From: Asterochloris sp. CNOR1
Taxonomy: Eukaryota; Chlorophyta; Trebouxiophyceae; Trebouxiales; Trebouxiaceae
NCBI GenBank assembly: GCA_963969365.1
Contig: OZ017754.1
Coordinates: 1,922,001-1,986,000 of the forward strand
DNA length: 64,000 bases
Direction of reading: 5' to 3'
Below the pieces are notes generated by a model. The model had not been told where the DNA came from. It saw nothing but the letters and a program-made list of their open reading frames with translations, and searched no databases. Of this stretch, positions 1 through 64,000 are shown one piece after another; the first letter of the stretch is position 1, and each line of letters begins with the position of its first letter. The position numbers and the translations under genes were made by a program.

Positions 1-1475
1 ACCTTCCAAACCATGACAACAGGCACTGCTGCAGCAGCCAGTGTTGACTGTGCAGATACTGCCTCCCTATGGCTTGCAGCTGGCACATGTATCCTCACTG
101 GCCCCGTGTTCCGCACCTGCTGCGGCGACAACGCCCAAGCAGGCTTCCCTCGGGCCCCCACACGGCTCTGTGCTGCACTTTGCGTTGCACCCTGGGCCTT
201 GGGCGACCTGCTGCAGGCCTCCGCTTCTGCCACCTTGGTGGTGCCTGCACCTCTACTGGCTGCAGGCTGCCCACCAGCCTGCGACTTGCCGCCAGCTTGC
301 GACTCGCTGCCAAGTGCTGCAGGACTGCAGGGTGCAGAAGCCCGGCTGCTGGGGCCTGCCTGAGACGCAGCTGCCTTCCCTCCCTCTGTCACACTGCCCT
401 GGTCTGCTGGCTGCTGCAGGGCTGCGGTTGGGCTGGCCGGCCGCTCAGCGGCTGCTGTCTCTGCTGTGGCCTCCTCCCTGCCCCTCTCTGCCAGCGCGGA
501 GTCAACTAGGGCAGCCATCTCCTGCTGCAGCGCAGCCGCTGAGCCGTCGCTGTCAGCCACTGGCAGGCTACCCTACAGCAATGTGGCAACTATCATCCAC
601 TGGGCAATATGACCATGGCAGTCCATGGCACAGCTTGTCGCTGCCATGGGGCAGGACAGGTGTAGGCAGATGCCGGCATCCACCCAAAGCGTGCGGCGCT
701 GAGGACAGCAGCCTGGGGTTGGCTGCAGCACACTGAACTGGACACATTTGATGTTGTCAGGCACCATCCAACAGGCCTCCCAGCCAGCATCAGAGCTAGC
801 TGCCGTTCCAGGTGCAGCCTGCTCCAGCATGCTGCAGCTTTCGTAGAGCATACCTGGGGTGCGTCTCGGGAAGCTCTGCTAGGGGTAGTGCCTACTCCAT
901 GACTTGTACCAATCAGCCCAGTCTGCTGCTTGTGCAGCACAGCAGCAGCCATCTTGGCAGGTGTCCAACTGTTGCTCAAATCCTGTCCATCCAGAATAGC
1001 CTTCCGCAGCGCTGCGCTGAACTTTTTCAGAGTGGGGGAGCCCTGCTGCTTGGCACTGTGCCTCTGCCTGGTGTCCTGCAGGAGAAACATGTGATAGGCA
1101 TCGGTGCAGAACTGAGGGCACCACATGACATTCACAGGCATGCACTTGGACTCTCAGCAATTTCTGCTGCATGAGTGTCACCTTCCCTCGCCAGACACTG
1201 TGCTGCAGCTGGCTCAGGAACCTCCTGTGCTTGTCCAGCGCTGTCCGCCTGCGGGGCTTGTGTTGCAGAGGCGTAGGCACCTGTCGCTGCCGCTGCAGAC
1301 CCAGGGACTCAAATATTCCATTCCTCGAGGGGTACTTGAATCCAGCTATTGCCTGCTGACCGATTTTGCTGGTTGCCTTGTCAGGTGCCAGCGTGGTCAT
1401 GGCTGCTGCGAGTGGGTGGGAGGAGCCCACCGCAGTTCCCAGTGTACTCCCAGGCGCCGTTCCAGATGTCATCAT
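1..1475 (-). CDS. Unknown protein, low-complexity C-terminal part (partial)
   Basis: Minus-strand gene running off the left edge; I do not recognise it. A stop-free frame is open from about 570 to base 1 (about 190 codons). It is rich in Ala, Gln, Ser, Gly and Glu, so probably disordered. Upstream, a frame from an ATG at 1475 to about 1150 encodes a basic segment (ALDKHRRFLSQLQH), and another frame from about 1110 to 855 encodes a charged helical stretch (LKKFSAALRKAILDG) ending at a plausible GT donor near 853. The frame changes near 1110-1150 and again between 850 and 570, so introns are needed that I cannot place exactly. The start is uncertain: the frame is open further upstream but has no earlier ATG. 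It lies just downstream of P450-1 on the same strand. That it is coding is inferred from long open frames with consistent composition, not from homology. Confidence 0.4.
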
Positions 1476-1683
1476 GGAATCTAGTCGCAGAGGCAAAGAA
1501 CGGTGACCTACGACAGGTCATCTGAGAATCAGATTGGTAGTTGGCGCCATACACATGACATGGGCAAGAATGGGGAATACAAAGTGGGGGATACAAGCCC
1601 TCTCATGGACAAAACAGCATGGACAAAACAGCAAAAGGCAACATGCATTGGCAGATGACGACGTTATGCAAGGGGTGGGAAGA

Positions 1684-4600
1684 TTACACATCCCTCTTCA
1701 TGGGTTGGAGCCAAATTCCGTCCTTGGGCATAAGGGTAATGCCAGTGACGTACTCCAGGCTACTGCCGGGGGGGTGCTTGCTGGTGTCGAGCTGAAACGT
1801 GAAGGTCTGGTGCAGCCTGACCAGCGTCAAGATCGCCTCCTGGACGGCAAACCTGCAGATAGCACAGCAGCTGTAGAGGAAGCGGAGCAGCACACAGGTC
1901 TGAGGGCAAAGATGCTGTGCAAGCAAGGATATGGGAGGATTAGCCCAGCAGCACGCAACACACGATGCCTCAGCCCCTGCAGGCTGGCTGCTTGTGGGCT
2001 GATCTGTAGCCAATGCTGCTGTGGGCTGACCTGTAGCCAATGCATTTGTGAGGCCCCGCGCCAAAGGGTATGTAGGCAAAGGGGTGTCTGCTGGAGGGCC
2101 CGTCAGGGCTGTCAGGAAGGAAGCGCTCCGGCCTGAACACCTGCAGGCTCAGGGAGCAACATGCCTCAGCTGCCTGCAGCTTGATGCAGACACAGCCTGT
2201 GCATCAACATATCACCAGTCACTCATGTGGCATGCGGTCAGATCAAAGCCTGCATGCAGTCAAGGCTTGCAGACCAGATGCATGAGGTGAGCTGGCGATG
2301 TTTGTGGCTTTGCAACCACACTCTGCAACTGTGCCATAGCACAATACAGCCAAAGCCCGGGGCAGCTCACCTGTGGCTCTGGGAAGAGCTTCTCGTCATG
2401 GTGCATGCCCAAGACATTGAGCCAGATTCGAGTCTTGGCTGGCACCTTGTACTTGCCCAGCTGCATCGGCTCGCTCAGCTCACGCACCTGCACAGGAACC
2501 CGCAGCGTGCAGAGGCCACCCGGGCCCCCCAAACAATTGCCATGGCTTACCGCGCTCAACTGCATGAGTGCTGAGCTCATGCACCTGCCCAGGGAGATCA
2601 GCAGCGCACTGAGCCCGACAAGACAACCAGGAAACCGTCATGGCATGCTTTAAGACTCCTGCATGGTCCGGTGGGGCCAACATTCACAAGGGGATTTTGA
2701 GCGCAATGGATAGGCTTCCTCATGTTGCAAGCAAAACACGGGCCAGATCTGCCACGCCGATGCAATGTGCTGGAGCCAAATTGCCTGCAGATACGTGCTC
2801 GTTGAGAGACAACATAACACCCTGCAGTCAACTCACAAATGCCACAAGTCTGTCTGAGCTCACTCAGACAGGTCACAACCTGGCCACAGCAACATGCAAT
2901 GAGGGGCTGTGTCAGCCGGCTGCAAAGGCATGCTGACACTAACGTACAGGCTGCACTCAAAGCTCTTGAGGCCTCACAGGCAGTGCCCACCAGTGCAAAG
3001 AGTGGCGTGACTGGTGGGTGCATGCGCATGGCCTCGCTGAAGACGGCCTCTGTGTAGGGGAACTGCTTCAGGTTGTCAAATCCTGGCTCCACAGAGCGCC
3101 CAAACGTATCAACCTCCTTGAGCAGCTTGGCCAGGACCTCAGGGTTGCGTGCAAGCTCAAAGAGAGTGTACGCCAGCGCAGTGGAGGTTGTCTCATACCT
3201 GCACAGCATGGGCAGGGTTGAGGGAGTACAGCGGTGGGCCGTGGCTGCACTGTGGGCTGCATTTGCCAGCTCATATGAAGTTGTGGCCCGCACGGTGCAG
3301 GTCAGCTCCTACCTCTACATCAACTACTCAGGCCATGAGAGGTTGAGCAATGTTGGGCCTGGGTTGCTGGTGAATCTGGGGTGCTTACAGATACATCGCC
3401 AGTGCAAGGGCTGAGGGTTGGCGTGTACAAGGAAACATGCAAAGCGAGGCAGAAGCAGCAGTGCCCCAGCCAGCAATGGCGACCCCAGTTGCACGCTATG
3501 TTCGAGGTCTATTGACATACAACTTGCCTCACCCAGCAAGTAGGAAGGTATTGGCCTGTGCAAGAATCTGCACATCAGTGAGCGGCTGTTGTGTCTCTTT
3601 GTTGATTGTGTTCATGAGCCGCGGGAGGAGGCTGTATTCAGCTGGTACCTGCAGACAGGTCCAGCAGTGCATCCGAGGCACCAGAGCGCTTGAGGGCTGC
3701 ATCTGACCTGCTGCAGAGGGCACAAGACTCAGCAGGCAAAGCCTAGCAGACACGTGTAAGCAGCATGACTGCCACAATCCCCCCGCCCCCCCCCCCCCCC
3801 CTTTCAAAAAGCCTTGGGCATGATGGACTCTGCTTGGTAGGCATCTCTCCAAGGCAGCACACATTCTGGTAGATTGTCACCTCATCTTTGTACTCCTGCA
3901 TGCCCTGGGTGTGGGCCTTCTTCAGCCAGGCATCTGCCTTGTCTGTGAACAGCTTGGCATCCAGCCACTCAAGCCACGTCCTGGATTTCTGGGTCGGCAC
4001 AGGTGCATGTGTAACAGCAGTCCGGGTACTGGCATCCTCTACTGACCCATTGGGGATACGTGTGGCCGGGCGTGCAGCCTTGGAACTGGCACGAGCCTTG
4101 TCCAGGAGGACCTGTATACGAGTCATGCAGCAATTTCGGCCAATACGCATGCATCCAAGGCTGGACCTAGGTTTGGAGTTGCTTTGGACCTCTTCAGCAG
4201 GGCCTGCATGACAGGACACCAGCAGCTTGCGGTAAGATGCATCAACTGGATTATCCGATCCAGCAGCAGCAAAGCCCATGCATATGGCGCCTACATTGGT
4301 CATGTAATGCTGCTAGTGTGAACAGTGATGGCGTGTGCATCAACATCCAGGAGCAATATGGCTCGCATGTACGCTGCTTCGGGAGCTGCTATGCTCACAT
4401 GCATGCTGATTTGGACTGCCACGCCCTTAGCTTGCAGCAGAGCCACCATCAGGCACAAAGCTGGCAGGTGTGCACATCTGAAGTCCCCCGCCTGACATTG
4501 CTCTGTCAGCACCGTTGCCTGCCGGATGGCCCTCAAGGAGCAGCAGCAGAACTAACATCTCTGACTATGTCAAGCTGCCAGTCAAGGGTCTACGCTAGAT

Positions 4601-7159
4601 CTTGGCAGGCAGACACCCTGGGTGGTGTATGAGTCACCTGAGAGGTGCCCTGTATGTAGCCGCGAGCAGAGAGGGCCTTGCTGAGGCGCTCACTTCCCAT
4701 GGCCATGGCCAGGCGGTACACAACGCTTCTGCAGCAGCCAAGTACTGATGTCAGCACCCCCATGAGGAAGCTTAACACTAGACAGCAGATCAGGGACCCG
4801 CATGCAATGAGGCCAAGCAGCAAAGTGCAGCAGTGTCCTTGGAAATGGTCACCACCTGGTGGCCAGACGCCAAGCTTGCAGCATTCAGAATGCAACTCGA
4901 GAGCAGCTTGGAAGCAGATATTGTCTGAGCCAAGCAGCGGTGCAGAAAGGTCGGCCTGCCAAACAGCCATCGCAGCATCTCGCAGCTGCATGCTATGGCA
5001 GCTGTGACGTGGTGCACACTTCCACGATTTACAGCAGAGCACTCTTGCAGCACTCACGACAGAGATGGAAACAGCAGCATAAGTTTTGGCAAGCTGAAGC
5101 CTGTTTTTGATGGCGGTGCTGGCGCAAACACAAACTTGGCATGTTTCACCACCTCTGGAGTCTCAGCGGTCTGTGCATCAAAGTTGACTCTGCAGAGCAT
5201 GAGACGAGGGCTCAGTGATGTGCTTGATTTTAGGATCTCCAGGCTGCAACCATCGTCAGCATCTATCTGATTTTGCAGCTTGCCGTGAATGCAGGATGCA
5301 CGCAAAGGCAACCAGTACCACTCAGGCACCAAGAGCCCTCACAAAGAAGCACCCTGGCCAGCAAGTGGGCGGCAGAGGCAGCAATGGAAAGCGAAGCCTT
5401 CAGTGTGAGACAGACTCCCCCACAAGGCAGGCTGACAGAGAAACAGGTCACTAAAAAGGACAACAGAAGCAGCCCGGCTGTGATTGCAGCACGAGCTAAC
5501 CCAAAGGCAGTCTCCCCAACTATCGTCATGGTCAACCCCGCCATCAAATCGTTGGTGTGCATGCTCTTGGCCCCCTCAGCACCCCCCAGCCTGCCCAGCA
5601 TGGTTGTGACTGCCCGATTCATGACGGCCATATACTGTTCCAGCAGGGATTTGGAGAAGAGGGGCTCGCAGGCAGCCCGCACAGCAGCCCACGTCTTGCC
5701 CCTGCAGGCCATTGAACGGGGTTGGTTGAGATTCGGTGTTTGTCTTGAAGTGGGACCTGGAGGACGGCGCTTGCAGGCCTATTGCATTGCCGCCTGTTCC
5801 TTGCCCCTGCAGGCCAGCAGTAGTCAAGGGGCATTCTCAAATTTAAGGCTTGCACTGATCTGAGCACAAGCACAAGTGAGGCCTTGCTGTATGCTGGCCC
5901 TGCTGTAATACACCTGCAGGCCACACAGCTTGCCTTAAAGCTATGCTGTACTTTGACAGCAACAGGGGTTGCAGGTAGCCAGCACTGCGGCCTGACCTGC
6001 CCTTGCAGGCAGTGCAACTTTGCTTGACACTGCAGTTGAGGTAAGACTGACAGCAAACACAGCAAATCAAGTGCTGATTGCCAAGCAGCTGTGTTCGAGA
6101 TTGAACGCTGGGGTATGCACTGAGCTGAACTTGTGATGACTGTAGGAATGCCAGCTCAAAGGCCCCGACAGAAACTCAACTCCAAGCCATTGTGCCCACC
6201 TCAGCGTCAGCGTGCCTGACAGCTGATACTCCAGTTGCTGCCCATGGCCCATCCTGATGCTTGGCAGAGGCCTGTCATGGGCCTTCATGAACTGCCGTGT
6301 GGACACTTCTCTCACAAGCTCGGGATCTGTAGCAGTTCAGGGCGCTGGGGGTGACTGCGGAGGTATGATGCAAACGTGCTTCTTCTCATTGCTTGGTGCA
6401 GATCAATGTGTGGCAGTGGCTGTGGCTCAGGTGGTATAATCTGACTGCTGGTTGAAGCGTTGTAAAATTGGCACCCTGGTGACCTTTGATCAGCGATGTA
6501 TAACACTGCCAGCTGGGAGGGAGCTGGTGGGGGCCAGCAATGCTCTGTGTTACAAGCACTTGTCAGACATTGTTGCCTAGCACCAGTGTGCAGCCTTTCA
6601 ACAAGTCAGCAATGCAGTTGTCCTTGCCAAATGCAATGGCCTGCATGCACATCAACACTTGCCTGTGACGACAACAATGGCCTGCCTTCCAACGAAGAAA
6701 CGGCAGACTGGGCCGTACTGCTTAGGCCACCTGCAACAGGGCACCAGCATGGGGATTGCAGTGTCTTGATGAGCAAGGCATGCCTGCGTCATCTTTGACA
6801 ATGCTGGTATGTTGAGCTGCCAGCTATGTATACCATGTGCATGGGCATTGGGGTACCCTCCCAGCAAGCATCCAGGCCGTGGCGCTCATTCAGAGGCACA
6901 TCAAGCCAGGAGGGATGGCTGTGAATGTGGAACCTTCATAGAGAAGGGAAGCTGTGGGTAGCTGCTTTGCTCACTGCAAGCAGCTCTTGTGCGTCTCTTT
7001 AGGGTAAGTGTCACTCATGTTGCCCCACAGCCATCTTGGCCTTGGCCCAGGAATGGCTGGCCCAGCCCACCATTGTGAGCTGAAGCCTTTATAGTACAGG
7101 AGTGCAGCACCAATGGTCAGCAGCCCAAGGGCACCTGTAACATTCATTGCATCAATCAT
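1684..7159 (-). CDS. Cytochrome P450 monooxygenase (P450-1)
   Basis: Complete microsomal P450 in about 13-14 exons. It is a haem-thiolate monooxygenase expected on the ER membrane and using P450 reductase; the substrate is unknown. The first exon (ATG at 7159) encodes a hydrophobic anchor followed by the Pro-rich hinge ([12 protein letters not shown]). Later exons: 6730-6663 ([12 protein letters not shown]), 6326-6200 ([12 protein letters not shown]), 5701-5501 (C-helix [12 protein letters not shown]), about 5193-5055, about 4740-4640, 4110-3850, then the I-helix split around AGYETT (about 3640-3530 and 3210-2985). The last also carries the K-helix ExxR (EAMRMHPP). The haem exon 2140-2031 has [10 protein letters not shown] with the cysteine ligand. 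The last exon 1852-1684 ends at TAA. Tail and haem sequence resemble the CYP3/CYP711-like clan, but the family is a guess. Odd points: a GC-AG intron after 6663, and a Pro/Ser/Thr-rich insert exon (4110-3850) before the I-helix. Confidence 0.9.
1993..2046 (-). repeat. 27-bp tandem duplication of a splice donor
   Basis: Bases 1993-2019 and 2020-2046 are near-identical 27-mers. The second contains the 3' end of the P450-1 haem exon and its donor (CTACAG|gtcagc read on the minus strand). The first repeats the same exon end and donor inside the intron. Use of the distal donor would add 9 codons after the haem motif. Confidence 0.8.
3786..3801. repeat. Poly-C tract
   Basis: Run of 16 C after a CCCCG lead-in, within a P450-1 intron. 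Likely length-variable; on the minus (transcribed) strand it is a G-run. Confidence 0.95.
5693..6012 (-). repeat. Degenerate copies of a splice-acceptor region
   Basis: The acceptor of the P450-1 exon starting at 5701 reads (minus) GGCCTGCAG|GGGCAAG. Similar blocks recur upstream in the intron at about 5769, 5797-5816, 5907-5925 and 5995-6012, each a CTGCAGG or TTGCAGG core, most followed by GC-rich sequence like the exon start. Spacing is irregular (about 30-110 bp). Confidence 0.55.
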
Positions 7160-7451
7160 GGGGGTACAGCTGTCAGATCTGCTGCAAAAGTCCAGATTCT
7201 GACAAAAGCTTGTCTCTTCTTGGAGAGCACTTCCTCTTCTTTCTGCAGCTGTGCCCCATGCACCCTCTTCTCTGCCATTCATAGAAAATCTGGAGCTCAA
7301 TTGCCACCAGCACCGTGTGAACAGACAGCTCTTTACCGTCGCGAAGTTTGCTCATCCTATGGCAGCTGAGAAGCAGGCGTCGGCTGCTCAGGTTCGCCTC
7401 TAATACTGTAAGATGGCTGGCATGCATTGGCAAGCGGATTAGAGTTACAAC

Positions 7452-7720
7452 TCACTGCCACTGTCGAGGTCGACGTGACATGAGAGCTGACAGTAGGCAG
7501 CAATGCGAGCCATGTGCTGCCTGGAATCGAGGGTGTCCTCCCAACGTGTCCAGGAAATCTGCACCTTCAGCAAGCTCTTGGTCATCAGGTGCCAGCAGCT
7601 GGAACAAATGGAGCTCAGCTGCAGCAAAGGCTGGCATGAGCTGCTTGAGTTCAGGACCCTTTGAGCAGACACAGGCAGTGGGTGCTTGCCAGATGGTGAA
7701 GGTCAAACACTTCCAGGTGT
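7452..7720 (-). other. Possible small minus-strand exon, unassigned
   Basis: Between the P450-1 start codon and the ORP start, the minus strand has an open frame with amphipathic, protein-like composition (AFAAAELHLFQLLAPDDQ, followed by a Glu/Asp-rich stretch) ending in a stop at 7452. It could be a small gene, an unplaced exon, or chance. There is no homology I can name and no ATG I trust. Confidence 0.2.
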
Positions 7721-7783
7721 GACCCCCTGCCTGCATGGCTGCTGCAGGGCAAAGCCCCCCTAGCACAGGAGCACAGCCACCAC

Positions 7784-10643
7784 ATGGAGCTGCAGGTAGC
7801 AGACCCCCTGCGTGATTGGGGCGATCAGGCAGTGGCCAGCACCTGCGGCTACAGGTTTGTGAGCGAGCGTGATCGCCGGGACATTCAGACACAGCGGCAG
7901 GCCATCTGGGACCTGCTAAAGTCCCTGGGGAGCCACCTGCTGAAAGATGGGGTGAGCTCACACACTAGAGGAATTGACTGTGTCATTGAGGACCTCCTGA
8001 AGACTCTGACTTGCCACCTGCTGATGGACATAGTGAGCATGATTCAGTAACTCTACATTGATGCACTGGTGCGAGTGCTGTGTCAGTGTGTTTGCTGGTC
8101 AGCAGGTGGGGTGCTGTGCTACAGTGAGTGAACCATGCACATAGGTTTGGTGCAGTGAACAGACAGCTGTCAGATGCTTTGTGATGCAACCGCAGATGAC
8201 TCCGTGATGGCCTCAGCTGCAGTGAGCTGACAGCAGCAATATGTGTGCTGCAGGTGAATCTGACCAAAGTGAGCCTCCCGATTAGCGTCTTTGAGCCTCG
8301 CAGCTTCCTGGAACGCATAATAGACGGCTGGGTGAGGGACTGGGTGCAGGCCGCACCTAGCTACATGCACTGTGTCCTACACACCATGAGCTGCCGTGCT
8401 GTCATCAGAGCCTGCTATGCAGTCGGCTTCAGAGAAGGTGTCTGAGAGCACTGGCGATGCTGCAGGCTTACTTAGACCTGCTGCAGCTGGCAGCAGACGT
8501 AGCAGATCCAGTGGACAGGTGCGCACTGCTCCCTCAGTGGTGGTTGTGCATGCAGAGGTTCAGCCGGTCGACCCTGCATGCACCTGACTGCACTGCACTG
8601 CGCTGCCTCTGCAGCGCACCTCCTCCCGGTCATGTGCAGCAGCCTCTTCCCTGCCCCTGCAGGATGAAGCTGCTGGTGGCATTTGTGGTGGGAGGCCTCA
8701 GGCGGCAGACCAGCACCCTGAAGCCCTTCAACCCCATATTGGGAGAGACCTTCCAGGCAGATCTGGCAGGCACGCAAGTGTTTGTAGAGCAGATCAGCCA
8801 CCACCCACCCATCAGCTGCTGGCAGGTCACGTGCCCTGATGGCAAGGTGAGCTCAGGCAGCAGTGCAGGTGCCTGTGCTCATCCGTTCACTGCGCTGCTT
8901 GCAGTTTGATTTGTGGTGAGCACACCCATCAGAAGCACTGTGAAGCTTCCGCATGGAGTTCAAGTATCTGCTGAGCCCCACTGTTTGCTGCATGACTTGC
9001 AGCAGCAGTGCTCAGGGTTGCTGTGTACTTTACCCAGCTGCCAGCTTTGTTTTCTGCAGGGCTGAGACCCCTCATGCTGAATGCAGCTCCACTTCTCGGG
9101 CAGCGCCAAGTGGGAAGCTGCGGCCCGGGGGAACTCCATCAGGGGGCAGCAGGCAGGCACCAACACAGCCTGGTTTGCGAGTGACGGGGCAACTGTTACC
9201 TGGCAGCTGCCGCAGCTCCTGTTGAAGGGTGAGCTTGTGACCAGGCCGCCTTGATGTGCACCTGCATGGCTGTATAGATTCTCAACACAGACGCAGGATG
9301 GCACGGGGCATCCGTGTTGGTTTTGAGTGTACATTCTGCATGCTGCGTCACTCTGCTGGACAGCAGATGGGGCCCCAGCCTCAATGCATGACGCCAGCTG
9401 TGCCCACCTGGCCCTGCTGCATAGGCAGTACTGCTGCACATGTTTCACTGTATGTGAACAGATAGTTGCCTCTCTTCTGCAGGCATTCTCTGGGGCGAGC
9501 GCATACTGACCTATTCTGGCAAGGTGCTGTTTGAGGACGTGCAGAATGAGCTCACGTGAGTCGCAGTGCTGGCTGTCGCAAAACCTTGTCACCCCTGGGA
9601 TTAACTGCGCTCTGCTGAAACCACCCAGCTGTGCCCAGCTGTGAGGGTGTGCATTAGCATGAAGCTGGCTGCCTCCTGGGCTGTTTGTGTGAGTCTGGTG
9701 CATGCTCTGCACTGCAACACAGCCTGCTGTCTGGTGCGGGCATCATGCTGCATGACTGCTGGAGAATAATGGCACCTCGCTGTGGTGTCCAAAAGCTTTC
9801 TGGCATGTGCAGGTGTTGTGTGGACCTGGATGCAGCTAAACAGCCTAAAGGGCTCATACCTGCATTCTGGCGCAGCAAAAGGCAAACAAGGCCCGCCCAT
9901 GAGGTGACACTGCTGCCAATCTATGCTTATCTTGTTGCACTTGCCAAGCCATACCTGCTCAGCTTCCCAGTCAGCCCATGACACCACAGCACACTCATCT
10001 GAAGGTTGCACAGAGAACCTGTCAGGGTCCAGCTGTCTGTAGCCCTTGCTCAAGAGCAGGCTGGGCCAACAGGCGCTCTGTCACTGCTCTGCCCACTATG
10101 CCACTGTGACCATGTAGCTGCGCTGCCGTTGGGCTGACATTGCCTGATGGCCCTGCCCCTCCCCCACCCCGTCCCCCATCTTACTGGCACATGCTTTTCC
10201 TGCAGGTGACTGGCGCTGTGCAGCAGGGAGACACTGTGCTGGACACATGCTCAGGGAGCTGGCTCACGCACCTGGAGTGGGAGCAGGGGGTCTGCACCAG
10301 CACAGATGGCCAGAGGCTCTGCCGGGTGTGGGATGAGGCTGCTGCACCTGTGCGGCAGCCTGCAGCACTGGACAAGCCCCTGCCTAGCGACTCCAGATTC
10401 AGGGAGGACTTGCAGGCGCTCAAGGTGTGGATAGGCTCAGGCACACTGTGCCGTGGCTTGCTGGCAGTCCTTGCTCCCATCTAAGAATGCAGCTATAGCT
10501 ACATGCAGATGGTTGCCCCCTTGCTGGATGCCAAGGCTCTGGTGCATCTCTGCCTGCAGAGGGGCGACATTGATGCTGCCCAACAGTGGAAGGGGACCCT
10601 TGAGACCAGGCAACGCAGTGACGACAAGCTCAGACAGTCTTGA
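7784..10643 (+). CDS. Oxysterol-binding protein-related protein (ORP/OSBP)
   Basis: Lipid-transfer protein of the OSBP/ORP family, moving sterols or acidic phospholipids between membranes in exchange for phosphoinositides. Exons seen: from ATG 7784 to about 7952; 8254-8331 (VSLPISVFEPRSFLER, lipid-lid region); 8466-8518; 8663-8846, which carries the family signature EQISHHPP and the KPFNPILGETF block; about 9089-9229 (RGNSIRGQ, WFASDGATVTWQLPQLLL); about 9484-9557 (ILWGERILTYSGKVLFED); 10206-10423 (GSWLTHLEWEQG); and a last exon to TGA 10641-10643 with the usual AQQWKGTLETRQR tail. Phases join cleanly where checked. No PH domain or FFAT motif was seen, so it looks like the short ORP form, but an upstream exon before 7784 is not excluded. 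It is convergent with the tafazzin gene. Confidence 0.9.
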
Positions 10644-10867
10644 CGCCTAACAGCCTTCCCTCTGAATGTTATTAAACTCATTTCATGCAAATGCATGTAC
10701 TCAATGATCCATGAACAAAATTTTGCAAACGGCAGCTTTGCGTGGGATAGTGCAACCCGCTAGACATCAAGAGTTGTTGCTGATGGAAGAGCCATGAGCT
10801 GGCACAAAAAGAGGCCAGCACCATCTCACAGCTCACAGGCAGCAACATATGAATGTGAGGCGACACA
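10644..10867. other. Convergent 3' intergenic spacer
   Basis: 224 bp between the stop codons of the ORP (+) and tafazzin (-) genes. An A/T-richer patch at 10665-10690 (GTTATTAAACTCATTTC) is the only candidate 3'-end element; nothing else is seen. Confidence 0.6.
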
Positions 10868-13347
10868 TCACTCAACATTCTTGCTTGGTGGCAAGACTGG
10901 GTCTGCATCCTTCTTGTCAAACCTCTCCAGGGGGATGCGGTCCAGGTGTGCGCCTTGGTCAGCATTCCCTGGACTGCAGCGCTCAAGTTCCAGCAGGCTT
11001 TGGCGTATGCGAGCAGTGATGTCCTGCCACACCTGCAGGCACTCGGGGCAATGCAATGGCTGCTGACAAGCAAGGTGCCTGCACTGCTTTGTCCCAAGTC
11101 CAGGAGCACCTGCCGCCTCAGTCTGAAGGGGTAAAGTACCGTCACAGGCAGAGCACTTGCAGCGCCACAAAGCTCACCTGAGCTTGGTCTTCACCTTTAC
11201 AATTGCAGCGAGGGGTCAAGTCACTGACGTCTACTGGGTCGCCCACAGTCACTGTGATGAGGTGTCCTAGACGGGGCACAACAGCTTTGCGCGGCATTGC
11301 GTTGCTAGTGCCTGAATGGTAGAAGGGCAGGATGACAGGTGTCCTGCAGATGTAAGGGATGCTCTGTCAGGTTGGATGGGAAGGAGGAGCTGATGCCTGT
11401 ACTCCCCTGCCATCACCGGTGCACCCTCTCTGGTGCAGGCACAAGTTCGGCCTCATGTAACAGCAGTATAGCAGGTAAAAGCAGTACATGGACTTCTGTC
11501 TGCCTGCTGCTGAGGTGCCAGGCAGGCAGGCATGCTGCATTGCACCACCTGCCTGTAAGTGTACCTGCATGAGGCAAAGGTGCAGACAAAGCCAGCAAGG
11601 CTCTGCCTGCCTGGTACTACTGCTTGGTCTATCTCTGCTGCATGCTAGTGTTCAACCACCTGGCATGTGTGCTGATGTAAGATGCCAAGCGACACCCAGG
11701 CCACTGGTACGCGACATGCCATTCAGGCCCCCGCGGGCAAGCCTGAGCTCAGGTCAGGCCAAAGCAACAGGCCAGCCCAAAGCAACAGGCCCACGGGCCG
11801 CACCTGCCCCCGTCCCTTACGGTGTCGCAGATGAGCTTGCCGACGCCCCACTTGCAGGCCCCCAGCTTGCCGCTGTAGTTGACCCGCCCCTCTGGGAAGA
11901 TGTGCAACCAGTCACCCATGGCCACTCTGCGGGCTGCAGTAGCCATGATGGGCTGATGGAGGCCCCAGCCCCTCTCGATGGGCAGCGTCTTGCCATTGAG
12001 GAAAAACTGCCTGAAGGGCAGGGCATGTCGCTTTCAGTCTTAGCTGTGTGTCACCTTCAACACCAAGCTGCCATCCCGCAGCATGTGGCCACTCAGGGGG
12101 ACTTGCCTGCAGGCAGAGCATGCTTTCTTGGTCTTTGCTGTGGCTACACTGGACATCGAAGGCCCCAGCCCCGCTCAGTGGGCAGCGATTTGCCATCAGA
12201 ACGAGTTGCCCAAAGACAGGGGCCACCGCTTTTAGGCTGAGCTGTGGAAATTGTCAAGGTCAGCCTCTGGCCCAGATCTGATGAACAGCTGTGTGATGCG
12301 TCCTTTGAAGGTGGGGGGGAGGGGACAGGTAGCGGCCCACAATGTGATTCATCGTAAACATGGTGGATGCTAGGTTACGTCAGGCCGTTTTAGGTCTGGA
12401 GGCCAGGCCGCTGCAGGCCCTCGCCCCGCCGCGCCCTGCTGTCAAGTGCAGACAGGCGTTCAATACAAATGGTCAGCCCAGAGATAAGCTGCACTCCATG
12501 CCACATGGGCGTTGAGCATCATGCAGGGCCTCAGGGCATAAGCATCAGAGCAGCAGCACCTGCAGGATGCAGCCTGCTGCACACCGGTGAGCCACAATCC
12601 AGCATCACATCCCCATTTGTGACTGCCAACATGATCACAAACATCGCAGGGGACACTCACGCCAGCAGGGGATTCCAGAAGCAGATCTCGCGGGCACACA
12701 GGCTCCAGCGCACGCCCTTGTGCTGGTGCTCAGTCAGGAAATACCGCCACGGCAGCATGGCGCCCAGCACAAAGGGATCATCCAGCGTGCTGCAGGCAGG
12801 AGGGGGCGACTTGGCTGTGCCTGTTCCTGGAAGGGGCCTGCAGATGCACTGGCAGCACAGGGCATGCCACAGCAAATAGGCAAGGGTTGTGCAGGCAGCA
12901 AACTCAAATGCTTGTGACTGCAGACCTCGCTGCTGATGTCATGGAAGGCAAGCTTCCAGCAGGCAACAAGCCCTGCGGCTCGGTGCTGACGTCAGATGGA
13001 AGGCTGCACAGCTGCAAGGCTTGCAATCGTAAAAGTTGATGTATTGCCTCTGACAAAGGCAGCAACTTGCCCCACCTGATGTGGTTGCTGACGCTGACAA
13101 GGCCCAGCCCCGGCTCCCGCTGCATGACATACTTGTCCACCGCCTCCTGATTATGCACCACCACGCTGTTGAGGACATTAAATGTCAGCTTACCCACCAG
13201 TGTGACACCTGCACCCAGTTTATTGGCCAGATTTTGCTGATGCGCGCATATATGTGCGCCATGAAATTGTGCAGTTGGAGCGGGGATCACCTGCCAGGGT
13301 GAATGTCCTCCCGAACTCGCCCCAGGGCGGCCTTGTGATCTCTTCAT
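10868..13347 (-). CDS. Tafazzin-type phospholipid acyltransferase
   Basis: PlsC-superfamily acyltransferase closest to tafazzin, the mitochondrial cardiolipin-remodelling transacylase; plant relatives may also act on NAPE. The first exon (about 13347-13080) carries NSVVVHNQEAVDKYV and ends in SNH. The next (about 12793-12661) continues as STLDDPFVLG, so the spliced product has the HX4D catalytic motif split across an intron. A third exon (about 12029-11821) has the acyl-acceptor motif FPEGRVNYSG preceded by GDWLHI. The fourth (about 11350-11206) has PVILPFYHSGTSN and VTVGDPVDV. The last (11032-10868) ends at a TGA and is acidic/basic. Start ATG 13347 is the simplest choice; the frame is open to 13386. 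No targeting peptide is obvious. Divergent from P450-2. A decayed exon copy lies in the intron at 12095-12226. Confidence 0.88.
12095..12226 (-). repeat. Decayed copy of a tafazzin exon (pseudo-exon)
   Basis: Minus-strand sequence from 12226 down to about 12095 aligns with the FPEGR exon's 5' half at about 12029-11930. Both contain the shared blocks CAATGGCAAGACGCTGCCCA / TGGCAAATCGCTGCCCA and GGGGCTGGGGCCT. The copy is frame-broken and lacks the FPEGR motif. Confidence 0.6.
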
Positions 13348-13386
13348 CAGGCTCGACTGCACTGTCCATGCAGTCAGCTTGATCAC

Positions 13387-13659
13387 ACCTCACGGGGTGC
13401 CATCACCTCCTGCAGTTGTGCTGCCCCTGGCACTGCCCAGATCCAAACCACCCTGATTCAACAATGGCAATCCGCTGGCCTAACCTAGGTGCCTCTTTGC
13501 CTAACTATATTATGAGTTGACTTCCTATTTCATAGATTTCCTATTTCATGGATGCACCCACATCAGTGATGCCGGCCCCTTCAGCCATCGAAACCAGATT
13601 GGCTCCATTGGAATTAGGAGCTTCGCTGCTCTACTTTTTTTGACGAGTCACACCTCAGC
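13387..13659. promoter_or_regulatory. Divergent intergenic region (tafazzin / P450-2)
   Basis: About 270-310 bp between the divergent start codons. It contains an A/T-rich patch (TTTCATAGATTTCCTATTTCAT, seen as a 13-14 bp direct repeat at 13527-13552) and CTACTTTTTTTG at 13630. Assumed to hold both promoters; no recognised element. Confidence 0.45.
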
Positions 13660-16600
13660 ATGAAGACCTCGTGGCTTCTCGCTGCCGCTGCAGCAGCAGC
13701 TTGGGTGAGGGACATGAGGACATGACAAAGACGCAGTGCCCATGCCAAGTGCCAGCATCTCAGCTTGCTTCAAAGTGCTGCAGATCCTGGCTTACGTTCT
13801 CAACCTCCAGAACAGATGGCGCTTCAGAAACTTCAAGGGCCCAAAGCCAGCCCTCCTGCTGGGCAACCTTTCAGTCATGAGGAAATTGATGACACCAGGT
13901 AAGCTCTGCCTGATCTGACCCTGGTGTTGTCCAAGCTGCCCAGATAACTGACAACAGTGCTGGGTATGCAGTGGCTTACACAAAGGTGACCTCAGCAAGC
14001 TTCCTCTCCCACCATGCCGTTCCTCAGCCATCACCTTGGTTTGTGTCCATGCATGCCTGGCTCTCTGCAGCTATGATATGAGCGTTGCCACTGCTGCAGT
14101 GGGCCCAGGAGTTTGGCCCCATCTACAAGGTCTTCATTGTCAGGCGACCAGTGCTGGTGGTCACTGACGTGCAGCTGGCTCGTCAACTCATGGTCAAGCA
14201 GTTCAAGGTGTGGCAGGCCTGTCGCACTGTCATTGGGCACTCTTACTACTTTTAGTACTGTTGCGTGGGCAGAGTTGTTTCTCCAGCTGACCTCCAAGGC
14301 AGATGCTGTGCTGCTTCCATGGTCCCTGTGTGCAGGCCCAGCCTGTTCCGCCCCTGCCTTGATAACCAGCACACCCGTTTAGCTAGTATCTGCAGGCCTT
14401 CCATGATCGTGGCCGATTTGGCAACAGGCTGCCCCAGGGGAAACGCCTGCAGGCAGAGACATCAGGGATGCTGCCCGCCAGGTGGGCCGTCCTCATTGGT
14501 CCACGTCGGGCTGAGCTCTGCTCTGCTTTCAGCCAGCAAAGGGCAGTCAGCCAGCTGTCTGCGCCGTTCATGTGCCAGTCAGCTGCAGGCGTGGGCGCAG
14601 CTCCTGAGACTGAACCCCGCACCCTGACATTGACACATCGCTAGCAGTCACAATGCTGTCAGACCCAGCCCTGAAGTGCCTGCCTGCAGGGGTGACTACT
14701 GGGCAGCGCTGAGGGCAGGCATTCAGCCCATGTTCCACACTGCCAGCCTGGAGGGGTACACCAGCAGCATCAATAAGGCTGTGGATGTGCTGTCCGACAA
14801 CCTGCAGAGCGCTGCTGAGCGGGGGGAGGTGGTGGACATGTGGAGGCAGCTGGGCAAGATGACCATGCAGGTGGGGCAGCCCTGCTGCTGGGTTCTGGGA
14901 AGTTGGCGTGAACCGCACAATAATAAGAGAGCTCTGAATCTGTGCACGGCCAGGCACCCTGCTGGCCTGGCACCCTGCTGGCATGTTCAGGGCCAGCGGG
15001 CTGATTGCTCACGTTCTCAGCAATTCATGTCTTCTGCTGTCCGATGATTTAGTTTGACAAGCTGTTTGTACTTGCAGGTCATTGGCGCCTCAGCCTTTGG
15101 GTGAGCTGTACCATGAGCAAGGTCAAAGGACAGGTCCTCAAGCGCCCCCCCACATTTCCCTCTCTGCAGCACACCACATGCCCTTTGCTCACAGCCCCAT
15201 GCTTGATAAGCGGCTGCATCAGCCAGCTTTTCGTTCCCATGTTGGACACTCCCCCTGCAGCCTAGAATGCACCTGAACCATGACAGCGGGGTTGGCGTTC
15301 CGCTGTTGTTGGTGTGTTGGACCAGCCACCTTGCAGGCCACATGCATCTGACTCCTGACCTCTGTCAGCAGGGTGGCATTCAACTCCCAGGGCAGCGAGG
15401 AGACCCCGCTAGTGGCAGCCGCCCAGAGCGTGTTCCAGAATAGCCGGGCCAGCGGGTGGGCTGTAGCCGCCATGGTCCTGCCACCTGTGTTCCTGCCCCT
15501 GCTTCGGCTGGGGCAACATTTGTTCCCCAGCAAGGCGCAGCAGGAGATGGAGAGGGCGGGCAGCATGCTGTGGAACACCAGCCTGGCCCTCATTGAGGTG
15601 GGCCCAGTACACTGCAGCCGTGGGTGCGTGCCCTGCTGCACCAGCCTAGCTCTTGTTAAAATGCCGCCAAGCGCCTGCAGTGCTGCCGTGCAAATCTGCA
15701 ATGCAGCCGCGGCACCTGCAACAGTGGACCCACAGCTTAGCTCGCATCGAAGTAGGTGTTTTTCAGGATAGCTCGGCTCTCATCCAGCTAGGCCCCTTCC
15801 CCTGCAGCTTTAACACATTGCACAGGAATGGCAGAAGCCCAGCCCTTGTGGAGGTGTTGGTGCCAATCTGCTGTGTTGCAGCTGCTGCACTGTGGGCCAC
15901 CAGTGACATGACTCGGCACTGCAGCTGTTGCTACGCTCCAAGTGCAACAGCCTAGCTCTATTGGCCGTGGGCCCCCCGGGCCGACGGTGCAGCTGTTGTG
16001 TAGCAGCTGCTTCATCGCATGCTGTGGAGGTTTAGTATCGCCCTCATAGAGGGGTCACCCTCCACTCGCAGTGCAACCGTGGCTGCGCGCAGCTGAGCCT
16101 GAGAGCCCCCAGGAGACTAGGGATGGCACTCATATGCAAGCACAGTGGAAGATTAAGGGACACAGGCTCCTGCTGAGCCACTGCACTTGCTGCTTTGAGG
16201 TCACTGCTTTCAGGACAGCATCAAGCCTTGTGCCATCTTCCAAGGGGGTGTAGCTTAGCTCACCTGCTGCACAGTGCATGCCCTGCAATGCCTGACACCT
16301 GAGTGGCAAGACCAGCCGCTGTGCCTGTATTCAGAACGCAAGGAAGCACCTGGACCTGGCCTCTGCAGCCAGCAGCCGCAAGCTGCTGTCTGACTGGGAC
16401 TGGTTGAAGATTGACAAAGACAACGAGTACAGGGTGAAGGTGTGCACAGGCACCTGTTGCTTTGTTGCCTGTGAAAGCTGCATTCTGTGCAAAGCATGGC
16501 GCTGAGACAGGGCGGCCCTTGAATCAGTGGCTGTGCGTATCACAGGCAAGCTGTGCAGGATGCATCGACCAAGGACAGGGCGTCCATCTTGCCCTGGCTG

Positions 16601-18266
16601 CTGAGCTGCCTTCTGACACAGAAGATGTGCGATGTAGGGGGCAACACCGACGGAAAACAGTGTCATAGGCATGCTGCTGCGCGCTCGCAACAGGAACATC
16701 CCCCTGACAGATGTGTGAGCGACGCTTTGCATGACATATTGTGAGGGCAGCGGGTCTCAGCGCTTTGCGCCAGCGCCTCATGGTCCAAGTCAGCGCTGAG
16801 TGTTGCTGTACCTGCTTGCAGCCAGATTGCAGCACAGTCCAATACATTCATCCTGGCAGGGTGAGGCCTCCGCACACATCTCCGTGCACAGCTTTGTGCT
16901 GCTACCTGCTGGTCACCTCAGAACTTGCACACCTCACTCACAAGCCCTGCTCACCTTTCATGCAGCTATGAGACAACAGCAAATGCTGTCAGGTGGGAGA
17001 GGTCACACACTGCCTTGGCCACCTGTTGCTATGAAGGCGTCCATGCGTGAGGAGATTGCTCATGCCTGTAGCTTTGCACTTTATCTCTTGGCTAAGCATC
17101 CAGCAGCGAGGGCACGTATGCTGGAGGAGGTAGATCTTCTTGACAGGCATAAGGCAAGTGCTTGCCCTCTCTGAGACTAGGTGGCTTTCGATTGCAGTGG
17201 TGTGCATTCAAGGTCAGTAAGCCTCTCTGAGCGCAGTGCCTCGCTGAGTCCTGGATGCTTGTTTGCAGGCCCTCACGCTGTCAGATCTGGACAGTCTCCC
17301 CTTCAGCGCTGCCGTGCTGCAAGAGGCCCTGCGGCTGTACCCGCCAGCGGGCATGACTGACAGGGAGTGCGGCCATGACGTCCAGGCAAGCAGCCTCACA
17401 GCTCAGACCTTTCTGTTGCATGCCGGTGCCAGAATCCTGGCTGGCCTGCAGCAGCCCTCCTGGACATCTTTTCCCACAGCTTGTAGGTGCTGTACTTGGG
17501 TGGCAGCACCAGAGCACCATCAGCATCTACACAGGCCAACTGTGTGTTAGCAGCATGCACTTACAGAACAGAACTCGCATCTCACTTCAGTCCTGCTGGC
17601 TTGCCTGCAGCTCGGGAACCATGTCATCCGCAAGGGCACCTGGATCCACATCAACATATATGGTGAGTGTGAGATCACTACCTCTGTTGCCCTAGCACAG
17701 CCCAGCACAATGCCTGTACGAGCCTGGCTTGCAGCTCCGTGTGCACAATGAGGCATGGTCACCCCATGCAGCCCTACTGAGCCCCTGCACAGGCATAGCA
17801 TGTCACTCTTGTGTGGCGACCTGTGGATCCAGGCATGCACCGCGACGAGCGCTACTTCAAGGATCCCCACGTCTTCAAGCCTGAACGTTGGGTGGATGAT
17901 GTCGGGGCGGTCTTGGAGCCCGCCGCCTGGATGCCATTTGGGGCTGGCCCGCGGCGATGCCCTGGCGAAAGACTTGCAGGTGGGCACACTGCCAGCACAT
18001 ACTCCAGCAACTGTGCTGCAGGGATTGGCAAGCTCACCACAGCTGTCCAGGCTCTGCTGCGCGCACACAGTGAAGCTGCACATTGCTGAGTGTGCCCTTT
18101 CTGTCTGCCTGCAGTTCAAGAGGGACTCATCGCCCTGGTGCGGCTCCTGAAGACATTTGAGTTTGAGCTGCCAGCCGAGCTACAGGAGGGGGAGCTTCCT
18201 CTGAGATTCCTCATCACAATGGGGCCAAAGAATGGGCTTCCTATGACAGTCACAAGCCGCCCTTGA
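13660..18266 (+). CDS. Cytochrome P450 monooxygenase (P450-2)
   Basis: Intact microsomal P450 in about 16 exons, paralogous to P450-a and P450-b. Exon 1 (13660-13704) is a short Ala-rich membrane anchor. Exon 2 (13794-13898) has NLQNRWRFRNFKGPKPALLL. Next come 14100-14207 (FGPIYKVFIVRRPVLVVTD), about 14396-14480 (AFHDRGRFGNRLPQGK) and about 14690-14870 (C-helix WAALRAGIQPMF). The 23-nt micro-exon 15078-15100 encodes VIGASAFG. Then 15372-15597, about 16337-16441, about 16638-16710 and about 16820-16861 (QIAAQSNTFILAG), with a short I-helix exon YETTANAVR near 16968. The K-helix exon has EALRLYPPAG (about 17270-17383). The haem exon has PERW and FGAGPRRCPG (about 17832-17980). The last exon ends at TGA 18264-18266 after a GLPMTV tail. 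Substrate unknown. It lies in the opposite orientation to the other three P450s. Confidence 0.92.
15580..16060 (+). repeat. Array of degenerate exon-end/donor copies
   Basis: The P450-2 exon ending at 15597 reads AGCCTGGCCCTCATTGAG|gtgggccc. Related blocks recur in the following intron at about 15642, 15733, 15772, 15836, 15949 and 16032 (for example AGCCTAGCTCTATTGGCCGT and AGCCCAGCCCTTGTGGAGGT). Between them are related TGCAGCTGTTGCTAC / GTGCAACAG blocks. Spacing is irregular, 40-115 bp. Confidence 0.65.
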
Positions 18267-18448
18267 CCCACTCCTTGATCCTTGTATTTTGCTCCCTCAA
18301 TCTGGACAACAGCCATCAGCAAAGGCTCTGTGTGCTTCCTCTTTCATGTGGTCTGCTTTGCATTTTATTTGCTTTGCCAATGCTCATTTGCATTGTTGCA
18401 ACTATGCTCTGCTTGTTGGGCCAGACATGCTTTACACCTTGCTGAGAA

Positions 18449-19656
18449 TCAGCTCTGAATCATTGACATGAATGTCAATGCCAGATTTTTGTCCCCGCCT
18501 GCTGACAAGCTACGTTGCCAGCTGTGGGATGGCATGAGCTTGTTGAGCTGCTTGACAGCACTGCCCACCCTGCGCTCCAGCTGAGCGGTCTGAAGCAGCA
18601 GCAGAGGGCGCTGTGGCAGTACTCGTTATCGCCAGCTGATGGGAATGCAGGACACCTGGTGGGACACAGATCACAGCTCAGCAGCCAGGCGGAAGCTCTC
18701 AAATGCAGGAATGGTCACAGCTGCTCACTTCCATCTGGAGTATGGATGGTCGCTTCGAGACGATGCTAAACACGTCAGCCTCTGGCACCAGGAGCTTAAG
18801 GCTTAACATGCGCTCAGCAGCCCGAACAGGCGACAGTGTCAGGAGAGGAGGGTGCTTCCTGCAGCATGAATCGACTCTCTGAGCAGAAGAGCAGCAGATG
18901 GGGTGCAAGCTGCACACCATGCAGGCATCTGAGAGCAGTGACGCAGAAAATGCCTGACAGTGATGACTGCTGGACCTTTGCAGATGCAGCCAGCTCACTC
19001 TATGAGCTCCACTGCCTCTAGTGAGGTTGTGCACCCCAGTGCAGGTGTGAGCTGAGTCACGCTGTCTGCAACCTGGTTGATGCTGAATATCGTAGCATCA
19101 GGAAAGGCTCCCAGGTACTGCTGCCGCCATGTAAACGTGATGGACTGCAGAGCGACCAGCAGGCTCATCAGCTGGTGGTTGCCCAGGCTGGCATTGCCCC
19201 TGCAGCAGCTCCTCAGTCTGGCATAGCTGCTGCTGTGCAGCTCACGTAGCAGCTCCCTTCTGTAGGAACCTGCAGACAGCGGCAAAAGCTGCAGAATGCG
19301 CAGTACCTGCTGAGCACTTGTCGTGTGCTGAAACCTCTTCAGCTGCTGCATCCAGGGGCACAAAGAGCGCCTCCATACAGGCAGTCCTGACCTGCTTCAG
19401 CTAGCAGCTGGTGCAGCTCTTCAGAAGGATCCCGCTGATCTGGGCCATCATCAGCCACTTCCTGATCCTGGTCCAACGCCGGTTGATACTGAAGAAAGGC
19501 CTGCTGTATCTCAGAGTATGCACAATCGCAGGCTGCGGAGCGCTGAGGGGCCAGAGGTTGTCGTCTTAGAGGTATGCTGCTGGAGTGATGGACCCCTGCT
19601 GCACAGTGAGCCTTGTGGGTTCTGTAGTGCCAGGTACAGAAGCAGCTTGAAGGCAT
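18449..19656 (-). CDS. mTERF-like repeat protein (tentative)
   Basis: Minus-strand multi-exon gene, divergent from phosphatidylserine synthase. The first exon (ATG 19656 to about 19400) has a Cys/His/Ser-rich leader, possibly an organelle-targeting peptide, then an acidic stretch. A middle frame (about 19300-19060) encodes LLVALQSITFTWRQQYLGAF. Near 18810-18730 it encodes KLLVPEADVFSIVSKRPSIL. The last exon (about 18645-18449) begins RPLLLLQTAQLERRVGSAV and ends at a TGA. The recurring pattern, LLP-x-AD-V followed by RP-x-LL and a short amphipathic helix, resembles mTERF-type helical repeats of organelle nucleic-acid-binding proteins and related algal proteins. Family placement is from this pattern only; exon borders are approximate. 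Alternatives: an unrelated alpha-helical repeat protein. Confidence 0.5.
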
Positions 19657-19710
19657 GCAGATGTTTACCTTCCACCTTCTTTCGATGCGGCACAAAGATA
19701 GATCCTAAGC
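19657..19710. promoter_or_regulatory. Very short divergent spacer between two start codons
   Basis: Only 54 bp separate the minus-strand ATG (19656) from the phosphatidylserine synthase ATG (19711). Transcription of each must begin inside or beyond the other's 5' region. No TATA-like element seen. Confidence 0.4.
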
Positions 19711-22700
19711 ATGGCGCGTACGCAAGCAAAACACCCGGCTCTTCAGGAGATAGATCCCAAGACGTCATTCCTATACACTCCCAGGACCATCACTGCATTG
19801 CTGATGGGTGCGTCCTGCAGGCCCACAGAAAAGGGGCCGTTTGCTGCTTCCCAGGTGCTGTAATGCAAAGGAGATATCAGGCAAACGCAAAGGCTCCAAT
19901 TGGCTCTGCTCCATGCTGGACTGCAGATGCCACAAGTGATGTCCGTGCTGGGATGCAGGCATCTAAAGTGCATGTCACTGCCTGCAGGATGTGGCCTGAC
20001 GCTGTACTTCAGCCATGTGTTCAATCCGCAAATAACGCCATTGGCACCCAAGGAGGCAGCGGCAAGAAGCCTGCACAATTGCAAATGCGGCATCCTTGCA
20101 GGCTCACTGACGTTCCTAGGTGAAGCTTGGAATACAGAGTCTACATGCATGCTGCGTCCTGGAGGTCAGATGCCTCCAGTGTGAGTCGGGTACTGAGCAT
20201 GTCTCTGCAACTTCAGCAGCAAACCAGCCACGCTGCACCCAAGCCCAGTCACAGCAGTCACAAGCTTGTGTGACCCAATGACTGAGGCAAAGGCCCATGT
20301 CTCCAGGGCATCTGAAGCACCAGGCAATATGCTGCTGGGTGGAGCCACGAATTTGCTGCAGTACACGGCATCCCCTTGCAGGCCAGCACCCATTCAGACA
20401 CTCCATTATGCTGCACTGTACCCCAAAGACCAACGATCTTGACAGCAACAAGTTGAATGTGCCTGTGATGCCCCCGTACAGGCTCTATCGCTGCGAGGCG
20501 GCTGCTGAGTGCGCCCACTGCTCTGCTGCAGTGTACTCTGTCCTCCAGGGACCCTCCACGCCCATGGTGCGGCCCCACCCGGCTCTTTGGAAGCTGGTAC
20601 ATGGATGCGCAGTCCTGTATCTGGTGGGCTTGATCTACATGCTCTTCCAGGACGCCATGGACGCCCGTCTCCTACTCAAGGTGCGCAGCTGGGCTTACAC
20701 ACTTTGATCACGAGCAGGCAGCATGATGACAACTCAAGCAGGGGCAGGCCACTGGGCAGAGCACGTCAGTCAAACGTGCTGGGCTGTGCTGGGGCATGCA
20801 GCTGAGCCCCTGACAACTCTGCAGCCTGGCTTCCTCAGACACCACTCATACACAAGGTGCGCTGCCCAGGCCCCTTGCCCTGCCTGCAGCAGACATTGTG
20901 ACAGCTGTCGGCAGCTGGGCCAAACACATTGCTCATGGTTCTGGCTGTGTGTCAGGCGGGTAGCTGCAGTCCCTCTGCAGCAGCACAGGCAGGACCAGGC
21001 ACCAGCGGCATCCTGATAAGCTGCATGAGATGCAGGCAGCTAAGGCAGGCTCACCTCTGACAAATTTCACTTTTGCTTTCCTGAACTGGCCTCCCGCTCG
21101 AGGGTGTGCTGCCTGTGGCTGGAAGGTGCCTGCACTACCTGGCTGGGCAGCAAAGTCCAGCGAAGATTGGCGGGAGTGTCGGGCAGACATGGGCTGCTGC
21201 CAGCCCCTGCCCTTGTCCAGCCAACCAGATATTCACACCGCCTCCTTTACCACCATCTGACCTTTGGCGCTGCAGGCAGACATTCATGTAGTGGCATGAT
21301 GCTCTGCACCCGTCAGGGTAACCTTCTGGCACGAGATGCTTACCTCCTTCATGCCCAATGCAGTCTCGCTGCCAGAGGCCCTCAAGGTCAACTGCACTGT
21401 TGTGCATGCAACCAGAATCAGGCTCAGCTGCCAGTGCCGTCTGCCTGCAGCACCTGTTCCCCTCGCTGGGTGTGGAGCCAGATGAGCGGGCATATGGCGG
21501 GGACTGCCGCTTATGGATTCCGCAGCAGGGCAAAGTCAACTGGCCTGTCATCAAGGTCACCGTCTTTGACGAGTTCGTCATTGCGCACACCGTGGGCTGG
21601 TGAGCGGCAGGTGGATGTCTGCTGATCAGTTGTGCCACCCGACATGAGCATCTTGTGCTGCAGCGTTCTGAACAACAGCTGCGTGGCATCGCTGTAGTCA
21701 GCCAGGCCATCTGCACCGCGGTTGCCCAGCCTGACGCAGCATTGGGCTCGGTGTCCTTTCAACCTGGCCTGCATTGGCACTGTTGACGGCTGCCTCAGGA
21801 CGTCTGCGCTTCAGGTCATGGCAGCTGCTGTCCACTGCAGAGGTTAGCTGGAGGGTGGCTGCCTCCTGCAGACTGCACAGCAGTGGTGCTAAGGACAGAA
21901 TATTGAGGACAGTCCTTTGCAGGCAGCCACTGTTGCATGTTTGTGACAGCTGCAGCGCTGCAGGTGCAATCCCTTCTCTGATGGCTCTCTTGTTTCCTGC
22001 ATCAGTGCCACCTGCTGAGATCAACCAGAAGCAGACAGGGGACACCGATGCCTATAGAGCGGCGCCCCAGTCTCATAACTGCCACCGCTCCTACCTGCAG
22101 GTGGGCCAAGGCCTTGATATTGCGTAACTACACCCTGCTGTGGGCCATCAGCATCCTCTTTGAGTTCATGGAGCTCACCTTCCAGCACATGCTGCCCAAC
22201 TTCAACGAGTGCTGGTGGGACAGCTGGATCCTGGATGTAGCGGTCTGCAACTTCATTGGCATTGTGACCGGCATGGCCACGGTCAGGTGGTACGGCTCAC
22301 AGGTAAGGGCAGCCCCCATCCTGGTCATGCCGGCTGGGCATGTGACTAGAGTGGCAAAGAGGACAGGGCGGCTGCGGAAGAGCCATTAGGGGAGCTGATG
22401 CCCTGCTGGGGCTCACAACAGCGCCCTACAGAATGGCAACATCAATTTTTGCCTGCCTGCTCAGCAAAGAGGCGGAAGCAGGATTCTTGAGAGCTGGGAT
22501 ATGCTTTGCAGCACTGAGTGTGGTGTCCATCCTCTGGTCGATGCACAGCGTTTTGGCTCACCAGCTGCGCCTTCTGCCCTCTTGCAGACGTACGACTGGC
22601 GGGGCATCAGCAAGCAGCCTACCTATATGAAGAAAGCCAAGCGTTCCATCATGCAATTTTTGCCCTACTCCCTCGACAACTTCCAGTGGAAGGTGGGCGC

Positions 22701-23580
22701 AGGCAGGGCGATAGTGGTGGCAGACTGCTCTGCATATGGCACCTGGGCTGCCTGCATGCAGCTGCCGACGTGCTTGACTGCTCTGTGTCATTGCTGCTGA
22801 CTGTACTGGCTTCCAGCAGCTGCTGCACTCGTCTGCACACAGCTGCCAGAGTGATTCAGCAACCCCCTTGTTGCAGCTGTCTGTCTGGCATATGAGCAGC
22901 TGCTGGACCTGCAGCACATGGTGCTCTGTCCAACACATTCTCCCCAAAGCAGCCACCTGCCACCAAGCCCCTTGTCCCCTGCAGCATGAGCCTGTGAGCA
23001 CTATCTCGTTCCCTGGGGGCGTCATGACTGTCCTGCTCTTGCCTGAGCTTGAACTGCTCCTGAGCTGCCTGCCACCTGCAGGCCTGAAGCACCACAATCC
23101 CCCAGGCTTCGACCTTTAGCAGCCGTGCATCCCATGCAGGTGTGGAGCAGCCCTGCTCGCTTCCTGGAGGCCTTCATGACTGTCCTCCTCTTCCTCATGG
23201 TGGAGGTCAACGCCTTCTTCCTCAAGTTCATCCTGTGGGTGCCCCCGCTCAACCCTCTCAACACCCTGCGCCTCCTGATTTGGTTCGGCCTGGCGCTGCC
23301 AGCCACAAAGGAATACTATGCTTTCATTGAGGGGGCAGACCGCAATGTGATGAAGCTGGGCGCCTTTGCCTGGCTGGCTGCGGCGCTGGCCTTTGTGGAG
23401 ACCATGATTGCCATTAAGTTTGGGCGGGGCATGTTTCCCAAGCCATGGCCCATGCTGACCCTTCAGATATGGGCCGTAGTCTTGACTGTGCTGGGCTCCC
23501 TGTTCACTGCGTGGTCAGTCAAGTTCTACCTCATTGACAAACGCCATCTTAAGGGGCGCACTGGGCACAAGCAAGAGTGA
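19711..23580 (+). CDS. PSS1: Phosphatidylserine synthase, base-exchange type
   Basis: ER-membrane enzyme exchanging the head group of existing phospholipids for L-serine to give phosphatidylserine (PSS1/PSS2 family, not the CDP-DAG type). Seven exons join in phase to 424 codons plus stop: 19711-19807, 19988-20119, 20532-20680, 21451-21599, 22101-22302, 22588-22692, 23140-23580. Plant PSS landmarks appear in order: [14 protein letters not shown] at the N-terminus, [60 protein letters not shown] (core motif), [14 protein letters not shown], and a last exon with several membrane segments ([19 protein letters not shown]) ending [12 protein letters not shown]. The start is the first ATG after an in-frame stop. 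The minus-strand frame over exon 2 is a shadow. Convergent with the unknown gene at 24.1 kb. Confidence 0.93.
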
Positions 23581-23687
23581 TGACTGCCTCCCTGATAAGA
23601 CCTTTCACTGCTTGGACCCTGAATTTGCAAATGTGTCTAGAGTCGCGCGAGCCTTACTGACCTCAGTGATGGTGCTCACAGTGTGCC

Positions 23688-23693
23688 AATAAA
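23688..23693 (+). terminator. Candidate polyadenylation signal
   Basis: AATAAA 108 nt after the phosphatidylserine synthase stop codon. Position and sequence fit a canonical signal; no cleavage-site data. TGTAA, the usual signal of some green algae, was not seen here. Confidence 0.35.
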
Positions 23694-24112
23694 ACAACAA
23701 CAATGATGACAATAAGAGGCAAGAAGCAAGTGAATCCACCGCTGTGTTCTGAGAGCCTTATGAGACTGTACAGCCGAGGTCTTGCACAATCTCCCTCCAG
23801 ATTTCCCAGTGAATTCAGATAAAAGCATTGGTAGAGTACGATGACACCTCAGTGCATCACCTGCCCTCATGAACGCTTTCAAGCGCCTACTCATGTCCAC
23901 CACTCTGGGGTGGCAGGAGCCAGCCAACACGAAATGCTGTGTTTACTACAGAATTCTAGAGGATCAGGGTGACCATTCTACAAAACGCAGGAGTGTCAGT
24001 GCCAGATGCATGTAGACTGAAAGCACCAGCACCTGAATGGCAGCTAATCAGCTGCCTCAAGCTAGTGGGGCAGCACTCACGTTTGGAAGCCCCTGCTCAG
24101 TAACAGGACTCT
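23694..24112. other. Intergenic, nothing recognised
   Basis: About 420 bp between the PSS 3' end and the convergent unknown gene. It is somewhat A-rich near 23695-23730 (CAACAACAATGATGACAATA). No open frame with protein-like composition was convincing. Confidence 0.4.
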
Positions 24113-24485
24113 TATCTTTGACAAACAGCTTGCAGTTGGCAACACACCTTCAGAGCCCGAGGCGCCCAAACATTGGCTGGAGAAAAGACGACTTGCACCT
24201 CCAGGTCGCAATCAACTGTCCAAGTGACTGGAAGGAAGATGATGTCGTGCTCCAGGAACCTCAGGCACTTTGCCAACTGTACCTTGCGCAGCTCACAGGG
24301 ACAGTGGAAGCTGACAGCTTCTCATTCTCGTCATGTCCAATAAGGAGCTTTCCATCGCAGGAGAACAAGTGCATGGCTGTGGCCTCTGCAAGCGCAAGCC
24401 TCAGGGCCTGCAGGCGATCCAGGTGTGGCCTGTTGGGCTGGCACACCCATACAACAACAGCACAGAATGCCCAGGAGGCAGCCAT
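24113..24485 (-). CDS. Small unknown protein
   Basis: Not recognised. The minus strand has two protein-like pieces. From ATG 24485: a hydrophobic start (MAASWAFCAVVVWVCQP) followed by a helical stretch (LDRLQALRLALAEATAMHLF). In another frame from about 24320 to the TAA at 24113-24115: LRKVQLAKCLRFLEHDIIFL, then VTWTVDCDLEVQVVFSPANV (a beta-rich segment). The frame change between them (about 24305-24370) would need a very short intron, an upstream alternative exon, or a sequencing error; I cannot choose. The frame of the first piece is open upstream to 24536, so an earlier exon is possible. The long plus-strand frame (194 codons) over the same bases is judged a shadow. Divergent from SAM synthetase. 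Confidence 0.4.
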
Positions 24486-24540
24486 GTCAGAGTCTTTCAA
24501 GGCAGAATTGAAGCTCAGCCTCCGCTCTGCTGGCAATCTT

Positions 24541-24983
24541 ACCCTCTACCAAGGCAACCTCCTCACAAGTGGTGAAAAATCATCTGAATTGCTGGCAGTG
24601 CACCAGCACATCTGCAGCTAGCTGAGATGCCTCATAGAAAGGCTGGGCTTGCACGGGTGCATGCCTTGCGTTGCCATAGCGGCACGGCAGGCTTTGCCAG
24701 CACCATCAGTCCTACATGTGCCGGTCGCCTGGGCAGGTGGCCTGAGATTTGGAAGAGCAAGCAAGTGGCAAACTGCAATGGATGGCACATTCATTTGGTT
24801 GATGAAGCAGTTGTTGGCGAGCAGAATGCTTCAAGACTTGGAGCACATGCATGTGGCGGTTGTGATCTGGCCAGGACATAACTTGGACGTTTCCACTCCA
24901 ATAATTGACCTAAACGGTTTCAGAACGTGGCTTGGCGGCCGTTCAACTGTAAGTGTGAGCACTCTTAGACTGGCAGATCAACC
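24541..24983. promoter_or_regulatory. Upstream region of SAM synthetase
   Basis: About 440 bp divergent spacer. It may hold the SAM synthetase 5' UTR and upstream exons of the minus-strand gene. Both strands have short open frames, none recognised. No promoter element identified. Confidence 0.35.
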
Positions 24984-27900
24984 ATGACGCAGGATACCTT
25001 CCTCTTCACCTCAGAGTCAGTAAACGAGGGGCACCCAGACAAGCTCTGCGACCAGGTGCGAGCGGAGGGATGATCTGTGGGAGCATGGATGGTGCAGCAT
25101 CATTTGTCTGAGCTCTTCTGAAGCCCCTGCACATGCTGTGCAGGTGTCAGATGCAGTGCTTGATGCATGCCTGGCGCAGGACCCCGACTCAAAGGTCAGC
25201 TGGCGCAGGTCTGCATGTGGCCTGATCTCCAGGGATCAACACCTTTGTCTGTAGCCTGCTCAATGTTGTCACCTAGTATGGCGACCAGGGGGTCTGCATG
25301 TAACCGCTGCGGCAGCTGAGGGTTACAGCGCCTCACACCACTGCTGGCCATGATGTTGGCCTTCATGTTTGCAGCTGCAGCCTCAGCCTGTGGACTGGTG
25401 TGGACTTGATGCCTTCGTGCTGGGCATCTTACACTGCTCTCAAGCCTGGGCAGCCCCTCTTTCGCATGGCTCAGTGCCTGACGAGCTCCTCTCACAGGCA
25501 TGCAGGGCCAGATCCTCTGTTCTGCAGGTGGCCTGCAGGAGTGCCATTAAGACTTGCATGCCTTCTCTTCATGGGGAGCATCCTACAAAAGGGAGTTGTG
25601 GTGCTGCTGCAGGTGGCCTGCGAAAGTGCCACCAAGACAGGCATGGTGATGATTTTTGGCGAGATCACCACGAAGGCCAAGGTAGACTACGAGAAGGTGA
25701 GAGGGAGAAGAGAGACACTGCCAAAAGGGATGCTGCTAGAGGGCCCCGTCCTCATGGGATCCTGCCTGCAGAGGGTGATGAGCCTCTTCCTGGGCTGGTA
25801 CCAAGCTGTGCGCTGAAGGGCTTCTACAAATGGCCTGCAGGTGGTGCGGGACACTGTGCGGGACATTGGGTTTACCAGCGCAGATGTCGGCATTGACTGT
25901 GACAAGATGAATGTGATGGTTCACATCGAGGAGCAGAGTCCCGACATTGGGCAGGGCGTGCACGGCATGGGCACCAAGACCCTGGAGGAGCTTGGTGAGT
26001 GCTGCCGACTGGCAGCACTTTGTGGCAGTGCAGCAGTGTTCCCATTGTCACGGTAGCTGCCTGCCTGGTCATTGTGGAGAGCAGATGTGCCTGCCCGCTG
26101 CTGTGGCTTGCAGCCTCTAAGTGAGGCACTTCATGGTGGAGGAGCTGGATGAATGATGGGTATGTGTCGCCTTTGGCTGCCTGCTGCTTGGGAGGGGAGG
26201 CACATTGTGCATGGCCATTGCAATGGCAGGTGGACATACAGGGTCAGCGGCAAATGTGCTGACATCTGATAAGAGGGGTTAATTTGTGGGTGGAGTCAGT
26301 CGGAGCCAAGACGCATGCAGAAGTTTGGCGATGCACTTTTGCGACTGGTTACTTGTAAGAGGGGTTTCCAGTTTTGGCAGACAGATTCTGCTGATGCTGG
26401 GCTCTGCCATAGTTCAGATCTCTGGTTGCTCAGCAAGACTGGACTCTTGACAAGGTGGCCCATCCGTCTGGGGTTTGATTTGGCTGGTCGGCTTGCTTGC
26501 CCACAGACGCCAGGGGCACGCTGCATCCCTCATGGTGGACCACAAGGGTTCTGATGCCTCCCCTCTCCTCTGCAGGTGCTGGCGACCAGGGCCATATGTT
26601 TGGGTACGCCACTGACGAGACTCCTGAGCTGATGCCCCTGACCCACATGCTGGCCACCCAGATTGGCAAGAGACTGACAGACGTGCGCAAGGATGGGACT
26701 CTCGGGTGGCTGCGCCCTGATGGCAAGACACAGGTGTGTGATTGCTTGTGTCACTTGCCTGGGAGCAGCGATAGGGGGTGAGGTGGACACAAGGGCAGCC
26801 TGCACAGAGGCAAGGCCCATGGTGAAGGTGGTGCTTGCTGCAAAATCAGGACTGTGTTGACTGCGCTCCAGCGCAGGACCCGTATCATCCTTTGCTTAGC
26901 TCTTGTTCGGAGTCAGGAGTGAGGGCAGGCTTGTTGGCAGCCTGCAGAGAGGCAAGGTCACCATCTTGATGCCTTTTGAGGTGTTCTTTACTGCTTTGAA
27001 CCATTGGCAGGCACCTCTGGGAGGGTTGCTGAGACATAAATTTGACACTTGCTGGCAGCAGCGGGGCAGCATTCACCTCAGCCAGTGCTGGACATGCCAC
27101 TGCCCGCAGCGGCAGCAATCTTTTTTACAAAGCTTGTTGGCCAAGCTGGAGCCTTGCTCCCCATGAGCCCACTCACGAGTGCCTGCCTGCCCTGCAGGTG
27201 ACTGTGGAGTACAAGAACGAGAGCGGTGCCATGGTGCCCCTGCGTGTGCACACCATCCTGATCTCCACCCAGCACGCCCCAGGTGCGTGGGGAGAGCCCT
27301 TCACATGGTTTGCCAGTGGGAGGCAGGCTGCAGAGGCAGGCCCCCTGTGCGCATGCATGCAGCTGATGTTGCAGGTGCAGACCTGCCTTGTCCAAAGTAG
27401 TCAGGGGCTGTGCTTGGAGCAGCAGGTGCTGTCCCCTGCTGCAAAGGCTGCAGAGCATGACTGCCCCTGCTAGATGCTTGCTCGCTGTGCTGGCGGCTAC
27501 CCTCACAGGTGCATTGCACTGCTCGCCCTGCTGTTGCAGGGCTTGTGACACGTCTCACACAATTGACCGTCTCTCTGATTTCGCGTGGCCCTTGCCCCTG
27601 CAGATGTGACCAATGACAAAATCCACAAGGACCTGATGGAGCATGTCATTAAGCCTGTGGTACCTGAGAAATACCTGGATGACAACACCATCTTCCACCT
27701 CAACCCCTCCGGCAGGTGAGTACTGTCAGCTTGAAGCCGCAATCCAGATCGTATACGGGGTTGTCTGGCACATGCACCTGCATGCAAGCCCAGAAGCCTC
27801 ACTGTCAAGCATGGGACGCTGGGCGTTGCAAAGCCCACCTGCCTGCCAACCGAAAGGCTGCAGCAAGGCAGAGGTGCAATATTGAGGCAAAGTCCTGATA

Positions 27901-28997
27901 AAAACAGGATGCACTGCTGTTGCGGCAACAGTCTGGGTCAGGTACCAGCCGACGGCTGAGGGCAATTCACCTGTAAGCCCCTGAATTTCCTCACCCTCCC
28001 TTGTAGATTTGTGATTGGCGGTCCCCATGGTGACGCTGGCCTGACTGGGCGCAAGATCATCATCGACACTTATGGCGGGTGGGGAGCACATGGTGGCGGC
28101 GCCTTCTCCGGCAAGGACCCCAGCAAGGTGGACCGCTCAGGTAAGCACCTCAGAAGCATTTCTGGGGCGTGCAACATGAACAAGTCAAGTTTTTTCCTTG
28201 AGGGCCAGCACAACGGCAATGTGTGCGGAATTATTTGCAGTCTGCTCATGCAGAGCTTCTGGTTGATGCGTACAGCGCTGCTGTGAAGGCTATTGGTGTG
28301 CTTCACATCCTGCTTGACATGCTGTCTGCAGGTGCAGCCAAAGTGATGCTGGCCTTGGCTAACACTCACCATTGTCAGCTTAACCTTCAAAGTTCTGTGC
28401 AGGCGCCTACATTGCCCGCCAGGCAGCCAAGTCAGTGGTGGCAGCTGGCCTCGCACGACGCTGCCTCGTGCAGATCTCATATGCCATTGGTGTGGCTCAG
28501 CCGCTGTCGGTGCATGTGGACACCTATGGCACAGGCACCAAGCCCGACAAGAATATTTTAGCGCTGGTACTGAAGAACTTTGACTTCAGGCCAGGTGAGA
28601 CACGCCAAACACCTTTGCGCACAGCGTATGAGGGCCTGTGTTTGTGGGCGCGAGCTTAGTGCGTTGACTTCTTCATGGTCTGCATGGCACCCCGACATCT
28701 TGTGCGGTCAGCCACGCTGCAACACAATTGCTGCATGTGGGGACCAGCTGTGCTGCTGCAAGTAGGTGCACCCTGGCTCAACCTGTCCATCATGAAGCAG
28801 GACCTCAGCAGCAGAGCAAAAGCTTTCTTGAGGGCATACTGAAGTCGCACTTGAGACACAATTTCGATGCAGGACTCATCTCGCGCGACTTGGACTTGAT
28901 GCGCGGTGGCAAGCGCTTCATCAAGACGGCCTGCTACGGCCACTTTGGGCGTGATGACCCCGATTTCACCTGGGAGACAGTCAAGAAGTTGGAGTAG
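24984..28997 (+). CDS. SAMS: S-adenosylmethionine synthetase
   Basis: Methionine adenosyltransferase: ATP + L-methionine to S-adenosylmethionine, phosphate and pyrophosphate; cytosolic in most algae. Ten exons join in phase to 388 aa, the normal family length: 24984-25055, 25144-25194, 25613-25696, 25841-25994, 26576-26733, 27198-27282, 27604-27715, 28007-28140, 28403-28594, 28873-28997. The N-terminal [18 protein letters not shown] has the catalytic His and Asp. [15 protein letters not shown] binds substrate. [15 protein letters not shown] is the family hexapeptide region. [16 protein letters not shown] is the P-loop-like ATP/phosphate motif. The C-terminus is [16 protein letters not shown]. 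Start is the ATG in the context ACCATGACG. All key residues seen are intact. A degenerate copy of exon 3 sits just upstream in intron 2. Confidence 0.97.
25524..25575 (+). repeat. Degenerate copy of SAM synthetase exon 3 start
   Basis: CTGCAGGTGGCCTGCAGGAG at 25524 repeats the acceptor and start of exon 3 (CTGCAGGTGGCCTGCGAAAG at 25607), and similarity continues through GTGCCAYYAAGAC and GGCATG/TGCATG. The copy lies 83 bp upstream and then diverges. Confidence 0.75.
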
Positions 28998-29554
28998 CAG
29001 GCACCCTCCACCCAGCTGGAGGGCTGCCCAGCCAGCGCAGTGCCCCTTGCCTGCAGAAAGTATCGCAGAGATCAAGCAAGGGCAGGTGCATGGCTATGCT
29101 TGAGGGGGCCAGCCCATTGCCCCTCAGTGAAAGTCTCGATTGCCTGACACACAGTCCAGTCCAGAACTCCCAGCGGTCTTCCAGTTTTCATGCTCCTGTT
29201 ACTGAGAGTTCTAGTCACGGCACTTGCCTCTCCCTACACGTTATGTCTTAGCCCCCCCCCAGACAGCAGTGATCAACAGACATGACGCTTTGAAGGAGTG
29301 GGGTCCTGCAGCAGGGCCCAGCCAATTTGCATGCTGGGATACCGCCCAGCGCTGCTCGACATTTCATGAATGCGCTGCACTGTGTTCCCGCAGCTCTGGT
29401 CGGGCATGCGCATCAGTGCCACCTCTCCGGACAGCAAGGGCCCAGCATTATATGAAAGCTGGGGTCTCGCCCTGAGCTGTCCCGACTTGGCAACAGCATT
29501 TCTTTGAACTGTGTCTGTAACACCTGATAGCCCAATTCTGTCAGTGTCCAATGG
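28998..29554. other. Convergent intergenic region
   Basis: 557 bp between SAM synthetase (+) and the GH5 gene (-) stop codons. It contains a 10-C run at 29252 and TGTAA at 29516-29520. No coding frame convinced me. Confidence 0.5.
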
Positions 29555-32500
29555 CTAGCACACTGTTGCAATGACTGCCATGAGAGATGCCAGGGCTGAA
29601 ACGCTGAGCACAGCTGCACTTGCTGCACTGCTTGTGGTGGAGCTCTTCGTGCTGGTGGAATTGCTGCTACTGCCAGTGCCGGCGCTGCCAGCACTGGTGG
29701 TGCCATTGTTGCTGACCACAGTGGTGGCGCCTGCAGGAATAACAGGAAAGTGGTAAGCTATGAGACGGTGCATACCGTGTCCATGCAGCCCCCAGGTGCT
29801 ACACAACAAGCCAGGTGCAACAGGATACTGGCAGCTGCACATCAAGGGTACAAGTCTGCCCACACTCCGGTACCCATGTATCTCCAAGGTGCCCAGCTTG
29901 CAGTGGCTGCACGCATGACCAGGGGTCATGACCCGGGAGCTTACTTGTGGTGAAATCTGGCAGATACCAGGGCACTAGCCCCAAGCCTGTGGGGTATGTG
30001 GTTGTGTTGCCCACAAGGAAGCCTATCTTTGCCCAGTCCATGTTTGCCCAATCTGAGGACACCAGCCCACCGCTGCAGGCAAGAAGGGGTGCAGGTGAGT
30101 GCTTGCGTGCATTTGGTGGTGAGCAGGGCAAAAGGCATGGCAGCATGTCATCCTTCTCCCTTGGTTGGTAGATATAGGGGGCATCCGGCATACGCTTGAG
30201 TGGCAGGTGCCAAGGCAGCACATCTGCACCCAGCCTGCAAGCTCAGTGGTGCTGTCCCACTCTGTGCCCGACTGTACAAGTGGCCTACTTGCCTGCCAAA
30301 GGTGGAGTCTGCATCTGCATCCCATGCCCATTGGAAGAAAGACGTGATGGGGTTGTGCACGCCATCATTGGCAGCACCCTCATCGTTCATGTACAGGGCC
30401 AGACTGGCTCCAAATGCCTGGTCACCCTGCAGGCCAGCACAGACATGATGGCATGCTGCAGGAGGCATGGCAGCGTGCACAGCAACGCGTGGCCAACCTG
30501 CAGGCCATCACAGTGTAGCACTTCTGATGGCATGCTGCAGGAGTTGAAAAGTTTTGCAGCTTGCACTTTGGTGCTTGATCAGCCTGCAGGCCAGCACAGA
30601 CGCACAGCGCTGATGGGATGCTGCATCAGGCATGCAGGGTCTGGCCACTTTCACGACATCCCTTGTGTCAGCCTGCAGGACAGGAGAGTCAACCTGTCAC
30701 ATCAGGCAACTGCAGGTAAAGGTGCAGTGCTGTAAGCTTGCTAGAGAGGGGCCTGGACGGCCTGCAGGATGAATGTTGGACATCTCATTGCATGCTGTGG
30801 GAGGTGCCGGGGCCAAGGGCTAGCAACCTGGCCACCACTGGCTCTGTGCACAGGGTTGCTGTCCCCTCACATGGCAATTGCCATGAGTGGCACCCAAAAT
30901 GAATGGCCACACTTGCAGGACTCACCGCCTCGCCAAGGTTGAGGTTGAACTCCCCAATGACAATGGCAAACTGGTGGCAGGAGCCGCTGCCACAGTAGCC
31001 CTTCTTGTTGTATGCGCCAAATGAGCGGGACATTCTGCGGCAGGGACGGAGCAGCATGAACAGGTGAGCCAGCGGGTGGGGGCAGAACAGAGCTGCATGA
31101 GCAGACAGCAGACTGGACCACGCCGCCTGACTGGTCCGGCGAGTCACCCTTGCAGCTTGGCTGCTGCTGCTCCATGCCATACTCCACCGCATCTGGACTT
31201 GTGCTCACCGTGTGTACAGGGCAGCGCCGGAATATGCGTATGTGGCCTCTGCAAAGCACAGCAGGATGAAACATGGGAGGGGGCACCTTATCAAGCGGGG
31301 AGATATGCCCAGCCACAGCATCCAGCTGCGACCACTGCCCCATATTGAAGCTGACAGACAGCAGCCACATGCTGTGCAGCACCCTGATGATCCAGAACAT
31401 CCGACAGCACCCACATCAGCTCATGCCTGCTGATCCACACAATGTCAAGGACTCCACTTTGCCATGGAGCATTGAGATTCGCAAAGTTGTGCCAATTCAG
31501 GCAGCCTGCATGACTTGCAGCGGCCTTGCGGTCTGCAGGAGCTCACGTGTGACGCTGGGCCCATACAGGTGGGGGGCCAGCACAACCTGCTGCAGGTAGG
31601 GCTTGGCCAGGAGGGCGTTGAAAAACAAGATGGGGGTGGAGTAGCCTGAGGGCAGGCCCGAGTCTGTGGCAAAGCCATCGCCATAGTTGGCAAAAATGGG
31701 GGAGCCCACCTGCCCTGCAAGCAGCAGGCTTCTGTGGGTCAGGGGTCTGGTGAGCAGCACGCCGCATGCGCCCCCACCTACACAGGGCCTGTCAGGGGCA
31801 AGGCACATGGGCAGTCTGGCAGGGCAGAAGCCAAGCATGCATCCTATGGAGGCCTGTGCCCTGCACCAGGCACGGGAACGCAGCACTGCTGACATCGCCA
31901 TTGGCATGAGCATGACGTGGCACATGAACATACACACAGATGCGTTTCAAATGCAGACGCCTGCATGATGCAGGCAGACAGGGGTGACCAGGTGTGCCCT
32001 GCACCAGGAAGAGGTTCCATAGGGCATAGCAGCTCAAAGGGGCTCTGGATGCACACAACAAGAAGCGGACACCAGAGGAGGCAGGAGCGCCAAGGCTGAG
32101 GCACAGGGCAGTACAGACAGGGGTGGGTACCTGTGCCCTGTACTAGGAAGAGGCATGAATTGCACATTGGGTACATGGCGTCCATTGCGCTCAAGTAGTA
32201 GCTGGAGACAGGGTCAGGCAGGTCGCTGCTGGAGTCCCACAGACCGTTGTATGCATCTGCAGGGGCACAAACAGCTGCTGTGAGGCACCTGTGGGGCACT
32301 TGAGGTGGCATCTGGACACTGCAGAGACTGCAGGCTGCACGCTGCAGCTGTGAGGCAGCTGTGGGGCACCGTATCAGGCGCTTGACTGCTGATTGCCGGG
32401 GTGCACACAGCAGCTGTGCAGGCACTGCATGCACTTGGGAGGGCCTTGGAGCACTGCAAAGTGCGCGGCGGCTTTCAAGCGGTTAAGGCTGAGCCTGAGC

Positions 32501-34850
32501 AGACCAGAGGCAGAGAAATCATCGCCTGGGGTTCCACCAGTGTGCTGAGCACATGACTGGGCCTGATGCACGAGTCTCACCTGGCTCATTCATCAAGTCA
32601 ATCAGCAGCTTGTTCTGCAGGCAGGGGCACATGAGTTGTGAGGGGCCACCTGTGCTTCAGGAGAAGCCAGCTGCCGATGTGCTGGGCAATGCCCTGCTGA
32701 GACCTGCACTGTGCATGCAGACTTAGGCATGTCCGACGCACAGCATGCAGCCAGGTGGACACTGCCTTTCGAGCACACGCTGGCACGCCGTGAGGAGTGC
32801 ATCACACAGCTGCTGGGCTCTGTTGATGGGTGCGGGCCATGGATTGCGGCTCACCGATGCTGGATCCCTGCCAAAACGGATTCCACAACAGCGGCTGCGC
32901 AAAGCGCAGGGCAGCCAGCGGCCACACATACGCACACTAGTCTGCAACAGTGCAAGCATGCAGGACGCATCCCCAAGCAGCCCACAGCCTGTGGGCCTGA
33001 GCAGCGCTGCCAGGCTCTGCTGAAAGGTGTAGCAAAGAGGCCACAGACTGAAGCAGGGCCCTGCTCACCTTGCAGACGTCGCTCTTCAGGACGGCTGTCA
33101 ACAGGGTCACCCAGTTGTTCACCCACCCCTCCAGGTTGTTCACAGATTTGTCACCGCCGTAGGCAATGTTGTATGAGTGGTAGGTCATCGACACATACAT
33201 GCCCTGCAGGGGAAGGTTGCCAGGGTCAGCAGGCAGGCCGGCGTGCCTGCAAAGTCATCAGTCTGCATGCAAGGCAGCAGCACAGTGAAGGTCTTTGCTA
33301 TGGAATGCGGCCGCCAGCAGGCCTTCGTTCCGCTCTCTTATGCTGCCAAAGCTGCAGTGTGGTGCCCTGGCCAGAGGACTGGCAGCTGCCTTCCAACTCA
33401 GCCACAGTACTCGTTCAGGGTGCCTTTTGGCTTCCCTGAGCCACTATCCACTACAGTGTATGGCGGTGCTGACTAGTTAGTGGCCTCAAAGCACTCTCCA
33501 TGCAGACAGAAGTTACCTCGCCACACATCTGCCACACCAGCCACACATAGCGGTTGAAGGTGGAGTCATTTGGCATGTTGGCATTGCAGACACCAGAGGT
33601 CACGTTGGGGGGTGCCATCGGCAGGGTTGCCCCTGAGGTGGCCAGCAGCGTGGGGGCGTCCGAGGAAGGGGTGATGGTCGCCTGAATCTGGGCAGTCGTT
33701 GCCACGGTGCAGGCGCCTGCACAATGAGCATGACAGCCATCATGACTGAGCTTGCTGGTGGCCTGGCCAGCAGGTCCTTGCTGTGTCTGCTGGCTGGCGA
33801 GTTGCTGCTGAGTAGGGACGAGTGGCTGGTGTTAGGTGCAGAGTCACCCAGCAGCTGCAACCCAGGGTGGCAGTCAGCATTGCGGGATCTGCTGCTGCCA
33901 AGACACACCTGTAAAGTCAATGGGGGCGGTGTTGAGCCCGTCCCATGACCACTCGATGCGCACAGCGTTGAAGCCCATCATCTTTCCCCTGCACAGCCAG
34001 GCAGGATGGTAACTGGCCGCAAAGGGCAGGCCTGACATGCAGCTGTGTACCATTGCAGACTGTCAGGTCAAGCGGGCCTGAAATGCCATCAGGTATGTTG
34101 CTGAGAGGCTGCAGCCATGCAGGCCTGGCAACTTGATTTGCACAGTGGGAGACTACGGGAGCCTTTCAGTGCATGCAAATCCAGCCCTGTACCTTTGCAG
34201 CACACGCAGTGGCGCATGTGACTGAGGCAGGCACTGGCAGAACTGAGCAGTCAATGCCTTCCCGGAAGGCATGAGCAAAGCTGGAGGCCCTCATCCTGCA
34301 TTAACAAGCCAGGCGGCTGACTGGTGCAAGAGGCCCACCACACACATTGGCTGGCCCACCTGTACATGTTGGTAAGCCAGTCCTTGTTGATGCTGTTGGT
34401 GCCCTGTGTGGGGTCCCCGCTGATGGTGTGGCCGATCTCAATGCCCGACAGGGCGTAGCCCCTGAGGGTGACCTCGTTACCAGAGGGATCCACAATTGTG
34501 CCGCCGCTGGTTGTCAGAATGCCTGAAGCTGCCTCCACTGCAGGCAGGAGCTCCTGCCTGAGCAGGCATGCTGGGGTGGATGACAAGGCGGCCATCGGGG
34601 AGTGAGCAGGCCATGCGCGACAGAGCAGGGGCAGATGGCAAAGGGTGCCATTGTCAAGCAGCTGCTGCTGTGGGGGTGCACTTTGCTTCCAAGCCACAAA
34701 TGCTGCACTAGTGCCAGGGCAGCCTCTTGAGGGTAATCCCTTCCTGGATGCCAGCTGAGACCACTGAAAATCTGCACACTACCCACCAATGCTGCGAAAG
34801 CTCATCAAAGCCAACAGCAGGCCAAGAGGGAGCCTCATGCACGCCATCAT
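29555..34850 (-). CDS. GH5 cellulase-like glycoside hydrolase, secreted, probably GPI-anchored
   Basis: Retaining beta-glycosidase of family GH5 (clan A), probably acting on cell-wall or external beta-glucans. Exon 1 (34850-34787) encodes a signal peptide (MMACMRLPLGLLLALMSF). Exon 2 (34537-34360) starts VEAASG and has NEVTLRGYALSGIEIG. Later pieces: MGFNAVRIEWSWDG (about 33990-33910), a Thr/Ser-rich exon (33723-33515), MYVSMTYHSYNI (about 33205-33071), LLIDLMNEP with the acid/base Glu (about 32616-32582), about 32262-32132, HLYGPS (about 31718-31545), AIVIGEFNLNLGE with the nucleophile Glu (about 31020-30930), and SFFQWAWDADADS with the subsite Trp (about 30420-30300). The C-terminus (29730-29555) is Ser/Thr/Gly-rich and ends in a hydrophobic tail (AVLSVSALASLMAVIATVC), as in a GPI-attachment signal. 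Specificity within GH5 is unknown; exon borders are approximate. Confidence 0.85.
30428..30640 (-). repeat. Copies of an exon 5' end with acceptor in a GH5-gene intron
   Basis: The exon starting near 30428 reads (minus) GGCCTGCAG|GGTGACCAGGC. Similar blocks recur upstream in the intron near 30505 (GGCCTGCAGGTTGGCCACGC) and 30588 (GGCCTGCAGGCTGATCAAGC), spaced about 75-83 bp, each followed by GCATGCTGCAGGAG-like sequence. Confidence 0.65.
31850..32150 (-). repeat. Copies of an exon 3' end in a GH5-gene intron
   Basis: The exon ending near 32132 finishes (minus) TTCCTAGTACAGGGCACAGG. Related sequence recurs downstream in the intron near 32005 (TTCCTGGTGCAGGGCACACC) and 31865 (CCCGTGCCTGGTGCAGGGCA). 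Confidence 0.65.
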
Positions 34851-35049
34851 TGGTCTGAACCCTACCCACTTTGGGCACTTCGATGTCAGGAAATGCTCCT
34901 TGTCGGCAGAGCACTCGTAGGTCACAAAACTGACTCACATGCCACCATTTGGCATGGGCCCCTCGTGTCGTAGGTGGGTGGATGCTGGGTGCCAAGCACA
35001 GCACCGAAGGCATGCGTGAGACAATGTATTCACAAGTGGACAGTGCACT

Positions 35050-36295
35050 TCAAATATCCACAATCACAAATATTTCTGCGTCTCCAGGCTTCTCATTAAT
35101 CTGCATGGCGCTATAGGTGATTGCCTTGACCTCTGTCCCAGACGCATGGCGTTGCCGGTCAAACGGGCCTCCCGACCTGTGAGGGAGCACAGGGCGTCTC
35201 ACATGGTGACATGTCAGGCACAGGGACAAGCGTGCTGCATGCACACGCCTGCCAGCAAGGGTGGCTTGTATGCCTGGCCAAAGCAGCACCGGTGGCAGAA
35301 GGCACAGACGCAACTCTGCAGGCCAGCACAAGCTGCAGGCGCTTCCCTGTCAGCACTGGGTGACACCTGTTCCGACAGGCGCAAGCTATGACCGTGCTCC
35401 CAGCATCTGGAAACTGTGTGCTCACGCTTCAGGGGTCGGCTACCATGCACCCATCGAGTCACTGCGTAAGCATACAACAGCTGCCACCACATCCCTGCTT
35501 GCATACCTGGAGCCATGCCAACTCACCCTTCAGCAGTCAACTTCCAGGCCTTGCGATCCAGTTTTGTGATGCGCAGCTTGGTGCAGACCAGCATTTCTGT
35601 GTGAAACTTGAAGAGCAGCTCATCAAGAAATGCAAACAGAAGGGAGTGCATGTCGTGGCCTTCTGCTTCATAAGTCCTGCGTGAGTAGTGAGGGGTCATT
35701 CACCAGACTGCAACTGTCACACCATTGCACGGGCAGCCATATACTCAAGAAAGCAAGAAGAACACTGTGCAGCACCTACGCCGTCAATGTTGCAGTGATG
35801 CCCTCCAAGGGCGTCATGTAGTTGAACATTGCTAGGCCGGAGGCTGCAAAGGCCTCCTCTAATGTCTCACCCCCTGCAGACATGTCACTCAATGCTCATC
35901 TGCTGTTCACCTGCCCAGAGCATTGCTGCTGGTGGCAAAAGCATTGCTGCTGAGCAACCCACAGGAATGTATCTGAATGTCTGCAGTGTGGTCCAAGTCT
36001 GCAGCAGGGGCAATGAGAAGGTCGCTTGCATGCCTGGAGATTGACCAGGGCCTACTGAATGTCCTGCTGCCATCAAATCCCCACACTCAAAGTTTTGCCC
36101 CGCCTCAGCATCAGCCCGCAGCTCTGGGCGGTCATCTAGCTGCTCTTGAGCAGACTGCTGAGCCTGTTGTCCATCTGGCAGGCCTGCAATTTCCTCAGGT
36201 GGTTGCACCATGGAGGGGCTGGCATCTGGCTCTGCTTCCACAGCCTCAGGCCTTCTTCTCCGCTTGCGGGGTGCTCTCTGTGGCAGCTCTTCCAT
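35050..36295 (-). CDS. Archease
   Basis: Archease activates the RtcB-type RNA ligase (tRNA splicing ligation and XBP1-type mRNA splicing in animals). Exon 1 (36295-36085) is a basic/acidic, probably disordered extension (RAPRKRRRRPEAVEAEPD) ending in NFE. Exon 2 (35998-35963, only 36 nt) gives YLDHTADIQIHS after splicing, with the conserved Asp/His metal-site region. Exon 3 (35873-35780) gives WGETLEEAFAASGLAMFNYM. Exon 4 (about 35676-35530) gives HSLLFAFLDELLFKFHTEM. The last exon ends at 35050 with GTEVKAITYSAMQI and IFVIVDI. Splice phases across exons 1-3 rebuild the family consensus exactly, which supports the model. Core length is normal; the N-terminal tail is longer than in archaea. 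Divergent from the PUB-domain gene and 200 bp upstream of the GH5 start on the same strand. Confidence 0.92.
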
Positions 36296-36498
36296 CCTCA
36301 GGCTATGTCAGCTTGCAGCTTCTTGCCCGCAGGAAAGAGAAGATTGCAATGCGGTGGGGGCGGCAGCTGATCTGGGCAGGAGCTTACCTGACAGTTCCAA
36401 CTGATGAGTACCATATTTCAGATCTCTCCACCGAGTCCCGTACTTCTCCTGGCATCTTTCAGCCTGCTGAAAGTGTGCTACCTCCCCAGCTATCCATT
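36296..36498. promoter_or_regulatory. Divergent spacer archease / PUB gene
   Basis: About 200 bp between the archease ATG and the chosen PUB-gene ATG. The PUB frame is open through much of it, so the true spacer may be shorter. No recognised element. Confidence 0.35.
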
Positions 36499-37782
36499 AT
36501 GGAGGGAGAAACCCAAGCGAGGCAAGCAGCAGCTGCAGCTGCCACTCAACGACAACCGCCAGCTGTGTCACATGTGTCCCTGACCACACCCAACCCTGAG
36601 CGTGAGGCTCTGGTGAAGCTCATTCATAGTCAGATCATGGACTTTCATGTGAACCATCCGCCTACTTTGGAAAAGGCTGTAGGCATCTGGCTGAAGGTGA
36701 GCATAGCCCAGTTCAAGCGGCACAGACTGAGCATGCTGCAGGTCACTGCAATCTGCATATCATTGCAACTTTGCAATATCTTGGCCACTCACATCTAAAG
36801 ATTCCCTGCATTGCCGCAGATCTTCACAAACGTCTTGGAGCACCCTGCAGAGCCCAAGTACAGGCTGGTACAGTCATGCTTTGCTGACCGCGCGTGGCTG
36901 GCAGGCCCTGCAGCTGCTGCGGACTCAAAGGTGCTACTCCTGTGCAGATCAGATCTAACAACAAGACCCTGAAAGATGTGACAGACAAAATCAAGCATGC
37001 TGACGAGCTCATGTACGCAGCTGGATGGCACACCACAGTGAAGCTCCTGGAGAAGCACTGGATCTTTGACTTCTCCCAGGACAGCCATCAGTGGAGGTGG
37101 GGCCTAACATGAGGTCGCGTCTGTTTTGAGGGTGCTGCATGTTAGCAGTGCCAGCTTCTTCAGCATTCAGCAAGGTTTGTTTGAAATGAACAGGCAGGTA
37201 TGTGTCTGTCTCATTTTCACGGGCACAGGCCCAGGCCTGAGCCAGACGGCACTGGGGCCCGGTGCTGTTGGACCCTTGCATGTTAACATGCCATCAGGCT
37301 GCCATTACCAAAGTTTGTCTACCCATTCAGAGTGTCACTTTGGTGTTGTCCTCGCAGCTGCGGCCCGGTGCATGCTGTGCAGCCAGACACGGGCGGTGGT
37401 GCCAGAGCTTTGCAGCAGCACACTGGTCAAAAAGCTTTCTGATAAAGTCACAGGCGTTTCACACTTGCTCTGCAGCCAGCTGAGGGCCGCGCAGGCAGAG
37501 CTGCAGCAGGCCAAGCAGCTCATAGAAGACAAAGCTGCCAGGCATGCCAAGGAGGTGGAGGAGCGCAAGACTGGGGACAAGAAGCAGAGAGAGGTGTTGC
37601 AGGCACAGATATTGGCAGACAGGGCTGCCAGAAAGGATCGCTTCCAGCCAATAGTGGAGGGTCCCAACAGGACTGCGCAGCCAGTACATATCAGTGGCGG
37701 CGAGATCAGAAGAGGAGTGGGCAACAGCAATCCCAGCGAATCGGCCCCTGCCGAGGAGATCCAGCCCCCTGACAGTAACTGA
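36499..37782 (+). CDS. PUB-domain protein (p97/Cdc48 cofactor-like)
   Basis: PUB domains bind the C-terminal tail of the AAA ATPase p97/Cdc48, linking it to ubiquitin and ER-associated degradation. Exons: 36499-36696 (Ala/Gln-rich start, then ALVKLIHSQIMDFHVNHPPT and AVGIWLK); 36820-36867 (IFTNVLEHPAEPKYRL); 36948 to about 37097 (IRSNNKTLKDVT, ADELMYAAGWHTTVKLL, a typical PUB second half); and a last block to 37782 with a Glu/Lys/Ala-rich coiled coil (LRAAQAELQQAKQLIEDKAA, RKTGDKKQREVLQAQILADR) and an acidic Pro-rich end. This order (PUB then helical region) is like UBXD1/PUB-UBX proteins, but no UBX domain is visible. ATG 36499 is chosen; the frame is open further 5', with another ATG at 36349. 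Exon structure between 37100 and 37480 is uncertain. Confidence 0.75.
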
Positions 37783-38031
37783 GCCTGGCATGGTGATCAG
37801 ACGGCAAGCCCACAGCAGTCAGCAGCAGGTCATGATGCATGCACATGTATCACAACAACCCCTAATAGGTCTCCCTGCTATTGCCTGTTACAATAAATTC
37901 GCCAACAACATAGCTCACGCAGAGGGCCACCTGAATGCATGCTTATGAACTGCAAAGGCATGACCCAGCAATGATCAAATCACAATCTTCACAGCAAACG
38001 GGGAGCGTTCAGACTTCTCTTGTCTGCTGTC
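37783..38031. terminator. Convergent 3' region with poly(A)-like signals
   Basis: Between the PUB (+) and AlgH (-) stop codons. AATAAA at 37892-37897 (+) lies 110 nt after the PUB stop. On the minus strand the overlapping TGTAA at 37892-37888 lies about 140 nt after the AlgH stop. Both are plausible signals, unconfirmed. Confidence 0.35.
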
Positions 38032-40378
38032 TCAAAAGCCATTGAGGTCATCTGCGATGGTGCTGTCTGGCACAATTCTTGCCAAGTCCTGCAGTTGCCC
38101 CCACATGCTGCCACCCAGAGACGGGCTTGGCAGGCGGCCTGCACAATGCCCTTAGCTAAGACAAGAGCTGTAGCAGTCAGCAGCAATACTGCTGACTTTC
38201 ACACGTGCTGCACTGCCTGACAAGCTCAACAGCTCTGGATAATTGCTGCAGCAGGCCTTACCAAGGATGCACTGCCGCAGGACGGGCATGCTGGCTGCGA
38301 CAGCATGCCAGCACCCAGCAGCGACCTCCTGCTCCAGCTGCCCTGGGCCCCACAACGAGGAGCCGGCCAAAAGATGGAAATCTGCAGCCTGAGCGTGGCC
38401 TTTCTGCACCAGCACATTTGCATGCTGCAGGCCGCCAAGGCGCACATCCTGCAGTGCAAGCACAGCAAGAGCGGCTTCATCTTGCTGCCCACGCTACACA
38501 GCTGAAAGGGATGTCTCCTCTAAAAACACAGGTGGAAGTCTGCAACCTGGGCGTCATGGTTTTGGACCAGCTCATCTGCATGCTGCAGGCTGTCAAGGCA
38601 CGCATCCTGCATGTCAGAGGCAGCAATCAAAAGCAGAGCTCTCCCAGCTCATCTGTGTGATGCAGGCCACTTGCACACAGGACCAACACGTGAGGCAGCA
38701 TACTGCCCTTCACACCTCATCTATATGCTGCAGGCTGCCGAGGCATGCACTGTACATGGCAAGCCCAGCATTGGTGCCTCCTCCTTACAGCTCACGCCCT
38801 CACGCATTTTGAGGGAAGGCATCTTTTGCTGAGAGGCAATCAAGGCCCACAGTCTGCATATCCTGCTGTCTGCCTATTGCTGGGGCCACACCTGGCACAG
38901 CATGGCATCGCCATCTTCAAGTCGGAAGCGCAAGGGGCTATGCACAATGTAGAAAGAAAAGCTGTGCTTCATGGACTGGTCAGACCGTTTGCAATGTCTG
39001 CCTGCAGGGGCCTCATTCCACCTTTTTTCAAGGCTTGCTGAGTGTGCTCAGCAGGCTATGTGAAGTCAACGCTCAGGATGCACATGCTGCAGCCTTCCAT
39101 CAGACTTCCACACCCAGCAAGCTCTGCAGAGTCGATGCTCAAAATGCAGTCGCTGCAGCACCTCATCACAACCAACTCCTTGACATTGTCTCGAGAAAGC
39201 AGAATGAGGCATTTGCCTGCCTCTGATAGCCACAAGCCAGGGAAGAGCATTCCAGAGAGCGCCACACTTGTCTTTGTCAACAATCCAGAGGGAGAGTGTG
39301 GCACCATGTTGCCTGATAAAGCTGATCAGGAGCTTCAATGGCAGGCACAGTCAGTGTCCAGGATGGGAAACTTGCCTGCAGCACCTCGTGAGACTCCCAG
39401 ACTGCATCTTGCGAGTGCAACGTCCAGAGCTCTCTGGGGTTGCAGGGGCCCCCAAAGTCGACCTGATGGTACTGAAAGTGCTCTGCAGCACATGTGAGAG
39501 GCTGACACCAGCCACAGACCCTGACAGCAAACCCCACGAGCTTGACTGGCTGGTCTCACAGGCACTGGGGCTCACCTGACAGCTCCAGGTCCACAAGTGC
39601 ATGTCTGATGAGGTCTGAGCCACGCCTGTTCAGCACCAGCCCCATCGAGCCTGTGGCATCTGCACAGGAGCAGCACATCCCTCTGCACAATGGCCTGGAA
39701 GCCCAGCCACACACCAGCATCACACAAGAAATGCAAGCCTTCTGTGTACTCCTGTCTGCTGGTGCCGCAGCCAGCCTGCCTTCATGCGATCTGTTACAGG
39801 GTGTGCGGGGAAGTTGGATGCAGGTGCTGGCATGGTATACGGACGGCGTACCATGCCAGGTAATCAGGACCACTGAGCCAATGAAACAGTCCATGTCCTC
39901 CTGCCTGCTGATGAGCAGGCAGCCATGCTCAATGTGGCCCAGGCGGTGCGCCCAGAGCAGGTCAGGGGCCCAGAGGGGCTCCTGAGTGACAGCTCTTGAA
40001 GCTGCCATCTCTTGCGTCAACAGCTGCGCCCGCACACAACGCCAGTCCTGCACACATCCGGTGCCAGTCAATGACTGTGGCTGCGCTTGTGCTGCCAATG
40101 GAGCAGGGCGCTCCTCAGTCAGGCTGCCACTTGTGCAACCGACATGTGCTGCCAGCAGCAGATGGTCCTGCAGCAGGCTTGCAGGGGCCTGTCCATCTAC
40201 AGCGCACCTTTGCCTGGCCAGGACTGGCCTGCTTGCTCCGTGCTGCCGCCAGCCTGAGCTCACGCTGCATGAGGCGCAGCAGGCTGTCAGTCAACGAACA
40301 AAGTCTGCGTGGCAGCCCTTGCCTTCTAGCAACGCACCAGCAGTGTGCTCTGTGCGCGCTGTGCTGTGTGCACATCAT
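38032..40378 (-). CDS. AlgH/UPF0301 family protein
   Basis: Eukaryotic (plant/algal) member of the UPF0301/AlgH family, of unknown biochemical role, probably plastid or mitochondrial. Exon 1 (ATG 40378 to about 40213) has a Cys/Arg-rich leader that could be a transit peptide, ending at donor AAG|gtgcgc. The next (about 40056-39857) starts DWRCVRAQLLTQEM and has IEHGCLLISRQEDMDCFIGS, then SVVLITWH. The next (about 39655-39575) has DATGSMGLVLNRRGSDL, the family LNR signature. Then VDFGGPCNPRELWTLHS (about 39500-39385; the GGP..LHS motif), LGGLQHANVLVQKGHAQAA (about 38465-38375) and SSLWGPGQLEQEV (the GWGPGQLE motif). The last exon ends at 38032 with WGQLQDLARIVPDSTIADDL. The phase across each visible splice fits the family order. 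Extra degenerate exon copies occur in two introns (separate entries). Confidence 0.82.
38369..38770 (-). repeat. Duplicated AlgH exon copies
   Basis: The GG-L-x2-A-x2-LV exon at about 38465-38369 has a clear copy at about 38620-38528 (SLQHADELVQNHDAQVADFH) and a partial third at about 38765-38720 (SLQHIDEV then a stop). Period is about 155-160 bp. Only the first continues into the WGPGQLE block, so it is taken as the functional exon. Confidence 0.75.
39048..39172 (-). repeat. 68-bp tandem repeat related to the AlgH GGP exon end
   Basis: Two units start near 39048 and 39116 (AGCAGGCTATGTGAAGTCAA / AGCAAGCTCTGCAGAGTCGA) and each runs through CTCARRATGCA and GCTGCAGC. Part of each resembles the exon end near 39375 (CTGCAGCACCTCGTGAGACT), so they look like further copies of that exon border. 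Confidence 0.5.
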
Positions 40379-40799
40379 CTGGCCCATTGGGCAGGGGCGG
40401 TGATGCTTCCTGGGCACTTGCTCTCAGACATAGCCTGCACATGGTTAGCACATGTCTTCCCTCACCAAGCCAGCTGATCTGGCTTCACGGCAGCCTGTTA
40501 ACAGTGTTGTACCTTGCTGACCGCTGAGAGCTCAACTGCAAGGGGTGCTGAACTTGCTGGGCATGCATTCTGATGGTCTCACTGGCAGTCGTCTTACGCC
40601 TGATGGTACAGTGTAAGAGTACGCGCGAAGTCGGTGGCACGATCGGCAGTCAGGGCTTTGCACAAGGCGTTCCCACCAAATATATCAGGCACTCGAGTGT
40701 TGCTTGATCATGTATCACGACAGTAGGTTCTGTGGACATCGTCGGTGAAGACAATGGCGTCAGGGGTTAGTTTCAGGCAGAAGAGGCCTTCAACAAAGT
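40379..40799. other. Intergenic spacer between AlgH and RING-CH genes
   Basis: About 420 bp on the minus-strand path from the RING-CH stop (40800) to the AlgH start (40378). It should hold the RING-CH 3' UTR and AlgH promoter. No recognised element or coding frame. Confidence 0.5.
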
Positions 40800-43643
40800 C
40801 TAGACTACAAGTGTGGAGGGGTGAGGCTCCTGGCGGCCAGCACTGGGGCCAGGAGCTGCATTCATGGTCTCGGATTCAGGGACAGGGGCGTTGCCAGGTA
40901 CAGCTGCTTCCTGAGCCTGCTGTTGCAGCATTGCCTGCTCATGCTGCAGCACAGCCATGTGGCTATGGTGGACAGCCCTCACAAACCTGCAGGCCGCACC
41001 AGGTGTAATCAGCCATTGCAGCACTGCTTCACAGGGCATAAGGTACAGCTCCAGAAGATGCAATGCAAAATGCAGAAGACACAAAAGGCATGACAGGCTC
41101 ATAGCCAATCAGTGGATGCTGCCCGTGGCAGCATGGCAGCCAGAAACTCACAGGGTGTACGCCAAGCCAGCCACAAGCCCAATCCAGAGCGCTGTAGACA
41201 GGCTGGCATCCAGAAACAAGATGCTGACGATGATGCTCAGCCAGCAGATCCGGATACAGTCAAAAACGACATCGGCGCTGCTGGGCATCTGCTCAGCCAC
41301 CAAGCGCGCTGCACGCACCAATGAAGAGTTGTTTGTGAATGTGCAGAACATCTGGGTGTCAGCGGTCATGCAAAGGATTCCCGCACGGACAGGCATGCTT
41401 CCCTGGCCAAGTTGCTCAGACATAGTCAATGCAGAAGGCGCAGATGGCAGGAGCCATGCAGGTTACCACAGCTGGCCGCAGATGGTAGCACAGGCGCTGC
41501 TGGCAAACAGCACTTTGCGCAATAATTAAGGCCTGCTAAAGACACAGCTGTGTCTTCAGTGCCCTGCCTGGTCATGGCGCATAGGTGACCAAAGCCATGC
41601 AGGCGCCCACAGACAAGCATGAAAGAAGCCCTGCAGAGGTTGCCAAGCAGGCAAAGGCCCCTCCCGAGTGACTGCAATCTTCAGCCAATGCTGGCTAGAG
41701 GCACAAGAGCTGCCTGCTCAAAGGGGCCCACCATGAAAAGTGTCAGGGCCATTTTGGTCCAGGTCTGCAAATGGGGACTGCCCATCAACGCTGCCCTCCG
41801 TGGCAGCCCGGGGCGTCACCTCTGGCAGGTTGCTCACAGGCTGCTTGCAGATGTCTGCAGGTAACAAGCCAGAGTAATTAGGAGAACCTGGTGCAGGCCC
41901 AGTCAGATGCCTGCTTGCCGGTTGCTGCAGAAGGCTGAGTGCAGAGCAGCTGCAGTAGCAATTGCCAATTACCGCTGCATCATGGTGCAGCATGCACTGT
42001 CTCAGCTATTTAACACCAACCCAACAATGGATGTCAAGCAGCTGCAGCAATGCAGCTTGCTTCCCAGCTCACCACAGATATTGTCGCCCTTGACGTGGGC
42101 CCACTTCACTGCACAGGCATGGTGGCGCATGGCCACATCGCCCCGGCAGTGGCACTCCAGCTGAATGGCCTCCCCACTCTGCAGTGACGTAGTGGCATCA
42201 GCAACACTGCAGCAATGCTGACGATGCATTGCAGGCGCTGGTGACACCCTTGAGGGCTTGCCAGCTATTGAATGACAGGGTGCAATGTAAGAGCTCTGCT
42301 GTGTCTGAGCTGATGCAAATGTGCTTCAAGGAGCCATTCATCAGCTGGAGCAGCACTGCAGGACCAACGCATGCAATTGCCCAGCCAGGCACCTTCGGCA
42401 TCAGTCCTACTAGCCAGCCATGCCGCAGCAATAGTATGCTTCACGCACCTCAAAGTCCTCAGGAGTAAGATTCTCCAGACAGATCAGGCAGGTCACAGGG
42501 TTGCCGCCAGTGCTGTTACTGCGCCGCATCGACAGCAGCTTGCTGACGAACCCTCTGGCTGACGAGGGGGACTTGGGAGTGCCCCCTGCTGCTGACTGAG
42601 CCGCTTCTGCGGCCCCACTGCCATGCCTGCCGCTTCTGGAGGTGCCCTGCAGCATGCATGCAAAGATGAGCCTGGTACTGAGAAGAGCAACATGCCACTG
42701 CCACATGAAGCCCACACATTAGTGTCAGGTGAGCCTGCAGAACAAAGCAAGTTTCATGAAGCTATGGAATGGTGCTCAATCACGCTGGTTGCCAGCAGAA
42801 TGGGCTCAAGCAGAAGTCTGCTGCTTGCCAGTGCAGCCTCGTGGAGTGGTGCAGGTCTCATCTGCCCGACTGGAGCACAGGTGGTCAGCATGAGGCTGCT
42901 GCCTGCATTCCATCCAGCATGGGCTGCAATTAGCCACAGCACCCAGCAGGTCACCAGAAGTGATGAGGCAACCTCGGCACCTCATAGGTCTTGCTCTGCC
43001 AGCATGAGCAGGATTCGTGGGAAAAACGCTTCTGCCTGCCATTGACCCTGCCGCTGCTGCCAGCGCAGGCAACCTGCTTTTCATCTCGGTACTGTGGCAT
43101 ACCAGCGCACCTCGCAACAGTCCGCCTGAATTTCAGAGCCAGCCTCAGCACTGGGTGCCCCAGCCTCTGGATTGCAGGGGTCAGAGGCAGTCCTCTCTGC
43201 GTGCACCAGAACGCTGCTCAGGTCTGCCTCTGATCCGTCATGTTCCCGTCCAGACGTTGAGGCTGCCTGATGATCCACAGAGCCATCGTTAGACCCTGGA
43301 TCTGACCGCCGCAGAAGCAGAGCCCCTGTCTCAATGTCCTGGATAGTGTGCCTTGGGGTTTCACTTGCAACCTCAGGTGTCTGCAGCCTTGATATGACTT
43401 GCCTGCATCGAGGAGAAAGGGCCGATTGGTTTGACTTCTGCTCCGTATCTATGCCAGCAAGTTCAGTGCGCACTGAGCAGCAGGCCTATGTGCTGCACAG
43501 AGGCCAGCATGGCAACAGGCTGTTTTAAGTTGCGGTCAGGCAATGGTCGTGCGTGTAGAATGACCTGAAGGCGCTGCGCAGCCGTCCCTCAGATCCCTCA
43601 AATCCCCCCAGCACTCTGCCAAATAGCCCCGGTCTTCTCTCAT
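40800..43643 (-). CDS. RING-CH (MARCH-type) membrane E3 ubiquitin ligase
   Basis: Predicted E3 ligase with a C4HC3 RING-CH (RINGv) domain and C-terminal membrane segments, which would ubiquitinate membrane proteins. The first exon (ATG 43643, MREDRGYLAECWGD) splices in phase (G|TG) to an exon starting at 43472 with a Ser/Glu-rich disordered stretch. Then about 42645-42455: FVSKLLSMRRSN followed by CLICLENLTPEDFE (first Cys pair). Next, about 42165-42075: ECHCRGDVAMRHHACAVKWA (Cys/Cys/His/Cys plus Trp). Next, about 41860-41820: DICKQPVSNLPE (last Cys pair). The RINGv order is complete only after splicing. Downstream are hydrophobic exons (ICWLSIIVSILFLD, TALWIGLVAGLAY at about 41265-41150; LSCLLCLLHFALHLLELYL at about 41100) and a Gln/Pro-rich tail to 40800. 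Exons between 43080 and 42645 are uncertain. Divergent from the mARC gene. Confidence 0.82.
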
Positions 43644-44070
43644 CTGTGTTGAGAAGGAGGAATCCTCAAAAATCTGGGCCAAAAGCGCAGAAGGCACATG
43701 ATGTCCACGGTAAGGGGCAGCACTCTGGATGCCAAACGGGCGCTTGAGAGCAGGACAAGGTGCCAAGGCCACCAGCTGCTGTCAGCGCAAGCCCCAGTGC
43801 AGGTCACTCACGCTGAGCCAAACGATCAGTCTCTGCCCTGTGCTGTGGTGACGTCTGCTCTCCAGCAGAGCTGGACATGGGGTAGAAGCTGAGCACAGGC
43901 TGACCAAAACTTCTCCGTTCCACAATGGGGGCGTCCAAGCTCTGCCTTGCTGATGCTGAAAGCCAAAAGGATGCCACGGAGGAGTGGGCTGTGCTCCACT
44001 ATCTTTCTTCCTATGGGTTTATATTCCTTATCAAAGCGATTTGTTGAGGGTAACTGAAGCCACTTCAGAC
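43644..44070. promoter_or_regulatory. Divergent spacer RING-CH / mARC
   Basis: About 430 bp between the two start codons. The RING-CH frame stays open on the minus strand to about 43772, so part may be coding. An A/T-rich patch near 44000-44045 (TTCTTCCTATGGGTTTATAT) precedes the mARC ATG and could be core promoter. Confidence 0.4.
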
Positions 44071-46380
44071 ATGGCAGACACAGTGAAGATCTCAAGCCTC
44101 AACATATACCCAGTCAAAGGCTGCAGAGGCATCAGTGTCTCAAAAGCCAGCATTGGGTCCACGGGCAAGCTGGAAGCCTGTCTGCCACTCCTCAGCACCC
44201 TTCCTCTAACTTGCAGCATCTGACATGGTATGCAGGCTTCCTGTACGACAGGAATTGGATGATAGTGTTGGCAAAGAATGGCAAATTTCAGAGTCAACGA
44301 AACATACATAGGTACTTCCATGCTGTTGCTCCCTGTGCATTGCCAGAAATGCCTCACAGGAGGTCATGCTTTTAACATTGCTTCAGGCTGAAGCTGTTCA
44401 CCTGTGAACAGCTAATGGCTCAGTCCATTTCCTGTGACGGTTGCAGAATGGCCTTGATTGAGGTCCAAATTCCTGAGGAGGCCTTTCTGGCTGACGCGCA
44501 GCTGGCACACGATGCCAATCTCACCCTGCAAGCCCCAAGCATGGTGCCTCTCAGAGTAAGGAGAAATTGAGCTGAGATGGAGGGCTTGTTGTGTCCACAT
44601 CAGCACTTAGACCTCTGCAGCAGCACCTTCATGTCTGCACAGTTGTAAGGGCTACCACTGGTGCCAAGCAGTGCAGCAAACCTGTATGAGGTGCTGCCTG
44701 CCTCTCCGCTCAGGCCCACTGGCCACTAATGCTGCAGGCAGTGCTGCACGTTGGTGGGCTGCAAGTCTCCTTGCTGTGTTGCAGGTGCTTCTTAAGCCCA
44801 AGCAGGGAGGGGCATGCCCCATCAGCCAGTCAAAGTGCCAAATTTGCAAGAGTGCCTGGTGGTTGTGCAGTTGGCCCTCAGCTGCAGGCAGGACTACAGA
44901 CCAGTGGGGCTCATCTGCTGGGAGTAGCAGGGGCAAGTTGCAACAGCCAGCCACAGCACTGCAGCTGGCACCAGTATCTCTAGGAGCTGAGGTGCCTTGC
45001 CTGATGTGGTGCAGGTGCCTCTCAGGCCCCAGCAGGAGGACAAAGTGGTGGAGGTGATTTGCTGGGAGTGGCAGGGCAAGGCTGCAGACGCAGGGGATGA
45101 GGCTGCTGCCTGGTTGACCAAATACCTGGACAATGGGAAGGACTTCAGGCTGGTCAGGTACTCAGGTGAGGTTTGAGGGTGCACGGCCTGCCAGGATGGA
45201 TCAGCAACAGCTTCAGGCTGGGCACGCGGTCAGGTGACGCCTTCACCTGCACATGCTGGAGAGGACAGCTGCAAGACCAAAAATTGCCAAGCATGGAGAG
45301 CCTGGGCCAGCTGAACACCCTGTCTGTGCCTCCAGCGTGCAGCGTGGCAGGCTACAGTCCAGCTGCATGCCTCTACCTGTGAACATGCGCTTGCTCTGGG
45401 GCTGCAGGCAATGCAGAGTTCCGTTCTAAGCCTGCTGGGGCCACTCGGCGGTCTACTGATGCCAAGTGGGCCCCAGACAGCGAGACAGCATTCTCTGACG
45501 GGTTCCCGATCCTGGCCATCTCAAAGGTGTGCCTTGCTGCAGAGCACTGTGCATGCTGAGCACCCAGCTTCAGTGTCCGGGGACAGCATGTGTCACTAAG
45601 ATTGCCCTTTCTGGACGGCACATCTCTCCGCCCGCAATGCTGTGCCATATGCACTGCTTGGATGCAGCTCAAGCCTCTGCACAGTACGTCTGGCTGCACT
45701 GTCTGCCTGCCATGCAGCGTGAATTCTTAGGAAGAACCCAGACGACTGCCAAATCCCAACATGTCTGTCCTGGCTGCAGGCGTCCCTTGATGACCTGAAC
45801 AACAGGCTGGAGGATCCCCTGCCAATGAACAGGTTCCGGCCAAACATTGTCCTTGATGGCTGCTCAGCCTGGGCCGAGGACGGATGGGAAAGCTTCACAG
45901 CCGGCACTGCAGAGGGCAGCTCCTTGGGCCCAATTGACTTTGCGCTGGTCAAGCCTTGCGACCGGTGTAAGGTGGGTGCATCTGAGCCGCATGCTCCCTT
46001 AGCTTGTGGCCCTGACAGTGCTGCATCAACAGCTTGTGCTGCAACTGCATAGCATGCTCAAGTGGCACATCGCCTGGCCAGTGACAACCCCTCAGATGGC
46101 TGTGCCCCTGGGCAGCTCAAAGTTGCGAGTGCAACTTTTGAGACTCCATGCGCAGGTCACCACCATCGACCAGGCAACAGCAGAGTCTGGCCAGGAGCCC
46201 CTCAAAACGCTGAGCACCTTCAGGGCTGGTCACCTCCTGGGCTGGGGTGCGCTTCCTAGCTGGAAGAATGCAGTCTTTGTGGGTTGGAATTTGTGCACCA
46301 AGCAGGCTGGCAGCTTGGCTGTGGGGGACAGCATACAGGTCACAAAAAAGCGCACACAGACCCCGCAGCGTGTATCCTGA
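44071..46380 (+). CDS. MOSC-domain protein, mARC type (molybdenum amidoxime-reducing)
   Basis: Molybdenum-cofactor enzyme of the mARC family, which reduces N-hydroxylated compounds with cytochrome b5 and its reductase. In Chlamydomonas the family member makes NO from nitrite with nitrate reductase. Seven exons join in phase to 317 aa: 44071-44164, 44236-44311, 44447-44543, 45015-45165, 45408-45526, 45780-45971, 46156-46380. The N-terminal MOSC_N barrel has LNIYPVKGCRGISVSKA and LYDRNWMIVLAKNGKFQSQR. The MOSC domain has WEWQGKAADAGDEAAAWL, RFRPNIVLDG and ALVKPCDRCKVTTID, where the CDRC cysteine is the expected Mo ligand. Intron 1 uses a GC donor. Intron 3 begins with the same 11 bases that begin exon 4, so the boundary is ambiguous by microhomology. 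Its second half is repeated as a pseudogene at 53.4-54.2 kb. Convergent with P450-a. Confidence 0.93.
44780..44945 (+). repeat. Decayed copy of mARC exon 4 (pseudo-exon)
   Basis: GTTGCAGGTGCTTCTTAAGC at 44779 matches GGTGCAGGTGCCTCTCAGGC at exon 4 (45009), followed by CCAAGCAGG/CCAGCAGG. Later, ATCTGCTGGGAGTAGCAGGG at about 44913 matches ATTTGCTGGGAGTGGCAGGG in exon 4, but with an in-frame stop (TAG for TGG). The copy is stretched by an insertion. Confidence 0.7.
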
Positions 46381-46729
46381 AAGGCAGGCAGGCAGGAGTG
46401 TTCAGATTGCGTCACCCTGCCTTCAGTGGATGTGAGTTCACTCTCAGCGGATTGTATGTGCAGCGCTCCTATAGAGGCCTGACACTCTTCTGTCAAGTGA
46501 TTTGTACAACGGTACGGCCTAATACTTTGCTTACCCTTCCAGACGACTTCAGATACAGACTGAAATTCCACATCAGGACGCTTTTTCCCAAAATCTAAGT
46601 GGGAATTGAGATAGCAGACCTTGAGAGACTTGCAGCGCACTGCAATGGTCAGCAAGCTTCCTCAAAATGACCACAGTGAAGGCAAAACACACACTGAAAT
46701 ACGACGTGGGCTGGCGGTAGCTTGCAGGG
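46381..46729. other. Convergent spacer mARC / P450-a
   Basis: 349 bp between stop codons, matched by the shorter spacer at 54223-54465 in unit B. A/T-richer than surroundings; no feature beyond the 3' ends. Confidence 0.5.
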
Positions 46730-49700
46730 TCAAGCCCGAGGCTTCAAAGTCATGGGCAAGCCGCCTTTAGGCTTGAAGGTGATGTTGAAGGTCAGCTCCA
46801 GGTCTCCTGTCTGCAGCTCTGGCGCCAGCTCAAAAGTAAAGCGCTGGTGCAGGCGCACCAGCGCAATTGCAACTTCTTGCACTGCAAAACATGGCAAGGT
46901 TGGGTCAGGTCTTTCTGCTGAGGCAGGCAGCTTTTGCATTGGCTCTCTAGCGCTGCACTGGGCCCTTTAAGTCAGAAGACGTGTCTCTCAGGTGACGAAA
47001 GCAGGAAAATCATCCATGCAAAAAACACATTTGCAAGATGGAGGTGCGCAACATGGGTTTTGGAATGCCACAGCCGACACTGTTTGAGAGTGAGGCTCTG
47101 TGACCCTACACCACATGTGGCAGTGCCCTCAACTAGAGGAAGGGGAAGCATTGGCAGTGCACTCACCTGCAAGTTTCTCGCCAGGGCAGCGCCGGGGGCC
47201 TGCCCCAAACGCCATCCATGCGGCAGGCTCGTGAACCCCAGCGCTCTTGCCCAACCAGCGCTCAGGCCGGAAGGTATAGGGGTCCTGGAAATAGCGCGGG
47301 TCGTGCTGGATGCCTGGATACAGGTATGGCTGTGCGTCAGTTGTTATGATGTGAAGAACGGGTGAGCTGTGCCTGTGCAGGTGGCTCTCTTAGGCCGCAC
47401 AATGCCTGTCAGGCAAGGCGCACACTACGGCAAGCTGTGCCTGCACAGGCAATGTACAGAGACCTGCTAGGCACCATGCCATTGCTTGGACTGCCAGCTC
47501 TTCCTCACCGTAGATGTTGATGTGAACCCATGTTCCCTTGGGGATCAAGTGGCTGCCAACCTGCACAGCCACACAAGCAGGCAGCTGAGCAGTCTGAGAG
47601 AGCATTTAGATGTCAACATGGACAGGTGATGCCGGCCACAGAGACACAGAACTGCACACTGCTCGCTATAAGGCGCATGGACACCCCTGACTGCCTGCGT
47701 CGGCAAGTGCTGGATGCATGTGAATGCCTGTTTGCCGCATGCCTAAAGTCATACTGGAGCATCAACCAATTGCCAGTCAGGACTGCCCGCTGGCAGAGCC
47801 ACAGACACCAGAGCACCTCAGAAGGCCGCCCTCACACACCGATGCATGGCGACGGCACCGTTTGCCCACCATAGACAGATATGAGCAGGGCTGGCAGGCG
47901 CCCTGATGGGCATCCTGTCAATCTACACAGCAAGCTGCCTCCAACACAGGCAAGCAGCTGCTACACACAGGCCAGCAGCCTACTGCATAACTCTACACCT
48001 GGCGAGGTTACAGCTTAGCACTGTCTTAGACTGCTTGAGGACACAGCCAGCTTGTCGACATGATGCAGCTGCACCGTAGTACTGGCTGTGTAGGTTTCAT
48101 CAAGAATCAGCCCCACCTCAATATCACTGGAGGCCTCTCGTGTGGTCATCCCTGCAGGTGGGTACAGCCGCATGGCCTCCTTCAGCACAGCTGAGGTGTA
48201 GGGCAGGGACTCCATGTCAGCCAAGCAAGGCTCCTGCAGACAGCAACAATCACTGGGTGGGAAGCAGGGGCACACCATGCTACCTTGACTCATAGGGTGG
48301 CTTCTTGCTGTCTGCAGCAGGAGGGATGCTGCTGACCATTGCGTGGGAGCCTCCACGCAGCATGCACTGCAGGGACAAGATGCAGCGCGCCCAGCTAGCA
48401 GGGGCCCGCTCTCTGTTATCAGCATTGGAAGTGCTGTCCAGATAGCTCTGGCCATGCGAAGCAGCAGAACAGGGCAGCTTGGTGGGCATGCTAGCTGGCA
48501 GCCAGTTCAGTGCACTCACTCTAGTCCTGCCAAAGGCGTCCACCTCATGGAGTAGCTGCTCAAGCGCTGCAGGGTGTCTGGCCAGGAGGTACAGCGCAAA
48601 GCTGCAGGCCAGGCACACAGTGCTCAGGTGATGGGATGGCACAGTGAGCAGGCCGATCTTTGCAGTGCCAGGCCCCTGAAGCAAGACAGACATGCTGTCA
48701 CTATACCTGAGAGCGTTCGCTGTTGTTTCATGTCTGCAGCCAGAATGAGGCACTTTGGAGTCCCACATGTCAGCCACAGCATCACAGAAACACAATGAAC
48801 ACAGCACAAGAGCAAGTCAGGAGCCATACCCTGCTGCGATGAAGGTGTTGGTCTGAGCTGCGATTTGCCTGCAGGCAGTGTGGCACTCAGAGTGATCTGG
48901 TGACGCCTGAGTACAGCGGCAGCAGCAATAGGAGTCTGAATTAGCAGCCCGCTCACATGTCAGAGAACTGGTGGTTCTCCCTGTTACAAGCTGTGAGGAG
49001 CCTGCCAATCACACTGCTCTCTGTCGGCGTCGTGCCCTGCACAGGCAGGACCATCTGTGTCAACGTGCTCAGACAGTGCTGTGCACACTGCCGTCTCCAC
49101 ACAGAGAGGCAGCAGACGTTTGCAACCTTTCATCCACTGTGACGATGACATCAAGCAGGGGCTGCCAGCATGGGTAAGCTTGGCAGCGCTGTGGTGTGTG
49201 CAGAGTGAAGGTAGCTTCAACTCAAACAATCAGTGCTGTGTCCGCCTGTGCCCACGAAACATCACACTGCGGCTGCATGCTGCACCACCAAAGGCAGGGG
49301 CCACCAGTCAGGGCAGCCACTTGGCTGCAGCTGCCATCCCAAGGGAGGCTACACCACATGCCCAGAGCTTTAGGAGCTCACTTTGATGCGATACTCATTG
49401 TCCACATCCCTTTGCAGCCAGTCCAGGTCATCTGTGGTCTTGGACGGGAGTGCCAGGCGCTTGTGTGCATTCTGCAGGACGCACACTGCAGCCTGTGGCT
49501 TGCTTTGGCAGGGATGCTGCCTCAGAGGGCACTGGCAGTGGCCAAGTCTGCTGTCTGAGATGCCTTGAGGGGCAGCTGGGGTTGCTTGTGCGCAGTCAGC
49601 ACTGCACGCCAGGGCAGTCCGGCTGGACCGGTGGCTGTGCATTGCAATGCACGCTGGGTGCCCACAGGCACAGCAGCAGCAGCAAAGTGCCACCCATGCG

Positions 49701-52054
49701 TTGGCTGCCAGGCCTCATCAACCCCTGAAGCAGACTATACTGCAGAGTGACTGCACTCAGCAGCCCCCTTAGGCATGTGAGACTCAACAGAGCTGCTGTA
49801 GCCCATACAAGGGCACATAAAGGTGCATGCAAGACACGGTGTTTGTTCACCTCTACCAGCGCCACGCTGGTGTTCCAGATGAAGGCACTTGCCCTTTCTG
49901 CCAGACGCTGAGATGCTGGAGGGAAGGCACGGGCACAGGCTTGGATCAGGGGCAGGCAGGGCTTTGGCAGAAGCATGGCCGCCAGCACCCAGACGGTTAC
50001 CCTGGATGTGGCTACGAGAGTGTGGACGGCAGCCACCAAGGGGGGGCTGGCATCTCCAGGCTTCTGCGTGTCGAAGGCCACACTGCAAAAGTGTAAACAG
50101 TCAAGGCATGATGCAGGGCTTCAGCGACAGAGCAAGGCAGCCTGAGAGCAGGGTTGGCAGCACACACTGCTCTGCTGGCCGAGAGACCCATCCTGAAGAG
50201 GCAAGCCGTGCTGCACAGTAAGGCAGACTGGCACCCCAGCTCCTGCCTCACCCAAATGCGCTCTGGCCAATAACCTGCACAGCAGGCCAGCAGCGGCCTA
50301 TCAGTGTCGTCTGGTGATTCAGCAGATGGAATTGAGGAACACAGGAAAAAGAGCAACCTCAGATGCTGAGCAGCGGCAGCCTGTTTCCTCTTACTGCAGC
50401 GAGTGCAGCTGCACAGCTCCACTGGCACAGCCTCAAGTCAGCAATGGCACTGGTGCAGAGCAGGCATGCACAGATGCGACATCAGCAGCCCCGCTCTATC
50501 AGAAGGGCTGCTCTACTGTAGGCAGAGGAGGGCACCCAGGTGCCCAGCTCAGCACAAGTCATACAATGCGCAGCAGTCGTATCATGCTGGACGCTGGTTG
50601 CACTGCCTGCAATTGTAAACCCTGAACAGCACAGCCTTCATAGCGACCTTCACACGAGAGATGCTATGACTTGATGCGGCAGCACGACGCAGCACCCATT
50701 ACAAGCAACACGCACAGCTCAAATGCTGCGCAGCCCACCTGCATGGTCATCTTGCCTAGCTGACGATGCATGTCCACCATTTGACCCTGAGCAGCAAAGG
50801 CGTCCAGGTTGCGCAACAGGTCGTCCAAAGCTGTGTTGATCAGGGAGTCGTAAGTTGCCAGGCTGGCACTGTGGAACATAGGCTGAACCCCAGCGCGCAG
50901 CGCTGCCCAGTACTGGCCCCTGCATGCCCAGAGCCAGACTGGAGCCTGCGGGACAGCACAGCGCTGACCCGCGCATGTCTCGCAATCTGGGGCCACATGG
51001 ACAGGTAAGCCAGGGCATTCAGGAGCTAGGCCGTAAGCGGCTGGACCCTAGCCTGCCACAACAGGATGAGCATGCAGCATGGAGCAAATTGAGGCATCTC
51101 ATGCTCGTACCTGGCTCGCAGCATTCCAGAGCGCTCAGCCTCCGCCTGCTTGCCCTGCCTCAGGGAGAGTATTGGCGGCCTGTCATGAAAAGCCTGCAGC
51201 AACAGGAGATTGATTCTGTCCACATGATGCGACAACCTGGCAGTTGATTTGTCCCTGCCCTTTGATGCACAAAATACGCCTGGCATCCTGTTGCTTGAGG
51301 CCATAACATTTGCAGGAAGACAAGACCCTCCCGCTCGCCAGACCCCCAGTGCAGGAGGATCGCGACAGCCACTGTTTAGGCATCCAGGTGCTGCCCATTG
51401 ACTGGCGCAGCTTGGAGCTGCACCACCTCGTTCATTCACTGTACCTGATGCCATCATACAGAAGCTATCTGCACAGCCCACCTTGTTGAAGTGCTTGACC
51501 ATGACCTGATGTGCCAGATTGACGTCCTGAATGACCACCACAGGCTGGCGCACGAAGAAGCAGCGGAAGATGGGCCCATACTTTGATGCCCACTGCAACA
51601 ACAAGGAGACAAGAAGGTGAGTAACCACCTGCAGAAGCTGTACCTGAAGCTGAGTTGTGGGCACCAGGGGGCATGCTCAGGTTGCTCTTGTGAAGGTAAA
51701 GCCGTGAGAAGGACGGCAAGCTATGAGTCGCTGAAGCGTGCCGCACCATGGTATAAGCAATGGGAGCCATGCGAGCTCTCATTTCTGCAATGTTGCCAAG
51801 TAAAACTCCTGGAGCAGGGCCAGGCATCTTGCGGAAGCGCCACCGGTTGTTTAAGTTGAGCAGAAACACAACCACCTGCAGCCAAAGAATTCTCAGGAAG
51901 CTGTGGGAACTTATGGCGGGGTTTTGGGCGTATCTTCCAGCTACATGAGGTGGGTGGGGTCTTGCATTGGATCTGTCCTGGCAACCAGTAGTGCCATGCT
52001 CACCCATGCTGCAGCTGCACACAGCAGGATTGCTGTCCACATTCCCAGGGTCAT
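46730..52054 (-). CDS. Cytochrome P450 monooxygenase (P450-a)
   Basis: Intact P450 of the same subfamily as P450-2 and nearly identical in layout to P450-b. The anchor exon starts at ATG 52054 (MTLGMWTAILLCAAAAW; a second ATG at 52042). Then FLLNLNNRWRFRKMPGPAPG (about 51880-51770), KYGPIFRCFFVRQPVVVIQD (about 51595-51485), AFHDRPPILSLRQGK, WAALRAGVQPMFHSASL (about 50930-50750), the 23-nt micro-exon 50274-50252 (VIGQSAFG), 50085-49860, NEYRIK (about 49480-49385), PTESSVIGRLL, the I-helix with AGHETT formed across an intron, FALYLLARHPAALEQLL, the K-helix EAMRLYPPAG (about 48235-48115), the haem exon AAWMAFGAGPRRCPGEKLA (about 47325-47180) and a last exon ending at 46730 with GGLPMTLKPRA. Substrate unknown; ER membrane expected. 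Divergent from the MOC1 fragment, convergent with mARC. Confidence 0.92.
50252..50274 (-). other. 23-nt micro-exon of P450-a
   Basis: GTTATTGGCCAGAGCGCATT plus TGG, flanked by ctgtgcag and gtgagg. It encodes VIGQSAFG with split codons and is conserved at 15078-15100 (P450-2) and 57962-57940 (P450-b). Confidence 0.85.
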
Positions 52055-52525
52055 ATTTTTTGGGGCTAGTCTAGCAGAAAGAAGCCTGCCAAGCCTTACC
52101 ACGCAGTCCAGTATCCACACAGCATCCTGCTTGTGCCTTGTGAAAGGCCATTGCAAATGTCAAGTACTGGTTTTTTCTGGGGAAAAAGAAGAGCAGATGC
52201 TTGCCAGAAATGGGCAAATTTTCAATGAGCCTAGTAGGCTCATTTCCTGATGGTTCGGCCTCCTTGAATCTGAGGTGCCTATACATTGAGCAGACTGCAG
52301 CGTTGCCCGGTGCGGCGAGGATGCCGTTCAGGGCCAGGCCTCCAGCATGCTGGGTAGCAGGTCACGCCTGCCTTTGCATGCCCTTAGCAGGTAACTTCTG
52401 CAGCTCTTTGCATGGCAAGAACAGTGCCATGCTGCTCTACAGATCTGGCGCCTGAGTCACATCTTAGCTGCCAATGCCTGCCTGCAGGCATGCCTTGGGA
52501 CAGCGTTCGCAGAGGCCAGCCGTCG
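52055..52525. promoter_or_regulatory. Divergent promoter region, unit A
   Basis: About 470 bp between the P450-a ATG and the dead MOC1 ATG. Aligns with 59748-60241, the functional P450-b/MOC1 spacer (for example CAGCGTTGCCCGGTGCGGC and AGGCCTCCAGCATGCTGGGT in both). Presumably still drives P450-a. Confidence 0.5.
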
Positions 52526-53413
52526 CTGGGGATGTCTGCTGGCGCCGCACCGCACCTGGCAGCTCGTGCATGGTGCAGCCCCTAGCTCTGGCCTCTGGGG
52601 CACCCTGCTGGCTGGCCGACCCTGCAGAGGGCCCGCGGCAGCACGACTGCTCCAGCAGCAGCTACAGGTGCCGTCAAGCGCACCAGGGTGCGTCCATTAA
52701 GGAGCAGAGCTGGCCCCTGAGCTCTCTCCTCTGCTGACAGAGCCACCCCCTCTGTGGTCAAACTGGCGAAGGGCCTGCACCAGCCTGAGTCGAATAGTTT
52801 GTCTGGGCTGGTGCAGTCTGCAGAGCACAGCACCCAGCGGAGCCTGCAGGGCGCCACAGCAGAGATCGTGGACATTCCCTGCTAGCAACACAAGGTTGGG
52901 GCGAGTAGCAGCAGGCAAGCCCAGCATGTCAGAGGGTCAAAGCATCTTCATGTGCGGCAAGCACGCTGCTTGAGCCTGCGTGCTTCTATTGACGGCAGGC
53001 AAGCCCAGCATGGGTCAGTGCTCTGCTAGAGCCATGTGAGGCAAGGCAACTGTATCAGTCTGTTCAGACTGTTTGTTTTAAAAGCGGCAGCAGAAGGCAA
53101 GCCAGCATGTCGTAACCCCTGAATCAGGTTGTTCTCTTGTGCTCAAGCATGGGGCGCACAGCACTCACAGGATGCGATCTAGCAGCTCGTGGCAGGAGGT
53201 GCACTCTGCACGTCGGCAACTCTGCAGTATCTGGTTCTGCTTCTTGAGTGCCTGGACACAAGAGACTTTGCCAGGCAGAGGGCAATGCAGTGCGCTTTGC
53301 GTGCAGGCTGCCTGATCAGCCTGGTACATGTGCTCAATGCATGCACACCGGCCCACACACTCTCAGGCCACCACACTAAATTCTGGCCCTGGCCCCTGTC
53401 TGTGTGCAGACTG
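52526..53413 (+). pseudogene. Truncated MOC1 copy (5' part only)
   Basis: Copy of the MOC1 5' region made by the duplication. The ATG at 52526 is retained (MSAGAAPHLAARA) but a TAG follows at codon 18. Internal deletions remove most of the N-terminal extension and the whole catalytic GIDPD segment: sequence matching 60455 jumps to 60815, then to about 61445. The region matching the VMDIPC block (about 52865) has a TAG where MOC1 has CAG. It then follows the MOC1 intron (53150-53400 matches 61800-62070) and stops at the junction. All later catalytic exons are missing, so it cannot encode a resolvase. Confidence 0.85.
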
Positions 53414-53417
53414 ACTC

Positions 53418-54222
53418 CTGTGCCATATGCACTGCTTGTATGCAGCTTGAGGCTCTACGCTACACAGTATGTCTGGCTGCACTATCTGCCTGCCATGCAG
53501 CTGTCCAGATTTAGGCCTGTCCTGTGTTGTAAGGCTCAAATGCAACCCAGACGACTGCCATCTCCAATGTCTGTCCTGGCTGCAGGCATCCCTTGATGAC
53601 CTGAACAACAGGCGAGGATCCCCTGCCAATGCACAGATTTCGGCTAGACGTCGTGCCTGCTGGCTGCTCAGCCTGGGCTGAGGACAGATGGGAGACCTTT
53701 GCAGCCGGCACTGCAGAGGGCAGCTCCTAATCGACTTTGATCTGGTCAAGCCTTGCAATCGGTGCAAAGTAGGAACCAGCCGCATGCTCCCCGTTGCATG
53801 TGGTCTTGACAATGATTGCTTGGACAATTTGACTCAGTCTGACAGATGCATTTATTGTGTTGCACCTGGGACCCATGACTTACTGGCTTGATGCATGGGC
53901 AGTCACAGCTCCTCGGACAGATGTGCGGCACCCTGGATGGCTGTGCACCTGGCGGCTCAAAACTGCGAGTGCAAGGTTCTTGAAACTCCATGCGCAGGTC
54001 ACCACCATCAACTGGGCAACAGCAGAGACTTGCCAGGAGCCCCTCAAGATGCTGAGCACCTTCAGGGCTGGCCACCTTCTGGGCTGGGGCGCGCTGCCCA
54101 GCTGGAAGAATGCAGTCTTTGTGAGCTGGAAACTGTGCACCAAGCAGGCTGGCAGCTGGGCTGTGGGGGATAGCATCAAGATCACAAAGGAGCGCACAAT
54201 GACCCCGCAGCATGTATCTTGA
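53418..54222 (+). pseudogene. Truncated mARC copy (3' part only)
   Basis: Copy of mARC from intron 5 to the stop codon; exons 1-5 are absent. The exon 6 copy (from about 53587) begins ASLDDLNNR, then lacks 2 bp (CTGGAG to CGAG), shifting frame to a stop after about 30 codons. A second deletion of 7 bp near 53727 restores the frame, so the Mo-ligand region (LVKPCNRCK) and the whole last exon (about 53998-54222, GHLLGWGALPSWKNAVFVSW) are open again. There is no promoter, no MOSC_N domain and a frameshift: a pseudogene, though the last exon looks little decayed. Confidence 0.85.
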
Positions 54223-54465
54223 AAGGCAGGCAGGAGTGTTCCAGATTACTTCACCCTGCCCCATTCACTGTGAATGTGAATCCACTCTCTGTATTGTTGT
54301 GTGTTCAGCTGTCCTGGCCCTTTTCACGTCAAGTGATTGTACAATGATTTGGCAGTCGAACAAGCCCGCAGCGCACTGCAATGGGCAGCAAGCTTCCCCA
54401 AGTTGACCTTGATGAAGGCCAAACACACCCTGAACCGACATGGGTGCTGGCTGTAGATTGCAGGG

Positions 54466-57400
54466 TTAAGCACGAGGCTTCAGAGTCATGGGCAGGCCGC
54501 CCTTAGGCCTCCATGTGACGTTGAAGGTCAGTTCCAGGTCCCCTGTCTGTATCCCTGGCGCCAGCTCAAAAGTAAATCTCTGGTGGAGTCGCACCAGCCC
54601 AATTGCAACTTCTTGCACTGCAGAGCATGGCAAGGCTGGGTCAGCATGTTTCTGCTGACGCAGGCAGTGTTTGCACTGGGCCCTGGAAGTCAAAAGACAT
54701 GTTTGCCAGGTGCGGAAAGCAGGACACCATCAATTTGACGCTTGCGTTGACCAGATGGAGCACGCAACATTGGCCTTGAGATGCCACAGCCAGCATTGCC
54801 TGAGAGTGAGGGTCTGTGTCCCCACACCACATATCGCAGTGCCCTTGAGCAGAGGAAGGGGAAGCATTGGCAGTGCACTCACCTGCAAGTTTTTCGCCAG
54901 GGCAGCGCCGTGGGCCGGCCCCAAAGGCCATCCATGCGGCAGGCTCGTGAGCCCCAGCGCTTTTGCCCAACCAGCGCTCAGGCTGGAAGGTATAGGGCTC
55001 CTGAAAATAGCGCGGGTCATGCTGGATGCCTGGATAAAGTACGGCCGTGCATCAGTGGGCATGATGTGCAGAGTGGGTAATTGTGCATGTGCAGGGGCTC
55101 TCCTGGGCTGCACAAAACTTGTTGGAAAAGCACACAGAATGGCAAGCTGTGCCTGCACAGGCATTGTACAGGGACGTGCTAGGCACAGCCATTGCTTGGA
55201 CTGCCAAACGCTTCCTACCATAGATATTGATCTGAACCCCTGTTCCCTTGGGGATCAAGACGCTGCCAATCTGCACAGCCATAAAAACAGGCAGCTGAGC
55301 AAACCGCGAGAGCATTTAGATGTCAATGGAGGGCAATGCTGGCCATAGAGACACAGAACTGCACGCTGCTCGCTGCTCGCTATAAGACGCATGGACACTG
55401 GAGCATTAACCAATTGCCAGTCAGGACTTCCCGCTGGCAGAGCCACAGACACCAGAGCACCTCAGAAGGCCGCCCTCTCACACCGATGCATGGCGACGGC
55501 ACCGTTTGCCCACCAGAGACAGATATGAGGAGGGCTGGCAGGCGCCCTGATGGGCGTCCTGTCAATCTACACAGCAAGCTGCCTCCAAGACAGGCAAGCG
55601 GCTGCTACTTACAGGCCAGCTGCTACTTACCTGCTGAAGACCTCTAACCAGGCCAGCTGGCAAGGTATGCACAGCCCAGCACTGTCTTAATATGCTTTGA
55701 GGACAAAAGCAGCTTGCCTGCTGGTCAACATTATGCAGTTGCGACACACCCTATCACTGGCTGCGCGGATTCATCACAGATTAACCCCACCTCAATATCA
55801 CTGGAGGCCTCCCGTGTGACCACCCCTGCAGGTGGGTACAGCCGCATGGCCTCCTTCAGTACAGCTAAGGTGTAGGGCAGGGACTCCATGTCAGCCAAGC
55901 AAGGCTCCTGCAGGCAGCGACAATCACTGGGTGGGAAGCAGGGGCACACCATGCTACCTTGACTCTTAGGGCGGCATCTTGCTGTCTCCAGCAGGAGGGA
56001 TGCTGCTGACCATTGCGTGGGAGCCTCCGGGCAGCATGCACTGCAGGGGCAAGATGCAGCGCGCCCAGCTAGCAGGGGCCCGCTCTCTGTTATCAGCATT
56101 GAAATTGCTGTCCAGATAGCTCTGGCCATGCGAAGCAGCAGAACAGGGCAGCTTGGTGGGCATGCTAGCTGGCAGCCAGTTCAGTGCACTCACTCTAGTC
56201 CTGCCAAAGGCGTCCACCTCACGGAGTAGCTGCTCAAGCGCTGCAGGGTGTCTGGCCAGGAGGTACAGCGCAAAGCTGCAGGCCAGGCACACAGTGCTCA
56301 GGTGATGGGATGGCTCAGTGAGCAGGCCGATCTTTGCAGTGCCAGGCCTCTGAAGCAAGACAGACATGCTGTCACTATACCTGAGAGCGTTCGCTGTTGT
56401 TTCATGTCTGCAGCCAGAATGAGGCACTTTGGAGTCCCACATGTCAGCCACAGCATCACAGAAGATGTAAACAACATGAGAGCAAGTCAGAAGCCATACC
56501 CTGCTCCGATAAAAATGGTGGTCTGAGCTGCAATTTGCCTGCAAGCGGTAGAGCAAACAGAGTGATCTGATGACGCTTGAGAACAGCAGCGGGCACCAGA
56601 AGGTGTCTAAGTTAGCAGCCCGACTCACATGTCAGAGAAATGGTGGTTCTCTTTGTCACGAGCTGTGAGGAGCCTGCCAATCACACTGCTCTCTGTGGGT
56701 GTCGTGCCCTGCACAGGCAGGACCGATGTGTCGACTTGCCCAGACAGTGTTGTGCAAACTGCTGTCTCCACACAGAGTCCAGCAGACACTTGCAGCCTTT
56801 CATGGGCCGCAAAGAGGACATTGAGCACAGGCTGTCAGCATGGGTAAGCATGGCAGTACTGTGGTGTATGCAGAGTGAAAGTAAACTCAGCTTCACCAAG
56901 CAGTGCTGTGTCCACCTCTGCCCAGTAAGATCACACTTTGGATGCAAAGCGGCTGCATGCTGCACCATCAAAGGCAGGAGCCACCACCTGGGCAGCCATC
57001 TGGCTGCAGCTGCCCATCCCCAGGGATGCTACACTACATGCTCAGAGCTGTAGATGCTCACTTTGATGCGATACTCGTTGTTCACATCCCTCTGCAGCCA
57101 GTCTAGCTCATGTGTGGCCTTGGCTGGGAGCGCCAGGCGCTTTTGTGCGTTCTGCAGGACGCACACTGCAGCCTGTAGCTTGCTTTGGCAGGGATGCTAC
57201 CCCAGAGGGCACTGGCAGTGGCCAAGCCTGCTGTCTGAGATGCCTCGAGGGGCAGCCAGGGTTGCTTGTGCGCAGTCTGCACTCATGTGTGGGGCTGCCA
57301 GGGCAGGCTGAACCGGTCGTTGTGCATTGCACTGCACGCTGGGTGCCGAGGCACAGCAGCAGCAGCAGCAGAGTGCCACCCATGCGTCGGCTGGCAGATC

Positions 57401-59747
57401 CCATCAACCCCTAGAGCAAAGCATACTGCAAAGGGACTGCAGTCACCAGCCCCCTCAGGCATGTGAGACTCCACAGAACCGCTGCAACCCACACACAGGC
57501 GCACAAGGCTGCACGGTAAAGCGCAGCGAATGCTCACCTCAATCAGCGCCACGCTGGTGTTCCAGACAGTGGCAGTTGCCTTATCAACCAAACGCTTAGA
57601 GGCTGGAGGAAAGGCGGTGGCACAGGCTTGAACTAAGGGCAGGCAGGGCTTTGGCAGGAGCAAGGCCGCCAGCAGCCAGACATTCACACTGGTTGTGGTG
57701 GCAATAGTATGGACGGCGGCCACCAATGGGTTGGTGGCATCTCCAGGCTTCTGCGAGTCGAAGGCCACACTGCAAAACTGTGAACAGTTAAGGCATGACG
57801 CAGGGTTTCAGGGACAGAGCAGGGCAGCCTGAGGCAAGCCTGTGGCAGCACACACTGCTCTGCTGGCCGACAGATGCATCCTGCAGAGGCAAGCTGTGCT
57901 GCACAGTAAGGCGGCCTGGCACCGCAGCTCCTGCCTCACCCCAATGCGCTCTGGCCAATGACCTGCAGGGCAGGCCAACAGCAGCCTGTCAGCATCGTCT
58001 GATGATCCAGCAAATGGAACAGCGGAAGACAGAAATGACAGCACCCTCAGATGCTGTGCAGCGGCAGCTAACCTTCTCTTTGCTGCAGCAATTGCAGCTG
58101 CACAAGCTCGATGGCAGAGCCTCAACTCACCAACGCCCTGGTGCAGGGCAGGCATGCACATGTGCGACAACCCTGCTGCTCTATCAGACAGTTGCCTTGC
58201 TGCAGGTATAGATGTGGCTACCTGGGGGCCCAGCTTAGCACAAGCCATACAATGTGCAGCAGGCAATCCTCAATGCTGGCTGTACTGACGGCGGGGTTCA
58301 AACCTTGGACAACACAGCCTTTATAGCGATTTTCACATCTGAGATGCTACAATGTGCTGCAGCAACAGCCCATGACAAGCAACAAGCAAGGCTCAGATGC
58401 TGGGCAGCCAACCTGCATGGTCATGTTGCCTAGCTGACGATGCATGTCCACCATCTGACCCTGAGCAGCAAAGGCGTCCAGGTTGCGCAACAGGTCGTCC
58501 AAAGCTGTGTTGATCACGGAGTCGTAAGTTGCCAGGCTGGCACTGTGGAACATAGGCTGAACCCCAGCGCGCAGCGATGCCCAGTACTGGCCCCTACATG
58601 CACAGAGCCAGACTGGAGCCTGCAGGAGGGCCCATCTCTGGCCCACGCATGCCTGGGCAATTAGCGCTACATGGGCAGGTGAGCAGAGCAGGCGGAAGCT
58701 ATGCCTTGAGCGGCTGGATATCAGCCTGCCTCAACAGGACGAGCGTGCAGCATGGGGCAAATTGAGGTATCTCATGCTCATGCCTGGCTCGCAGCATTCC
58801 TGCACGCTCAGCCTCCGCCTCCTTGCCCTGGCTGAGGAGTGGCAATGGCGCCCGGTCGTGAAAGGCCTGTAGCAACAGGAGATTGGATCGGTCCAGTTGA
58901 TGCAACAGCCTAGCAGCTGCTTTTGTTCTGCCCATTACTGCCTTGAACAATGTCCAGCATGTGTTGCTTGCGGACATGATATTTGCAGCAGGAGTTGTAC
59001 AGACTGTGAACAGGACACCCCTGCCCGCCACAACCCCAGTGCAGGAGGATCGATGTGACGACAGTTCCTGCCTAGGCGTCCAGGTGCTGCCCATTGGCTG
59101 GCTCAGCGTGGAGCTGCACCACCTCATCCACCTCATTGTGTATGCTGCCTCGGCATGGCACTGCTGGTGCCTTCATGCAGTACTATCTGTGCAGCCCACC
59201 TTGAAGTGCTTAACCATGACCTGATGTGCCAGGTCAATGTCTTGAATGACCACCACAGGCTGGCGCAGAAAGAAGCAGCGGAAGATGGGCCCATGCTTTG
59301 ATGCCCACTGCAGCGGGCAACAAGAAGGAGAGTAGTCAGCAGAATGCTGTACCTGAACAAGGAACATGAGCCTGGGCACCTGGGGCTTTTATGGGGATGC
59401 AAGCTGTGAGTAAAATGCAAGCTGTGGGCAAGACTTGAGTGGCTGGGGCATGCCGCACCATCGTGTATGCCATGGGAGGCATGCGGGCTCTGATCTCAGC
59501 CATATTGCCAAAGATGAGTCTTGGAGCAGGTCCAGGGATCTTGCGGAAGCGCCATTGGTTGTCCAAGTTGAGCAGATACATGACAATCTGCAGCCAAGTT
59601 CTCAGCAAGTTATTGTGGGAAAGTTGTGGCAGACTTCAGGGCAGATCTACCGGCATCGCTTGGCATTGGATCTGCCCTGGCAACTGGTAGTGCACAGCTC
59701 ACCCATGCGACAGCTGCGCACAGCAGGATTGCTGTCCATATCACCAT
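54466..59747 (-). CDS. Cytochrome P450 monooxygenase (P450-b)
   Basis: Intact duplicate of P450-a. Anchor exon from ATG 59747 (MVIWTAILLCAAVAW); then YLLNLDNQWRFRKIPGPAPR (about 59592-59480), KHGPIFRCFFLRQPVVVIQD (about 59308-59205), AFHDRAPLPLLSQGKEAEAE, WASLRAGVQPMFHSASL, the micro-exon 57962-57940 (VIGQSALG), about 57770-57540 (DATNPLVAAVHTIATTTS), NEYRIK (about 57160-57065), SSVIGRLLTARDKENHHFSD, the I-helix HETTANALR, FALYLLARHPAALEQLL, the K-helix EAMRLYPPAGVVTREASSD, the haem motif FGAGPRRCPGEKLA (about 55060-54890) and the last exon ending at 54466 with GGLPMTLKPRA. Phe to Leu in the micro-exon and several substitutions in the substrate-recognition regions (after the C-helix and before the I-helix) distinguish it from P450-a, so substrate range may differ. 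Divergent from intact MOC1. Confidence 0.92.
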
Positions 59748-60241
59748 GGTCGTTATGTCGTGGATCAGTCTAGCAGAGGCCGTGCCTGTCAGGCTTACTA
59801 TGCAGTCCAGTATTGACGCAGCAGCCTGCTTGTGCCCTCTTAAAATGCCTCTTGCAATGCCACAATAGTAGCTTCCAGGGAAGAAGAAGAGCAGATACTT
59901 GCCAATTGGCAATCGCAGGACAAATGAGCCTCACCGCAGCTCAATTCTGAAGATCTGGTTTCCTGAATCCTGAGATGCCTACAAATTGAGCAGCCTGCAG
60001 CGTTGCCCGGTGCGGCAAGGATGCTGCTCAGGGCCAGGCCTCCAGCATGCTGGGTGGCAGGCCACGCCTGCCTACGCATGCCAATGGCAGGTAGTTTCTG
60101 CAGCCTTTAGCATGGCACAAACAGTGCCAAACTGATCTGCTGATCTGACACCTGAGTCACATTGCATGTCAGAACAGCTGCCAATGCCTGCCTGCAGGCC
60201 TGCCTTGGGACACCATCCGCAGAGGCCAGCCGTCGCTAGGG
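59748..60241. promoter_or_regulatory. Divergent promoter region P450-b / MOC1
   Basis: About 490 bp between the start codons; the duplicated counterpart is 52055-52525. Blocks conserved between the two (around 59990-60060 and 60180-60240) are candidates for shared promoter or 5' UTR elements. No named motif. Confidence 0.45.
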
Positions 60242-63157
60242 ATGTCTGCTGGCGCCGCACCGCACCTGGCAGCTCGTGCATTGTGCAGCCTCCAGTGCTG
60301 GCCTCTGGGTCACCCTGCCGGCTGGCCAACTGTGAAAAGGGCCTGCAGCACCATTGCTGCAGCAACAGCTGCAAGTGCCGTCAAGCGCACCAGAGTGCGT
60401 CCAAGGAACGGAGCAGAGCTAACCCGTGACCCCTCTCCCCGGCTGACAGAGCCACGCCCCACCTCCATCAGTCAGCTTGCCGCTGAGATCAAACCAGAAG
60501 TGCTGGAGGGCAGCTTGGAAAATATACAGTGGCTTTCGAGGGATGTGCGCCAGCACGCCACGGAGGAGGCAGCCCAGCTCGATCCGCTTGCTCCGAAGCT
60601 GCAGTTGTTCACAGCAGGCCAGGCACAACAGCCTCTTACCACCGGCGTCAATGGGGCCTCCCTTGCACCGGCCTCACCAGTACCCAAGCCAAAGCGGCGC
60701 GGCAGGCAGCCTGCAGCTGAGCAGGCACCTGCCCCTGTGTTGACGGCGGCAGCTGCTCCCAAGCCAAGGCGTTGCGGCAGGCAGCCTGCAGCTGAGCAGG
60801 CACCTGAGGGCGGAGCCTCTGTGGTCAAATTGGCTAGGCAGAAACCTGCAAAGCCGCGTGCGACGCCAAAGGCTGGCGTTGCAGCGCTTGCAGAGCCTGA
60901 AGCTGGGTTGCTGATGCTGCAGCGGGAGCCCTTCATAGAGCAGCAGGTGAGGTGCTGCACCCTTTGAAAATCCTATATGCTGCAGCACGTTTTATACAAA
61001 AGCTCTGCAGCAGGACACGCTCTGAGACCGCTCCTGCCCTGTGTGACACCGGCTCTCACAACAGATGAGCTCAGACAGAGCAGCTGCGTGTGCTTTGCTG
61101 AGCTGCCCACTGATGTCGATAACAGCAGGTGTTGGGTTTGCTGGTCAGCATGAACGCAGACTGCCTGAGACGCAACAAAATCCCTGGTGTGTGTAGGGCA
61201 GTGCGCGCTCAGCAGCACCCCCCAATGTGGCAGGGGAGGCCAGCCGCAATCTGATCATACTGGGCATTGACCCAGACAGCAGCGGCGCCATTGCGGCGCT
61301 GCAGTGGCACCTGCCCAGCAGCACACAGGCTGGCAAGCCAGGGCAGCCTGGCGGCTCGTCAGGCAGGACAAACGCCCTGCTTAGGCAAAGCACAGCCCAG
61401 GTGCCTGACTTGGCCAGCACCAGCTCAGGTGCCGCCACAGCTGCGCTGAAGGGCCTGGACCAGCCTGAGACAAATGGCTCGTCTGGGCTGGCGCAGTTGG
61501 CAGAGCACAGCACCCAGCTGAGCCTGCAGGGCGCCACAGCAGAGGTCATGGACATCCCCTGCCAGCTGCACAAGGTTGGGGCGCGCAGCAGAAGGCAAGG
61601 CCAGCATGTCACCGGGTTGAAGCCTCTTCATGTGCGGCAAGCACACTGCTTAAGCCTGTGTGCTTCTTTGGCGTCAGGCAAGCTCAGCATGGGTCAGTGC
61701 TCTGCCCAAGTCATGTGTGGCAAGGCATCTACAGATGTTTGTTTCTTTAAAAGCGACAGCAGAAGGCAAGCCAGCATGGCTATTCTCTGGTGCTCACGTG
61801 TGGGGGGCACAGCACCCACTGGATGTGCTCTGGCTGCTCATGGCAGTAGGTGCACTCTGCACGCCGGCAACTCTGCATTGCATTACCTGGATCTGCTTCT
61901 TGAGTGCCTCGACAAAGCAACTCTGCCAGGCAGAATGGGCAGCGCGCTGCGCTTTGCACGCATGCTGCCTCACAAACCTGGTACCTATGCTGATTGCATG
62001 CAGACTGGCCCACAACATACTTTGGGCCAGGCCACCGCACAATGTCTGGCCCTGACCCCTGTCTGAGCACAGACGGACCTGCAGCAGGTTGGCGCCCCAT
62101 GCTGCCTGACAAGCCTTGGCACCGACCACTGTCTGCGCCGGCCTGCAGGCAGACAGACCCACAGCAGGTCGCCGTGCTGGTGCAAGGCCTGCTGCAGCGC
62201 TTCCCTGGCGCCCAGATCCGGGCAGTGCTGGAGGAGCCCCTGCCAGGCTCCATGAATGGCAAATTCAGCTGGTACAGGTCAGTCTCACTGCGCAGCCATT
62301 GAAAGCATAGGATCTGCACTGTGACCCCGCTGAGCCTGCTGATACAGGGGAGTGTGTGCTGCAAGGCTGCCTGGAATGCTGCCATGCAGTGGTGCCCTGC
62401 ACTGCTGGGATGCGGCACATCATGCAGCGCCCTTGGCAGCAGGTGTGCCTGGAGGGAATGCAGTCCCTGTTGCAGCAGGATCACGCATGGCGGTGCCAGG
62501 CAGTGTGGAGGCCGGCAGCAGCCATCACTGTCACTAGAACATTTGGCGCTGCATGTTCTTGCCCAGCTGGGCTGCACAAGCTAGCAGAGCAGCAGGACCA
62601 GTCACACCTCACATTGCCCTGTCAGAAGCAGTTGAGCCCACTGCCGAGTATCCCTGCCCTGCAGCTCTGGCTACACCGCTGGTATCTGGCAGGGCGTTCT
62701 GCTGTCCTGCGGCGTGCCCTTTGCCTCAGTGACAGCGCGGCGCTGGAAGGCCGACCTGCTGCTCAATGGCTTGGGCAAGGAAGGCAGCAGGCTGCTGGCA
62801 CAGAGGGTATTTCCACAGACCACCCCCCTTCTCAAGTGAGTGACCCCTCAAGTGACCTGAGGTTGCCATGGCTACATCCCATTGCATGCTGGTCGCAGTG
62901 ACTGTGCGGCGGCCTCTCCAGCATATGTTCACTGAGCTTGGTGCCTTATCATGATCCATGGCACTGCAAGTGGTGAGTGCTGCCCCTGTCATACATGCAG
63001 GCGCAAAAAGGATCATGGCAGGGCAGAGGCCATGCTAATCGCTGCTTGGGGAGTGGGGCTGCGTCTGAACCCTCTGGCACCAGATGCCAACCTGGAGGAC
63101 AACTTCTGCTCAGCTGCACTGGAGGCTGAGGCACTGCAGGATGATGTCAGCTTCTGA
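60242..63157 (+). CDS. MOC1: Chloroplast Holliday-junction resolvase MOC1
   Basis: RNase H-fold resolvase that cuts Holliday junctions in chloroplast DNA and is needed for nucleoid segregation (MOC1 of Chlamydomonas and plants). Exon 1 (60242-60946) gives a transit-like start, then a long extension with two repeats of a basic GRQPAAEQAP unit. Exon 2 (61200 to about 61590) has the first catalytic Asp in LIILGIDPDSSGAIAALQW and, after an Ala/Gly/Ser-rich insert, VMDIPCQLHKVG. Next, about 62147-62279: QQVAVLVQGLLQRFPGAQ and AVLEEPLPGSMNGKFSWY (catalytic Glu). Next, about 62660-62836: GIWQGVLLSCGVPFASVTAR and RWKADLLLNGLGKEGSRLL. The last, about 63004-63157, has RKKDHGRAEAMLIAAWG (final catalytic Asp) and ends DDVSF. 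All motifs are intact. Convergent with the Urb2-like gene. Confidence 0.9.
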
Positions 63158-63301
63158 TCAGACCTTATGACTTCCCCAGCACTGCCTTATACACATCATT
63201 CAGAGGTGTATGCTGCACAACTTTGTTTCATTGACGAGATGTTCAAACTTGTGAGGGCGGCCAGCCCTAGCAGGCTGGCCACCCTCTGTTGGTCTGCTTG
63301 C

Positions 63302-64000
63302 TCAGGCTTTGCCTGTGTACCTAAACGACCTCTCAAAGTCTTTCCTCAGATCAGCCAGGGCGGCACGGTGCATTCCACCTGCGCCGCTTCCGAGAGCAGC
63401 ATGCAGGTGCTGCACCTGCACAGGAAGAGGGGCTTGCTGAGGAGGTTTGAGAGCCAGCACAGGGCAGCATCAACACAAGAGCAACACCCATTGAGAGTCC
63501 ATCACTCCAAGGCCTTCAGACATTCCAGAGCATGCCTCACCTCCAGTGGGCTGCAGGCGCCATACAAGGCATATGCTCCCTGCCTGAGCAATGTGGCAGC
63601 AGTGAGCTCAGGATGACCTGCGTCTGCCTGAGCCCATGACTGGTCAGCAGCTGGTGTGGCTGCCTCAATGATATAGTCAGCCAGCCACTGCACACAGTGC
63701 TTGCCAGTGCTGACCTGCAGGCATGCAGACTGGGGGTGACAGGAGTTTGCTGCATCCAGCAGGCATGCTTCTCAAATGCCTGTGGAGGCCACCGAAAGTG
63801 GCTCATGTTGGCGCCCAGGCCGAGAGGTGGGAAACAGGGAAGCTGCTGGCTCACGCTGATGATAGGAGGCAGAGTACAAAGCCAGCACAGTAGCCGCCAC
63901 GAGCAGAGGCAACTGCGCACCTTCTTGTCTGCCAAAGCCCTGTACACGTCTGCCAGCTCCTCAGCACAGATATAGACCAGCCTGCAGAACCACTGGACAT
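63302..64000 (-). CDS. Urb2/Npa2-like ribosome-biogenesis protein, C-terminal part (partial)
   Basis: Last three exons of a minus-strand gene entering from the right edge. Exons: 64000 to about 63923 (ICAEELADVYRALADKK); about 63716-63552 (HCVQWLADYIIEAATPAADQ, TLLRQGAYALYGACSPLE), ending at donor GAG|gtgagg; and about 63411-63302 (VQHLHAALGSGAGGMHRAAL, DFERSFRYTGKA, stop TGA). The pattern (short helix, LADYI, L-RQG-YALYGACS, then LHAALG and F-R-YTGK at the end) fits the C-terminal domain of Urb2/Npa2, a nucleolar factor for early 60S assembly. The placement rests on that pattern; other alpha-helical repeat proteins are possible. The apparent stop at 63502 is read past because the GAG|gtgagg donor precedes it. 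Confidence 0.65.

What the first reader, a model, noticed from the sequence alone, without database searches (positions are those of the whole stretch)
1993..44945. Recurrent intronic copies of neighbouring exon edges across many genes
In P450-1, tafazzin, P450-2, SAM synthetase, the GH5 gene, AlgH and mARC, introns contain decayed copies of the adjacent exon border together with its splice site. Copies range from one 27-bp tandem unit to about six degenerate units. Seen directly: matching blocks such as CTGCAGGTGGCCTGCRRRAG in SAM synthetase. Known: tandem duplication containing AG|GT can create introns or alternative splice sites. Inference: this genome may have an active local process (replication slippage or repair synthesis) that copies exon-intron borders and lengthens introns. 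It would also explain why CTGCAG is so frequent in introns.
Basis: partly seen in the sequence, partly recalled or inferred. Interest (0 to 1): 0.75.

Follow-up and report, generated by a model that had tools for sequence, protein, structure and literature searches.

The report
Tandem duplications crossing exon-intron borders
Many introns of this green alga hold worn copies of the neighbouring exon's edge because short stretches of DNA have repeatedly been duplicated side by side; duplications that happen to cross an exon-intron border do no harm to the protein and stay recognisable, so no special border-copying process is needed.

Summary
In 314 kb of this genome, 39 of 460 tested splice junctions match a stretch of their own intron, against 2.5 expected from other genes' introns. 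Six of the seven named genes show it clearly; P450-2 only weakly.

The copies look like remains of local tandem duplications (offsets 28-274 bp in 27 strong cases). Some are arrays: 46 bp x4, about 110 bp x4, about 145 bp x4. Simulated random tandem duplication plus neutral decay roughly reproduces how far copies reach into exon and intron.

A process aimed at borders is not shown. Duplications wholly inside introns and in intergenic DNA are similarly dense (0.26 and 0.22 per kb). Introns are short, so random duplications often cross a border. Young duplications show no border preference (5 of 21, 6.7 expected). Old ones do (30 of 38 at D>=60), but this falls to 18 of 25 (p=0.07) without three repeat-protein genes. 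A shortage of young border copies stays unexplained.

CTGCAG is frequent mainly as the 3' splice consensus in CpG-poor DNA. No RNA data or related genome was available.

The parts
1993..2050 (-). P450-1: 27-bp tandem duplication across a donor site (true donor at 2030/2031); the intronic copy reads AT where the true site reads GT
2473..2593 (-). P450-1: acceptor-border copy, offset 97 (2473-2496 / 2570-2593)
   Evidence: (p=.015)
5661..5992 (-). P450-1: acceptor-border copies, offsets 105 and 303
   Evidence: (p=.002, looser gene model)
7909..8038 (+).
11960..12196 (-). Tafazzin: copy of the exon start (first exon base 12010) at 12160-12196, offset 200
   Evidence: (p=.0005)
15580..15808 (+). 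P450-2: weak donor-border similarity, offset 190
   Evidence: score 17; p=.03 for a different copy in one model
20640..20870 (+). Phosphatidylserine synthase: donor-border copy about 164 nt into intron 20681-21450; approximate limits
   Evidence: p=.015
25522..25645 (+). SAM synthetase: copy (25522-25560) of acceptor and exon start (25607-25645), offset 85
26794..26957 (+). SAM synthetase: duplication inside an intron, offset 142, 95% identical; example of a non-border duplication
30413..30634 (-). GH5: array reaching an acceptor border, offsets 71, 86, 157
31855..32153 (-). GH5: copies of an exon end, offsets 138-139
38402..38858 (-). AlgH: copies of the exon edge at 38448: 38542-38626 (score 69), 38725-38770 (36), weak 38644-38668 (25) and 38827-38858 (22)
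44772..45086 (+). mARC/MOSC gene: acceptor-border copies, offsets 144 and 230
45143..45237 (+). mARC/MOSC gene: donor-border copy, offset 68
   Evidence: (p=.005)

Best explanation
Random local tandem duplication, seen through a filter. Units of a few tens to about 250 bp are duplicated side by side throughout the genome (shown as a pattern; slippage or end-joining as cause is inferred). A unit that crosses one exon-intron border puts a second exon edge and splice site into the intron. The protein is unchanged as long as the site next to the intact exon is used: the upstream donor or the downstream acceptor (inferred). The intronic copy then decays neutrally, while the exon is held by selection, so exon-derived parts remain easier to recognise than intron-derived parts. 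Repeated events give degenerate arrays and longer introns.
For: Own-intron matches 39 of 460 junctions vs 2.5 expected. Local direct duplications: 218 hits vs 1.6 expected at distant offsets; direct matches exceed inverted ones below 200 bp. Regular arrays: 46/93/139 bp; 110-115 bp with intron-side homology; 152/298/430 bp in a ribonucleotide-reductase gene whose first copy matches without gaps from -68 to +41. Copies reach the junction in 15 of 21 donor and 33 of 34 acceptor hits, as contiguous duplications must; simulation gives 0.80. Simulated exon columns median 34/30 vs observed 32/24, intron columns 13/12 vs 6/15. Similar density in introns and intergenic DNA, no border preference among young loci. 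Mismatches by codon position 87/67/117 fit a neutral copy plus synonymous exon change (77/72/122, my own rough expectation). Copied splice dinucleotides not conserved: GT 6 of 15, AG 9 of 15, against 10.6 and 11.8 expected. Exon-exon duplications are in frame in 13 of 16.
Against: Intron-side similarity was not significant in 18 of 27 strong cases. Among loci with offset >=60 the old border share is 30 of 38 against about .53 simulated (p=.0016); without three repeat-protein genes 18 of 25 (p=.07); counting one locus per gene, class and age 21 of 29 (p=.04). A simulation with offsets 20-250 gave border shares .41/.46/.51 from young to old, observed .24/.69/.71. High-scoring (>60) border hits are 6 of 55 observed but over half in the constant-rate simulation: young border copies are too few. 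In-frame stops in copies: 2 seen, 7-8 expected.
Confidence: 0.82

Rival explanations
1. A process aimed at exon-intron borders (for example transcription- or splicing-linked repair synthesis) copies border segments into introns.
For: Border loci outnumber expectation in the older classes (20 of 29 and 15 of 21 against 12.1 and 10.7 under random placement); junction hits exceed intron-interior hits at score >=36 (8 and 13 of 230 against 3 of 190 in each of three interior tests).
Against: No excess in the young class (5 of 21, 6.7 expected). Excess not significant after removing three repeat-protein genes (20 of 31 overall, p=.28; old 18 of 25, p=.07). Intergenic DNA has the same kind of duplications. 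Arrays have regular spacing with intron-side homology in several cases.
Confidence: 0.1
2. Templated insertions during break repair paste short non-contiguous copies of nearby sequence into introns.
For: 18 of 27 strong cases show no significant intron-side similarity; SAM synthetase has one isolated 39-nt block.
Against: Exon-only copies that stop short of the junction are rare (6 of 21 donor, 1 of 34 acceptor hits), whereas pasted pieces should often lie wholly within the exon. Regular arrays need tandem events.
Confidence: 0.15
3. The copies are missed or alternative exons of proteins with internal repeats.
For: Three genes (81139-87575 with CTFxP-like repeats, 138035-144359, 208168-214876, in the stitched coordinates) give 16 of 40 border loci. 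Stops in copies are fewer than expected (2 vs 7-8).
Against: Copies also occur in SAM synthetase, ribonucleotide reductase, P450, AlgH and tafazzin, where the uninterrupted protein is conserved without them. Codon-position pattern fits neutral copies.
Confidence: 0.15
4. Chance similarity driven by the splice consensus and the CTGCAG/GCAGC vocabulary.
For: CpG observed/expected is 0.39 and CTGCAG is the commonest hexamer; 3' splice consensus CTGCAG|G.
Against: Introns of other genes share the same vocabulary and give 2.5 hits where own introns give 39.
Confidence: 0.02

Closest known systems
Internal gene duplication crossing exon-intron borders (Gao & Lynch 2009, PNAS; not held here; known to me from citations in PMC3443670 and PMC4974935 and from recall)
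   Same: Short tandem duplications within genes that carry splice sites along; described as common in eukaryotes (cited in PMC4974935, passages seen).
   Different: Here most copies are decayed and silent inside existing introns; no new intron was shown.
Intron gain by tandem duplication of an AGGT segment (Rogers model; PMC3443670 section 8 read, passages)
   Same: Tandem duplication that includes a splice-like motif.
   Different: That model predicts that donor and acceptor contexts of the same intron match; found in 1 of 230 introns, 0.21 expected.
Potato RdRp case: tandem duplication of an existing intron/exon structure (PMC4974935, passages seen)
   Same: The duplicated unit spans an existing intron-exon border and carries its 3' splice signals; the same gene also has an 83-bp tandem duplication within an intron.
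   Different: There a new spliced intron resulted; here the copy appears as dead intron sequence.
Introners (PMC9860276, only the search listing and start of abstract seen)
   Same: Introns marked by recognisable repeated sequence.
   Different: Here copies match only their own gene's border, not each other across genes.

Membership tests
Tandem genomic duplication across an exon-intron border | Local direct, not inverted, similarity at a fixed short offset | tested here: met
Tandem genomic duplication across an exon-intron border | The duplicated unit is contiguous across the junction (exon and intron parts at the same offset) | tested here: inconclusive
   Significant intron-side similarity in 9 of 27; clear in several arrays; the rest compatible with decay by simulation
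Tandem genomic duplication across an exon-intron border | The ancestral single-copy state exists in a relative | not testable with these tools
   No relative genome is held for this assembly
Intron gain by AGGT duplication (Rogers) | Donor and acceptor contexts of the same intron are copies of each other | tested here: not met
   1 of 230 at score >=28, 0.21 expected
Introner elements | Near-identical copies as introns of many unrelated genes | tested here: not met
   Border copies match own introns 39 times vs 2.5 for other genes' introns; the SAM synthetase block has two exact places in the genome, both in that gene. No general introner search was made.
Border-directed copying process | Border duplications exceed random placement among recent events | tested here: not met
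   5 of 21 young loci vs 6.7 +- 1.9 expected; small sample
Functional alternative splice sites | Copied GT/AG kept beyond neutral expectation, or used in RNA | tested here: not met
   GT 6 of 15, AG 9 of 15, against 10.6 and 11.8 expected; RNA use not testable

The most novel reading that the evidence does not exclude
Junction-crossing duplications really are over-represented in this alga: an earlier burst of duplication linked to exon-intron borders, now slowed, built a good part of its introns and seeded them with decoy splice sites. This would explain the excess of old border copies, the shortage of young ones and the low number of in-frame stops.
Probability: 0.12. Interest if true: 0.6.

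Novelty: new member of a known kind. Interest (0 to 1): 0.35.

Why it matters
It shows how an ordinary mutational process can look like a border-copying machine: short introns, units about half an intron long, and one copy frozen by selection. It gives a simple way to see old duplications, since exons serve as preserved templates, and a census design (young versus old, border versus inside, random-placement null) that can be run on any annotated genome to ask whether introns grow by tandem duplication. If the leftover excess of old border copies holds in a whole-genome test, it would point to a time-limited intron-growth episode.

Tried and rejected
Chance from splice-site vocabulary: rejected by own-versus-other introns. 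Dispersed element or introner: rejected for these copies. Rogers-type intron origin: 1 of 230. Conserved decoy sites: not supported. Whole tafazzin and AlgH tests failed at first because of missing exons in the gene models and were redone by hand. The first gene-finder run over-split genes; penalty 1.5 was chosen because it returned a complete SAM synthetase, and penalty 0.5 was kept as a second set. A rigid-offset identity profile suggested that only exon edges were copied; scans with several offsets showed arrays that the rigid profile had misread (for example 46 bp x4 taken as one copy at 139). A first simulation without offset matching under-predicted old border loci. Literature: six searches, two of them with no result; none listed a report of this pattern in a green alga, but the library lacks most subscription papers. 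Not done: comparison with other algae, RNA evidence, whole-genome census.
Full report
The window is bases 1,922,001-1,986,000 of contig C9 of a 56.4-Mb, 21-contig assembly without held relatives. The best named relatives of a predicted phosphatidylserine synthase are chlorophyte algae (Nannochloris, Picochlorum, Symbiochloris among the best 120 of 235 hits listed), so a green alga is likely. The DNA is CpG-poor (observed/expected 0.39). Since no annotation or RNA exists here, I wrote a two-strand HMM gene finder and trained it on the sequence itself.

Is it real? Yes. With 230 introns in 314 kb, 17 donor and 22 acceptor junctions match their own intron at score 28 or more, against 0.85 and 1.64 expected from introns of other genes. 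At 36 or more it is 8 and 13 against 0.00 and 0.05. Queries taken 60-120 nt inside the exon give 2 and 1, near expectation. Intron-interior queries also exceed expectation (7, 7 and 9 of 190 at 28 or more, against 1.41, 1.29 and 0.54), which shows that local duplication is not confined to borders. Reverse-complement queries give 3 and 6 against 1.26 and 1.52, a small excess that I did not explain.

The named genes. Clear: P450-1, tafazzin, SAM synthetase, GH5, AlgH, mARC. Weak: P450-2. The 27-bp P450-1 unit keeps one working donor: the intronic copy has AT in place of GT. AlgH has two clear and two weak copies rather than a proven six.

What are they? Offsets in 27 strong cases run from 28 to 274 bp, evenly spread over the three frames (9, 9, 9). 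Several introns hold arrays: 208318-208670 has copies at 46, 93 and 139 bp; 141375-142225 has copies at steps of about 110-115 bp with shared intron-side sequence; the ribonucleotide-reductase intron 279058-279720 has copies at 152, 298 and 430 bp, the first matching without gaps from 68 nt of exon to 41 nt of intron (coordinates beyond 64000 are in the stitched sequence). In 9 of 27 cases the intron side is significantly similar, in 18 not. Copies reach the junction in 15 of 21 donor and 33 of 34 acceptor hits. Simulated random tandem duplications, decaying neutrally with the exon held back, give similar reach into exon and intron.

Is it aimed at borders? A census that looks at ungapped local duplications (offset 12-400) finds 218 hits where 1.6 are expected, in 122 loci, 10 of them in poorly modelled genes and set aside. 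Of 71 intron-touching loci 40 involve a border; random placement predicts 29.5 +- 3.8. By identity: >=.88, 5 of 21 (6.7 expected).78-.88, 20 of 29 (12.1); below .78, 15 of 21 (10.7). Intergenic density is 0.22 per kb and intron-internal 0.26. With offset >=60 a matched simulation predicts about .54 in each age class; observed 4 of 10, 15 of 18 and 15 of 20. Sixteen of the 40 border loci come from three genes for repetitive or low-complexity proteins, where missed exons can pose as copies. Without them it is 20 of 31 (p=.28 against .54), and 18 of 25 for the old classes (p=.07). Keeping one locus per gene, class and age gives 25 of 39 (p=.26), old 21 of 29 (p=.04). So a weak excess of old border copies cannot be excluded, but recent events show none.

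Unexplained. Border loci are short of young members: only 6 of 55 hits score above 60, where a constant-rate simulation gives more than half. The copies also carry fewer in-frame stops than expected (2 against 7-8), although mismatches by codon position (87, 67, 117) fit neutral copies. Either the process has slowed, or some copies are unrecognised exons.

CTGCAG. Of 1153 sites in 314 kb, 648 are intronic and 235 lie at predicted 3' splice sites. Leaving these out, introns still have 3.53 per kb against 2.70 in intergenic DNA and 1.70 in exons. Third-order composition predicts 556 of the 648 intronic and 220 of the 240 intergenic sites. Duplication loci hold 114 of 1153 sites in 6.4% of the DNA. 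Copying is thus a minor contributor.

Verdict. A real, well-supported pattern with an ordinary cause: frequent short tandem duplication, made visible at exon borders by short introns and by selection on exons. The principle is known from work on internal gene duplication and on intron gain by tandem duplication (PMC3443670 section 8 read; PMC4974935 passages). What could still be new is the amount and the age pattern in this genome.

Noticed in passing
window 46730-51749 and 54466-59176, minus strand: Two neighbouring P450 paralogues or fragments with near-identical exon sequences, apparently a local gene duplication.
   Followed up: no
264-kb stitch (window + L009-L028): Exact 12-mer matches, direct and inverted, peak at distances of about 1-26 kb, suggesting a clustered repeat family.
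   Followed up: no
314-kb stitch, predicted genes: Splice signals: donor with G at +3 in 81% of predicted introns, acceptor CTGCAG|G; CpG observed/expected 0.32 in introns and 0.51 in exons.
   Followed up: partly
stitched 81139-87575 (L009-L011): Gene for a repetitive protein with CTF(A/S/K/T)P-like motifs whose introns hold many exon-like pieces; may contain unmodelled exons.
   Followed up: partly
314-kb stitch, exons: Local duplications within exons are a multiple of three in 13 of 16 cases, as selection would require.
   Followed up: yes
   Followed up: partly
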